From Sipunculus nudus (Eukaryota > Annelida > Sipuncula > Golfingiida > Sipunculidae): a DNA stretch of 64,000 nt. Under the pieces are notes generated by a model. It saw only the letters and a program-made list of their open reading frames with translations. It was not told the origin of the DNA and ran no database searches. Location of the stretch: the NCBI GenBank assembly GCA_026874595.1, contig CM049314.1, positions 74,912,300 through 74,976,299 on the forward strand, in the 5' to 3' direction. The translations under genes and the position numbers were made by a program. Positions 1 through 64,000 of the stretch are shown here, piece by piece; position 1 is the stretch's first letter, and each line of letters begins with the position of its first letter.

Positions 1-302
1 TTCCCACGCGTGGCTATGAGATACTAACGCGTGGGAACGAGATAATCATCGCGTGGCCACGAGATACTAACGCGTGGGAACGAGATACTATCGCGTGGGA
101 ACGAGATAATTATCGCGTGGCCACGAGATACTAACGCGTGGGAACGAGATAATTATCGCGTTGCCACGAGATAATAACGCGTGGGAACGAGATAATTATC
201 GCGTGGCCACGAGATACTAACGCGTGGGAACGAGATAATTATCGCGTGGCCACGAGATACTAACGCGTGGGAACGAGATATTATCTCGTGGGAACGAGAT
301 AA
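1..302. repeat. 43-bp satellite made of two related ~21-bp halves
   Basis: About seven tandem units run from the window edge to near 302. Each ~43-bp unit has one half containing CGCGTGGCCACGAGATACTA and one half containing CGCGTGGGAACGAGATAAT, so it is a dimer of ~21-bp monomers. CACGCG, GGCCAC and GAGATA blocks give it strong local dyad symmetry. The - strand is open through the array and beyond it to 422, but the frame just repeats one short peptide period, so I do not call it a gene. The array is cut by the window edge. Confidence 0.9.
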
Positions 303-1344
303 AAATAATTTTGTGCATGTCCTATACGAGCCACCATAAGTTTTATTCCCAACTGAAAAATCCGCCATTATTTCATAATTACAAACTTCTATATATGCAC
401 TGCTGACGACCTTATACGACACAGGTCTTGATATGTTTTACCCTATTAATGCCCGATAGGACCAATTTTCTCCAGGAATAGTAAAAGCTAGGTTTTCAGA
501 ACACAGCTTTTGAACAGACTTTAAAAAAAATCAAGCCCTGAAATTCAAATGTATGATGATGATATTTAATATATTAACGTTTCATATATTAGGTTGGTGT
601 ATTAGTTCTCCTTCCTGACTGGGAGGCAATTGTTTGATTACTCGGTCATAATGGTACGTACACCCCTTGAACTGGCAGAAGTAAAATGGTGGTGGAGTGG
701 ATCCAGCAGGTCTCCTAAAACAGACGCTGCAGTGACGTCATTTTACCAAACCCATGAATTCATGCAGAACGTTTATGGGTGAAAATCGTTCCTGTAGCGA
801 TTTTCACGTGTGTACGTGTTATATTTGCTTATGTTGTTTTAAATGAAGCCAGAAGACTGATATGTCCATGACTGGTTTATTGGACCAGATGTACATTGGC
901 GTAGTACCAAGTACGGTCACCAGGGGGCGGCACCAGACGGTAAGCTGTTGGGACTTTTTAAACACTAATCAGAGACTGGTTTTAACAGGCCATCCTTCTT
1001 TTTGTGAAGAAAATGGAAACTTTGTAAACTGACCGAAATTAACGATTGGTACTTATATGCTTAAATTCAGAACACTGAAAACTTTCACATTTAACTTTCG
1101 CATTAACAAATCGCAGATTATCATTTCTACTTGTGTGTACACTCAGAAACATGCATACCGATTGATTTAAATAGCAAACATGTATGGATATTAAAAATAT
1201 TATACCACGTACTTGGACATATTTCACATGACATTAAAGTAACTATAAACATATAAAAACACTACATTATGTTTATCTATTTGCACAAATAATTCACTAT
1301 GGATACATGAACACATAAAGTGATCAATTCTCATAACGCTCAGG
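303..1344. other. No gene seen; one perfect hairpin
   Basis: No conserved reading frame or recognisable repeat family was found. There is a perfect 10-bp stem with a 9-nt loop at 779-807 (GTGAAAATCG and CGATTTTCAC). A G-rich stretch around 917-930 resembles a CTCF core on the + strand. Both may be chance. Confidence 0.5.
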
Positions 1345-3440
1345 TGGTTTGATGACCCGACAGGAAACTCAACTGATCACGGCTGTCTGGCGGTTGGTGT
1401 TTTGCTGGGTTTTAGGATTTCGTGATTCTAATATATTCCTCAAAATGGATTTGGTTGGAGTTTGAGTGTTCCCTGTACTAGATGGCGTTGGCCTGGTGTT
1501 GGTCTGTACTGGACTAAGAGTAACAGGCCTAGGTGCATGAAGTTTGCGACCAAACATTAATTCTGCTGGCGAAGGCAATTGTGGTCCAAGTTGTGTGGTT
1601 CTGTATACTAGAAATGCCTTGTTTGAGTCCGAAGGCGACTTTCTGATCAATGCTTTCGCTGTGTGTATCATCCGTTCAATAAACCCACGAGACTTTGGAT
1701 GATGTGAAGAGCTTGTTGTATGAGTTATGTTGTGTTTTGGATGAGAGACTGATAGGCTTTGGCTATAAATTGTGGTCCATTGTCAGAAATTATTGTGTTT
1801 GGGATTCCAAACATAGAGAAAATGTAACCTGTTTTCTCTGCTATAGCCTTGCTGGTGGTGTTGTTGTCAAGTTTCTCCATAAACAGGTACTTTGTGTGAT
1901 AATCAGCTATGATCAAGAAATCTTTTCCATCTAGGGTAAAAAGATCTGTCCCAATGGTATGCCAAGGTAAATCGGGAAGTCAGGTGTGATGGGCATCATT
2001 GGCTCCTTGGGTTGTGATGCTTGATGGGTTTGGGATTTTTTGCATTGTTCTACCATGTTTGTGATATCCTTATTTATCCCTGGTCAGTATACGGTAGATC
2101 TGGTTCTTTGCTGGCAACCGTGATCCCGAGATGTCCTTCATGTATCTTGGACAGGTATTCATCTCTGAGCGCCTGAGGTATCAGGACTTGCTGGCCTTTC
2201 AGAACAACTCCGTTTTCAACACTTACTCGTCTCGCAGAGACCAAAATTCCCGAATGCTTCCGTGAATATCGCGACTTATCTCTGGGAAGCCTGACATGAT
2301 GTGCTTCATGAGAATTTGGAGTGACGGGTCATGCTTTGTCTCTTCCCTTAGCTCAATTAATTTGGGTTCACTTAACTGTACAAAGCATACATTCTTTTCT
2401 AGGGTGATCTGCTTGTCGTGGACAGTTTTTGGCAATTTGGAAAGACTGTCTGCCAAAGCCATTTCTCTCCCAGGGCGATATGCGATTTGATAGTCGTAGT
2501 CGCAGTAGCATCCGTTGAAGACGCGCTGGTACTGAAGTCAAATTCTTCTTACTGATCATCTCGAGCGGACGATGATCTGATTCTATCAGGAATGGTTTCC
2601 CATATAGGCTCCAAACACATGCCAGAAGCTCACGCTCTATGTTGGCGTATCTCTCTTTTGTTTCGGTAAGGCTCTTTGACGAAAAAAAGTATTGGTTGGC
2701 CGTCTTGTGTTAGAACAGCTCCTAGCGCCTTTTGGCTGGCATCAACCTGAAGGACTGCTTGTTTGTTGGGGTTGAAATACTTCAATTCTAGTGCATTTCT
2801 CACTTGAGATTTCAACTGTTCAAAAGCTTTTTGGTATTCATGTTGCCACTGGTAAAGTATCCTAATGAAGTAACTTCGCAGTGATGACATCGTGTCACTT
2901 AGCATTGCAATAAATGGCGCCAGATAGACAACTAGTCCTAGGATTTTTTTTTTCAATTCCTTCACGTTTGCTGGAGCTGCTAGGTCAGATATGGCACTAA
3001 CCTTCTGTGGGCCTGGGCGAACTCCCTTGCTGTAGATGTTGCCAAAATATGTAATCTCATCCTTGGCAATCTGGCACTTTTCTGGGTTGAATATGAGACC
3101 TTTTTCCTGTGCCCGATGTAACAAACCATGAAGATTTCTGTTATGTTCAGCCATGTCTGTTCCAAACACAAGAATGTCATCAGCTATTGACAAAACACCT
3201 GGTAAATTGTTGAGGATTCTATCCATAGCTTGTTGGAATATATCTTAACTTGTCTTCAACCCGAATGGAAGTCGCTTGAAACAGTCTCCTCCAAAAGGAC
3301 TATTGAAAGGTGTGAGCAGTTGGCTTTCAGCATCTAACTGTACACTCCAGTAGCCTGATTTGGCATCAAGTTTACTAAAAACTTTCATATTGGCTAATTT
3401 GTGAGTGAGTTCATCAACTGTTGGGATAAGGTGTTAACCT
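1345..3440 (-). pseudogene. Ty3/gypsy pol remnant, copy 1 (RT, RNase H, connection, integrase)
   Basis: Read on the - strand from 3440 down, the order is that of a Ty3/gypsy pol. RT begins near 3400 with FSKLDAKSGYW, followed by a stop near 3245. The frame from 3226 has an RT active-site-like block, with SIADDILVFG in place of the usual YxDD. RNase H follows near 2760 (LQVDASQKALGAVLTQDG), then the linker (MALADSLSKLP at 2462). Integrase has TDLFTLDG near 1945, IISDNGPQF near 1775 and an E in FIERM near 1670, which are the D, D and E of a DDE integrase. Several stops and frameshifts break it, and the HHCC zinc finger has lost a cysteine. The N-terminal part of pol and gag are absent. It is a dead fragment, and no flanking LTRs were recognised. 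Confidence 0.85.
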
Positions 3441-4316
3441 CTTTTTAGGGCAGTGTGTAGATGCAGTTCATAAAGTGACGACTAATATACGTTTCACTTC
3501 TTTTATTTTTTACAAAGCTCAACACTGTGACTGCTTGTTGCGTTGCTTGCTCGTTCACCACAAACAATCCCTTTTGAAAACTGAAACAATGAATTAATCT
3601 TACTAGTATGTAAACTGTAACAGAGTCCATATATAAGATATTTAGGTCCATATATAATGTTATATGCACAGCACAATAAGGATGAAGAAAACAGACCACA
3701 ATATGGATAATTATAATAATGATACTACTGGTATATTAAGTAACAGATTTGCTATATCCAGTAACGCTGCCAGCTGGATATATACAAAATGGAAGATAAC
3801 AGTTATTGACAGGTATTGTTGACACAAGTACTTTGACTAGTATTCTACATGTGAAAGAGATATATGCCACCAGTTAAAAAGAAAAAGCTCTCTAGGAGTT
3901 AGTAGTTAATACATAACAGATAACAAGACATTTTATAATGAATGAAAGACATTACACATACCTCTGTGTGGCCTGAAGGCAAATTTACTGCACCACATGT
4001 TACAATTCTGTTCACTGGTAAAACAGGAAGTGACATCAATGTCTTGTACCCCAATGTTGACACTGACCTCTGACATAAACCTCATTTCAATTTTAAACAG
4101 GCTTCTAAAACACCAGCCAGAGTGGCACAATGCATGCCACACTGGTCCCAAGAGCCACCAAATAAAGGGAACCCGGTTCAAATCCAGAACAAGGCATCAA
4201 CAGTTTTTCCATGAAATCACGCTTTTTTCCATTTTAAACATAATAATTAATACCTTTTCTTAAACATAAAATCAATATTAAACAAATTCACATGTAGTTT
4301 CATTTGTGCATTTACA
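3441..4316. other. No gene seen; possible SINE-like B box
   Basis: This stretch separates two gypsy remnants and has no conserved frame. GGTTCAAATCC at 4175-4185 fits a polymerase III B box, and an A-box-like GTGGCACAATG lies about 55 bp upstream, so a decayed tRNA-derived SINE is possible. No tRNA cloverleaf could be built. Confidence 0.3.
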
Positions 4317-4597
4317 CAGTGTTTAAGTCCTTGGGGTCAAGACAAATTCTAAGAGATCCCTCTGCCTTATACCACATATGTGATACTTGACACCCAATCC
4401 GTTGGTTCGTCCACTGGGCGGATCACGTCAAGATCCGGCATACGATCCAATTCAGCTCGGATTTTCTCCAGAAATTGTAATGGGGCTCGACGTGGTGGAT
4501 AGATCACAGGTTGACTGCCCTCCTTGATTGTCAGTCGATGTGTGCCCCCAAAACAACCTAGCCCATTGAAACACTCAATAATTTGCTTGCACATCAT
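4317..4597 (-). pseudogene. Ty3/gypsy RT N-terminal fragment, copy 2, displaced
   Basis: The frame from 4597 down has the region that precedes and opens the gypsy RT: GGTHRLTIKEGSQPVIYPPR, then the DEPTDWVSS block, then after a frame change RICLDPKDLN near 4330. In an intact element this lies upstream of the RT palm. Here it lies downstream of the RNase H linker at 4575-4826, so the copy is rearranged or is a second truncated copy. It stops abruptly near 4317. Confidence 0.7.
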
Positions 4598-4969
4598 TGA
4601 GAATTTTTAGTGGAAAATCTGAAGCTGGACCTGGAATGGAAGAAACAGCACAATGCATGAATACAAGCCCTAGCTGAGTACATGTCGGTAAATCAAATAT
4701 GACAGGTCCTGGGGTGTCAGCTGCATGGAAAATACAATCAGAGACACATTTATAATAACTAAATGGCAATGGAAGTCTGCTTAAAAGGTCTGCGTTCGCA
4801 TTTTCATGACCCTGTCTGTACTCCATAATGTAACTGAAGGCGGCAAGTACTCTCGCCCATCAGGCGCTGGCCATCGTTGGCAACCCTTTATGCTCATATA
4901 GCAAGCTAACCAAGGGTTTTGGATCTGTGAAAATGGTAAAATGTCACCCATATATAAATATAAATATAA

Positions 4970-5035
<66 letters not shown>

Positions 5036-5216
5036 ATGAAACTGTTTGATGCCAGATATGATGAATAAGCTTTCACGGTCAATTTGGGGATGATTCTATT
5101 CAGAAGAATTGAGTTTTCTAGATGCAAACGCGACTGTGCGCTCGGAGCCATCCGAAAACCTGTTTGCCAACACAGCCCTAAATTCCTAGGGTGAAGCATT
5201 ACGAGAAACTATAATT
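4575..5216 (-). pseudogene. Ty3/gypsy RNase H and linker, copy 2
   Basis: On the - strand, SRKLNSSEQNHPQIDRE (near 5110) and FTDPKPLVSLLYE (near 4920) are the characteristic RNase H C-terminal half. EYRQGHENANADLLSRLP (from 4823) is the usual connection to the linker. The coding region is frameshifted and is split by a (TA)n tract at 4974-5033, which must have expanded after the element died. It follows the RT fragment at 5377-5631 in the right order. Confidence 0.75.
4974..5033. repeat. (TA)n microsatellite
   Basis: About 60 bp of nearly pure TA inside the RNase H remnant of gypsy copy 2. The Ile-Tyr-rich reading frame across it is an artefact. Confidence 0.95.
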
Positions 5217-5376
5217 TGCTGACTGGGGTCGTAGTGCACAAAAACTTGTGTAGAAGGCAATATATTTTTCGTTTCCATAAAAGCATTTTCGGGTTGTTTC
5301 CATTGCCATGGTGTATCTTTATGCAGCAACCTATACAGAGGTTTCAACACAGAAGCCAAATTTCAAGGAATTTCCT

Positions 5377-5640
5377 TTAAAAATGAACACCCCCAAAAAG
5401 GACTAGGTATATCACGCAGCAGATTGAACATCTGCTTCTGAAAGATTCCGGGCGCAATTTGACTCCGTTAGACGTGCGGTTGTAGCTAAATAAACCTCGA
5501 TGAGTGTTTATGAAACGATATTTCGTAGAGGAGTCATCCAAAAGCATTTGTTGATATGCATTACTGAGGTCCAGTTTCGAAAACGTAACTTCCCCCAATA
5601 TTTTCTCCAGAATATATCTATGTGGGTACATCTCTCTGTT
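5377..5640 (-). pseudogene. Ty3/gypsy RT fragment, copy 2
   Basis: The - strand frame contains EVTFSKLDLSNAYQQMLLDD and then the conserved YRFINTHRGLFSYNR block of the RT palm. The expected LPFGV box follows in damaged form. The RT signature differs from copy 1 (KLDLSNAYQQ against KLDAKSGYW), so the two remnants come from different gypsy lineages. The fragment is bounded upstream by the protease remnant with sequence missing between, which fits an internal deletion. Confidence 0.75.
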
Positions 5641-6400
5641 CTACATTAATGGCAGACTTATCTTTCCACAACTAATCACACATTTTACTACTGATTACTG
5701 TAAAAGTAGCCCCCGTGTCAATTTACATCTGTACATCTTGACCATTTATTTTAACAGTGCAAAGTATGGATCATTTCTCTTAAGAGTTACTCTATTAATA
5801 TCAACATCATCAGTAACATATGCAACACAATTCTCCGCACACAGTCTATCAATAGAGAAATAAGGTTTCTCTGATTCTACATTACAGTCCACATAAGTGT
5901 CAGTCTGGACAGGAACAGTAGCTGCCATGTTTGGTTCCTTTTCTGTGAGCATGGATACAGTCCCTCTGGTTTGGTAATGGTTGGATCTGAATGGTTGCTG
6001 GGATCTCTGACAACCATGTGCAGGCCGAGGATGACAGTGCTCGGTTAATGCTTTCAGTGAGGCTATATACTCAGCAACAGATTCACTAAGTTTTCGGTAA
6101 CGTATATAGAAGCGGAGTCGGGCAACAGACTTAGACGGTGACGGATCATGATGCTGTTTTAGCAAAAGCACAGAGTTCAGTGAAAGACTTATCGGCAGGG
6201 CTCGCTGGCTTACAAATGTCTCTGAGGAGTTTATTAGATTCACGGTCTATCATCGTAATAAGTAATGGTTTCTTCTTACCTTCTCCCGTATTATTGTTTG
6301 CGATAAAAAAATTTGTCCAATCGTTCCTGAAGTTCAGTCGATTGTTCTTTGTCTTTCAGGCTACCGACGAAAGCCATATAGAAACGTCATTGAAAAACGA
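5641..6400 (-). pseudogene. Ty3/gypsy gag and protease fragment, copy 2
   Basis: Near 6250-6350, read on the - strand, is a capsid-type stretch (LITMIDRESNKLLRDIC). Near 6090 is SVAEYIASLKALTEHC, a motif common in the capsid C-terminus of this gypsy type. No zinc knuckle is visible. Near 5700 is the protease active site IDTGATFTVIS, preceded by an in-frame stop. At least two frame changes separate the pieces. Gag, protease, RT and RNase H then follow in decreasing coordinates, so 4575-6400 is one degraded element. Confidence 0.7.
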
Positions 6401-8351
6401 TGATTATCCACACCAATCCTAGATAATAAAGTACAGAAACAAGCTATATCACATATCTGAGGAATCTGAAGGCCCTTTTTTTTCTTCGTCGCCAGTTGTC
6501 ATGCAGTCCTCACAGCGACACAAACGGCAATAAAAACAAAACTTCAATGTTGGAACCATTCCTACAATATCATCCAGTGTTCAAGGGGACAAGGTTTATG
6601 TGCGACCAGTCGTGGCCTGTTACAGTCGGGTTGTAGCTCGAAAGTGGTCTTACCTAGAAAGATCTTCATTTTGCTGTAAGACAAGGAAGACAAATTAATC
6701 CCTTTTGTAGGATTAAATATCATCCTTTGGTCACAGCCGATTAAACTGTCCAAGCATGTGAGGGAGTTTAGGCTGATAAAGAGTGTGACAGTGTTTACAT
6801 ATTATTATTTGTTTAGTGCCACGATATGTATTTCTTTAGTGCCACGAGCAAGTTGACATGGCCGACATATAGGCGATGGAGGTATGCGCTGAAATTGTGT
6901 GTGTGCGTTAAAAATGATCGACGATGCATTATGAATCCATCTATGTTACCGTTAAAAATGCTGTATAAACTATTGACCGGTCAATTCAGTCGGACTTGTA
7001 CAGCACGCTGAAATACCAAGGTAGTGGCCGTGTTTTGGACACATCCATTGCACAGATTTCAATACTCTTCGCTGTTTTGTACCTCGTCCACCTATATCTC
7101 TCATAGAATAGGAATACTTAATAGGGAAATAGGACCTCTTGGATGTGCATACATAATCGTTCCTGGTCGATTTGCAAAACGGCGATCAATTTGATCGATT
7201 ATGAAAGAAAACGACCAATCATCGATATTATTGATTAACTGGCGCACCGATAATGTGTACCGTTTGTATCAACTGTCCTTACAAGAATTTCATTCAGAGA
7301 AAATTATAAGTTTTTGAAAATATCCTGTCATTGGAAAGCCCTCTTTTACAAGAGCCTGTTCGTGACTTAGCGTTAATGCAAATAACTTGAGACCTTATTC
7401 CTTTCCAATGCGTGAATCTGGTGTGAGGACACATTTTACTTATATTTGAAATCAGGCAACGTTCAATTGATACACACCTAAACCTGGTCATCAGTGTTAA
7501 ATACTATGAACGATACCAGGCCATCTTATATTCTAAAACATAGATTGTTTTAGAGTGCCCTTTACAAATCTTTCATATGCTTCATTATACATATCAGCCA
7601 GCAAGTCGGTCAATTGAAGGGATGCACTGCCAATTTTGAAAATCACATGGTGCAAAGCATTCTTATTGAAGATTGGAATTAGAACTTTCAAAATTCTCTT
7701 ATGATCTGTCTAAGTTCTCGTCTCGTGTATCTCTCAAAATTAAATCCAATTCCCCTGAAAGGGACCCTAATGATAGGACACTTTAGTTATTAAATTCTCT
7801 AGCAGTCTTGTATTTTTAGGCTTTCTGTACATGGAGCTAGGTGTAATTATCTCCAATTACATAGGAGATAGGGCACATGAAATGGAAAATTAAATGATAT
7901 CATTATTTTCATCATCATTATGTGCAGATATTTTTCTACAGTAACTGGGTGTTAAGGAAATATACTGATTGTAACTCAAATGATTGTAACTCATGAAACA
8001 TGGTAGATATGAAGTGTACCGGTAATCTTAAAATTAATTCCAACTGCAATTTTGTTATTGCGTTTTCGGGAAACGTCATGTCCCTTTCGTTTTAGGTTCC
8101 AGTCCATGTATGGAAGAAAAATGAGCATACATAGACATTGCTGCAGGCTTGATTTGTATTGTAAGTGCATTTATTTTATTTATGGTAAAAATTAAAGATC
8201 AAATGATAAAGATCTCAAGGTCAGGGTAAAAGGCTGCCAGGTATACCTATGTGAGAATCAATTGCACACGCATCTTTTAGAAATCACCTTTTTCTACAAT
8301 CTATATGACAATTTTAATGTGAAGCACATAGAACATGTTAGCGTTATATAA
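6401..8351. other. Region upstream of gypsy copy 2; no host gene seen
   Basis: On the - strand, AACTGGCGACGAAG at 6484-6497 resembles the junction and primer-binding region of gypsy elements, so the 5' LTR of copy 2 may lie at about 6500-7100. I found no second LTR to confirm it. From 7100 to 8351 I see nothing but AT-rich sequence. Confidence 0.3.
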
Positions 8352-8414
8352 ATAAATATAATAATAATAATAATAATATAATAATAATAATAATAATTAT
8401 TATTATTATTATTG
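8352..8414. repeat. Mirror microsatellite (AAT)n then (ATT)n
   Basis: A run of ATA/AAT units turns directly into TTA/ATT units, so the tract is self-complementary and can fold into a hairpin of about 20 bp. Confidence 0.9.
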
Positions 8415-8821
8415 TGAAGCGAGTAAAGTTCACCAGTAGTCAGTGCAGAGCTGGACTTTTTTTATATAAATTTATTATCTTTTACATCAATTTCTTATCT
8501 TATAGTATGAGTATCTAAAGAAGAACGAAGACTTAGTGCCCTCTACCGGCAGAGAGATTACAGCTGGTAGCGACATCTCCCGGGATGGAGTGTACTAAAT
8601 TATGTCGATTAGACATTGCGATGAGACTGGAGTGGGGGAGGAGTCCGAGCGGTGACATCTTTTGAAATACCCGTTTTGCTGAAATTACCACTGCGGACAT
8701 CTTCTTATTGTTGATTTCGTGGGCTCTACGTCATTCGAAGAGGTAATTTGTAATGAGTTATTGCCGGATGTTTCGGCAACAGCGCTGACAAACCCGGTCA
8801 ACATGCCCGATGACCAGATAC

Positions 8822-9210
8822 CGTAAAGTCCGTACATGTATGGACCTTTATGTCCTATGATACTTCTGCTGGACGGACATTACGTAATGTCCGTCCAGCA
8901 AAAGTATCATAGGACATAGAGGTCCATGTATGACATTACGTAATGTCCGTCCAGCAAAAGTATCATAGGACATAGAGGTCCATGTATGACATTACGTAAT
9001 GTCCGTCCAGCAAAAGTATCATATAGGACATAGAGGTCCATGTATGACATTACGTAATTAATGTCCGTCCAGCAAAAGTATCATAGGACATAGAAGTCCA
9101 GGTATGACATTACGTAATTAATGTCCGTCAAGCAGATATCATAGGACATAGAGGTCCAGGCATGTATGACATTACATAATGTCCGTCCAGCAGAAGTATC
9201 ATAAGACATG
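8822..9210. repeat. Palindromic minisatellite, ~56-60 bp unit
   Basis: About six units share GTCCGTCCAGCAAAAGTATC followed by ATAGGACATAGAGGTCCATG and GACATTACGTAAT. The first unit is inverted relative to the rest: sequence on either side of the centre at about 8886 (GACATTACGTAATGTC) is reverse complementary for roughly 50 nt. A related cluster lies at 13955-14090. Confidence 0.9.
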
Positions 9211-9588
9211 ATTACAGCTTAAACTTCATGTGGGTTTGAAATTGGTATAGCCTTTGCCTCTCAGTAGGCCGATATTTTATTTGTGCTTCATATCATGCAC
9301 GCCTGTTTTGAGTAAAATTAAAAACAAAGTAACGCATCTGAAGACATTAAGGTTTGAAGAAGACTACATTAAGGTGTAAATATTATCAGTTGGCGCACAT
9401 GTTTATGTAATTTCAATATTTAATAGTTGGTATTTTTTCGTGTGGTGCAGCATGTGATTACAAGTAGGAAATTTGCATTGAAAATGCATATTTTTATTAT
9501 TTTATCTTTTTTAATTTTTCAAGCCGTGTAAGAGGATATACACCCCCTTTGGCTTATGCGCCCTCAAACTGGATACACTTGCAAAATG

Positions 9589-9659
<71 letters not shown>

Positions 9660-10481
9660 GTAAAAGAATACAGTGTTATTAAAAAGGAAGTGATGACCGT
9701 AAACTGTAACATTAACATACATGACATTACATATGTGCCATAAGTGAAACTATCGAATGCATTGTTGTTACTAAAACGCGTGCACGCATGCATGCACGCG
9801 CACGTATATTTTAAAAATAAAATATGCTAAAACGCGAGCGGCCCTGGATGCGGACAGTTTAAAGTTTGCCCTGGATGCGGACAGTTTATAAATTGACTTT
9901 ATTCTGGCAAAAATCAACTTAAATGTTATGAATTATCAAAATATCATAGCTAAGGTGATGATGAAAGTAATTATTCAACTACAACTCCATTTATTTTCCT
10001 TCGTTTTTCTGCATGGCCTTTAGCAAGATACTTCCGAGGTTGTTACCTCAAAGCATTAAGTACGTACTAGTTTTGACATATGTAATTCTTTTGCGAGTAT
10101 TCCACCCGCAGTTTGTCCAGTTCTTTCTATGTTGATGGATGAATGTGTATTTCAGAGTTTTTAAAGACCTTTTCACAATATTTAACGCAAATAATAAACA
10201 AACGTACTATTCTGTAATACTAGTATATCTTTTAGAAATAAAAGTTATATAAAGATGGTGTTGTTTGAGAGTTATTATTTCTTCTTTGTTAACTTTATCG
10301 GCCCGAATTTCGTTTTTTTTTTATAAAGTTATTCATAAAGTTGATCAATTGATGACCTCGCCAAGAAATCGTTACATTTGAGCATATATTTGAGCATTTT
10401 GGTTATTACATATCAGATATATTGGTTACCAAACTTTATAAACCTTATTTCTTATATTTACCTGTCCTTATCATAGAATAA
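9211..10481. other. Intergenic; (TA)n and part of an inverted repeat
   Basis: No gene was seen. A (TA)n tract lies at 9591-9657. At 9767-9786 is TTGTTACTAAAACGCGTGCA, whose near reverse complement lies at about 13771-13793. The reading frames through the TA tract are artefacts. Confidence 0.6.
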
Positions 10482-12530
10482 TTGTATCGCCAGACTAAAT
10501 CTGGAGATGCTATGGTTTAGGCCTCCGCCGCCGCAGAGATTTCGTTTGGACGTGATATTTTACGGATCTTATGCCCTTGACCTTGAATTGGTCCATTTTG
10601 GGAGAAAATCACACATATTCTTAAATATCTCAAGAAATCTTCCATGAATTGATCAAAAAATCGACTTGACCGAAGATCTTAAATAGTGTTATAATGTACC
10701 GGAAACTGGTGGCGCCACCTGTTATCCTTTTTTTTGTTTTCGTGCCATTCAATACCGATGATTGCCACTTAACAGTACTTTGTGCATTATAAGTCAAAAA
10801 CTAATATACAGCTTTCTTTCATATTACGCATATACATAGACATTGGTAATGGGATGATGTATATTTAAATTGGGGTCATGACCTTTACTAGGAGAGTGAC
10901 CTTGAGCTTGAATAGGTCAAATTTGTGGGAAAATCACACAAATTCTTAAATATCTCAAGAAATCATGCACGGATTGATCCAAAAATCAACTTGACCGAAA
11001 ATCTTAGTGTTGTCATGTACCGGAAACTGGTGGCGCCATCTGTCATCCTTTTCTTGTTTTCGTGCCATTTAATACTCCCATCATTGCCACTTAACAGTAC
11101 TGCGAGCATTATAAATAAAAAACTAATGGACAGATTTCTTTTATATTATGCATATACATAGACATGGGTTATGGGATGATATATATTTAAATTGGGGTCA
11201 TGAACTTTCCTGTGAGAGTGACCCTGACCTTCAATATCGCCATATATGGTGAAAATCACATTAAATCATATATATATGATTTATATATATATATCATATT
11301 TTTTATTTATTATTATTTAAACATATATATATTTCATATATAATATCTCAATAAGGGATGTATGCATTGGTCCAAAAATCAAACAGACTGAAGTTCTTAG
11401 ATAGCTTTGTCTTTGTGGAAGACTGGTGGCGCTTCCTTCTGTCTTTCTCTTGTTTTCTTGCCTTTTAATACCCCATCATTGCCACTTGACACTACTGTGA
11501 GCATTACAAGTCTAAAACTTATATACAGATTAGGCCCAAAATGTGCATGTACATTGATCTTGGATACCTCAATCTTGTATTCAAGACTGGTGGTGCCATC
11601 TGCAATTGTGTGCCCTGGCGTCCATCTGCACATGTGCCTTGGGTTAAAATTGCTCATATCTCCGGAGTTGTCCAAGATATTGGTCTGAAATTTGACATGT
11701 CCATCCGTCTCGGATTTTTTTCTCGCACACCAGACAGGTGGCGCCACCTACCTTTCCTTTTTGTAGAATAAGTTAAAGCTCTTTTCTGATGAGTGATTTG
11801 CACTATTGGCCTGAAATTTTGCCTAACCATAGATCTTGCAGTCCTCCATCTTTAACTCAAGACAGGTGGCGCTATCTGCAAAAATTTTGCTGTAGCGTCC
11901 ATCTGTACATGTGCATGTGGTGAAAATTGCTTATATTTCCGAAGTGGTTCAAGGTATTTGTCTGAAATTGGGAATGCCCATCCATCTTTGAAAGTTTTCT
12001 CATAAACCAGACAGGTGGCGCCACCTACCCTTCCTTTTTGTAGAATAAATTAGTGCTCTTTTCGTAGGAGTGATTTGGCCTATTGGTCTGAAATTGTGCA
12101 TATCTATAGACTTGGACTCCTCTATCTTGTTAACAAGACTGGTGGCACCATCTGCAATCGTTTGCCATGACGTCCATTTCTATATTTGTTTTAGATGAAA
12201 ATTGCTCATATCTGAAGAGCCTTCAATGTGTTGGTCTCCAATTTGGCACGTACATTCATCTTGGAGAGTTTTCTCGTCAACCAGACAGGTGGCGCCACCT
12301 ACCTTACCATTTTTATAGTATAAATTCATCCCCTTTTCATAAGAGTGGTTCTCTTTATTGGCCCCAATATTTGGTGAAAAATTTTGTTTCTCAAGTTGAT
12401 AGGTGAAAGAAACAATAGGTCGCTTGCCAAATGTAAGTGTATGCTGCTGAAGATGGGGGGTACTATTCTTAAAGGGGGGGGGGGCGATACTATGACACCT
12501 GCGGTGCCAAGAAACAGGGCCTATTTAGTT
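10482..12530 (+). mobile_element. Repeat E1, Helentron-like non-autonomous element
   Basis: The 5' end TTGTATCGCCAGACTAAATC opens a hairpin with TCTGGAGATGC and is followed by a CCGCCGCCGC stretch. The 5' subterminal motif GTATCGCC (10484-10491) returns as GGCGATAC at 12483-12490. A short imperfect palindrome (ACACCTGCGGTGC) and the end TTTAGTT follow. The interior is built from diverged ~300-bp units, each with the palindrome GGTGGCGCCACC or a variant, at about 10708, 11028, 11739, 12012 and 12286. Open frames here are not conserved between units, so it is non-coding. Copy E2 lies at 26052. Confidence 0.7.
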
Positions 12531-13389
12531 AAATAACCGTTTATAAACCCTCTTAAATGAACATTTATCCTTTTATTAATAATAATTCACATGTAGTTGG
12601 AATTTATAACATTTTGGGAGGTTACGCTTGCACACGTTTACCATATCAGACAATTTATTCAAGCTACCGTTTAATTTCAAATTTTGTTATATTAAGCATC
12701 AAGAGTCCGAGAATAACCTAATCGTAACTAAAAGTGCAATAATAACATTTAAAAAAATGGAAATATATACGCACTTGTTTCGGTTGGTTTATATAATTAT
12801 AATTAACAAAACGAACATAAATAATGATTGGGATGGACTGTCATGTACACCGTATTAGTCAATTTCTTAAAATACAAATTAAATATATTTCTTGGTAATA
12901 TTCAATGTTTAGGGTAAGAGAAATTAATGAGAGGATCCCTGTTTATAAATGGAACTAATATTCTGGAGGTCAAGTATAAAATTGACAAAAAAAAGTAACA
13001 CAACATTTTTCTGTTGCAAAAATTTTCAGCCGAAGTAACAATACAAAAAAAAATGAAATATACAAAGTTACAAGATTTCATTCACTTTCAAATAAATAAT
13101 TATATAACTTAATTATTTCAAGAAAATATACTGGATTTACAAGTGAGCGATTTTGTAAGAGATTCTCATTCTGTTAATTGTTTAAACAGATATTTTAATT
13201 ATATTTTTCCTTGGGCATATATATATATACTTAAAATTTGCCATAATTTCACTACTGGTATAATTTTTACTCTCTTAGAACAACTGACATATAACAAATA
13301 AAAATTAATATGATGAATAATTTAAAATTTGTACAAAATGCCAGGAAGTAAACAGAGTCAGGATTTAAAATATTATATAAATATATATT

Positions 13390-13437
<48 letters not shown>

Positions 13438-13954
13438 CATACATATATATATGGGATTCATTTTTCCTCTTAATGCTGTAAGGTACAAATTGTGTATGTT
13501 GAATCGGTATTCATGAGGCGTGATAACATTAATTCATAATATAATAAATATTTATTTTATAATAGAATAAGAACTTATGACGTATATGATTTTTTCAGTC
13601 AATTCAGTGGCTGTGTGATGACCTGGAATATGTCTTTGACTATGACGGTGTGTAACATACGAGATTTAAGTTCATTTCTGTAAGATTATATTATAAGTTC
13701 ACTTGTACACCGTCCGAACCTTGGGCCGTACGCATTTTAGTAGTAGTACTCTGCGTGCACATGCTCGTGTACGCGTTTTAGTAACAACCCGAACACATCG
13801 GTACATGCAACTAAATTTTAACATAAATATGAGTTGACATCTTGTAAATATAAATCGGGATTAATTATCCAACATATAGAATAAAATTACAGCTGTCAAA
13901 CTGCTAAGGGTTTAGGCAACATTGTTGGAAAACTTCGTAAATAAACAGGATTCA
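12531..13954. other. Intergenic, AT-rich; (TA)n
   Basis: No gene was seen. A (TA)n tract lies at 13393-13433. TACGCGTTTTAGTAACAAC near 13775 is the partner of the inverted repeat at 9767. Confidence 0.6.
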
Positions 13955-14090
13955 AGCTAGTCCATACATGGACCTCTATGTCCTATGATACTTCTGCTGA
14001 TGTCCGTCCAACAGAAGTATCATAGGACATAGAGGTTACGTAATGTCCGTCCAGCGTACTATCATAGGACATAGAGGTCCTTGTCAGTTG
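13955..14090. repeat. Palindromic minisatellite, second cluster
   Basis: It shares GTCCATACATGGACCTCTAT, ATCATAGGACATAGAGG and TTACGTAATGTCCGTCCAGC with the array at 8822-9210, again with inverted first units. Only about two to three units remain. Confidence 0.85.
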
Positions 14091-14744
14091 TATGGACTAC
14101 CCGCGAGCCAGATATATGGCCGACAAGTAGTTCGTTATGAGCAGAACATAATATCCATGCACCTCAACTATCAACCTAATAACTTAAACATTTAACAAAG
14201 GATCTGTGGATATTAACACTCAGCATATGCAAGTCGGCTATGATGAACAACATAATATGGAGTGAAATGAAATGATATCGTTATTTCTACTGCGAAACTA
14301 GTCAGCATCAGGAACTATATACCGTGCGCATTTACATTGTCTCTGCGCAGACATGATGTGTTCTTCGGCCACATACTAAAACAAACTTCCGGCAACGTAG
14401 TCCGCTCCATGTCCATGATTAGGCGATGACACGCTGAATAAACATACAATGGTAGGTACTAACAACATTCTAAGCCAACCTTTACCAATAAGTAACAATT
14501 AATATGAATAGTTTCCTCAGGGAAGCCTCAAGCTTGACGGCTCCCGATTATCGCCCATATCAACAAGCGCATGTTGAAGGTCGGTCTTTTTACCGCTAGC
14601 ACTCGGTAGGACTATTTACCGAGCGCTACGGGTGTGACTATTTACCGTCTCCGGGACTCCCTAAATACCGTCCGGGACATAGCTGTACCGCCTGGGACAC
14701 TATATCTATAAGACTAAGAATAAGCTTAAAGTATTACTTATATG
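14091..14744. other. Intergenic; short ACTATTTACCG repeats
   Basis: No gene was seen. Around 14590-14700 a short motif recurs (ACTATTTACCG, AAATACCGTCCGGGAC, TACCGCCTGGGAC). Similar CCGTCTGGGACAAC pieces occur at 21900-22200. Confidence 0.4.
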
Positions 14745-17700
14745 CATACAGAACTGGCTGTGTGTAAAACTCGGAAGCCAGAAGTCAGCAGCCAAGGATT
14801 TTTAGCTCATCTGACTATAAGTCATCTGAGCTATAGTCGTGGTCCATTGTCCTCCATCCGGATGTCCGTCCGGATGTCCGTCCGAAAGACTGGCACGTTT
14901 CGACACCGTTTGACCTACGAATCTGAAATTCGGCATTCAGTTAGATGTCCCCAAAATCTCCTACCATGCCGAAAATTCGGTCAAAAGGACTTCGTTCCTT
15001 TGAGATATTAAGGAAAAACCTCAATTTTTTATTAGAAATCTATTTTCACACTTCAGGACTGCCTAATATCAAAATCACTCATCTGGTTTTCTTCATATTT
15101 ACCATATATATTCCTCTATATAGTTCCTGTGTACATGCCAGATATTAAGTCAGTATTATATAATTTAAAAAAGTTATGGGTCCAAACATAATGGACTTTG
15201 TAAAAAAATCAGGAAGATATTTGGTCACTTAAGACCAAAAGTGTTAAAGGTAGGGACTTTTTTCCAGTAATACAACTAATTAATCAAAATTTAATTGTAT
15301 ACCAAAAATTAGATCAAAATTTGTTAAATTTTTTTAAATATTGGCAAAAATATAAAATTTGTACCTTAAATTTTGCCCAACTTTGGCCACGGCACGTTTT
15401 TTCCTGTAAGTACTGTGGATTTAATTTTCACAGCATGTATACATAAGGATTTAATCTGTTAAAATCTGAAATTTGATAATAAAAGCTGCAAAATTAGGCT
15501 AGTTATTGAATTTTTTTGGAGGCTCTTGTTTTATTCCCTTATATTGTCAAGCAGTCCACTTTGATGACTGTAGGTCAATCAGTGCACATCTCTATGCTCC
15601 CCAGGCTGTTGGCATAATTTTAGATGTCCCCAAAATCTCCTAACATACCGAAAATTGGGTCATTAGGACTTTGTTCCTTCGAGATATTAAGGAAAAAAAC
15701 TCTGTTTTCCATAAAAAAAGCCATTGTTACACTTCAAGGCTGCCTAATATCAAAACCACTGATCTGATTTTGATCTTATTTAGTATTCACATTCTTTCAT
15801 ACATTTTCTATGAACATACCAAAAATTAGGTCAATATTGGGTATTATTTTGAAGTTATGGGCCAAAACATAATGCAATTTTTTTTAAAAATCATGAAATA
15901 TATTTACTCACCGAACATGAGAATTGCTGAACCTAGAGACTTTTTTTCAGGAATATAACTTTATTTAATCAAGATTCAATTGTTTACCCAAAATAAGATC
16001 TGAATTTTGCAAATTTTTCAAGTTATTAGCATAAATAAAAAGTCAATACCTTAAATTTTGTCCAACTTTGGCACTGTTGATTTAATTTTCACAGCATATA
16101 TACATAAGGATTTAATCTTCTAAAATCTGAAATTTCAAAGAAATTGATTGGAAAGAATAGCTTTTATTCATGTTTTCATACACCATGTCAATGGTTGTTT
16201 ACATCTAGCCCACCTAGTAGTACAGCCTTCACTTGCATTATGTAACCCACCCCAGGCAGCTTGCCTTGGGTCAGCCTGGCCACTACCAGCAGGCTTCCCC
16301 TCTGCCCTGCACTCCCCCCCCCCCCCCCCAGATGGTGCATAAACTAGATGAATGTTATTATTTTCTGTATTTGATTCATTCTTATTCTAGGCTATGCTAC
16401 ATTTTAGATTTTGTATTGTACCACCAGGGTTACAATGATTAAAGTGTACATTTAATTGTGTCCACAAAGTGGTGTATTGTAATGAAAGTTTGGATGTTCA
16501 TCAGATAAGTAATTCCTTACTTCAGAAGAGTAAAAACTTCACCAGGTGTGAAATTGACTATTAATTTCAGTAATAAATTAAAACTGGGATAGTAATTAGC
16601 ACAATTATATTGTTTGTCCCTCATTCAACCAACAGTGTGTATACTTTATTTGAAAAGATGTTTTATTTTATCAAATTTACTTTTATTTTATTTTGGTGAA
16701 TAAAATTAAGCATGTACTGAAAACTCCAGTGTGCAAAACTTTTTAATAGTGATTCAGGGAATATTCTTGTAGATGCCATGTTGTGGCATTATTTTCCTTT
16801 AAATTCAGTTAAAACATTTATGATTTAAAAATAATAAAATATATGTGTATGCATAATATGACCCAATATGAGCTACACTCTGGATATATGATGATTGCAA
16901 CTTTTGCAACAATTCTAATATTTTAACTTATTGTTTCAGTTTTTTACTCTGTATATATACCGTAATGATTGCAACTTTTGCAACAATTCTAATATTTTAA
17001 CTTATATTTTCAGTTTTTTTAAATTAAAAATTAATAAAACCTGTAAATAAAAAAATGATTCAGATAAAAACTTCTTAATGGAAAAAGTGGATATGCTTAA
17101 AAAAAATAGGATTATATATATGCATTATTCCCTTGAAAGTGAAATAAAGGTATTAGTCCAATCTGTCCACTTGCCTGTCCATCTGTAAATTTTCATATGC
17201 ATCACAGTATCTCAAAATTTTACTGTTTTTCTTCATGACAGTCTTGTCAGAGTATTAGTTTGCAATCATATATTTAGAACTTTACTATAATGAAGTAGGA
17301 GGGCCCCTTTCCTCTTAGCTTTTCATATTCTTATATAAATCAAAAACATTAGAATATTTCTACATCCACCTTTGTGCTGCCCTCACTTTTCCCTTCTCCG
17401 AACCCCATCCCAAAGTCAGCCTCAGTAAGCAAGAACAAGATGAATCAGATATATTCATACTTTAATATTTGGTATAACTATACGTCGATAGGTACCTATC
17501 CTATGTACATGCCAGAAATTATGTCAATATTGTGTAATATGTAGACATAGTTGGCATCACAATAATGTACCTTGTCAAGACTAAAGAGATATTGTGTCAT
17601 ACAGTCACAAATTCATAAATCACTTCATCAGCATAGTTAACCATAACATCATATCTGTCAAATTGAAAGCTTGCAGACTACCATACACTTTAGATCCTTC

Positions 17701-18230
17701 AACAAATAGCCTTATCATCATTCTACTACTGCTTATTACTGCGCTGTCATTGCATTCATATTTGCTCAAATATATCACAATTTTCATCCCCTCCTAAATA
17801 AATAAAAAATAAACCACTATATTTGACTCTATTAATCCATCAGTCAGGTAATTTCATTTATCATTTACTCACATATTACATTACATTCCTTTATAATAGC
17901 CCAACATGTCCATGATATTCATAAGCTTTATCGACTCGATATAGTATCACAGTGGAGAAACATTTATAGTACAATCACGATCAGCTGAGCGCCGTGACCC
18001 ATGGGTCCCTTGTTTAGAAACAAAACCATAAAGCATGTACAAAATTCCATTACATCAATACTATTTCGATTTTTAACGATGCACTAGGGTCTGTTCTATT
18101 ATTCTGTGAAGAATCATAGTTATTCATTCAATAATCTGAAAGTTATAGAAGATTATGTGTTTGGAAGCCATCTCGGAAGTCATTCGGAAGTGCCGGGTAG
18201 TAGTCCAAATGTGTAAAACTCGGAAGCCAC
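14745..18230 (+). repeat. Left arm of a large inverted repeat, split by A1
   Basis: 14745-14802 plus 18015-18230 together form one arm that is the reverse complement of 20237-20520, at reduced identity. The arm begins and ends with the direct repeat TGTGTAAAACTCGGAAGCCA (14762 and 18210). The intact right arm shows that 14803-18014 was inserted later. The spacer between the arms is about 2 kb with no gene. Confidence 0.75.
14803..18014 (+). mobile_element. Repeat A1, Helentron-like non-autonomous element
   Basis: The 5' end is TTTAGCTCATCTGACTATAA, a hairpin with AGTCATCTGAGCT, followed by GTCC-rich sequence. The 3' end has TCAGCTGAGC, partly complementary to the 5' motif, then TGACCCATGGGTC and CCTTGTTT. 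Two copies of an interior unit beginning TAGATGTCCCCAAAATCTCC lie at 14944 and 15622, so the interior is partly duplicated. From about 15600 to 17330 it aligns by eye with A4 (41200-42840). A poly-C run lies at 16313-16330. Frames through it are not conserved and it appears non-coding. Confidence 0.75.
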
Positions 18231-20236
18231 GGCCATGCACTGGTCATCAAATCGTCAGCATGCGTGTCAAACATTTTCAATATCTTCCAGATGACATATT
18301 TTTTTATAATTCAATCTGCTGTGTAACATTCATGATGCTTTTTTCTTAAAATAATATTTTGTGGTCATATTTTTTTTTTCATTTTGTAAAACAACATATA
18401 ATTTAATAATTAATAATGTAATAATTGATTAATTAAAATGATAAATAGAATTAAAATTTGACAGAAACACAAAGTCCTGGAAATGTTTCTAAAGGTTGTT
18501 TAGATAAAATGTTTTATGTTTCATGTATAAATTGACCAACCTTTTTATGTTCCATAGATCAAAAATTTCATCAGGATTATGTATCTCTTAGACTCAAAAA
18601 TCTATTATGTAATATTTAATTGATTCCAAAATATATTTTATATTTCATGATCAGAATGCACATTTTACAAATTTAAAATGTGATTTTTTCCCCGATATGT
18701 TCATGCTGTAAAATGAAACCCTTTTAAATTCAAGTTTTAAAATGTTGCCAAAATAGACAGCATAATATGCATAATATTTCACATTGAATTGTTTGATAAT
18801 GATTCATCAAATGTATTGGACAACTTTAAAAAGAAAAACAAACATGAACAAAACCTTCACAGAAATAAATACATAATACATGTGTAAATAGATATGAAGC
18901 TGATTGTAACATTTAACGTTCATATTAAATAAAATTGTTTCTGTTTTTGCAGAACGATTTGATATTTCCTCGGTATTTTTATGCTGTTATGTACAATGTT
19001 CGAAAAATTAATGTTCTGAAATTTATAAAAAAAACAGACGGCACAAACAATACTTTTTATATACATATTGTAAATCGCGCCAACAGAAAAAAATTCAACA
19101 ACAAATCAATAAAACATCAACAAAACATTTAGCTTGGCAAAAATTATTCAGTAAATGTTTGAAAATAAACTATAAAAAGGCTTTCTTTGTTAAGCAGTCT
19201 CTTATAGATATTAAATAATTACCTAATAAGAACCTGATACAAGCAACTATGAGGTCCGAAGGGAGTTAGGTCCAAAAACACAGCACTACTTTATAGAATT
19301 CCGACTATAGTTCAGTGATTACCATGCAGGCCTAAGAATAAGCTTCCTGTTAACTTGTTTTTTTTTTATAAATCTGATTACAAACAGGGTAAATAAATAA
19401 GTATCAAATAAAGATTGTGAGTATATAGATAAGATTCATGTGCATGAAAGGGATTTTTTTATAAAGAGGTTTACTTGCTATTTTATCAAAGAAGAATGGG
19501 AATAATTGATATTTATCATTGAAATTTTTATCTTGGCGGTAAATATCCAACCAGATTTTCCACAGTGATTGATTTGATAGGTATTTGTCGAAAAATCATC
19601 GGAAAGGAGTCCTTTCATTATTGCATGACGTCAACATTTTTTATGCATGGAATTTCAAGGTATGAATCTTAGCTAAGCAACCAGTTGGATAAAAATGCCT
19701 ATATCCGTAGCTTCTTTAAGACACCATTTAACCTCCAGACATACAGATTTTTACTTGAAGCCCCCAATGTCTTATGTGTCAATAAGATCCTACTTATGAG
19801 ATTATTTATCTATGATTTGACATTCAACGATCTCCTCCTAACACAAAATAGGAATTTCTTTATCGAGATCGTTGTAATCGTCACTCCTTGCAGTTCATTA
19901 ATTGAAGCTAGGAACACATTCCGTTTTTAGATGCTCTTATTACGCACATAACGAATATATTGAATTTCCAATATATTATGATAATATTAAATATATTGGA
20001 TATTCGCTCAACATAAGGAAAATATATTAAAACTGTTTTAATATTTTAATGATATCGTAATTTATAAATGTATTTTTAAAGTCGTACTCGCATTTCTTTT
20101 ATCATATTGTAGTATGTACAATGATGTATTGTATTATATACTCATTACAAGCACAATCATAAGCACTTTAAATATATGCATGCAATGAAACTGCATTTGC
20201 CATGTGGCTCTAAACTGACCACATGTTGACCGGTGC
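18231..20236. other. Spacer of the large inverted repeat; no gene seen
   Basis: AT-rich sequence between the two arms. The longest open frames (for example 19685-19930) show no recognisable motif and no splice context. Confidence 0.5.
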
Positions 20237-20520
20237 GTCTCTGTGACTTCCGAGTTTACACATTTGGACCGCATCCCGGCACTTCCGAGTGGCTTCCGAG
20301 ATGGCTACCGAGCACAAAATCGTCTATAACTTTCAGATTACAGAATGGATAACAGTGATTCTTCATTGAATGATAGAACAGACTTTATTCTATCAAAAGA
20401 AATTAAAATCGTGTTGATCTAGAGGTAATTTGTGCATGTTTTAGCACTTTATTTATGAAAAATCATTGGCTTCTGACTTCCGGATGCCGTCTTCGGAGTT
20501 TTACACACAGCCTACAGAAC
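20237..20520 (-). repeat. Right arm of the large inverted repeat (uninterrupted)
   Basis: Reverse complement of 14745-14802 plus 18015-18230. Landmarks are TTCCGAGTTTACACATTTGG at 20250 and GGAGTTTTACACACAGCC at 20496. It preserves the pre-insertion sequence of A1. Confidence 0.75.
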
Positions 20521-22530
20521 TTCCGGGACCGACTAGGCCTGCAGTTTGCTGCAGTCTTGCAGCGCTGACATATAGTAAACACTGATCAAGCGCTGCAGCC
20601 TCTGGCGGGGAGAGTCTGTACTATCCAAAGTTGTACGGATCCGTACAAACACTAAGACATAAATGCCTTTTGTAACGTGAGGACACCAGTTAAACCCCAC
20701 ATGTTATTATTGTTACAGATGCTTGGACTCCGTTGGGACCAAAACTTTTGCTGAATGATAGGTATATAATAAAGTATGGGCACTTACTCTGAATGAAGTC
20801 AGATATTACTTCATCTTCGTCGGGCTGCTGGCCCCTTCAAGTTGGAACAGCCAATAGGAAATTAGCATCATTGACAACACGCGATGTATGATGGGAAGGA
20901 TGCTTATGAAAATATGGTCTATCCTAGTGCACGGCACTGGCAATCCTGGGAAAAGCCCCCCTGAATTCCTCTTTTGCATAGATTGCCCACCTAATTTGCA
21001 TGGGATTCCTTTTCTGGCGGTGTCCTGTTGTGCATGCAACAACTGAACCCCAGCAGTTCAAAAAACATTTACAGGCGCACATAAAGGTGATATATCGATT
21101 TAATTTGATACAAAATAAGTTTATTTCTATATATAAATACAAGATTGCTTCTCTATCTCACAACAAGCAGTGGTATTTCATGTTACAGATCCCTCCATGT
21201 ACCGCAGGGTGAACTCTCACCGCCAGACGGTCGGACTCCATATCACATAAATGGAGTCCGTATGTGGCGGACTAGCCTGCAGTATACCATTCTGGTCAAC
21301 AAAACCAGTCCTAAACAGACCTGCACAAATGCGCAATAACGAAATATACTACATTTCAAAACACTCAAAGATTATGTGATTATATTTCACAGCTAGTGAT
21401 TATTATATTTTAATATGAATATCAGTTTAACGCCATGTTAATGATTATATTAATTTAATACGACTGAAACGGGTACAAAAAATTTTGGACTCGAGTACCC
21501 GATAGTCATTACCTGACTTGGACTCGAGTACTAGTTACCATGGCAACGCTGTGAAGATAAAAAACTTTTTACCGATGCAAAATATGCATAATTTTGACTT
21601 AGTGACGGCTTTACTTTATCGCAACAAAGGAATAGATATATGTCATAACAAGACATGTCATAACTGTTAATTTGACTAGCATATGTTTAGAGCCATACGC
21701 CAGGCTACGACAATGCATCAATAATCCTACAGACTGTCCTAAAATTTGCAGTAAAATACATACATGCATGTACATACAAGAGAACTCGAGTCCAAATGGT
21801 ACTCGGTAAGTATTACCTGGACTCGAGTACTCAAGTACTCCTTTCAGCCCTATTATTATTATTAATCTATTATTATCATTATTATTATAATTAATCATAT
21901 GCATTCTGAATATAATTCTTCCGCCCAGAATACTGTACGGGGCAACAAAAACCAGCCCAGAACAGGCCTGGGATCAACCATGCGCAATTGCCAAATTAAA
22001 TACTACATATTATAATATTAACACTCAAAAGATATTACGATTATATTTTAATAAGAATAAAATTGTTTGGTAGGCCTATATTGCCATGGTAATGATCATG
22101 TTAATATTATATATAATATAATTAGTAATCGTATGTATTCAGAATGTGATTATACCCGCCTATATACCGTCTGGGACAACAGAACCAGCCCTCAAGATTC
22201 TCACCTAGTCGTGGACGAAAGTCGGGGAAAACTGACCCTTTGGTCACCAACTGCCTGTCACTAAATGCTCAACCGAAACCCTGCACGCCTGTTGGTGTGA
22301 CATAATTAATTAGCCAAGTGGTGTGATTAGGAGTTGTTATATAATGCGTTGAACTGTTACCATCTTCCCAGTTTGACTGCTGTGGTCTATGGTGCTGTCA
22401 CTGATACATGCCATAATCATATCGTGTCATTAATTATATTTGCAATACACAATACTATCTGCAATACGCACATCAATAAAGGCCTCATCCTCATGTTAAA
22501 AAAAATGCAACCCTCATAGATATATTTAAT
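20521..22530. other. No gene seen; diverged direct and inverted duplications
   Basis: Segments near 21290-21450 and 21930-22100 are diverged direct copies (ACCAG-CC...CAG-CCTG then TACTACAT and CACTCAAA). Between them GGACTCGAGTA and its inverse occur at 21490-21540 and 21780-21840. No conserved reading frame was found. Confidence 0.45.
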
Positions 22531-23430
22531 TGTATCTGCCAAAACGAAGTTTTGTGGATAATGTGTTTTTGACTGGGTTCCGCCGCCGCATTCGTTATCG
22601 GAGAACTCCTCTGAGACTACTGGACGGATTTTTCTGAAAACCAATTATCGTGTCACATGAACTGGTGCCTAATCTATTGGCGTTGACATCTGACCTTTCC
22701 TCTCTGCCCAGCGTCCATTTGTGCGTTTGTTTCCACACATAAACCCACATATCTCGGGAACCGTTTGACTGATCAGGAAAAAAAATTGTACAAATGTAGC
22801 CCTTGGATAGCTTCATAACATACACAAAAAAAAAATGGTGGCGCCACCTGCAACCATGTTTGCACAGTGTCCTTCTGTTTGTCTGCCTTGGGTTAAAATC
22901 ACTCCTATCTGTGCAGTGGTTTTACTTATTCACTTAAAATTCCACATACGTATACCTTCAGGATATCTTTTACGATTTTATGACAGGTGTTCCACCTAGA
23001 TTCACGTTTACGCTGCAGACATCCAAGCTCATATCTCAGGAACCTTTTGACCTATTTGGGCCAAAATTCTGCATGTGTATAGATCTCACATAGCTCTTAA
23101 TCATTTCCAATATTTGTGGTGCCACCTGCCACCATTTTTGCACAGCGACCTTCTGTTTGTTTGCTGTGGGATAAAATCACTCATATACAAGTAGTGGTTA
23201 GACTTATCTGCCTAAAATTTTGCATATGTATACGAATTGGACAGCTTTCTGGATTTTGTGGTAGGTTGCGCAACCTACATACACATTTCGGCTGCAGACA
23301 TCCAGGCTATTATGCAACACACCTCACTCTATTTTCCCTTGCCACTCAATCCATGCCTCACTTCACCCGTCCCACTCTGATTTTGGCAGATACATGTAGT
23401 TGCTTGTTGACTACCCGTATGAATTCTAGT
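22531..23430 (+). mobile_element. Repeat D1, Helentron-like non-autonomous element
   Basis: The 5' motif GTATCTGCCAAAA (22532-22544) pairs with GTTTTGTGGAT to form a hairpin and returns as its exact reverse complement TTTTGGCAGATAC at 23381-23393. Next is the 3' palindrome GTAGTTGCTTGTTGACTAC (23396-23414) and the end TTCTAGTTT. A CCGCCGCC-type stretch follows the 5' hairpin. The interior has GGTGGCGCCACC at 22837. It appears non-coding. Confidence 0.8.
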
Positions 23431-23637
23431 TTTTTGTGTTGTGTGCACCCATGCTAGAATATCAGCAGTGATGTTTGTTTAATTGTTTCTTGTTCTAAGT
23501 TTTTAGTACTTGCATTGTTCATATACATGTTACACATGTTCTTGTGTAACACAAAAGTAATGGTCCAGCATTGAAGCATTGTATCTGGTGTAATCTCATT
23601 GCACAAGTTCGCATTAGGCCTGTAGGCCTTGTTTTGA
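23431..23637 (+). mobile_element. Repeat B 3' remnant
   Basis: Starts directly after D1 with TGTGTTGTGTGCACCCATGC and ends with the B-type 3' end: GCACAAGTTCGCATTAGGCC, then TGTAGGCCTTGTTTT. The 5' part of this B copy was not found. Confidence 0.65.
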
Positions 23638-24976
23638 TTTTTTACAATTTTTTTCTCTATTTTTGAGACCTTAAAAGATGTGGTCATATGTTATCAGGGC
23701 ACAAAACGTAACCACTGGTCCTAGAATCTTCTATCATGACATGTAGGGAGGCCCATTAAAAGTCTCCTTGGAAAACTGGAATTAGGTCTCTGCAACCCAT
23801 AACATCTGTGCTATAGGGCTTTGAAGTACACCCAAAATACGACTAAAATTTGATCCAAAGTATCAAAATTTATATCAATAGTTCATTGATTGCCATGATT
23901 CTTTGAATGCATATTCAACATGGAGTGTTACATCAGTTCCTGCAGACTGGTTGTGCCACCAGTATTTTTGATTGTTTAATGATTTTTTTCTCAATATTTG
24001 AGACCTGAAAAGATTTAGTCATCTGTTAACAGGACCAGATGGTAACCATTGGTTCTAGAATCTTCTATCTTGACTTGCTGGGAGGTCAATGAAATATCTC
24101 TGTGGAAACCTGAAATTAGGTCTCTGTTACCCATATTCTCTGAGCTATGGGGCTCAGTAGACCCCAAGAATAACCTAGAATTTTATACAAAAGCTCTAGT
24201 ATCTCAACAAATTGTGCATTGATTGAGATGATTATTTGCATGCATATTCATCATGGAGTGTTTCATCAGCTCTTGCAGACTGCATTTCTCTCTATTTTTG
24301 AGACCTTCAAAGATGTGGTCATCTGTTAACAGGGCAGGGAAGTCAATGAAAAATATCCTTGGAAACCTGAAATTAGGTCTCTGTTATGCATATTCTATGA
24401 GCAATTGGGCTTATAAGCACACGCCAGAATATTTGAAAATGTGATACCAAAGCAGGGCACAAATTATAACCGTCAGACCTTAGAATCTTCTAACTTAAAA
24501 TCCAGGGAGGTCCATGAAAAGTCTCCTTGGAAACATGAAATTAGGTCACTGTTACCCATATTCTATGAGCAATGGGACTTAAAAGCACACCCCAGAATAT
24601 TTGAAAATTTGATACCAAAGTAGGGCACAAATCATAAACATTGGACCCAGAATCTTCTCACTTGGCATCCGGAGAGCTCCACAAAAGTGCTCCCCTCAAA
24701 ACCTGAAATTGGGTCACTGTGACCTATATTCTCAGAATTTTGGGGTTTGTTTGAGCATTCCACAAGTAATGAAAAATACACACAAAATGCCAGGTTCCTC
24801 AGGAAAGGCTGGTTGGATTGTCATCATCAAATTTGGTGTGCTAATGGGTCTTGATGAACTTAAGCTAATATGCATGAATAATGATGCCACATATATTATC
24901 TCAATTAGTTTCCTGCGCAAGGACATATTGTCAATATGTCAGTCAGCTGAGCGTCATGACCCATGGGTCACTTGTT
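23638..24976 (+). mobile_element. Repeat A2, 3' part with ~150-330-bp tandem C units
   Basis: Four to five diverged tandem units recur (CAGGGCACAAATC, AGAATCTTCTA, GGAAACCTGAAATTAGGTC and CCATATTCT blocks). The 3' end is complete: AGTCAGCTGAGC (24941-24952), palindrome GACCCATGGGTC (24958-24969), CTTGTTT. The 5' start is missing or overwritten by D1 and B. Confidence 0.7.
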
Positions 24977-25870
24977 TCATAAGCATTTAATCTGTTAACA
25001 TCTGAAATTTGAAATCAGTTGACTGTAGATTTTATTCAAGTTTTCAAGCACCATGTCAAGTATTGTTTACATCAAGCTTGCCTGTTATGCAGTTTGCTAG
25101 AACTCGGCTCCCTAGATTCCTTGGCCAGTTCTCAGCTCCCAGAATTTGGCAAACAGATTTCCCCCAGATCCTCTACCATAGCAAAAATTTGGTTAATAGG
25201 ACTGAATTCCTTCAACATATTAAGGAAAAACTACACTTCAGGACTGCCTAATATCAAAACCTATGATCTGTCTTTGCTCATATATAATATACATATTCTT
25301 CCATACATTCTCCATGCACATACCAGAAATGATGTCAGTATTGCGTAATTGTTTTATACCATGGGCCCGAACATAATGCACTTTGTAAAATATCAAGAAA
25401 TATATTTACTCCCTTAAAATGAGAATTACTGAAGCTAGCAATCTTTTGCCAGGGATATAACATAATTCAATCAAGATTCAGTTGTATACCCAAAATAAGT
25501 TATGATTTTTTTTAATTATAAATTATTAGCATAAATATGAAATTAGACCATGGCATTTTGTTTCCTATAAGCACTATTGATACAATTTTTCATATGATGC
25601 ACATAAGGATTTCAGCTTGTTAGTTTTGAAACTTGAAACAAATTGACCAAAAACTGTAGCTTTTATTAAAGTTTATACGAGACCATGTCACACCCAGGCT
25701 CTACCAAGCCCTCTTCAGTCACCTGTATGTCACCTTGTTGACCTTTCAGGCACATTATGCACACTTGTGGAGGGGCATACTGATCAGCCAGGCAGCTTAT
25801 AGCTGGCCACAGTTGATCCAGGTGTCCAACCCAACTCACCTAGTAGTTGTTTTGAGCAACAACATAAAAA
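24977..25870 (+). mobile_element. Interior of another A-family copy
   Basis: The sequence after A2 is A-family interior: CTGAAATTTGAAATCAG, TTTTATTCAAG, ACCATGTCAAGTATTGTTTA as in A1 and A4, then a second interior unit from about 25130. Neither terminus was found. It looks like the host copy into which A2 inserted. Confidence 0.6.
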
Positions 25871-26051
25871 AACAATAAATAATTTTTTTTTTGGGTTTAT
25901 AATATCAACTTTAAAAAAATTAATAGAAAAGGAATTTGATAGTTGATGAGTATCAGGGAATTACCTTGCAATTACTGATATTGTATAGATCTTGTATGGA
26001 TGGATGCCAGTGTATTCCAAATAGCACCATGCAGTCACCCCTTTGGTATAT

Positions 26052-26861
26052 TTGTATCCCCAGACAAAGTCGGGGGATACTATGTTTTCATACCGGTCCC
26101 CCTGCCGCCGCAGCATATAAATCTTGTTGGCGCGATAACTCAAAAAAATGTTTCATGGATCTTTACCAAACTTGTTATATGTATAGATATGGGTGAGAGG
26201 ACAACACCTATTTAAAATGAGGTCATGACCTTTACTAGGAGAGTGTCCTTGACCTTGAATAGGTCCAATTTTGGGGAAAGTCACAAATTCTTAAATATCT
26301 CAAGAAATCTTGCATGGGTTGATCCCAAAATCAAGTTGATCGAGAATCATAGATAGGGTTGTCATGTTCCATAAACTGGTGGCGCCACCTATTATTCTTT
26401 ACTTGTTTTCATGCCTTTTAATACCCCCAAAATTGCCACTTGACAGTACTGTGAGCATTATATGTCAAAAACTAATGGACAGATTTCTTTTATATTATGC
26501 ATATACATAAATATGGGTTATGGGATGATGTTTATTTAAATTGGGGTCATGACCTTTCCTATGAGAGTGGTCTTGACCTTGAATATTGCCATCATAGTGA
26601 AAATTACACAAAATCATTAATATCTCAATAAGGGATGCATGGATTGGTCCAAAAATCAACTTGATTGAAGATCTTGGATAGTATTGTCATGTACCGGAAA
26701 CAGGTGGTGCCACCTGTTATTCTTTTACTTGTTTTTGTGCCATTTAATGTATATTGAAATTGGGGTCATGATCTTTTCTATGAGAGTGACCTTTTCTATG
26801 AGTGTGGTCTGACATTAATTGTTGCTGAAGATGGGGGCCTGCGGTGCCAAGAAATATCTAG
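26052..26861 (+). mobile_element. Repeat E2, Helentron-like non-autonomous element
   Basis: The 5' hairpin is GTATCCCCAGAC AAA GTCGGGGGATAC, followed by CCGCCGCCGCAG. The interior has the CTGGTGGCGCCACCTATTAT unit at about 26373 and a second, diverged unit. The 3' end is CCTGCGGTGCCAAGAAAT then ATCTAGTT. The 3' copy of the subterminal motif is lost. It aligns by eye with E1 across 10550-11230. Confidence 0.75.
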
Positions 26862-27241
26862 TTCATTTCAGTTTGAATAATGAGAAAAAAAATTAAATTA
26901 TATTTTTTTTTTCTATAAGGGATTATACAGAGGAAATTAATGACAGACAAAGATGCAGTTTACAATATTAATCTAAATTTTCAGGTCTTTTTCTAAGTGT
27001 TTCAGCTTGTTAATTTATATTTATTGAAAAATTAAAAAACAATAGAAAATTTGTCAATTTTAAAAATTTATTCAGACAAGTACTGTTTAAAGATGTCAAT
27101 ATGTTTCACTTATGACATTTAGACTTGTGGCTGTATCAGCTGTCACAAGACTATGTAAATGATCAAATTTTATATTACTGGTTCCTTTATTTCAGTTAAT
27201 AATATTAAACTTGCCCATCTTTAGTTTGCTCCATGTATAAT
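26862..27241. other. No gene seen
   Basis: AT-rich spacer between E2 and A3 with no recognisable element or reading frame. Confidence 0.5.
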
Positions 27242-29727
27242 TTTTAGCTCAGCTGACTATAAGTCAACTGAACTATAGTTGTGGTCCATTGTCTGTCGTC
27301 CATCCGTCTGTCTGTCTGTCCATTAGACTGGCATGTTTTGAAACCGTTAGACCTAGGATTTAAACTTTGGCATACTGTTCGATGTCCCAAAGAGATCTCC
27401 TACCAAACCGAAAATTGGGTCACTGCGACTTCGTTCCTTCGAAAAATTAAGGAAAATCCTCAAATTTCAATAAAAATCTTATTATCATACTTCAGGACTG
27501 CCTTATATCAAAACCACTGATCTGTTTTCCTTAATATTAACCAGAAGTTTTCTCCAACATATTTTCTATATTAATGCCAGAGATTAAGTTTGTTAAGTGT
27601 AATTTCTTGAGCCTTGACATAATGCACTTTGTAAAAAATCAGGAAAAATATTTACTCACTAAACATCAAAATTTTTTAAGCTGGAGATTTTTTTCCCAAG
27701 TATATAACTTTGTTTAATTAAATTTCAATTGTATACCCAAAATTAGATCCAAATTTTGTATATTTTTTTTAAGTTATTAGCATAAAAATAAAATCAGTAC
27801 CTTACATTTTGCCCATCTTTGACCAGGGCACTTTTTTCCTGTGAGTACTGTTGAATTAATTTTCATAGCATGTAAACATAAGTATTTACATTGTTTAAAT
27901 CTGAAATTTGAAAATAAAAGCTTGAAATTTGGCTTGTTATTGAATTTTTTGTGTAGGGTCTATTGTAGTTACTTGGTTTATCCATATGCAGGCCGCCCAC
28001 TCCTGGTCACTGAAAGTCAGCTATGCCAGGGTTCCTGATTTGTTACAGTCACTGGGGGAGATCCCCTGCTGTGACAGGTGCATGTACAGTAATTCTCATA
28101 ATCAGGTATTAATTTTAGATATTTATTGTTTTGCAATTTTAAAAGATATATTTTTGTGGTAAAAAATAAATATATATATTGTATGCATGATGTGACAAGA
28201 TTGAGATTAATGATGATGCAATTTAGAATTATAAATCAACTTTTAGATTCAGATATATATGTTATATTGGAAATATATAGAAATATAAACTAAACATTCA
28301 AAAAATGGATGTGATAAAAAAATGAGGATCTTATACAAACATTTTTTCATTATTTTCTTACCTCAACAGAATAGGAGATCAGGCTTCATTTGCCCTGTAT
28401 GTATATGCAGAAGTGTTGTAAATGCTACCCCTCCCCCCCCCCCCCCCCCCCCCACACACACACTGCTGCCATTGTTTCCTTTGCACCTGTGCACTGGGAC
28501 ATTAGTTTTTATTGCAAATGTGTAAATAGATTTAACTTAAAAAATAATTGATAAGAAAAAAATAAAATTTAATTAAAACATTCTTGCTTCAGGAGAAGGG
28601 AACATAAAGTGATCAGCTGTGTCTGTCCAGCAGCTCTCCATTATCATTAAATATATATTAATTATGAAATTATTCCTGTAAGCACTGTAGAAATAACTAT
28701 CATATGCTGAATGTGGATTGATTAAAGCTATTCAGGTCTGAAACTTGAGAGCAACTTATATATATTCAGTTGTGTAATATTGCAGATGTTAAACAATTTG
28801 ATGTAATAATAAAAAAAAGAAATAATTGAAACTTTATATTTTATCAGCTTTATTTGTCTACCAGTCTGTTTGTCCTTTTTAGCGAACCTGTGAGCTTATG
28901 CGATGGTGTGGCTTCGTCTGGCGTCCGTCGTCTGTCGTCCGGCATCTGTACGTTAACCCATACTATCTTGAAAATGGCAAGAGTTAGCATCACGAAATAT
29001 TTATGCAAAAAAATAGTCATCTAAAAAACTTTTGCTTATTTTTCGGCTAACTGCATTTTCTTAGATTTTATATGGAAAAAGCTAAAAAAGCTTTAAAAAT
29101 CTTCTCCTCTGAAACTGTTCAGCCAAATTGTCCAATATTTCACAAAAATGATCCCTGGAACAATCTCTTTCAAGTTTGTTCGAATGGTTTCCAGATTTTT
29201 GGTTAAGTTACAGGAGGTTGAACTTAGTCATCGGTCCAAAAAAAGCACACTAAAATTAAAATCTCAGAAACAGCTAGAGCTATAATCATCAAAGTTAATA
29301 CCAATGTTTGTCACATATGTCATATCTGAAATTGAGATATTGGTGACGCCACCTACATTGATCTGTTTTTTACAAGCGGAAATGTAATTTTAGACTCTTC
29401 TAGCTTATACACTGATTTATGATGAAACTGTTAAGCTGATTGGTTTAAACTTTACAAGAACTATTCTGTGGTAGGGTTCTGCCAGTTTTATAAGAATAGA
29501 TCGGGTAAATACAGCTTTAAAAAAGCAGTGTAGCCAATTGAAAGGTTTACTGTGTTTGAAAACAGATTTGACTTCATGCTGAGTTTCATGAAAAATTACT
29601 TTGGAAACCTTAAATTAAATCTCTGTTACCCATATTCTCTGAGCTATGGGGCTTAAAGTTGCCTGTGAATGGACATATGGTCAATATGTCAGTCGGCCGA
29701 GTGGCATGACCCATGGGTCACTTGTTT
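27242..29727 (+). mobile_element. Repeat A3, chimeric with a B 5' end inside
   Basis: It begins with TTTTTAGCTCAGCTGACTAT and ends with AGTCGGCCGAGTGGC, palindrome TGACCCATGGGTCA and CTTGTTT (29687-29727). At 28881 a B-family 5' end (AGCGAACCTGTGAGCTTATG) opens inside it, but no B 3' end follows. The product is an A-B-C mosaic. A poly-C run lies near 28430-28453. Confidence 0.65.
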
Positions 29728-32700
29728 AAAACTTCAATCTCTCCTACATTCAAAGCCTGTTAATCAAATGTGAATGTAATCTTTGCCAAGTTCAAACCTG
29801 TTACACAAGTGATAAAGAACTGTTAAACAGTACATAATATCACCCTCCAGTCCTTTAATAGTATGTGGACCTTATGAATTAGTAAACCACTTTATCTGAA
29901 ATACCAGATTAACGTTTCTGCACCAATGCAGGGTCACCTGGAGGAGATTAATCTTTGATAAGATTCATTCCAGGTGCAGGCTTACAATAATAATATTTGG
30001 TATACAAACAGACAGGTGATATCACTATATAGATAATGTATAATTGCACTGTATGTGAACTTAAACCTTATATTTGACAGGAGAATAACCAACAAACTGT
30101 CCCTTCATTTGATTGGCCAGTTTAAGGGTCGGAGTTCACCTTACCCCTCAGGGCAATGGAGAGGATGGGGTGGCGTGATGGGTTATACTTTAATAAGAGA
30201 GAACAAGAAGCCAGGGTTTGATATGTGAGAAATTCCTTTCAAATCTGCACCTATAAGGCCAAAAAATAGCACTTTTTTCAGAAATCAGCGCTGGACGGTG
30301 GTATTTTGTTTTTGACCTTTTTTTATGTTTCGATAAAAATGTCATATGATCAGGGAAAAGTATGAAAATAACAATTTGATTGCAAATCAGGTGAAAGCAC
30401 CACATAAATTGTATTATTTATCTTCTTGAAAGATAAAATTCAAAATAAAAATTTTTGATGCTGGGGGTTAAAATTGACGCGGACTGTGTCTGAGAACCAT
30501 ACCTTTTATTTTTTTTGGCCTAAGACAATTTCTATGAATTGACATCTTTATGTGTTGGCTACTTCCGAAGAATAAAAATGCTTTCCTAAGTTACCAAATT
30601 CATCTTTATGGCTGTTTGCCACAAACACCAGAAATATGTGTGAGTTCATGGGAGTGTGAGTTGAAGAACATCAAAAGAACTAAACTAAGTAACAGAACTT
30701 TACAGGCTGCCTAGACACTTCCAAAGTCAAAGTGTGCACTATTGTGACTCTATCGCACTGTTTTTGTGGATTGTGAATGAATGTTATCTCCACAGTGCAA
30801 GGTCCAGTATGTCCCTACATCCTATGAAAGATAAAATTGACCTCATTCTTTGAGGGTCGCACATGGCTGAGAGGTAAATGACATAATCAGGTCATTGAAC
30901 TATGCCTTATATATAATGAGCGTCAGGTGAATTGGCAAGTTTGTTTCTCACCTATCAGTGTATGATCAATTGGTTAAGAGTGTTAATTCTTTGTCTTATT
31001 TTGTAATACTCATCTCCAACTGATTCAGTGCAAGGTAAGACTGAGATTAATAAGAATTTAATTACCACCCATATTAAATATTTCGTGTCTTTGAGATCAA
31101 GAATGGTTGTAGCATATTTTTGTCCCCCGCTTCCTTGGAAGGAACAAAGACATTGATTTGGGTTTGTTCATCTGTCCCTCTGTCTGTCTGTATGTGCGTT
31201 GATCTGTCAGGTTTTCATTTCTGTGCGATACCTTTCCTAAATTTTATCCAGTTTCTGTTAGATTTGGAATGGACGTTAGATTAGTAATTAATTACCTGTG
31301 TGTTAGGTAACTGTCTTGATGGGACAATAGCTTCGTTGTATAGTGCATTTGCTTTATATAATCAATCTTACTTACAACATAAAACAATCAAAAATATTTC
31401 CTACCGAGAAAATGTAGATTTGTACGATAAATTTTGAAAATTTTGTGTGATAATTTTAATCATTTCTAAAAGAATTAGAGTTAAAAATTAAACAAAAATT
31501 TTTTTTTCTTTCTATCACAAGATATTAGATAGCAGTTTCAGAAAGGTGGAAAGGTGGCCATAATTGGGGGTGATCGCACAGTGTTCCACTTTAAATTTTT
31601 TTTTTATAAGTTCTTGTTGAAGACAATTAACATTAATGTAAAGTCTTGGTTAAGTGGCGGCAACTTGACCATAACACACATGTATTCATTGCCTGACTTC
31701 ATTTTCAATTAATGAACTGAAGTAAATAAAAAAAATATTTTTGGTCAAGGATTCCATGAAGTAACATGCACTTTGCTGATTACAATAGGTAAATATGAGA
31801 GGTCACTGTCATTGTTGGACGTTTATCCTGATGGTCAGATTATCAGCACAAATGGGAAAAGTTGAATTTACAATAAATATACTGTATGTAATTAGTGGCT
31901 TGTATAGGACATGCAGAAAATTATTTTTATTTCACAGCCATGAGGTACTGTCACAAGGTCATGTGATAAAAATAGTTTTCTGTGTGTCATATATGAGACA
32001 CTGTATGTGGTAACCAGAAGACGCATAATTAATTTTTTTTATTACAGGCGAAAAAACACATTTCATTGAAACAGGCTCAGTCAGATGTGATGTCTGTTAG
32101 TCTACTGGTGCCGCTAGTTGGTCATGAAGTCTGTCAGAAAAGCCCAGTCGGAATTAAAATCGTTAAAGGGACATATTCAGGGGCAATATCATGTGTATTG
32201 TTTCACAATATTAGTTCAGTTTTGTTTGATACCAATGTTTTCCAGTAATAACACCCAAGCACACAGTCTCAGTACCTCGCATACAGCTGTTTAAGACCTT
32301 GTTATGGCTCTGCGTGTTGGTAAACACAGTCCACGTTAGTCTGTTAACCATAACAAGGCCACGTGGCCAGATGTCTGATTGTGAGCCAAAACACTCAATG
32401 TTTCAGCCAGCGGGAACATGTATTACATTTTTTTTACCAAGTCAGTCAGGGCATTATCTGATTGACATGTGTTGTGGCCGTGCAATACCCCCACTGTGTT
32501 TATGTTGACGGGTGTGAACACGCACGGTCCACCGTTTTTAACTCTCGTTTACAAGAGTAAGCAAACGGTTTCAGGGCAATATTTTGGCAGGTACAAATTT
32601 ATTTTAAAGGGAAGAAGCTATTTTTCCTGTCAATTCAACATGTTTTATAGCTGATTGGGCACCTTTAAATATATATGCTTTGATATTTGAAATTCCTTAT

Positions 32701-32920
32701 CATTATCTTTACCAAGGAGGCTTTTGTCTGTGTCTGTTTGTTAGATAATTGTTTGTTCAACAGGATCATGCATAAACTAATAAAATAAATCTGTGTGGAG
32801 GGGTGCAACATTAGACAGAGCACTGCAGGGAGGTCCATGGTAGGTTTCCCCACCACAAGGACCAGATCAAACCTTTGACGACATTTTACCTTATTGGGTA
32901 TTCTTTAGTCACATCCACGT
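29728..32920. other. No gene confirmed; possible 5' region of the downstream gene
   Basis: No splice-flanked conserved frame was found. A short inverted repeat (CCTTGTTATGG at about 32298 and CCATAACAAGG at about 32347) may mark a MITE. An untranslated first exon of the methyltransferase gene could lie here or in 35441-35852 and cannot be seen from sequence. Confidence 0.3.
31885..31975 (+). repeat. Single-copy relative of the 1-302 satellite edge
   Basis: GTATAGGACATGCAGAAAAT followed by TATTTTTATTTCAC matches, with few differences, the reverse complement of about 296-335 (GTATAGGACATGCACAAAAT...). The downstream part (CATGAGGTACTG, CAAGGTCATG) corresponds to one unamplified satellite-like period. 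Confidence 0.6.
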
Positions 32921-33070
32921 ATCACATAGCAGCCCCTATAGTTTCACACTTTTCTTACTGACTATTTTCAGTAGAACTATCACCGTCCAGTTTATGTGCT
33001 TTTGTTCACGGGTTGCTGATTTTCTCAGATAGAAATTCTTTAGTCCAGATGTAATTTACTTTACTGACGT
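32921..33070. repeat. Split repeat, blocks B then A in contact
   Basis: Block B (about 32924-32975, CATAGCAGCCCCTATAGTTT...CAGTAGA) is followed at once by block A (ACTATCACCGTCCAGTTTAT, to about 33063). In the right-hand copy the order is A (34676) and then B (35437), about 620 bp apart. Confidence 0.75.
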
Positions 33071-33439
33071 AGTCAAATGAACGAAACTAAAATAACAAAG
33101 TGTGAGAACATGCCGTTGCCCCTTTCGTTTGTTCAGTGATGTATACATTTGGCTCATGAGATGAAGTGCATCATTGACATGATTTTAATTTTGTGGAATG
33201 ATGGACCTGCCAGAGATTTGCCTTTATCTAATAATTTAGTCCTAATTGTTGAATTCTTAATTTTGATTAAAAATGACATATGAATATAGACAAAAGACAA
33301 ATTCAAGGCAGTGATAGAGACAGGCATGAAATCTGATTAATAATAATCCAGTATACACATTCACTTATTAATATGAAAGAATGATGTACCAAAATAAAAT
33401 TGCGTTCTGTTCATTCAACTTTTTTTTCACCAACTACAT

Positions 33440-34680
33440 CTTCATCAATCATGATATAAACAAAATGTGCATTCATCTGTTTCCTTTTTACACTGATGAC
33501 AGGATTTGTCATCAATAAATGCACCGCAGTTTCCACAATGTTGTGTTCTGTTGTTACACATTTTACACCGTTTGTTCTGACTGGTTAGATACTTTGACCT
33601 ATTCCCTTTCTTTGTAGAAACACTGTTCACTTCTTGGGTTAGTTTATGATTAAGTTTTCTGATGGTTTTAATGTGATGTTTAAGTTTACTTGTAAGATCA
33701 CTTATGAGTTTATTTTGAAGTTCTCCATTCCCTCGTAATTTGCTGTTAAAAGCTTTTAATTCTTTCAATTCACTGACCGTTATTTTGCTTTCATTTTTAA
33801 TTCTATCAATTTCTGTTTCTAAAGTATGAATTGATTTGATTTCAATTCTTCTACTAGTTTCTGTTTTTCTCTATCGGCTAAGTATTTTTCTTCTTCAGCC
33901 TTACTAACCTGGTCTGAGACATTAACTGGATTTTGTCACTTAGTTTGTTAATTTCACTGCTTTTCTCTTTAATTCTTAATAAAAATTGAGAATTTATGTC
34001 TTTTAAGATTTTTACAGTGTTTTGTACACTCTTTACTTCCATAGCTAATTCTTGTTTTTCAGATTCTAAATTTGAAACCTGCTTTTGTTGTGTCTCTCCT
34101 AATTCAGGGGTACACTGAGAGGATTTATCAATGTGTTGACTTTTGTCTACCTGCTCATCCTTGAAAGATAGAGTGTTAACAGAAACTGTTTTAACATTGC
34201 TCTTTTTACCTTTTTTCTGTAGCTTAATACGCAAAGCCTATTTTTCAATATTTACAACATTTTTAAAATTCAAAGTGTGACACAGTTCTTTGTCAGAAAT
34301 GCCCATGAACGGTAGATCACTGGTACCTGTTGGAGGATTTCTTTCAGGATGAATGAATCCAGTTTCACATTTTATGGTGTCCTGATGGTCTCTGGAACTC
34401 TGTGTAAAACAGCAGCGTGCATAATATTCAACTGATGGCACTTGTGACACCTTTTTCCTTGTGCTGGACAGTGACATGTGTGGGCTCTGCTGTATGTTAA
34501 TCCACATTTATAGCAGAGTCCTCTTTTTCTTGAACCAGATCATGCACAGAACTGGCATCTTTAGCTGGGGAAATTATTCCAAATTTGATCTGGGGGAATT
34601 AGTCGAATTAATGTTCACTTGGCGTTGTAAGAGATGTACCGAATAGTAGTTGGATCGCAAGCCGGATTCTCCCCAACTAT
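33440..34680 (-). pseudogene. Retroelement-like ORFs: zinc knuckles, coiled coil, Cys-rich tail
   Basis: On the - strand, from about 34540 down, there is CYKCGLTYSRAHTC and then a CX2CX4HX4C knuckle split by a frameshift near 34425, as in Ty3/gypsy Gag. The next frame (34507-34238) is of unknown type. It is followed by a Lys/Glu-rich coiled-coil frame (34234-33878) and, after another frame change, a second coiled coil ending in a Cys-rich tail (33768-33445) with CKMC, CGNC, CHQC and CTFC pairs. The segment lies between the split repeats at 32921 and 34676 and is probably one broken gene. No RT or integrase was seen. I do not recognise the coiled-coil/Cys-rich part. It could be an accessory ORF or a captured host gene. 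Confidence 0.55.
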
Positions 34681-35437
34681 CACCGTCCAGTTTATGTGCT
34701 TTTGTTCACAGGTTGCTGATTTTCTCAGATAGAAATTCTTTAATCCAGATGTAATATACTTTCAAGTTTATTCAATCAAATTTAACAATAACAAATGTCC
34801 AATATATATATTCTGCTAGTTTTCCCAATTTTCCACTTAACTGATTCTGTTCTCTCTGTCTCTGTCTCTCTCTCTCCCTCTATTACGGTAACTCCTGTTC
34901 TTATTCCCGTCTCTTCTCTCTTTCCTAGTTCTCTAACTCTTCGACTCCCCTCTCTTTAGCTCTGACCTTCACTGTCTGGTTCAGTAACCAGTATCTCTAT
35001 TTATACATTTGCCCAAAATAATAATTGCAATTAAGGAATTTCTTACAGCATTAATACAAGACATATTGTGTAATACATTCAACACCTTTCTTGCCCTCCT
35101 GTGAACACCTAAATCTAAACTGTTAATTAATTAGTTTTATCTGTGCCTGTCACTTTAAGAGTAAACCCAGTCAAATGTATGAACATGCTTATTAATGAAT
35201 TCTCTGTGAACACTTATCAAAGGCTGGCAGTTAAATAATAAACTGAATTGTAATTAGAAAGTTATCCTGCACAGAAGTCTGCTAAATAACTGTTTCATTC
35301 CATAAGACTGATCACCTTATAATATCTAATGACAATTGGTAAAATATAATGATTTGAATTATTATAAAATGATCACACTGGTGATACATAGCAGCCCCTA
35401 TAGTTTCACACTTTTCTCCCTGACTATTTTCAGTAGA
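34676..35437 (-). repeat. LTR-like segment with internal TATA box
   Basis: Bounded by block A (34676-34765) and block B (about 35388-35437), both repeated at 32921-33070. On the - strand it has a TATAAATAG box near 35000 and a GA-rich tract (plus-strand CTCTCTGTCTCTCTC, 34850-34900). The ORF segment follows downstream, as expected for a 5' LTR of a - strand element. TGGGGAGAATCCGGC next to it could be a primer site, but I cannot match it to a tRNA. Confidence 0.5.
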
Positions 35438-35440
35438 CGG

Positions 35441-35852
35441 TGCACAAAATATTTGTTTCTAGACAAAATATTTGTACAAGGTGCACTTGTAATAATAAAA
35501 TAACTCTTAAACTGTGATTGTTTGTACTTCCATGAAATCGACTAAACATCCCATCAAAATCTGATAGAAAAAAAGAATACTAGGTCTTACAGAAGGTACA
35601 GACGTGCCTTCACTAAAACATATCCCTACACCCTAGATGTATCAACAGTCAGCAAATTAAGATAACTTTTACAACCATAATGGAAGACAACTTGTATTCT
35701 CTACTTTCAAAACTGATTTGTGACAAGGTAGAAGGGGTGGTTTGAATGGATGCCATAAAGTAGATGCAGACTCTGTAATTAACAAACTGATTGGATAAAT
35801 AATGTGCTTAACAGTCAAGTATTGAAAATTTAATTTTATTTTTTACCTTCAG
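35441..35852 (+). other. Sequence before the start codon, ending in a splice acceptor
   Basis: It ends with a pyrimidine-rich tract and CCTTCAG directly before ATG, so the start codon probably opens the second exon and an untranslated first exon lies upstream. A direct repeat ACAAAATATTTGT occurs at about 35444 and 35463. No TATA box was recognised. Confidence 0.45.
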
Positions 35853-35930
35853 ATGGCGCTATCTGGCTACAAGGTGTTGGATGGAGGACTAACCACTCTG
35901 ATGGTGGAACAGGGTTATCCAGAGATTGAT
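35853..35930 (+). CDS. Methyltransferase coding exon 1
   Basis: Encodes residues 1-26, including VLDGGLTTLM, the strand-1 loop of the barrel. Acceptor CCTTCAG before it and donor GTGGGT after it. It ends in phase 0. The -3 base of the ATG is C, part of the acceptor CAG. Confidence 0.88.
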
Positions 35931-38900
35931 GTGGGTGATATTTTGTATTAATATTGATTTATATTACCATACAGATGTGAACCTATGTCCATAAATTCAT
36001 TTGTACATTATTTGTATAATACCAGTATATGAATTGTATAATTAAACCAGCAGCATCATTCAAAAATCCAACAGTTGTACAGGCCTTTTTCCTAATGCCT
36101 GGAGATATTGGCCTAATTTTTGGTGTTGATGGAGGTCAATGAAAATCTCCTTAGAAACCTGAAATTAGGTCAGTGTGACCCATCGCCTTTGTGTTATGGG
36201 GCTTGTAAGGACCCCAAGAATGATTCAAAATTTGATACAAAACCTCCATTATCTTGATAATTAGGTTCCCGCTTGACAAGCGGTGCCCTATAGTGATCAC
36301 CTTGTCAGTCCGTGCTTCTGTCCTTCAGTTCTTCCCTCAGTGACACTTTCTTTTGCTTGCGATAACTCAACAACAACATACTTCAGCTTTCCCAAATTCA
36401 TAGGGATGATTGGTTCATATTAGGTCACCAGAACTGTTGAATTACAGACCTGTCGGAATTCCAATATGGCCGTCACAGCCCAATGAGTGATTATCTTTTG
36501 CGCGCAATACTCAAAATCATCATACTTCAGCTTTCCCAAATTCACATGATTAATACATACAAGAGTTCCAGACCTATTGAATTCCAATATGGTCTCTACA
36601 GCCCAATTGCTAATTTTCTTTTGCACATGATAACTCAACAACAACATCCTTCAGATTATCAAAATTCACAGGGATGATTAGTACATATGGGGGCCTCAGA
36701 CCTATTGAATTAAAGACCTGTCAGAATTCCAATATGGCTGCTACAGCCCAATTACTGATTTTTTTTTTGCGTGTGATAACTCAACAACAACATACTTCAA
36801 CTTTCCCAAATTCACAGCGATGATTGGAACATACAGAGGCTCCAGTTCATCAAATAACAGACCTGTTGGATTTCCAAAATGGCCACCACAGCCCAATCGC
36901 TGAATTTCGTTCGCACGCAATAACTCAACAATATCTTACTTCAGCTTTCCCAAATTCACAGGGTTGATTGGTACTTATTAGGGCTCCAAACCTCTTGAAT
37001 GACAGACCTGTCAGGATTCCAATATGGCTGCCACAGCCCAATCGCTGATTTTCTTTCATGCGCAATAACTCAGCGACATATTTCAGCTTTTCCAGATTAA
37101 CAGGGAAGAGAATATGAGGATACTATCCCAATCGTATTACAGGTCTGTCCAAATTCCAGTATGGCTGCCAGAGCACAATGGGTGATTTGAATTTTGCATG
37201 CAGTATCTCAACAAGAAAATGCTTGATTTTTATCATTTTCTCTGGGATCATTGGTGCCTATGCAGACTCAATGCCTATCAAATGACAGACCTGTTGTAAT
37301 TCCAGTATGGCTGCCATTGCACAATTATGGATATTCTTTTAAGCACAACATCTCCACAAGAACATGCTTGATCTGTCTTATTAACACAGAGAATATTGGT
37401 AGCTAAAAGGGCTCCATCTTTATGGAATAGTGGACCTATTAGAATTTCAATATGGACACCAGAGCACAGTCATTGATTTTATTTTACACCCAATATCTCA
37501 ATGAGAATATGCTTGATCTTTCTCGAATTCACAGGGATCATTGATGCCTATGAGGGCTTCTGACCTATTGAAATACAGACTTGCTTAAAATCAAATATGG
37601 CCCACAGATTACAATCAGTGATTTTCTATTGCACACTTTATTTCAGACATGTCTTCTTCAATATTATTTGAACCAGTAGGATTTTTTTCCTCATGCATCT
37701 TGATAAAAACCTGTTCCTGTTTGCTATATTTTTGAACTTTCACATTTTTTTTTCATCCATTTGTAATCTAGTCCAGCACTACCAGGAATGCGGGGCCCTC
37801 TGAGAACCATTGTCCGACCACATCTAGTTAATGCTTGGATTGCCATGAACTGTGCCTTGAATGTTGACCCTGACTAGTTTTGTCAGTTCCTGAAAACTTG
37901 TTGAGCCACCTTTTTTGTTTATGATTATTTTTAAAGACCATCAAGTGACAGCAATTATGTCAGTTTCTCATCTGTTGTTTCATCCAGTGTCCTGAAACCT
38001 GATATGTTTATTGATTAAGATCAGTTTCTTCAGTTCCTGAAGACTGGTGGCGCCACCTGTATTTTTTCTATTTTGATGCAACTTTTCGTTTATTTTGGGA
38101 CCACTACCAAATTATATTGGTACTATCAGATTTGTAACTGTGGTTTCAAATGTCATTGTTTTGTTTATCAGGGCCTGCATGAATAAGCAAATGTTCTATA
38201 TTAATCACTCTGTCCATCCGTCTGTTTGTCTTTCTGTATGTCCATCAAATTTGTTTCCTGATAACTCGAGGTTGGATTTACATATTTGTTGCAAACATAA
38301 CTTATATATGACCCACCAATAATTTAAGAACCCTTTCGATTCAAGGGTCATAGGTCAAGGTCACAGGACCCACTTCTTTTAATAGATTGTGGATGCATTT
38401 TAAGCCAAACTTTCATCATCAACCTTCCATCTTCCACATGGCACACCTGCCAATAGGGGAAGGTTCTTTCAAAATTGTGGGTCACTAGGTCAAAGGTCAA
38501 GGTCAAAGGGCCCATCCATTGCTAACACAAATTTGGGTAGACAGGTTGGCTTCAAACTGATCACAGGACCCATATTTAGAAAAATCTCATAATCTTTTCC
38601 TTTTAGACAAATTCAGCTGAACGTCGAGACCAATGGGTTTCTAGTTGATATGTAGATTGATGATGAACAGTTACAGATCGGGTTGGCATTTTGTCTTGGT
38701 TGATGCTTTCAATGCTCTGACAGCTCCTGAACAGAAAATAAAATGATAAATGCACTTGTACACATTTTTAGCGAACCTGTGAGCTAATGCGATGTCTCAT
38801 ATCCAGTGTTGTGGGGTTTAGCTAATTTTTTTTTTTTTGCTATCTGCATTTACTTAGATTTTATAGGAAAGAAGCTGAAAAACCTTAAAAAGTCCTCTTC

Positions 38901-40965
38901 TAGTAAACAGTCCAGCAAAATTTTTCAATATTTTACAGAAATGATCCCAGAGGCGAGCTCTCTCACGTTTGGTCAAATGGTCTGGTTTGATGAATTTTGG
39001 TGGAGATACACAAATTTAAACTTTCTTTTTATAAGAGACTTTCCCAGAATATTTATGAAACTAACATCCAATCAGCAAATGTGTCAAAGTTCATGTTTTT
39101 TTTTGTATAGACTGTTTCCTCTTATGTCAGATATAAATAATTTACTTTAATTATCTATAAGGTTTGATGGTCCTTTTTAAACTATTGTCACAGCATCTGA
39201 TTCACACAGGGCTAGAAAAACTTTCATTTTATACACTTGAAAAAAAATTAGCATTTTAGCGAAAGTCTTTCAGTATGTGTAATCAGATTTTCCAACAGAC
39301 CAAGATTGTGTCTGTATCTTTAAATAGGTTGAGAAACTTCAGATTTGGCAATAGGTCAACAGAGTACATTCAGTGCAGCCAGATTTATTTCAGTAGTTCA
39401 ATCAGTGCATACAGGCACAAGGCATGTGATTACCTCATGGGTGTCATGTAAACACCTCATGGGCACCATGTGATCACCTCAAGGGCAGCATGTGATCACC
39501 TCATGACTATCATGTGATCACCTCATGGGTGTCATGCCCCTCAGGGCTGCATGTGGAGCCAATCCGTGAGCTTATGCAATGGTGTGACTACTATTTCAGA
39601 TTTGGCAACAGGCCAAAGGTCAGTCTTGACCCATTAACAGCTTTGGCAGACTGCCTACTGTATCAGATTAGGCAATAGGTTAAGAGTTCACTCAGTGCAG
39701 CCAGGTATAGGTCAAGTGTTCACTCAGTCTAGCCAGGTGCAGGTCAAGAGTTCACTCAGTGCAGTAGCTTGAGTCAGCAATTTGTCACAGTTCACTCGGG
39801 GCAAACGTTCTGCCTTTCTCACCTAAGCCTTGTCAGCCCAGTGCATCAGACTCAAGGTAAGCTTGATGTATTTGCCTGATATTTTGATCTGTCTATGCGT
39901 CTTTGATGGCTTTTTAGTTCACAAGACAGTTATCGCCACCTACAATGACTTTTGCACAGTGTATGTGCCTGCTTATTTCTACAGAGGAATTTGATATATC
40001 AGGCTGAAATTGGGCATATATATATACATATCGGATAGCTTTGTGTATACAAGACTGGTGAAGCCACCAAAAATAATTTTTGCACAGTGTATGGCCCTGC
40101 TTATTTCTCAGGAGGGATTTGATATATCAGTCTGAAATTGGGCATATGTATGTATCTCTGATAGCTTTGTTGTATACAAGACTGGTGGTGCTAGCTACAA
40201 TCATTTTAGTGTTGTTTCGCACCCATGCCAGAATTTCAGCTGTGATGTTTGTGTAATTGTTTCTTATTCAACATGTTTAGTACTTGCATTGTTCATATAC
40301 ATGTTACATGTGTACTTGAAAAGTAATGGTCCAGCATTTTAGCATTATACCTGTTGTATATCCCATTGCACAGGTTCAAATAAAGCCTGTAGGCCTTGTT
40401 TTGCAATTAATGCATGCAGATGTTGACCTGATTTTCCGTGTGTCGATGAATGATGCCAGTTAGAGGTCGTGTTTGTGTGTCGTTCAGGCTGACCTACTTC
40501 CTATGGCATGATTTTAATTTGCTGCTGGAGGGGGAATTTGTGTTGTTTTTACACATCTAGTTTTTTTAATTTGAAAATTGAATTTATTCATTAAATAAGC
40601 TGACCATGATTTCATGTATTGTTGTGCATTGAAATGTGCTTGGTCTCTATCTACAACAGTCTCTGTAGCAGCTTTTACTTTTTGTTTCTTTGTTTACCAT
40701 ATGATGTTGTCATGTGATACGATTGCATCATGGACACTATTTGAATGATAATCCCTTGTAGGATGATCCCTTGTGGAATGCAAGCTTTCTAAAGACCAAT
40801 CCGGAAGTCATTAAACAAGCACACCTCAGGTAATTTAAAACAGTAAAGTCCAACAGGATTTAATTCCTAATATCCTATCTTTTGTGGTCATTTATTTTTA
40901 TCACATACTGGTTTATGTCTGTATGTCTGTTTTAGAAATCTCATCATAAAATGGTTACATTGATG

Positions 40966-41007
<42 letters not shown>

Positions 41008-44000
41008 TGAGAGAATATATGGGTTATTGGCCAAAGGAGGGCAAGATTAGACCAATCTTTGTTTATATTTGAATATTTTTAGCTCAGCTGACTATAAGTC
41101 ATCTGAGCTATAGTCGTGGTCCTTTGTCCGTCGTCCGGCCATTGGTCCGTCTTTTAACAGGGCATGTTTGAAATCATTGGACCTACAAATCCAAAATTTT
41201 GCATACAGTTAGATGTCCCCAAAATCTCCTTCCATACTGAAATTGGGTCACTAGGACTTTTGTTCCTTTGAGACAGTAAGGAAAAACATCCGTTTTCTAT
41301 AAAAAAAAGCCCTTGTTATACTTTAAGGGTGGGTAATATCAAAACCACTGATCTGTTTTTTATCATATTTAGTATACATATTCTTCAATATATTTTCTAT
41401 AAACATCCCAAAAATTAGGTCGATATTGCATATTGTTTTGAAGTTATGGGCCCAAATATAAAGCAATTTTTAAAAAATCAGGAAATATATTTACTCACTT
41501 AAGATGAGAATTGCTGAAGCTGGAGACTTTTTTTTCAGGGATATAACTTTATATAATTAAGATTCAATTATTTACCCAAAATTAGATCTGAATTTTTCAA
41601 ATTTTTCAAATTATTAGCATAAATAAAAAATCAATATCTTAAACTTTGACAATGGCACATTTTTGCCCTGTAAGCACTGTTGATTTAATTTTCACAGCAT
41701 ATATACATAAGGATTTATTCTTTTAAAACCTGAAATTTCAAAGGAATTGATTGAATAGGGTAGCTTTTATTCAAGTTTTCATACACCATGTCAAGTGTTG
41801 TTTACATCTGGCCAACCTAGTAGTACAGCCTTCACTTGTGTTATGTAACCCCCCCAGGCAGCTTGCCTTGGCTCAGCTTGGCCACTACTAGCAGGCTTCC
41901 CCTTTGCCTTACACTCCCCCCCCCCCCCCACGTTGGTGCATAAACTAGATGAATGTTACGATTTTCTGTATTAGATGCATTCTTATTGTAGGCTGTGCTA
42001 CATTTTAGATTTTGTATTGTACCACCAGGGTTACAATGATTAAGGTGCACATTTAATTGTTTCCATAAATTGGTGTATTGCTATGAAAGTGTGGATGTTC
42101 ATCAGATAAGTAATTACTTACTTCAGAAGAATAAAAACTTCACCAGGTGTGATATTTACTATTAATTCCAATAATAAATTATAGCTGAGATAATAATTAG
42201 TACGATGATATTGTTTGTCCCTAATTCAACCAACAGTGTATATACTCTTTTTGAAAAGATGTTTTTATTTTATCAAATTTACTCAGTCTTTTATTTCGGT
42301 GAATAATATTAAGCATGAACTGAAAACTCCAATGTGCAAAACTTTTTAATAGTGATTCAAGGAATGTTGTGGCATTATTTTCTTTTGAATTCAGTTTGTG
42401 ATTCAAAGATAATAAAATATATGTGTATGCATAATATGACCCAATATGAGCTACACTCTGGTAAATAATGATTGTAACTTAGAATTCTGATATTTATCAA
42501 ACTTGTAAATAAAAAAAAAATGAATCCAATAAAACTATTTATGGAGAAAGAGGATATGCTAAAAAAAAAGGCTGATATATAAACTTAAATGCATTATTCC
42601 CTTGAAAGTGAAATCAAGGTATTAGTCCCTTCTGTCCACCTGCCTGTCCATATGTAAATTTTTCATATGCATCACAGTATCTCAAAACTTTTACCGTTTT
42701 TTCTTCATGACAGTCTTATCAGAGTATTAGTTTGCAATCATATATTTAGAACTGTATTATAACAAAGTAGAAGGGCCTCTTTCCTCTTAGCTTCTCATGT
42801 GCTAATATATATGAGAAACATTAAAATAGAATATTTTGCATATTTTGCATTTGCAAAAGATTGAAACTTCAGCTGAGCGCCTTGACCCTTGTTAGCGAAC
42901 CTGTGAGCTTATGCGATGGCGCAGCGTCGTCCGTCCATCGTCAGCCGTCTGCCGTCACTCAGTACAAACAGGTGGGGTCCAGACATCACCATGGCAACTG
43001 ACCTGGCTCTGGGGGGGTGTCTAGACAATGTGTCACAGCGTCTAGACGTCTGGACACAATGTTTAGATGCAGAATTCCCAGATTATTGGAACTATATCTT
43101 TCAACTAATTGAAAAAACTTGGGTTGCATTTTAAGCAAATCGCGTTTATCATCAGGACACATGTGAACTGCTGTGCCTTCATTTTTGGTTGACCTCTGAC
43201 CTTTCCTTGCTGCCAAGTGTCCATTTGTACGTCTGTTTCCACTCTTAAACCCACATATCTCGGGAACCGTTTGAATGATCAGGCTAAAAATTTTCACACA
43301 TATGTAGCCCTTTGATAGCTTTATAACATACACTATAGATGGTGGCGCCACCTGTAACCATTTTTGCACAGCTTCCATCTGTTCATCTGCCTTGGGATAA
43401 TATTACTCATATCTCAGCAGTGGTATGACTTATCCACCTGAAATTTTGCAGGTTTACACATCCTGGACAGCTTTCTAGATTTTATGACAGGTGGCGCCAC
43501 TTACATTCACATTTACTTTATAGACATCCAAGCTCATATCTCGGGAAACGTTTGACCGATTGGGCCAAAATTTTGCATGTGTTTAGATCTTACATAGCTC
43601 TTCATTATGGGCAAAACTGGTGGCGCCACCTGCAACCACTTATGCACAGCATCCATCTGTTCATCTGCCTTGAAATAAAATCGCTCATATCTCAGCAGTG
43701 GTTTGACTTATCCACCTGAAATTTTGCAGGTTTATACATCCTGGACAGGTTTCTCGATTTTATGACAGGTGTCGCCACCTACATTCACGTTTACTCTGCA
43801 GACATCCAAGCTCATATCTTGGGAACCATTTGACTGATTGGGCAAAAAGTTTGCATGTGTATAGATCTCACATAGCTCTTCATCATAGGCAAAACTGGTG
43901 GTGCCATCTGCAACCACTTATGCACAGCGTCCATCTGTTCATCTGCCTTGGGATAAAATCACTCATATCTCGGCAATGGTTTGACATATCCACCTGAAAT

Positions 44001-47000
44001 TTTGCAGGTTTATACATCCTGGACAATTTTCTCGATTTTATGACAGGTGGCACCACCTATATTCACGTTTAAGCTGCAGACATCCATGCTAATATGCAAC
44101 ACACCACGCTCTATTCCCCTTGCCACTTAATCCATGCCTCACTTCACCCTTCCCACTCTGATTTCTGCGGATACACATAGTTGCTTGTCACCTACCCATA
44201 TTCTGGTTTTAAAATGTCCTAGTCCGAAACTTGCAGGTCAGAAACGTCCATTTTGCTGAAATCATAATGGCTAAGGTAGATATGCAGGACTTAGGAGGAT
44301 CAATATTAAATTTTAAAAATAAACCTCCATTCGTACTCCTTAACTTTGCACAGGTTCGCATTAGCCCTGTAGGCCTTGTTTAAATTTGCAACAAGGTTGA
44401 AATGTGAAAACTGTAACTTTTTTCAAGTGGAGATGGCCTCCAGACTGTAACCATCATATTTGAAATAAAAACTATGGTGGGTATAAACAGGAATTATTGA
44501 CTTGAAGAGAAATAGCTGAACTCCCTAATAACTAGAATACGGGTAGTCGACAAGCGACTACGTGTATCCGCCAAAATCAGAGAAGGACAGGTGAAGTGAG
44601 GCATGGATTGAGTGGCAAGGGGATATAGAGTTACATGTGTTAAATATTAGAATGGATCTCTGCCACATAAACATGATTGTAGGTGGCGCCACCTGTTATT
44701 TGAATGAGAAACTATCCAAGATATATACACATGCAAAATTTCATGTGGAAAAGTCAAACCACTGCAGAGATATGAGTGATTTTATCCCACAGCAGACAAA
44801 CAGATGGACGCTGTGCAAAAATGGCTGCAGGTGGCGCCACCATTTTTGTTCATGTTATAAAGCTATCCAAGGGCTACATTTGTGTAAATTTTTTTTCCTG
44901 ATTGGTCAAACGCTTCCCGAGATATGAGCTTGGATGTCCGCATAAACAGTTGGAGTGTTATGTGGAGCGTTAATGTGAATGAAGGTGTAGCCTGTCATAA
45001 AATCAAGAAAGCTATCTAGAATGTATACGCATGCCGAATTTTAGGTGAATTAGTCAAACCACTGCAGAGATATGGGTGATTTTAACCCCAGGCAGATTAA
45101 CAAATGGACACTGTGCAAACATGGTTGCAGGTGGCGCCACCTTTTGTTGTGTATGTTATAAAGCTATCCCAGGGCTACATTTGTGTAAAAAATTTTTTCC
45201 TGATCAGTCAAACAGTTCCCGAGATATATGGGTTTATGTGTGGAGCGTTAATGTGAATGTAGGTGGCGCCACCTGTCATTAAATCGAGAAAGCTATCTAG
45301 GATGTATATGCATGCTGATTTTTAGGTGAATAAGTCAAACCACTGCAGAGTTATGAGTGATTTTAACCCCAGGCAGATGAACAGATGGACACTGTGCAAA
45401 CATGGTTTCAGGTGGTGCCACCTTTTGTTGTGTATGTTATAAAGCTATCCCAGGGCTACATATGTGTAAAATTTTTTTCCGGATCGGTCAAACAGTTCCT
45501 GAGATATATGGGTTTATGTGTGGAGCTTTAATGTGAATGTAGGTGGCGTCACCTGTCATTAAATCAAGAAAGCTATCTAGGATGTATATGCATGCTGATT
45601 TTTAGGTGAATTTGTCAAACCACTGCAGAGATATGAGTGATTTAACCCAAGGCAGATGAACAAATGGACACTGTGCAAACATGGTTGCAGGTGGCGCCAC
45701 CTTTTGTTGTGTATGTTATAAAGCTATCCCAGGGCTACATTTGTGTAAAAATTTTTTCCGGATCAGTCAAACAGTTCCCGAGATATATGGGTTTATGTGT
45801 GGAGCGTTAATGTGAATGTAGGTGGCGCCACCTGTCATTAAATCGAGAAAGCTATCTAGGATGTATATGCATGCTGATTTTTAGGTGAATAAGTCAAACC
45901 ACTGCAGAGTTATGAGTGATTTTAACCCCAGGCAGATGAACAGATGGACACTGTGCAAACCTGGTTGCAGGTGGCGCCACCTTTTGTTGTGTATGTTATA
46001 AAGCTATCCCAGGGCTACATTTGTGTAAAAAAATTTTCCGGATCGGTCAAACGGTTCCTGAGATATATGGGTTTATGTGTGGAAACAGATGCACAAACGG
46101 ACGCTGGGCAGAGAGGAAAGGTCAGAGGTCAAGGTCAATTGGTTAGGCACCAGTTCACATGTGACCCGATAATTTGTGTAAGTTTCGGGAAAATCTGTCC
46201 AGTAGTCTCAGAGGAGTTCTCTGGAAACGAACGCGGCGGCGGTGGCGGAACCCGGTCAAAAACATAGTATCCGCAAAACTTCGTTTTGGCGGATACAATA
46301 AGCTAGGGATAGCTCTTGCTTGATCTCTCCCTGAAGAAGATGATATTGGTATCAGAGAGCAAAGCTTTGATGTGTTGTCACTGGCTGGTTTGAATGCAGA
46401 TGGTCTAAAGATGATTCTAAAGATAAAGAAATTTTGTTTTTCTGATGTTGTATGTGTATGTGAAGCTCTGAATTAAAATGTACTTGGTACTTCTAAACTG
46501 TAAATAGGTTTATAACATTTACAAGTGTTTCTGTCTATGAGGTTCCTAGAAGCTGGAGCGGACATCATCGAGACGGCCTCCTACAAAGCCTCCGTGGTTG
46601 GATTCATGAAACACTTAAACGTCACGGAAGATGAAGCAAAAGATTTGATCAGACTGAGCGTCACGATAGCCAAAGAGGCTCGAGATGAATTCTGGGAAAA
46701 ATGTGATAAGAAAGGTCAGTATGTATACATGCTTCTATGGTAATTCTTGAAAGATACATGGAGGTGAGGCTCCCATAATCTGATTATTTTATTTGCTCAT
46801 ATATGGTATGTGGTGTTCAGGTCAGTGGTGGTCCCCAGAAACACCCAAACATTGATGTGATGAAAAACACCACGAAACACCCACTTAACTTCAAATCTGA
46901 AGCGCATATGAAAACCAAATGATTGATAATCAATGTTGAACTCATCAATTTTGTATTACAATATTGTATCACAATTTTATGAAATACAGATATATGAGAG

Positions 47001-50000
47001 AGTTTCATATTGGAGTCACTTCAACAGCTGACACTGCAGACTTCCTGGATTGACGCTGCCTCCTTAGTAGCACAAGATACAATCAAGCTGATGTCAGATG
47101 TAGAGCACATTTTTAGCTTATGCGATGGTGTGGTCTCATGTGTCAATGCATCGTGCGTCCTCTGTACATTAACCCCACCCTTTGTCCGTAGTCCGTACGG
47201 CCATCCAGCCGTCTGTCCATAAACAGGGCACAAATCGTAACCGCCAAACCTGGAATCTTCTAACTTATCATCCAGGGAGGTCCATGAAAAATCTCCTTGA
47301 AAACCTGGAATAAGATCTCTGTTACCCATATTGTTTGAGTTACGGGGCTCCAAAGTACCCCCCCCCCAGAATAATGGAAAATTTGATACAAAGGCTGGAG
47401 TAATTGAACAACTAATGCATTGATCACCATGATTCTTTGCATGAATACTGGTCATGGGTGTTTCATCAGTTTCTGTAGACTGGTGGTGCCACCCGTTTTT
47501 TTTTTATTTTTTACAACTTATTTCTTTATTTTTGAGACCTTTAAAGATGCAGTCATCTGTTAACAGGGCACAAATCATAACAACTGGACCTAGAATCTTC
47601 TCCTTTGATATGCAGGGAGGTCCATTAAAAGTCTATTTGGAAACCTAAAATAAGGTCTCTATTACCCACATTCTTTTAGCTATGGGGCTCTAAATTACCA
47701 CCCCAGAATGATAGAAAATTTGATACAAAAGCTCCATTTTCTGAACAACTGATGCATTAATAACCATGATTCTTTGCCTAAATACTGGTCATGGAATGTT
47801 TCATCAGTTTCTGTAGACCTTTGGCGCCACCTGGATTTTTTTTTAGCGAACCTGTGAGCTTATGCGATGGTGAGGCGTCGTCTGTCATGTGTCATGCGTC
47901 ATACGTCGTGTGTAGTCTGTACGTTAACCATAGCTATCTCAAAAACGGTAGGAGCTAGCATCACCAACTTTTTTGCAAATTATCAGTCATCCAAAAAACT
48001 ATATCGGATTTTGTTTATTTTTATAGGGAAAAAGCTAAAAAAATTTTAAAAATCATCTTCTCCGAAACTGTCCAGCCAAATTGTCCAATATTTCACAGAA
48101 ATGATCCCTGGAACAATCTATCTCAAGTTTGTTCGAATGATTCCAGTTCAGAGATTTTTGGCCGAGTTAAAGGTGGTTGAACTTTGTTAACTGTGCAAAA
48201 AAGCATATTAAAATTTAAATCTCAGAAACAGCTGGAGCTATCATCACCAAATTTGATGCCAATGTTGGTCACATAGGTCATCTCTGAAATTTAGGTATTG
48301 GTGGCGCCACCTGCATTGGCCTTTTTTGTACGGGGTCATCAGTGCCTGTATCACACTAATTAGGCTGATTTATGGGAAGCTGAACTTAGCCAGTTTGCTG
48401 TATCTTCCTATATAAGTTATAAACCTGCGAAACGTTTTTTGACTGATGCCACTGAAGCCTTTACAAGAATAATCTGTACAATATTTCTTATAATAAAAAT
48501 TGTCATTAATGGTTCCACATGAATGATTTTTGGCTGAATCATGAAGATTGAATTGAGTCATTTTACCATATATGTTAGCTGTGTTATGCTGTTACATCTA
48601 GCCTGGCACCAGTTTATCAGCATCTATTACATCATGCCACTAGACATTTAGATTTCAGTTTCTCTTTATCTTTGGTTAATATTGACAAGAAAGTCTTTTT
48701 AATTTTGCATACAGTGTGCATCCATAATAATTTAACATATATTCCTGATTTCTTTTTTTTTATAAAAAGTCAGCTTAAAAGCATTTTTTATTGGGAAAAT
48801 AAATTTCAAAATTATTTCAAGTAGGGACCACTTTTGTGTACAGATGGCAGCACTTGGTTTACCATTGGCAGATTGCCAGTGCCTTGATGTTGGCCATTAG
48901 CTAAGATGATGTCAGCTCTATAAATAGTTTTGGCACAGTGCCAGGTTTGGAAGAAGTGCAGCCAGGTATCATATTTGGCACCAGAGTTCAGCCTGAATCT
49001 ATTTATAGCTTAGGCAGACTGCCAACTGTGTCAGATTATGCAACAGGTCAAGAGTTAACTCAGTGCAGCCAAGTACAGGTCAAAAGTTCACTCTGTTTAG
49101 CCAGGTGCAGGTCAAGAGTTCACTCAGTGCAGTAGCTTGAGGCAGCAATTTGTCACAGGTCACTCGGGGGCAACTGCCTTACTCAACTTAGCCTTGTTAG
49201 CCCAGTGCATCAACCTCTTGGGAAGTTTGATGTATTGGACTGATATTTTGACCTGTCTATGCGTCTTTGATGGTATTCTCATTTACAAGACAGGTGGTGC
49301 CACCTACATTGACTTTTGCAGTGTATGTGCCTGCTTATTTCTATTGAGGAATTTGGTACATCAGCCTAAAATTTTGCATGTTTATACATCTTGGATAGCC
49401 TTCTCGATTTTGTGGCAGGCGACACCACCTATATTTATGAATATGCTGCACACATTCAGGCTTATATATCAGGACTGGTTTGACATATCCCCCTGAAATT
49501 TTGCCTGTGTATAGATCTCACGTATCTCTTAATCATACACAAAATTGGTGGCGCCACCTGCCACCATTTTTGCACAGTTTCCATTTGTTTGTCTGCTGTG
49601 GGCTAAAATCACTTATATCTCAGTAGTGGTTTGACTTATCTGCCTAAAATTTTGCATGTTTATACATCTTGGACAGCTTTCTGGATTTTGTGGAAGGTGG
49701 CGCAACCTACATACACATTTCAGCTGCAGACATCCAGGCTATTATGCAACACACCTCACTCTATTTCCCCTTGCCACTCAATCCATGCCTCACTCTGATT
49801 TTGGAGGATAAACGTAGTCACTTGTTGACTACCCATATTCTAGTTTTTGTGTTGTGTGCACCCATGCCAGAATTTCAGCAGTGATGTTTGTGTATTTGTT
49901 TTTTGTTCAAAGTGTTCAGTACCAGCATTGTTCATATACATGTTACTCATGTTCTTGAAAAGTAATGGTCCAGCATTGAAGCAATCCCATTGCACAGGTT

Positions 50001-53000
50001 TGCATTAGGCTTGTAGGCCTTGTTGTTTCTTTTATTTTACTAACTATTGGCACAATACTGCATTGGCATATTCAAAAGATAACAATTTGTTCATTGATGA
50101 CATTTTTTTCTGCAAATTTGAATTTAAATGAGTGTTTCGTGGTGTTTTGTCAGAGGTACTATAAACACCGGAATTTTGGGTGTTTTGAGTGACTTGATCA
50201 GTAGAGCCACCCTGGATTTACAAAAAAAAATTGTATATTTGATTAAAAAATTTAACGATTTCCATTTTTAGCTCAGCTGACTATAAGTCATCTGAGCTAT
50301 AGTCGTGGTCCATTGTCGTCCTCTGTCTGTCCGTCCGTCCGTCCGTCTGTCTGTCTGTCTGTCCGTTCGTCCGTAGATGTGGCACGTTTTGAAACCGTAA
50401 GACCTAGGAATCCAAAATTCGGCATAATGTTAGATGTCCCCAAGATCTCCTACCAAGCCGAAAACTGGGTCTTTGCAACTTCGTTCCTTTAAGAAATTAA
50501 GGAAAAACCTCATTTTTTTATTAAAAACCTATGTTCACACTTCAGGACTGCCTAATATCAAAACAACTCATCTGTTTTTCCTCATATTTACCATAAATTT
50601 TCCTCTATATAGTTCCTATGTACATGCCAGAAATTATGTCTGTATTATTTATTTAAAAAAGTTATGGGCCCAAACATAATGCATTTTGTAAAAAATCAGG
50701 AAAGATATTTGATCACTTAACACAAAACATGTTAAGGCTATGGACCTTTTTTTCCAGTAATATAACTTTAATTAATCAAAATTAAATTTTATACCCAAAA
50801 TTAGATGAAAATCTGTTGGGATTGGATGGGCTAAAATTTAACTAATGGCTCAAGCTCTTCAGCAAAATCATACTGTTTACATATATTGTGTATTACACAT
50901 ATAGGCCTACAGTCATGTAATATATTCAAATTAATGCTATAAATCTACACTTAGTAAGCATGACTATGAGGTTTTATATGAATGCATGACACTGTTTTCA
51001 GATCAGAGAATTAAAATATATAGTCCTTGATCATCTTGCTTTGTGACGAACTAGATCAGAAGTAACAGATTCAAGGCAGATTATCTGTAAATCTGAATGG
51101 AACATTTGAACGGCATATTTATATCACTGTGCTTGTAACTAAGTGGACTGCCATAACACTGATATTATTCCTCTCATTGCGGTCTCATTGGTTGTCATCC
51201 TTAATTCAACATATCATCCCTCCACCAATCTATGAAATATAAGTATATTACCCCTCCCCTAATCTTTTATTATGAGATATTTAATTTGCATTCTAGATTA
51301 TAGAAGTATTTCATAATGTTTGCTAATATATAAATGTATGCTTTTCTAATTTGTCTGATTATTTGTCATGGTCGTTTGATTTTAGCTCGACCCTGGTTTA
51401 AGGCACATTCTTGCCCATTCTGAAATTGCTGTTGATAAATAAAATTTGTTTGTGGTCTTTTGGCCTGTGTCCACCTAAACAGTATTATACTTCTTCATGT
51501 GGAGCTGAGTATCAGAGCCTATATATGTTTTGCACTACAGACAGACAGCGCCCTCTTGTGGCCGCTGCTCTTGGACCGTTTGCTGCAGCAATGTACGACG
51601 GCTCCCAGTACACCGGCACGTATGCAGACACCCACTCCATAGAGGTATCAGCAGTTTTTAACAACCCGACACACTCCGCACTGACTTGTAGCCACAATGG
51701 TACAGCTGTGTTCAGGGACTTTTGGCATTTTTTGTAACACCCAGTTTGTATTAGCTTTGCTTCCACAGACCTTGATTCAGGGAGCAGTTCTGCTGTCTAT
51801 TTCATGAATAATGAACAATCAGTTGAACCACTCAAATGATGTGGCTGCCAGAGCACGTCTGGTGATAGTCCTGGACCACACATTTCGCACTGCTTAGGGA
51901 GTATCATGAATTTGACCAGTAAATTGTTGCCATATAAACATGTCAAGGTTCTTTTGCCAACATGTTCTTGTTTAATCGGAATGTGAACTGTGTATTGTTT
52001 AGGTTTTGTTTGTCAGATTTGAATGGCAGTCTGGATTTTGGCAGGAACACTTTAGGCTTGTTCACTGATCATGAAATAGATGCCAGAGCTGCTCACTGAA
52101 TCAAGTTCTGTGAAAGCTTGGCTGCAGCAGACTCAGTAGTATGAAAATAGATTGCAGTAAAAATATTCTCTTCTTCACGATGCATTAAGTATTCTAATTA
52201 CATCAGTGGCATGGATATACACAGAGCAAAGAGAGTTGATGTTGCAAATGAAATATGGGGATCCAGAATTGTTCCAAGGAAAATAACATGGACATGAATG
52301 TTTAGCTCAGCTGACTTTCAGTCATGCTGGGCTATAGCGATGGGTTTGTCCATCATTCTTCCGTCTGTCCGTCAAGCCATCCGGCCGGCCGGCCGTCTGT
52401 TAGCAGGGCACAAATCGTAACCGTAGGGGCTAGGGTAATCAACCCTATGCAGTCTTAGAGATTCTAAAAAGATCTCCTTGCAAACCTGAAATTAGGTCAC
52501 TGTGACCTATATTCTCAAAGTTACAGGGTGTGCTTGCATCCCCCAGAAATAATTCTTTTAGCCAAAATTTTCATCCCAGACCTTCCATCTTTCACATACA
52601 GCTACCAACAGGGGAAGAACCTTAATTATTTTGAGGTCAAAAGGCTAAAGGTCTAGGTCACAGAAGCCACTTCTTTGAAAATCCTGTGGATGCATTTTAA
52701 GCAAAACCTTTCATCCCAATTCTTTGATCTTTCACATATAGCTCCCCTACTTATCTGAGAAGAATCCTATAGATTATGAGGTCACAAGATCAAAGGTCAG
52801 GGTCACAGGATCCACTTCTTTTAAAAGGTTGTGGACACATTTCAAGCTTGACTTTTCATTCCAAACCTTCCAGCACTGTTATTGCCCCTCTGCCAACAGG
52901 GAAAAGACCTGTTGATTTTGAGGTCAAAGGTCAAGTTCACAGCACCCACTTCTTGCATGGAGTCATTTTCAGGCTAGCTTTTCAATCCATACCTTCCATC

Positions 53001-56000
53001 TGTCATATATGGCTTACCTACCAATAGGGGAAGAAGCCTATTGATGTTGAGTTCAAAAGGTCAAAGGTCAAGGTCACAATATTAAATTGTTCTAAATGTT
53101 TGTTAACATATCTCAAGTGAAACTGTTCAACCTAAAACTTCAGATGGGCACAAATCATATCTGTTAGGCCTAGAATCTTCTAATGGAACATTCTGAGATG
53201 CCCTTGGCAAATGTCTGTGGAAAACTGAAATTAGGTCACCATGACCCATATTTGCGACCTTTAGGAAAAGAAGTCCTATAAACACCCAGTCAGTCAGGGC
53301 ACACATTGTATCTGTTAGGCCTATAATCTTCTAATGTTACATTCTGAGACTGTCTTGGCCAGTGTCCTTGGAATATCTAAAATGAGGTCACCATGACCTA
53401 TATTTTGCAACCTATCAGAAAAGACGTCATATAAGCACCCAGACAGTCAGACAGGAAACAAATTGTATCCATTAGGTCTTGAATCTTTTAACATAAATTT
53501 CAGGGAGGTTTGAGCCAAGTGTCCTTGGAAACCTGAAATTAGGTCATGGTGACCTATATTGTGTGACCTATGGGCTGAAAAATGGTTTTGCGCACCCAGA
53601 CAGACAAGGCACAAATTGTAACTATTTTCCTTGGAACATTCTATTATGAAATCCAGGGGGGTCCTGGGCAGTTCTCCTGTAATTTTATTTTCTTTCCATT
53701 TTTTTAATACTGTAACTTCAACCATAGGCTATTCTCACAGACAATTTATAACATTAATAAAAAAATATTAGCACCCAGTCAAAATTAGCTTCATGGCCCA
53801 CGGGCCACTTATTTTAAATTGTATTTAATATCTTTGTGTGAATGCATATTAAACATTTTCACAACTTTACTGATTTTTGCGATTGTCACATTATTCTCAG
53901 TTTTTTTTTAATCCAGGCCAGTAATTGACATAAAAATTTTGCTGATAATCATTATCGTTACAAGAAAATATTTAAAAAATTAACTATAACAGAAACAATG
54001 ATAATTATCCCTGAAATAAAATAAAAACAGTTATCATCTACTGGAATAGTTACTTCATTATTGGTTTTCAGCTGACTTACTTCACTCTTTAATTTCCTTT
54101 TCATGACAGGCCATACAAAAATGGCATCGTCCGCGACTGGAAGTTGTATTGGACAGTGGTGTGGACATACTGGCAATAGAAACCATTCCATGCCAGAAAG
54201 AGGCTGAGGCCATGACCTTGCTACTGAAGGATTACCCAGGATGCAAAGCATGGATATGTTTTACATGCAAGGCAAGTGATCAAATTAGAGGTAGATGAGT
54301 AAAATTACAATATTGAGAACCTTCAATGTCAGGCAATCCTGTCACTATATATGTATATAATGGTACCTCAGCCAAACATTTATCTCATCATGAAAATGTT
54401 GAACAGAAAAGTGTTTGAAAATGTTACTAACATTTATAAAGTGTTACTGTCAGTGTATCCATTTTGGGTACAAATTAATACAAAAGATCTAAGGTCTGAG
54501 TAAAGGTTGTTTGAATTTTTAAATCGCTGCTTTTGATACTGACCTTAGTAAGCACATGAAGATAAAATGGAAAGGAGCTGTTAAACGTTAAACTAACATT
54601 TCAATGATTCTATCAAGGAGTTTGCTCTCAGAAAAAGCTGGGTGCTAATGGGTAATCAGAAGGGTGTGCTCACTTATGCAAGCAGAAGCCCAAAGTCATG
54701 TTCAAGCATGTCCACAATTTAACAATGTTGTTTTTATTCAAGGTCACTTATCTAAGGATTCTCTGTGTAAACATTATTCATAACAGTAATGTGTACCCCA
54801 TGGTTGTCCAAGAAGCAGAGCAGTTTGACATTTATAACAAACAGCTCCTAATAATTATGCTGGCATCTAAATCACCTGAATATTAGTTACCCAGAATACC
54901 TTACCATTGGATATACCCATGAAAATATCCTGCAATATTCTGCAGTCTATATCATATATTTGCATCAGCAAAATAAGCCAAAATTCACTAGGTGTCAGCT
55001 TAACTGTTCTTATCTGCTTTACATGCTTTATGATTTGTACTCTGTAATTTTTTAGGATGGTAAACATCTCGCTCACGGAGAGCGTCTGTCTGACGTGGTG
55101 GACGAGGTAATAAAGTCAGAACAGATCATCGGAGTTGGAGTCAACTGTATAAATCCCCAGTATGTGGAAGACTTGATTAAAGAAATAAAAGAGGTCAAAG
55201 GTCAACAAGAGATTGTTGTGTATCCAAACAGTGGAGAGAAATGGACTAAACAACACAGGTAAAAAATAAATTATACTGCATTACACTACATTAACAGCCA
55301 CCTGTCATCTTCTTGTCTTAGCTCAGCTACTGGAGGCCTCAGTTACCACAATATCTCTTTGACTATTATATGTCAGGTCTGTCGTCCGTCTGGCTGTCCA
55401 TTAAAATAGCACAGTTCTTAACCAGAAGATCAATTACTTCAAATTTTATATGCTCCCAGATTCAGACATGGTTTCTGGTGTGTGATACGATTGCGTTTGC
55501 ATTGCCTGTAAAGAGGACAACGAATTCACTGTATGTACAGTTTCTCTGCGCAGTTTGTTACCCGTGCAGGACAGCGTGAAAAGGATACATGGGTAGAATT
55601 CTGACCGCCAACGCTGTGCCACTGAACCGCAGAAAAATCATGTTCTTTGAAAGGATGAGGCTCCTTGTTTACTGTTTGATAGAGAACACTGTGAACGTCC
55701 CATGTTCATGGGAAGTCAGCCTTAGCCTTGCGATAGTTGTAACAGTTTCTTGTTTGAGCTGGCTTTGACAGTGAACTTTATTCTTGTAACTTCTTGGACA
55801 ATTGGACATGTTTACAGACCAAGAAATAAGCTGAAGTTTTAATCCAAGAAATAAGCTAAAGATTTATTTATTTTAAGTTTAATTTATGAAACAAGGATAA
55901 GACTTAAGTTTTAATCATCTGACTTAGGTTTTATCTAATAATAAGTTTTAAAACAATATATGCTTACATTTTGATTTGCTTTATTAAGTTTAATATAAGA

Positions 56001-56180
56001 TTTTGATTTTTCCGCAGGTGGAAAGGTGATGTGACCTATACAGAGTTGGCACCATTAGTGCAGAAGTGGCTGGAGAGTGGCGCCACCTGGATAGGCGGAT
56101 GTTGCAGAATTTACCCTAAAGACATTGAAACGATCAGAAGTGTTGTGTCAAAATATTCAGAAACCGCTAAGACTCCATGA
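35853..56180 (+). CDS. Homocysteine S-methyltransferase (MmuM/BHMT superfamily), seven coding exons
   Basis: Coding exons are 35853-35930, 40762-40829, 46542-46714, 51541-51644, 54110-54271, 55056-55258 and 56018-56180. They total 951 nt and 316 residues, close to the ~310 of bacterial MmuM, and all phases join. Family landmarks in order: VLDGGLTT (8-15), DDPLWNASFL (27-36), FLEAGADIIETASYKAS (50-66), RPLVAAALGPF with DGSQYTG, HRPRLE and LAIETIP, WICFTCKDG, IIGVGVNCINP with Cys226, and WIGGCCRIYP with Cys291-Cys292. These cysteines are the three zinc ligands that activate homocysteine thiolate. The enzyme should move a methyl group from S-methylmethionine or SAM to homocysteine, giving methionine, in the cytosol. 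The donor is inferred from family only. BHMT itself is a longer relative. The start is set by the family N-terminus and the acceptor just before ATG. All catalytic features are intact, so the gene looks functional. Confidence 0.93.
36040..36260 (+). repeat. C-type repeat unit in intron 1, split by F
   Basis: Shares GGAGATATTGG, GAAACCTGAAATTAGGTCA and GATACAAAACCTCC with the units at 23638-24976 and 47210-47840. It is interrupted at 36260 by F and resumes at 37830. Confidence 0.65.
36261..37829 (+). mobile_element. Repeat F, tandem-array Helentron-like element
   Basis: The 5' end TTAGGTTCCCGCTTGACAAG has a perfect hairpin (CCGCTTG A CAAGCGG) and a following GTCC/GTCAG region. The body is about nine diverged tandem units of ~145 bp, each with TGATAACTCAACAAC, CAGCTTTCCCAAATTCA, GACAGACCTGT and TTCCAATATGGC blocks. 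The 3' end is ACATCTAGTT (37820-37829). The flanks join into one uninterrupted C-type unit. It appears non-coding. Confidence 0.7.
37830..38647 (+). mobile_element. C-type remainder and A-like 3' end
   Basis: It starts with the C-unit sequence cut by F (AATGCTTGGATTGCCATGAA) and includes GGTGGCGCCACC at 38046. It continues with AGGTCAAGGTCACAGG units also seen in A6. It ends with TTCAGCTGAACGTCGAGACC, AATGGGTT and TCTAGTT (38612-38647), a diverged A-type 3' end. Confidence 0.55.
38769..40400 (+). mobile_element. Repeat B2, Helentron-like non-autonomous element
   Basis: 5' end AGCGAACCTGTGAGCTAATG. 3' end GCACAGGTTCAAATAAAGCC, TGTAGGCCTTGTTTT. The interior includes a 22-bp minisatellite (39421) and a ~38-bp tandem unit (TCACTCAGTGCAGCCAGGT...) at 39675-39800, also found at 49045-49170 in B4. 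It fills much of intron 1. Confidence 0.7.
39421..39533. repeat. 22-bp minisatellite, five units
   Basis: Units of the form CATGTGATCACCTCATGGG recur five times. CATGTGATCAC gives each unit dyad symmetry. It lies inside B2. Confidence 0.8.
40762..40829 (+). CDS. Methyltransferase coding exon 2
   Basis: Acceptor CCTTGTAG and donor CAG|GTAATT. Encodes DDPLWNASFLKTNPEVIKQA and the following residues to 48 plus two bases of codon 49. It is only 68 nt and is too short to stand out as an open frame. Confidence 0.88.
40963..41004. repeat. (ATA)n microsatellite in intron 2
   Basis: About 40 bp of ATA/AAT repeats, shortly before repeat A4. Confidence 0.95.
41080..42892 (+). mobile_element. Repeat A4, Helentron-like non-autonomous element
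   Basis: Starts TTTTAGCTCAGCTGACTATA. The 5' motif GCTCAGCTG returns as CAGCTGAGC at 42870-42878, followed by GACCCTTGTT, so the central half of the 3' palindrome has been lost. The interior aligns with A1. A poly-C run lies at 41918-41929. Its 3' end touches B3 directly. Confidence 0.75.
42893..44380 (+). mobile_element. Repeat B3, Helentron-like non-autonomous element
   Basis: The 5' motif GCGAACCTGTG (42895-42905) returns as its exact reverse complement CACAGGTTCGC (44349-44359). The 3' palindrome-like CCTGTAGG and GCCTTGTTT follow. D-type sequence (43140-44212) is nested inside. Confidence 0.8.
43140..44212 (+). mobile_element. Repeat D3, nested in B3
   Basis: Has D-type interior (TTGACCTCTGACCTTTCC, ACCCACATATCTCGGGAACC) in three ~300-bp units with GGTGGCGCCACC at 43339 and 43619. 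The 3' end is TTCTGCGGATAC, AGTTGCTTGTCACCTACC and ATTCTGGTTTT. The 5' hairpin is absent or too diverged to see. Confidence 0.6.
44531..46298 (-). mobile_element. Repeat D2, Helentron-like element with recent tandem expansion
   Basis: On the - strand the 5' motif GTATCCGCCAAAA (46296-46284) forms a hairpin with GTTTTGCGGATAC and returns as TTTTGGCGGATAC (44576-44564). The 3' palindrome GTAGTCGCTTGTCGACTAC and TATTCTAGTT follow. The body has five tandem units of about 280-300 bp. Those at 45100-46000 are almost identical, so the array expanded recently. Each unit has two GGTGGCGCCACC-type palindromes. Confidence 0.85.
46542..46714 (+). CDS. Methyltransferase coding exon 3
   Basis: Acceptor CTATGAG and donor AAAG|GTCAGT. 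Encodes residues 49-106 (RFLEAGADIIETASYKAS onward) and one base of codon 107. It is 173 nt. Confidence 0.92.
46822..46925. repeat. Left half of an inverted repeat pair in intron 3
   Basis: ACACCCAAACATTGATGTGA, then ACACCACGAAACACCCACTT, is the diverged reverse complement of about 50107-50215 (GAGTGTTTCGTGGTGTTTT, TTTTGGGTGTTTTGAGTG). Confidence 0.55.
47112..47844 (+). mobile_element. Decayed B-like start with C-type tandem units
   Basis: Starts TTTAGCTTATGCGATGGTGT, a B 5' end lacking GCGAACCTGTG, then two C-type units (CAGGGCACAAATCGTAACC, CCTAGAATCTTCTCC). It runs into the T-tract where B4 begins. Confidence 0.55.
47845..50024 (+). mobile_element. Repeat B4, Helentron-like non-autonomous element
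   Basis: 5' end AGCGAACCTGTGAGCTTATG. 3' end TTGCACAGGTTTGCATTAGG then CTTGTAGGCCTTGTT. GGTGGCGCCACC occurs at 48299 and 49548. The ~38-bp units near 49045-49170 match B2. D-type sequence is nested near the 3' end. Confidence 0.75.
49280..49848 (+). mobile_element. Repeat D4, 3' part nested in B4
   Basis: D-type interior ending in TTTTGGAGGATAAAC, GTAGTCACTTGTTGACTACC and ATTCTAGTTTT, followed by the B-type GTGTTGTGTGCACCCATGCC. The 5' end was not found. Confidence 0.6.
50107..50215. repeat. Right half of an inverted repeat pair in intron 3
   Basis: Diverged reverse complement of 46822-46925. The enclosed 3.2 kb holds B4 and the B/C remnant. Confidence 0.55.
50269..50820 (+). mobile_element. 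Repeat A5, 5' part
   Basis: 5' end TTTAGCTCAGCTGACTATAA with its hairpin, then a (GTCC)n/(GTCT)n tract at 50328-50374 and the TAGATGTCCCCAAGATCTCC unit. It breaks off near 50820 without an A-type 3' end. Confidence 0.7.
51541..51644 (+). CDS. Methyltransferase coding exon 4
   Basis: Acceptor GCACTACAG and donor GAG|GTATCA. Encodes residues 107-141, with RPLVAAALGPF and DGSQYTGTYA, part of the substrate-binding face in this family. An alternative frame across this exon reads into intron 4 and is a shadow. Confidence 0.9.
52303..53815 (+). mobile_element. Repeat A6, Helentron-like element with C units
   Basis: 5' end TTTAGCTCAGCTGACTTTCA paired with AGTCATGCTGGGCT. 3' AGTCAAAATTAGC, palindrome TGGCCCACGGGCCA and CTTATTTT. 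The interior has AGGTCAAAGGTCA-rich units and, from 53140, four ~150-bp C-type tandem units (GGCACAAATCATATCTGTTA, AATCTTCTAA). It fills most of intron 4. Confidence 0.7.
54110..54271 (+). CDS. Methyltransferase coding exon 5, followed by a GC donor
   Basis: Acceptor CATGACAG. Encodes residues 142-195 (HRPRLEVVLDSGVDILAIET, then WICFTCK). The frame and the family's SFSCKDG-type block place the exon end at AAG|GCAAGT, a GC-AG intron with otherwise consensus donor bases. It is 162 nt, phase 0 at both ends. Confidence 0.9.
54272..54277 (+). other. Non-canonical GC splice donor (GCAAGT)
   Basis: Intron 5 (54272-55055) starts with GC and ends with TTTTTTAG. No GT nearby keeps both the frame and the FTCKDG block. 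AAG|GCAAGT is the classic GC-AG donor context. Confidence 0.8.
55056..55258 (+). CDS. Methyltransferase coding exon 6
   Basis: Acceptor TTTTTTAG and donor CACAG|GTAAAA. Encodes residues 196-262 plus two bases of codon 263. It has the first zinc ligand (VGVNC, Cys226) and the VVYPNSGEKW block, the family's YPNSGE motif. Confidence 0.92.
56018..56180 (+). CDS. Methyltransferase coding exon 7 with stop
   Basis: Acceptor TTTTTCCGCAG. Encodes residues 263-316 and TGA at 56178. It has WIGGCCRIYPKDI with the paired zinc cysteines 291 and 292. It is the last coding exon. Confidence 0.93.
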
Positions 56181-56356
56181 GTTTGACAGATGCAACAGTG
56201 AATATATCAAGAACAAAAGTTGGTGGAATGATGATGTGCTTTTGTTCATGACTTAGTAATTGCTCATTATATGAGTATGATTTTGAAATGATTGAAATGT
56301 GATTGCTTGTTGGAATATGGAAGGACTATGCTTTATCAATGGAGACTTGGAACAGG

Positions 56357-56362
56357 AATAAA
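56357..56362 (+). terminator. Candidate polyadenylation signal AATAAA
   Basis: First AATAAA after the methyltransferase stop, 177 bp downstream. Another lies at 57295. The choice between them is not decidable from sequence. Confidence 0.4.
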
Positions 56363-58288
56363 TGTGGTAACTTTGAGGTGTTTCATTTAGGATGATGCAC
56401 CAAGTGGTTTTGCATTAATTTTCTTTTAATATGTATGGTACCCTTGTCCCCTATTATCAGTATTAAAATATTAGGGATGTTTATATTTAGTTGTATTCAG
56501 CTTCTGTTCAGGTTTCGTGATTGAGACAGCAGTACTGATACATTTGTGTTAACTTTTATGTGATGTCACATTATGTTTATAGTTTTCTAGCTGGTATACA
56601 GTCTGTTTTATAAGGCCATGTAAATGAACACCTGTCCTGTGTCACAGTTGTTACCATAACACCGCCACCAAGCTGTATGTTTATAATTAAGCCAAGATTA
56701 AGATGTGCTTCCCGCTTCTTGGTTGGATCATAAAGTTAACAGTACGGATATATATTGTCCTTTGGTCGAAAAAAAAAGATATGAACAAATTAGCATTGAA
56801 GCTTGCATCTTGCTTATAAGAATGGACTCCTCGTTTGAATATTCATTACATTGATTATTATAGTACTGTTTAGCGCAACATTGATTAAAAAATTAATGAT
56901 GTTGGCCGTTTTGTTTTGCTTGCTACTGTTCTGGATGGGTTAAGAACATAATTCATGCGTCATATCTTTACGTGCTCCACATAACCATGTGTACAAATTG
57001 CAGGAATCCTGATAATAAAAACGAGGGATAACTGAACGTCACATAATCTATGTTATGTATCATAAATATGTGACAATGAAGAGTTCATGGATGTGGAGAA
57101 TATATTTGAAAATGGGGAAGAATAAGAGAAAAAAACAAAAATATTTGGCGGAAAATGGAGTTCATCGAATGGTAGTCTACTTATCTATCATTTGTCTTAT
57201 ATCTTAGCCATCAGTCCTAGAATACAAAACAATAAAAACGTAGGTCTAACAAGCTTACCTTTATATGCCGTATATTGTGCTCACGTTTGCTAATAATAAA
57301 TGGAGTAGTTGTAAGGCTAAGAGTGAATTTGCATTTGGTAGAAATAACTGAACAAATGGTTAGTTAATGATCAGCTGATTGAATAACGGCATCCATAACC
57401 AAAATATTATTTCAAGATCCTTCAGATATTGGCTGCGTCCGGTCTGTATTACGTAGATTGAAATTCTACATGATATTATATTGATTTACAGCGATTCCGA
57501 TTGAAAACGCAATTAACGCCAGTTCCGTCAACTTACGGAAATGTAACGACAAAAAAGAAAAAGGCCCTCAGAAGCTATGCTTGTCCAAATACAGACTTCG
57601 CCGTCTCAGGCAAATTGCCCTCCCTTCAGAAACTACCGCTGAAATAAATCGACTTTCTGATTTCACTGAGAAACTTTATTGATATTGATAATATTTTATT
57701 GACGCAGTATATGACGCATTTTCAGAAGTCTGCTGAGATCGACATCACTAATAATATGTTATCATGAAATATGAAATAGACATGGATTTTTATACAAAAT
57801 ACAGTCACATAACTCCTGTGAAAATGTTATACATGTAATAAGATTTTAATCTATTGAGGACTTATTATAGCCTTAGGTTTTGATGCACAATTTCTCCTAT
57901 GACTGGTCCAGGGTTGGGATCGTTAATTGATGTGAATAAGGATGGACATTAAGGAATCTTTTATCCCTATGCCTTTTTCCTCCTGTATGACACGGCACTA
58001 GTCTAGCTAGTTTTAATGATAAGCTTGTACACAATGATCATTGAATGACTTTAAAGGAAGACCTTAATTACCACTCAAACAGTATCGGTAAGATGCATGA
58101 GGTGGTAGTGTAAGCCAAAAAAACTCATCAATATTAAGATATCTAGAATTGTAACCAATTCAGATATTTTTTCCTGTTTGCGCGAAGGTTTAATTTTAAG
58201 TTGTCAAACCCAAAACGTTTTCCATGTGACAATGTAATGCAGTTGTTGAAAAATTCATCTAATGAACCCTTTCCAAGACTATCACGCC

Positions 58289-58319
<31 letters not shown>
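58289..58319. repeat. (GT)n(TA)n microsatellite
   Basis: About 10 GT repeats followed by about 6 TA repeats. Confidence 0.95.
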
Positions 58320-60570
58320 GCACCACGCTCAAGGAAAAAAAATTAAAATATCTGTTTAAAAGTTAAACAGAATGGGAATCTCTTATATATATATATATAT
58401 ATCTTATATGCCCAGAGTCGGTCAGTGCGAGCAGCCGACCGTGTCATTCACCTTTTATTATCGACACACGTTAGGTGCAGACAGGGACCACATAAGTTCT
58501 GTTATGTAAATTAGGGTCAATGGTGAACTAATATAAAGCGGTTACGACCGAAGAAACTGCGCATTTTGCCAAATTCAGTCATGCCAGCCGTTATGTGCAT
58601 GATTTATTTTGTTCTATTTCATCTTTGACAGTTATCTGCCACCTTGATATTAAGTTTATTTAGACATGAATGTACAAGAGTGATATTTTCTTTATATCCT
58701 TGTATAGTGTATTCAGATTAAAGTTTTAACGAATATATATGATCTGGAGGAAGAGTAAACGTCTTTTTGCAGTCAGCAAGTACGCAGATATAGATGCGTT
58801 GCCTTGAAGAGAAAAAGGTTCTCTTAGTTTTAGGGTAGTCCATATTTTGCTGAGACATATTATTATTAGGAAATTTCAGGCATATACGGCCATATTGCAG
58901 CATTATACTAATCTGGTACAACAATTTTTTTTTTCAAAGTATTTCATAATCGACGTATCCATACTTTGTTTTAATAATGTTTCCCTGGCGGTTTAACAAA
59001 ATGAAATGCCAAAACGATTGTCAATTTCCCGTTTTCCGAAATGTTCATAAAATTATATTATAGTAGGTGGCGCCACCAGAAGACAAACATTTCTTGAAAA
59101 TCAGGGAAAATCGCCTGACTGTAACAGTCATTTTGCAATTAAAATATGGTCGAATCTGGATAAATTTAGCAGAATTATTTGTTTTCATGTGAAATACGTA
59201 CTTTAATATATTGGCCGGGGGATAATCCCTGTTGGTTTGTTATTACCTAATGTACAAAGCATGGACATACTAGAATGGCAAAGCTAAACTTCCGCGAGCA
59301 TGCGCACTGCCCATTACTTTCGTCTGCAGTGTTGGGGTTCAATTGGCCAGCATTATTGGTTTTGTAATTTTAAATCAAGTGAAAACAAAAACTCCAGCAG
59401 GAGCGATCCTGTCAAATATACAATACAGTTAGTACTATAATTCATCGGAGATTTAATAAGCTATGGTCTTTCATGTCGATATAACGGACTCGAAAACTTA
59501 GTGTTAATCGTTGCTGACAGGTGTCGCAATTGTGATTGGAAAATTCCATAGACATTTGTTGAATACTACACAGACAAATTTGTGCCGCGGTATAGTGCAG
59601 AATCCTTTAAATTAAACACATAGATCAGTGATCTAGGTTACAGTCAAAATTTATAGGATTGTTCCCTGGATAATATCCTTAGGCCTACCCTCCCAAACAT
59701 ATAATGAAAGTAAAGTTATTGACAAACCGACCAAATTACCATCCCGATATCAGAAGATAATACCTCGACATACTGAGGTATATTGATAGATTTGGAGACA
59801 ATTCAGATTTGTATATAGATCAAGGTTACAATATTATCACAAAAGCCCTCGTGTAGCAACGCCCATTCTTTGTAAGTTGACAATTAATAATACGATCAAA
59901 GCTACGGCAGGGTCCATAAAACGTACCATACCCTTGTCATAAGATCATCATAAATATTGAACTCAGCATGCGGGTGCCCTTTATCTTAAAATGTAATTTG
60001 GTTTGTACGTGATTAACACACAAGGCGCGATTATTGTTAAGGCTCTTTACATAAACCAGATAATGGCTCAAGTAGGCTGTTTTAGTACAGTCATTTTGTA
60101 ACATGACCTCACACAAATTTCAAACAAAAGCTGTCTCATTTGTTTTGTATCCCAGAAGGTATCCTTTTGAACATATAAAAAGTCCTATGATATTTTCCTG
60201 GGGGAAAGTAGTAAAATTTTGGAATATCCAAAATGGCCACCAGAAGGCCTAGAATCCATCAAATTTAATTAATCAAAAGGGTATAAATATGTATTACGAC
60301 ATTTTCATTGTTTTGGGGGGTCTCAGAATCCAATTCTGGTCTTTATTTGTTAATTTAAAAATTCCCAAGACTCATATAAAAAAGAAATGTTCTCGCCAGT
60401 TAGGGGTTGTTAGAAAGTATACTTAAACAGTCACGATTGGTCTGGTTTATGTCAAATGACGAGTCGCCTGCTTTTGAAACGCTCCAAGAGGTTATTAGAT
60501 GCAACTGTTAGAGTAACTGCAGCACCATCAGATGCACGTGCAAAAATAATCACATAGCGTGACCCTGGCT

Positions 60571-60594
60571 ATGGCGACTGTGGTTGATTATCAG
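60571..60594 (+). CDS. Candidate first coding exon (MATVVDYQ)
   Basis: ATGGCGACTGTGGTTGATTA followed by TCAG|GTAGGA gives a start in good context (G at -3, G at +4), eight codons in phase 0 and a strong donor. No second exon was found in the remaining 3.4 kb, and I do not recognise the peptide. It may be chance. Confidence 0.25.
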
Positions 60595-61656
60595 GTAGGA
60601 AGCCTTTTTTTCGTGTCATGAGCCAGTATTCAATAATTTCATAATACATTTTTATTTTCCTTTTAATAAAGGGGCCCAATCACCTATCTGACCTTTATAA
60701 ACTAAAGGTAATCTCTGAAGCTTTCATTAAAATAGGCCAGAAAATGTGGATATCACCCCACACAGGCTGCTTGTTTTGTTTATATCAACATGTTTATGTT
60801 ATGTGGGCGCCTGCCAAAATAATCAAAACAAATTCAACAAGGGCATCTGGCAGCAAGTTAGATAAGCCAGAGCTTTGCAAATGGCATTTTGCAACATGTG
60901 ACCTTTCTACCTCCGCATATATGCAACATACCACATTAGATTACATGTTTTCCCCATTTGTCAACATTGCTGTGTTTACAAACATTTTGTTGATGAACAG
61001 AGGTGTTATTAGAACATTTAACAACCAGACCTACCATTAGATCATTAATAAATACACAGAGGAAGCCAGATATCACATAAATTCTTTTTAAAAAAAAGTG
61101 GGTGAATGGGCAACTTTAAAGTTTTGTTGTGTCTGTAGGTAAAATCTTATTTCCTGTAGATTATTGTATACACATGTAAGTTGACAATACGTAGAATTGA
61201 TATACAAAATGTATACATGTAGCACCAACCATTAATGCTAGGCCACCTGTTTCTTAACAGTAATACATAACTAAGTACAAGTAAAACATTTTACACAAGG
61301 ACATGAATCTGCACAGGTCACAAAGTAGAAAGGCAAAACAGAGTGCAGTTACATTGATCCACTGAAGTCATTTTTTTGTTATTGTGGGATAAATTTATAC
61401 ACATGATATATGCTTGATAACAGAGAGCATGGATCTTGAATATTATAAATTATTAATTTTGAATTGTCAATTCCAAATTTCTAGTTTCATTTTGCTTTGT
61501 TTTCAGTTACAATTTAAAAAACTTGGTTTGCAGTAGAAAGACGTTTTAGAGAAGAAATTGAATTTGGTGGTTTAGTTTTTTTTTCCAAGAAAACCAGCTG
61601 AAAGTCAGGGAAAAGTCAAGAAAACGTTTGCTGATCGGGTATTTTGAACATTTGGA
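60595..61656. other. No gene seen
   Basis: If 60571-60594 is an exon this would be its first intron. The 98-codon frame at 60744-61040 has no recognisable motif. Confidence 0.4.
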
Positions 61657-61860
61657 CGATCTCTTTGGATTGAACTTTCTAATGATGTTAACTGAAGCGA
61701 AAATATTGACGACTTTAAAAGAAAATTGAAAACGTACCTTTTTTCAGCTTTGATTTGTATTAAATTTTAACTCTTGTGTTATAATATAATTTAGTACTTT
61801 TGTAAAGCGCCACCGAATAAAAATATTTATAAAAGTAGGCGCTATATTAAATAAATAAAG
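61657..61860 (+). mobile_element. LINE 3' end fragment
   Basis: The + strand frame reads LWIELSNDVN, a stop, then SENIDDFKRKLKTYLF and a stop at 61770. This resembles the C-terminus of CR1/L2-type non-LTR reverse transcriptases (LWNxLP...FKxxLKTYLF). The tail TTTGTAAAGCGCC...TAGGCGCTATATT and AAATAAATAAAG is a typical 3' end of such elements. It is 5'-truncated. Confidence 0.6.
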
Positions 61861-62075
61861 TTTAAATTTAAAAGTCAGAGATTTTTTATCCGAGTTGACT
61901 GCCTGAAACCCTGTGCGTAACTGACAACAGACACTTTGTGATAAGAATGGACAAGATGACGTCTGATCTAACATGTGCTCATTACATATCTACATGATTT
62001 TATTGATATGGTGATAAAAAAATCTAAAATATAAACTAATAAAGATAACGTCTGAGCGGAAAAAAGTAGTATAAG

Positions 62076-62306
62076 CTAGATATTGGTTGATATGATTGAT
62101 CTGCATGAACTGATAAGTAAGAAAATTGTTGCAAATAATACTTTGTGATCTGACCATGTGTTTTCTAATGGTGAAACTGGAGCATGTGAGCAATTTGTAA
62201 ACATGAGATCTATACCATTTCCATGATCTGTGGTTGACATGTTGATAAGTTGTTGACAGCTCAGTAGTTGGAACGTTTGTTTAACTAAATCCGAATTTTT
62301 TTTCAT
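62076..62306 (-). pseudogene. Possible LINE endonuclease C-terminal scrap
   Basis: The - strand frame has GNGIDLMFTNCSHAPVSPLE and then TWSDHKVLFA, resembling the IDLIFTN...SDHxxV end of non-LTR endonuclease domains. It is short and isolated. Confidence 0.3.
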
Positions 62307-62989
62307 ACCATTTTATACAGTTGCCTTATAATTAACGTCCCCAGTCCACAGGTGCAAGGACTTATGGTGGGGGAGGGATTTTTAGGCGCTGAATAGTGGG
62401 AGTTTCAACATCTCTGCATTTACATATGGGATATGAAACTAAATTCAACAGTTCGTACAGGAAAAACAGTAGATGCATAATTACTGAATATTTATAAATC
62501 AACAGACAGACAGGTAGACGAACAAATCTGATCACATTATTTCCCATTCTCCTTGGGCAGGAAATTGATGAACAAAAGTTTGAATTAGTTCCTCGCTTTT
62601 TATTTTATCATTTTTTTTAAGTTTATAATTTTCATACATTTGAAATATCATATATATTTGGATATACATTTATAAGTCAATTCAAAATTCTAAATATCAT
62701 CATCATTTATCGCTAATTTTGCTCATATAACATCACATTATGCAAACTGATGGATTTAAACTTATTTTGAAATTATTAAAAAGGAATTAAGAGGCACAAT
62801 ACCACAAGATGGCATCTTGTAGATTACATTGGAGATAAAACAGCGTTTCAGTTTTGGAAGTACAGTTCAAGCAATAACAATTATTTCCTTACACTTTATG
62901 TATATTGCTGTGGGGGTAATGGGAGTGATTTGAGAATAACTATGCACCTTCGACAGCTGGGGGGGGGGGGGTATTCACAATGCAAGTGG

Positions 62990-63721
62990 ATCTTGGCAAT
63001 GCAAGTCAAATTTTACCTCGTCTTGTTTGTGAGCTTTGATTTCAAATTTCATATTTTAACCGATTAAATCCTTATGTGTATATGCTGTGAAAATCAATTC
63101 AGCAGTGCTTACTAGAATAAAATGTGCCATGGTCAAAGTTGGGCAATATTTAAGTTACTAATTATACACTCATGCTAATAATTTTAAGAATTTACAAAAT
63201 GTTGATCTAATTTCTTTCATACAATTAAATCTTGATTAAATAGTTGTTAACTTGAAAAAAAAAATCTCCAACTATAGCAGTTACCATGTTAAGACAAACA
63301 AAAATATATTTCTTTATATTTTGATAAGGTATCTTATTAATGCTTTGGTTCATAATTTTTAAAAATTATGTAATATTGAACTAATTTTTGGCCCGTTCAT
63401 AGGAAATATACAGCGGAAATTTATAAATGTTTATAAATATGAACAAACACAGACGAGGGTTTTTTTTATTTTAGGCAGTCATGAAGTGTAACAACAGGTT
63501 TCTCCTTTAATTCTCGAAGGACTGAAGTCGCATTAGCCCAATTTTGGGCTTGGTAGGAGAAGTAAGGGAACTTATGGACATCGAATTGTATGTCATATTT
63601 TGGATTTGTCGGTCTAATCGTTCCAAAACGTGCCAGTCAAACGGAGAGACAGACGGACGGACGGATGACAGACAATGGATCATAACTATAGCTCAAACGA
63701 CTTATAAGCGGCTGAACTAAA
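62990..63721 (-). mobile_element. Repeat A7, 5' part
   Basis: Reading down from 63721: TTAGTTCAGCCGCTTATAAG, GTCGTTTGAGCTATAG, then GTCC-rich sequence and the CTCCTACCAAGCCCAAAATT unit, as in A5 and A1. The 3' end was not found. The hairpin is diverged. Confidence 0.65.
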
Positions 63722-64000
63722 AATTGTAATGTATATCAACACTTTGGAGATTGATAAGGTTTTCCGGAGATCTTTGGTTATTGTTGCCAGTTTCAGATAG
63801 TGTTGCTCATGTCATGATGTCCCTTTAATTCACAGATTGCTGATTTTATATGTGTACCATTGTGTTTTAAAGTCCAAGTTCATGAAATACACTTTAATAC
63901 AAAACTACTTGAACAAGCAAGAGGTTATAAGACGATAACAAAGAGATTATTCATACAACACCGTTTGAACGCTGATGTATATATGGTGAAATAAAAGGTA

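Follow-up and report, generated by a model that had tools for sequence, protein, structure and literature searches.

Repeat families with Helentron-like ends in Sipunculus nudus and a Rep-helicase element that carries the ends of two of them

The repeat families in a 64,000-nt stretch of Sipunculus nudus DNA (hereafter the window) belong to an animal genome rich in repeats and are very probably non-autonomous derivatives (HINEs) of Helentron/Helitron2-type rolling-circle transposons. Families A and F would be moved in trans by Rep-helicase elements of type K, and the others probably by related Rep proteins. HINE elements are abundant in molluscs. A preliminary description of the window had assigned families A, B, D, E and F to one Helentron-like terminal plan. 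The Helentron-type plan was right, with corrections: F is a relative of A, a sixth family (C) was absent from that description, B has no 5' hairpin, and the end repeats of E and C are weak. The elements are listed in Table 1.

Table 1. Positions and terminal features of the elements in the window
Element	Position	Strand	Features
Family A, full length	14800..18014	+	5' hairpin 14805-14831; 3' repeat 17979-17990; palindrome, CTTGTT end
Family A copy	27240..27938	+	5' hairpin 27247-27273 clear; 3' limit undefined
Family A copy	41075..42893	+	palindrome half lost, CTTGTT ends at 42893; B 5' end directly adjoins
Family A copy	50264..50867	+	5' end and core only
Family A copy	63032..63730	-	5' hairpin decayed
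F element	52298..53815	+	A-type 5' hairpin, tandem repeats, GGCCCACGGGCC palindrome, CTTATTTT end
F-type element	23634..24976	+	without 5' end; 3' end 97% identical over 36 nt to that of the contig-17 Rep element
F-like element	38182..38646	+	A-type 3' end with CTAGTT; start approximate
Family B 5' end and core	28876..29506	+	end approximate
Family B element	38765..40400	+	end repeats, CTTGTT end, without 5' hairpin
Family B composite	42889..44380	+	B ends enclose D-type core and D 3' end
Family B element	47840..50024	+	5'-truncated D near 3' end; D 3' end 49799-49845
Hybrid	22529..23633	+	D 5' end, D core, D 3' end 23381-23431, B 3' end 23602-23633
Family D, full length	44530..46299	-	four 280-bp core units
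Family E element	10482..12530	+	GTATCGCC ... GGCGATAC, TTTAGTT end
Family E element	26052..26863	+	3' repeat lost, CTAGTT end
Family C element	36263..37829	+	short 5' hairpin, 145-bp tandem repeats, CTAGTT end

The preliminary description had proposed that the host genome be searched for Rep-helicase elements with the ends of the families, and such elements were present for A and F. A K-type element on contig 17 (G000:C17:35625477-35640366, minus strand) carried the A/F 5' hairpin, F-type repeats and the A/F 3' end, and an open frame of 2342 codons, with Rep and PIF1 helicase in one frame, lay between the ends. The domains of its protein were DUF6570, Helitron_like_N, PIF1 and a weak Exo_endo_phos (E 1.3e-4; 22.2 bits, below the Pfam curated cut-off of 24.5). 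A-type 3' ends were found at 9 of the 10 K-type loci and at none of the 5 other Rep loci, and at the nine loci they lay 0.2-1.5 kb past the last open frame on the same strand. The exact core was present at only four of the ten K loci, the five others being recognized by a relaxed match, which gave 12 matches in 113 kb of K loci and none in the 156 kb covering the other Rep loci. At the tenth locus (contig 13) the 5' end was present and no 3' end was recognized; the contig-17 locus was the only one with 5' and 3' ends around one frame. The 3' end of locus L053 was nearest to the window end at 18014 (34/36), and the second end of L054 was identical to the window end at 24976 (36/36). A and F are elements without Rep that have their ends in common with a Helentron of the same genome, which is what characterizes a HINE. 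This community of ends with K-type loci, as opposed to other Rep loci, identifies A and F as non-autonomous Helentron derivatives, as the oyster Cg_HINEs are. Two HINE families are thereby tied to Rep-helicase elements with long open frames, and this offers a concrete pair for assays.

About 26,000 A-type 5' hairpins are present in the genome, a nested D and one more A 5' end (6355) lie within the contig-17 copy, and L054, L057 and L058 have two A-type 3' ends each; the K elements might accordingly merely host nested A/F insertions and have other ends of their own. We consider this very improbable, because the end recurs at the same distance range and on the same strand at nine of ten K loci and is missing from the other Rep loci. 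Moreover, L056 and L057, which are 98.5 and 98.8% identical to the contig-17 element, lose similarity at the A-type end, at most one base from the predicted 3' terminus.

The preliminary description had also stated that in A, B, D and E a 5' motif returns as its reverse complement inside the 3' end. This was clear in A, B and D, where the subTIRs are 11-15 bp and the 3' copy is internal with a palindrome after it, and weaker in E, where it was seen in one of two copies. The palindrome followed by CTTGTT or CTAGTT was found as described in A and D, while in B all four copies had CTTGTT after the 3' repeat and one of the four had an intact palindrome. The A motif GCTCAGCTGACT is located at 27247, 41082, 50271 and 52305 (the last in the F copy), and a form that differs at one position lies at 14805. 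The complement of the motif, AGTCAGCTGAGC, then GACCCATGGGTC and CTTGTT, stands at the A-type 3' end at 24941; at 17979, GATCAGCTGAGC precedes the palindrome and CTTGTT, and at 42867 half of the palindrome is lost and CTTGTT is kept. The B motif GCGAACCTGTG occurs at 28882, 38771, 42895 and 47846, and its complement, with 0-2 mismatches, at 23602, 40369, 44349 and 49993. The D end repeats are paired at 13 of 13 positions (22532 / 23381, and 46296 / 44564 on the minus strand), and three of the four D 3' ends have CTAGTT, the end at 44206 being CTGGTT. The E pair, GTATCGCC at 10484 and GGCGATAC at 12483, is a repeat of 8 bp; it had been placed within 14803..53815 but actually lies at 10484-12530, outside that range.

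The end repeats were compared with chance by 2000 first-order resamplings per 3' end, using 16 end pairs that were picked after the fact and were in some cases cross-copy. In 10 pairs (three of A, four of B, two of D, and the F 5' end against the 38646 end) P was 0.0045 or less. Pairing was weak or absent in the others, with values of 0.046 for the A pair 14805/18014, 0.013 and 0.88 for the E pairs 10484/12530 and 26054/26863, 0.076 for the F pair 52305/53815 and 0.18 for C; the negative-control pair, a D 5' end with a B 3' end, gave 0.995. When the window was scanned de novo for a palindrome, CTWGTT and a distant complement, 11 candidates were obtained. The sole clean known element among them was the D copy at 44530-46299, and the scan was therefore of no use for finding elements.

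Insertion at T-T had been part of the proposed plan, and paralogous empty sites bore it out for A, C and D, with insertion at T runs or TT and no longer duplication. The empty site of A at 14800..18014 is located at 20313-20512 on the minus strand, with a 4-column alignment gap at the joint. For C, the joined flanks match four F repeats (four paralogues), and the D empty site shows insertion inside a Helentron. The flanks of B, E and F are T-rich, and no spanning empty site was found for them within the window. Terminal duplications of several bp, which the preliminary description had named as evidence against the plan, were absent from the A, C and D sites. The elements are short and abundant and have inverted repeats close to each end, as would be expected of MITEs mobilized by a DDE transposase through ordinary terminal inverted repeats. 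This origin is hardly credible, however, since the 3' repeat is internal and followed by the palindrome and CTTGTT/CTAGTT, and empty sites without duplication beyond T rule it out for A, C and D, as does the presence of their ends on Rep-helicase elements for A and F.

Pattern searches of the host genome gave 26,103 matches to the A-type 5' hairpin, 9,483 to the A-type 3' core, 9,969 to the B 5' 28-mer at no more than 2 mismatches, 5,416 to the D 5' end and 1,902 to the D 3' end, and the reversed-pattern controls for the A, B and D ends all gave 0. Among the ends listed for the first part of contig 1, 19 of 39 D 3' ends were preceded on the same strand, at 1.1-2.2 kb, by a D 5' end, against a mean of 0.45 and a maximum of 4 in the shifted control. 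For A, 21 of 41 3' ends had a 5' end no more than 6 kb away, against a control mean of 5.6 and a maximum of 14.

The families had been described as different in sequence, but F belongs with A, and D appears to be related to E. F has the 5' hairpin in common with A, and the CTAGTT end ascribed to it is present in the copy ending at 38646, but the 52298 copy ends in CTTATTTT at 53815. With its A hairpin and A-type 3' end, F is thus a relative of A and no separate family. The 5' ends of D and E have GTATC.GCC and GCCGCCGC in common, and the cores of D-type and E elements show 64-72% similarity, so that the families are not all unrelated. A 5'-terminal hairpin containing the ATIR, as in the Helitron2 plan, is present in A, F, D, E and the H-type Helentron, and folding of the B 5' end gave no hairpin comparable to those of the other families. 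Composites of D and B also occur, one with D 5' and B 3' ends and one with B ends around a D-type core (Table 1).

The preliminary description had held that related machineries mobilize all five families. Partners were found for A and F only, the K elements, and mobilization is therefore supported for these two and inferred for the rest. No Rep-helicase partner with B, D or E ends was found among 15 Rep loci read on the gene-downstream side. For C, a similar 3' end was present at one other Rep locus (L059), and the likeness was confined to the 3' side. L062 (from L035) was broken by a D copy, and L063 had no recognizable end within 4.2 kb. A Helentron of type H, on contigs 3 and 4, was also considered as a partner and was rejected from its 5' side, where the plan is alike but the sequence differs and the gene is antisense to the end.

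B, D and E might on this account be moved by a machinery different from that of A and F, their likeness being convergent, and the quite different 5' ends of H-type Reps and the hairpin-less B would agree with this, as does the downstream survey. We regard such convergence as unlikely, because the plan, the CTTGTT/CTAGTT termini and, for D, the T-run target are the same, and one copy joins a D 5' end to a B 3' end (22529-23633). Under rolling-circle transposition, the K protein would nick at the T-rich ends, one strand would be copied from the 5' hairpin onward, and copying would stop on meeting the 3' repeat, the palindrome and CTTGTT/CTAGTT. A and F would use the K protein in trans; for B, C, D and E, which agree with this plan in most respects, Rep proteins related to that of K are the probable movers.

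The ends resemble those of several known systems. The oyster (Crassostrea gigas) Cg_HINEs, as described, have in common with the present elements a 5' subTIR with a complementary inverted repeat, a GTCC-type microsatellite, tandem repeats, a 3' subTIR, a palindrome and T-rich insertion without duplication; their autonomous partner was left unresolved in that description, whereas one is identified here for A/F (PMC7492417). Palindromic subTIRs, the 3' palindrome, the TT target and a Rep-helicase-endonuclease partner with the same ends are also features of HINE/DINE-1 elements and Helentrons, although the sequences given there are unlike those found here (PMC4067079). Helitron2 elements likewise have ATIRs, hairpins at both ends and insertion beside T runs; by comparison, the H protein has a clear endonuclease match (42.2 bits, passing the Pfam cut-off), a Helentron mark, and K a weak one, and no counterpart of the Chlamydomonas elements with duplications was seen here (PMC3627910). 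FoHeli of Fusarium oxysporum has ATIR and hairpin ends, but with other termini and, as printed, shorter 5' stems, and the fungal Helitron proteins surveyed in that account have no endonuclease (PMC5148889). Literature searches gave nothing related to the core palindrome GGTGGCGCCACC and, when at least four of five terms were required together, no bivalve RepHel partner.

The 5' hairpin has a fixed defect in A, F, D and H. A perfect hairpin was present at 129 of about 25,970 A ends (0.5%) and at 0 of 100 D ends among the matches listed, while the 3' repeat had the pairing base at every place among the matches listed. In A, in K and in one copy of E the defect is a mismatch, and the base concerned varies within K; in D and H a base is absent. 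In the literature, subTIR pairs with one mismatch are described as prevailing in most Cg_HINEs (PMC7492417). The words "mismatch" and "imperfect" are absent from the main text of PMC4067079, so that this account does not speak of a fixed hairpin defect in such terms, and none was found described in the available portions of the hairpin/mismatch literature (PMC2374699, PMC3630058).

There is about an even chance that the defect merely reflects founder descent in each family and has no function. Few sources may underlie all A copies, perfect A hairpins are similar in order of magnitude to other changes at the defect base (A 2 and C 1 of 100 matches listed), the short stem of C is free of defects, and several are seen in decayed copies of D and E. 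On the other hand, the defect differs in type between families, and in base within K, yet the common forms stay defective, and the pairing base is kept in the 3' repeat. A fixed 5' defect together with this pairing base suggests a switch that favours end-to-end pairing. In A, F, D and H the outer arm would find a better match in the 3' repeat than in its own inner arm, and the two ends would thereby be drawn together; the idea that pairing of 5' and 3' ATIRs opens the 5' hairpin has been put forward for Helitron2 (PMC3627910). Selection may possibly keep the defect, as we tentatively propose, so that the outer arm leaves the inner arm for the 3' repeat in a strand exchange that sets the copying stop, and the inner arm is not read as a 3' end. 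The fixed defect thus provides a testable idea for how rolling-circle transposons tell the 5' from the 3' end.

In families A, B and D, which belong to the short repeat families with Helentron-like ends in the window, a 5′ motif of 11-13 nt comes back as its complement 21-38 nt ahead of the 3′ end. The palindrome between this 3′ repeat and the terminus is GACCCATGGGTC in A (complete at two of three ends), AGGCCTGTAGGCCT in B (complete in one of four) and GTAGTCGCTTGTCGACTAC in D 44530; relative to the latter, D 49845 carries a paired change on both sides (GTAGTCA ... TGACTAC), and the other two D palindromes are mismatched. T-rich flanks precede the 5′ ends, with TTTTTA at all five A copies and at three of the four B copies. 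The preliminary description had counted five separate families, A, B, D, E and F. This separation holds only in part, because F has the hairpin of A and a 3′ end related to A's, and D and E share 5′ sequence, with E cores 64-72% identical to D-type cores (longest match, 731 columns). The list was also incomplete, as it lacked C, which has a short 5′ hairpin and 145-bp tandem repeats.

Positions of copies, 3′ ends and other features in the window
Feature	Position (strand)	Sequence or remark
Tandem array	6-302	43 bp units; not part of the described families
Reverse transcriptase and RNase H fragment	2633-3244 (-)	
Tandem array	8876-9209	56 bp units, with a GACATTACGTAATGTCC stretch; not part of the described families
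A copy	14800-18014 (+)	filled site: GATT, element, TAGAAA
Paralogous empty site of this A copy	20313-20512 (-)	GATTTTTCATAA
D/B hybrid	22529-23633	D 5′ end, D core, D 3′ end, then B 3′ end
C copy	36263-37829 (+)	
A 3′ end, then B 5′ end at once	42867-42905	head to tail
D copy	44530-46299 (-)	
F copy	52298-53815 (+)	
3′ ends, CTTGTT	A-type 18014, 24976, 42893	also B, 4 of 4
3′ ends, CTAGTT	F-like end 38646	also D, 3 of 4; E, 1 of 2; C
3′ ends, variant	F 53815	F, CTTATTTT; also D, CTGGTT; E, TTTAGTT
Palindrome GGTGGCGCCACC, places up to 38046	10708-12299, 22837-23275, 26378-26714, 29342, 38046	
Palindrome GGTGGCGCCACC, places from 43341 on	43341-45981, 47482, 48300, 49293-49707	

For sixteen end-repeat pairs, each 3′ end was resampled 2000 times (first order), and ten pairs gave P ≤ 0.0045. 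The E pairs lay above that level (P 0.013 and 0.88), and weaker values were also obtained for F's own pair (0.076), C (0.18) and A 14805/18014 (0.046); a D/B negative-control pair gave 0.995. Since the pairs were picked after the fact and some join different copies, genome-wide counts weigh more than this resampling. In the host genome (1.43 Gb, 153 contigs), the A-type 5′ hairpin gave 26,103 matches, the A-type 3′ core 9,483, the B 5′ 28-mer 9,969 (at up to two mismatches) and the D patterns 5,416 (5′) and 1,902 (3′), and reversed-pattern controls gave 0. The excess of 5′ over 3′ matches may come from the choice of patterns, tandem 5′ ends or 3′ loss. The matches listed come from the first part of contig 1. 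Among them, a D 5′ end lies 1.1-2.2 kb from 19 of 39 D 3′ ends (control 0.45, maximum 4), and an A 5′ end within 6 kb of 21 of 41 A 3′ ends (control 5.6, maximum 14).

The T-rich insertion without duplication of several bp that had been proposed is upheld by empty sites for A and D, and it is seen for C as well. C is inserted into an F repeat, and its joined flanks match four F repeats over the joint, three of them for at least 92 nt past it and one for 19 nt. For A 14800-18014, the 200-column alignment of empty and filled sites shows 75% identity and a gap of four columns where the joint lies. A D copy sits within a Helentron of type H on contig 3 (filled site, GATATT[TGTATC...TTTTAGTT]TTTTGTAA), and the related contig-4 sequence represents the empty site, GATATTTTTTAATAA. 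No duplication beyond a few T was seen in these three empty/filled comparisons. Twelve of the 14 joined-flank queries gave no spanning match in the window.

At least 143 matches to Pfam Helitron_like_N, some of which are fragments of a single gene, were obtained from the genome when 150 of 195 candidates were scored. One DNA cluster, H, takes in 23 of the 30 Rep loci listed. Its contig-4 copy is a typical Helentron, with an open frame of 2216 codons that matches DUF6570, OTU, Rep, PIF1 and endonuclease. The H element was read without its 3′ end; its 5′ end in the contig-3 copies, GCTTGCCGGAAATC TTC GATTTCGGCAAGC followed by a GTTTGTCT microsatellite, has the plan of the window families with a different sequence. 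Because this end lies behind the gene, the H gene is antisense to it.

A second Rep type, K, fits A and F, and the check that had been proposed, a search for Rep-helicase copies with the same ends, thus succeeded for these two families. The contig-17 K element (14.9 kb) has both ends: the 5′ end is TTTTTAGCTCAGCTGACTGAAAGTCAACTGAGC, followed by a GTCC microsatellite, and the 3′ end is TGTCAGCTGAGCATCATGACCCATGGGTCACTTGTT, 97% identical to window 24942-24977. Its F-type repeats, spaced at about 337 bp, are 82% identical to window 47209-47841; the element also contains a nested D and another A-type 5′ end. Its open frame of 2342 codons matches DUF6570, Herpes_teg_N, Rep and PIF1, and the Pfam endonuclease match is sub-threshold. 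A relative on contig 13, with an open frame of 2420 codons, is 93% identical to contig 17 in DNA over 6 kb. It shares the 5′ end and the F repeats, and no 3′ end was recognised within the 7 kb read past the frame. Alignment of the K protein with the H protein gives 32% identity over 1511 columns. An OTU match is present in the H protein and absent from the K protein, which matches Herpes_teg_N (L048, 1-4537) at 45.6 bits against a cut-off of 25; we take both names to point to cysteine proteases.

The A-type 3′ end was present at six of seven further Rep loci read downstream (L053-L059) and at both L060 and L061, which are of K type. L055-L058 are 86-99% identical to contig 17 in DNA, and L053 and L054 represent a more distant K sub-type. 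This end lies 0.2-1.5 kb past the last open frame at nine of ten K-type loci, and it was found at none of five other Rep loci (type H on contigs 3 and 4, L059, and L062 and L063, whose downstream reads span only 4.2-4.3 kb). With up to 11 mismatches in 36 allowed, a relaxed scan recovered 12 A-type 3′ ends from the 113 kb of K sequence, spread over nine loci; the 156 kb from other Rep loci gave none. The exact core was found at four of ten K loci, fewer than by the relaxed scan. L056 (98.5%) and L057 (98.8%) match contig 17 to position 20515, one base beyond the predicted last base of K, and then stop. Window end 18014 is nearest to L053 (34/36), and 24976 equals the second of two L054 ends (36/36); this second L054 end may represent a nested copy. 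L055, L058 and L061 contain GGCCCATGGGCC, which resembles the GGCCC palindrome at F end 53815 of the window. The L059 terminus ends in ACATCTAGTT, resembling the C end in the window, ACCACATCTAGTT. At about 3945-4306 of L059, in gene orientation, this C-like end, GTGTCGTTCCGACACATCTAGTT, has B-type core sequence directly 3′ of it.

The junction of D and B 3′ ends in the hybrid also occurs in B copy 47840-50024 (22935-23633 versus 49367-50024, 80%); in a B copy that lacks D, TTTT stands in its place. In the simplest story, D would have entered B first, with later copying from the D 5′ end to the B 3′ end. The hybrid is possibly a record of one machinery using both ends; if so, this one copy would reveal a machinery that accepts D and B ends. 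Joined-flank queries in the window found no empty site for it.

The 5′ hairpins of A and D carry a fixed defect. The A inner arm is AGTCA-T-CTGAGC, and a perfect stem would have G at the central T. This base was T in 97, A in 2, C in 1 and G in 0 of 100 matches listed, and the perfect hairpin occurs at 129 of about 25,970 sites genome-wide, each site being counted on both strands. The A 3′ repeat has the pairing G in all matches listed (about 100 of 9,483). The D inner arm is one base short in 100 of 100 matches listed (of 5,416), and the D 3′ repeat has that base in all those listed (about 100 of 1,902). Only the defect position was left free in these patterns, and the matches listed are the first on contig 1. 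The H hairpin lacks one base, as in D, and that of E copy 26054, which has lost its 3′ repeat, has one mismatch. The one-defect rule has exceptions: B lacks a hairpin, the short stem of C is free of defects, and more than one defect occurs in E 10484 and in three of the five D copies folded.

With DNA parameters, pairing of the outer arm with the 3′ repeat was stronger than with the inner arm in seven of eight sets, for example -15.6 versus -10.7 kcal/mol in A and -15.7 versus -11.0 kcal/mol in D 46296; window A set 14805/18014 showed no difference (-8.6 versus -8.5). Both pairings were computed as two separate strands, which leaves out the hairpin's advantage of nearness. Bao and Jurka put forward the idea of a 5′ hairpin opened by pairing of both ATIRs, the complementary end repeats (PMC3627910). 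The fixed defect could tilt the choice towards this 5′-3′ pairing over the 5′ hairpin, and could also stop the inner arm from resembling a 3′ end. Founder descent within each family would account for a fixed defect just as fully. Perfect pairs of such repeats are in the minority in most oyster Cg_HINEs, according to the relevant section of PMC7492417.

The window families follow the plan described for oyster Cg_HINEs (PMC7492417), for HINEs of Drosophila and mites (PMC4067079) and for Helitron2 (PMC3627910). The oyster elements could not be tied to an autonomous Helentron, as stated there (PMC7492417), and the relevant parts of the 2021 oyster genome paper (PMC7992393) and of a bivalve transposon survey (PMC10294476) contain no such tie. 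The kind of element is already known; the additions are its members here, the link to K and the defect in the hairpin.

Neither tRNA genes (ARAGORN) nor Rfam matches at gathering scores were found in the 64-kb window, which spans 74912300-74976299 of contig 9. Ten long open stretches, out of 289 with at least 55 codons, were scanned with Pfam; they contain no Rep or helicase, and the reverse transcriptase fragment, presumably gypsy-like, gave the only match above the curated cut-off. Self-comparison revealed numerous dispersed and tandem repeats. The palindrome GGTGGCGCCACC occurs 43 times at up to two mismatches, against 0.25 expected from 20 first-order resamplings of the window, and sits mostly within tandem units of B, D, E and F.
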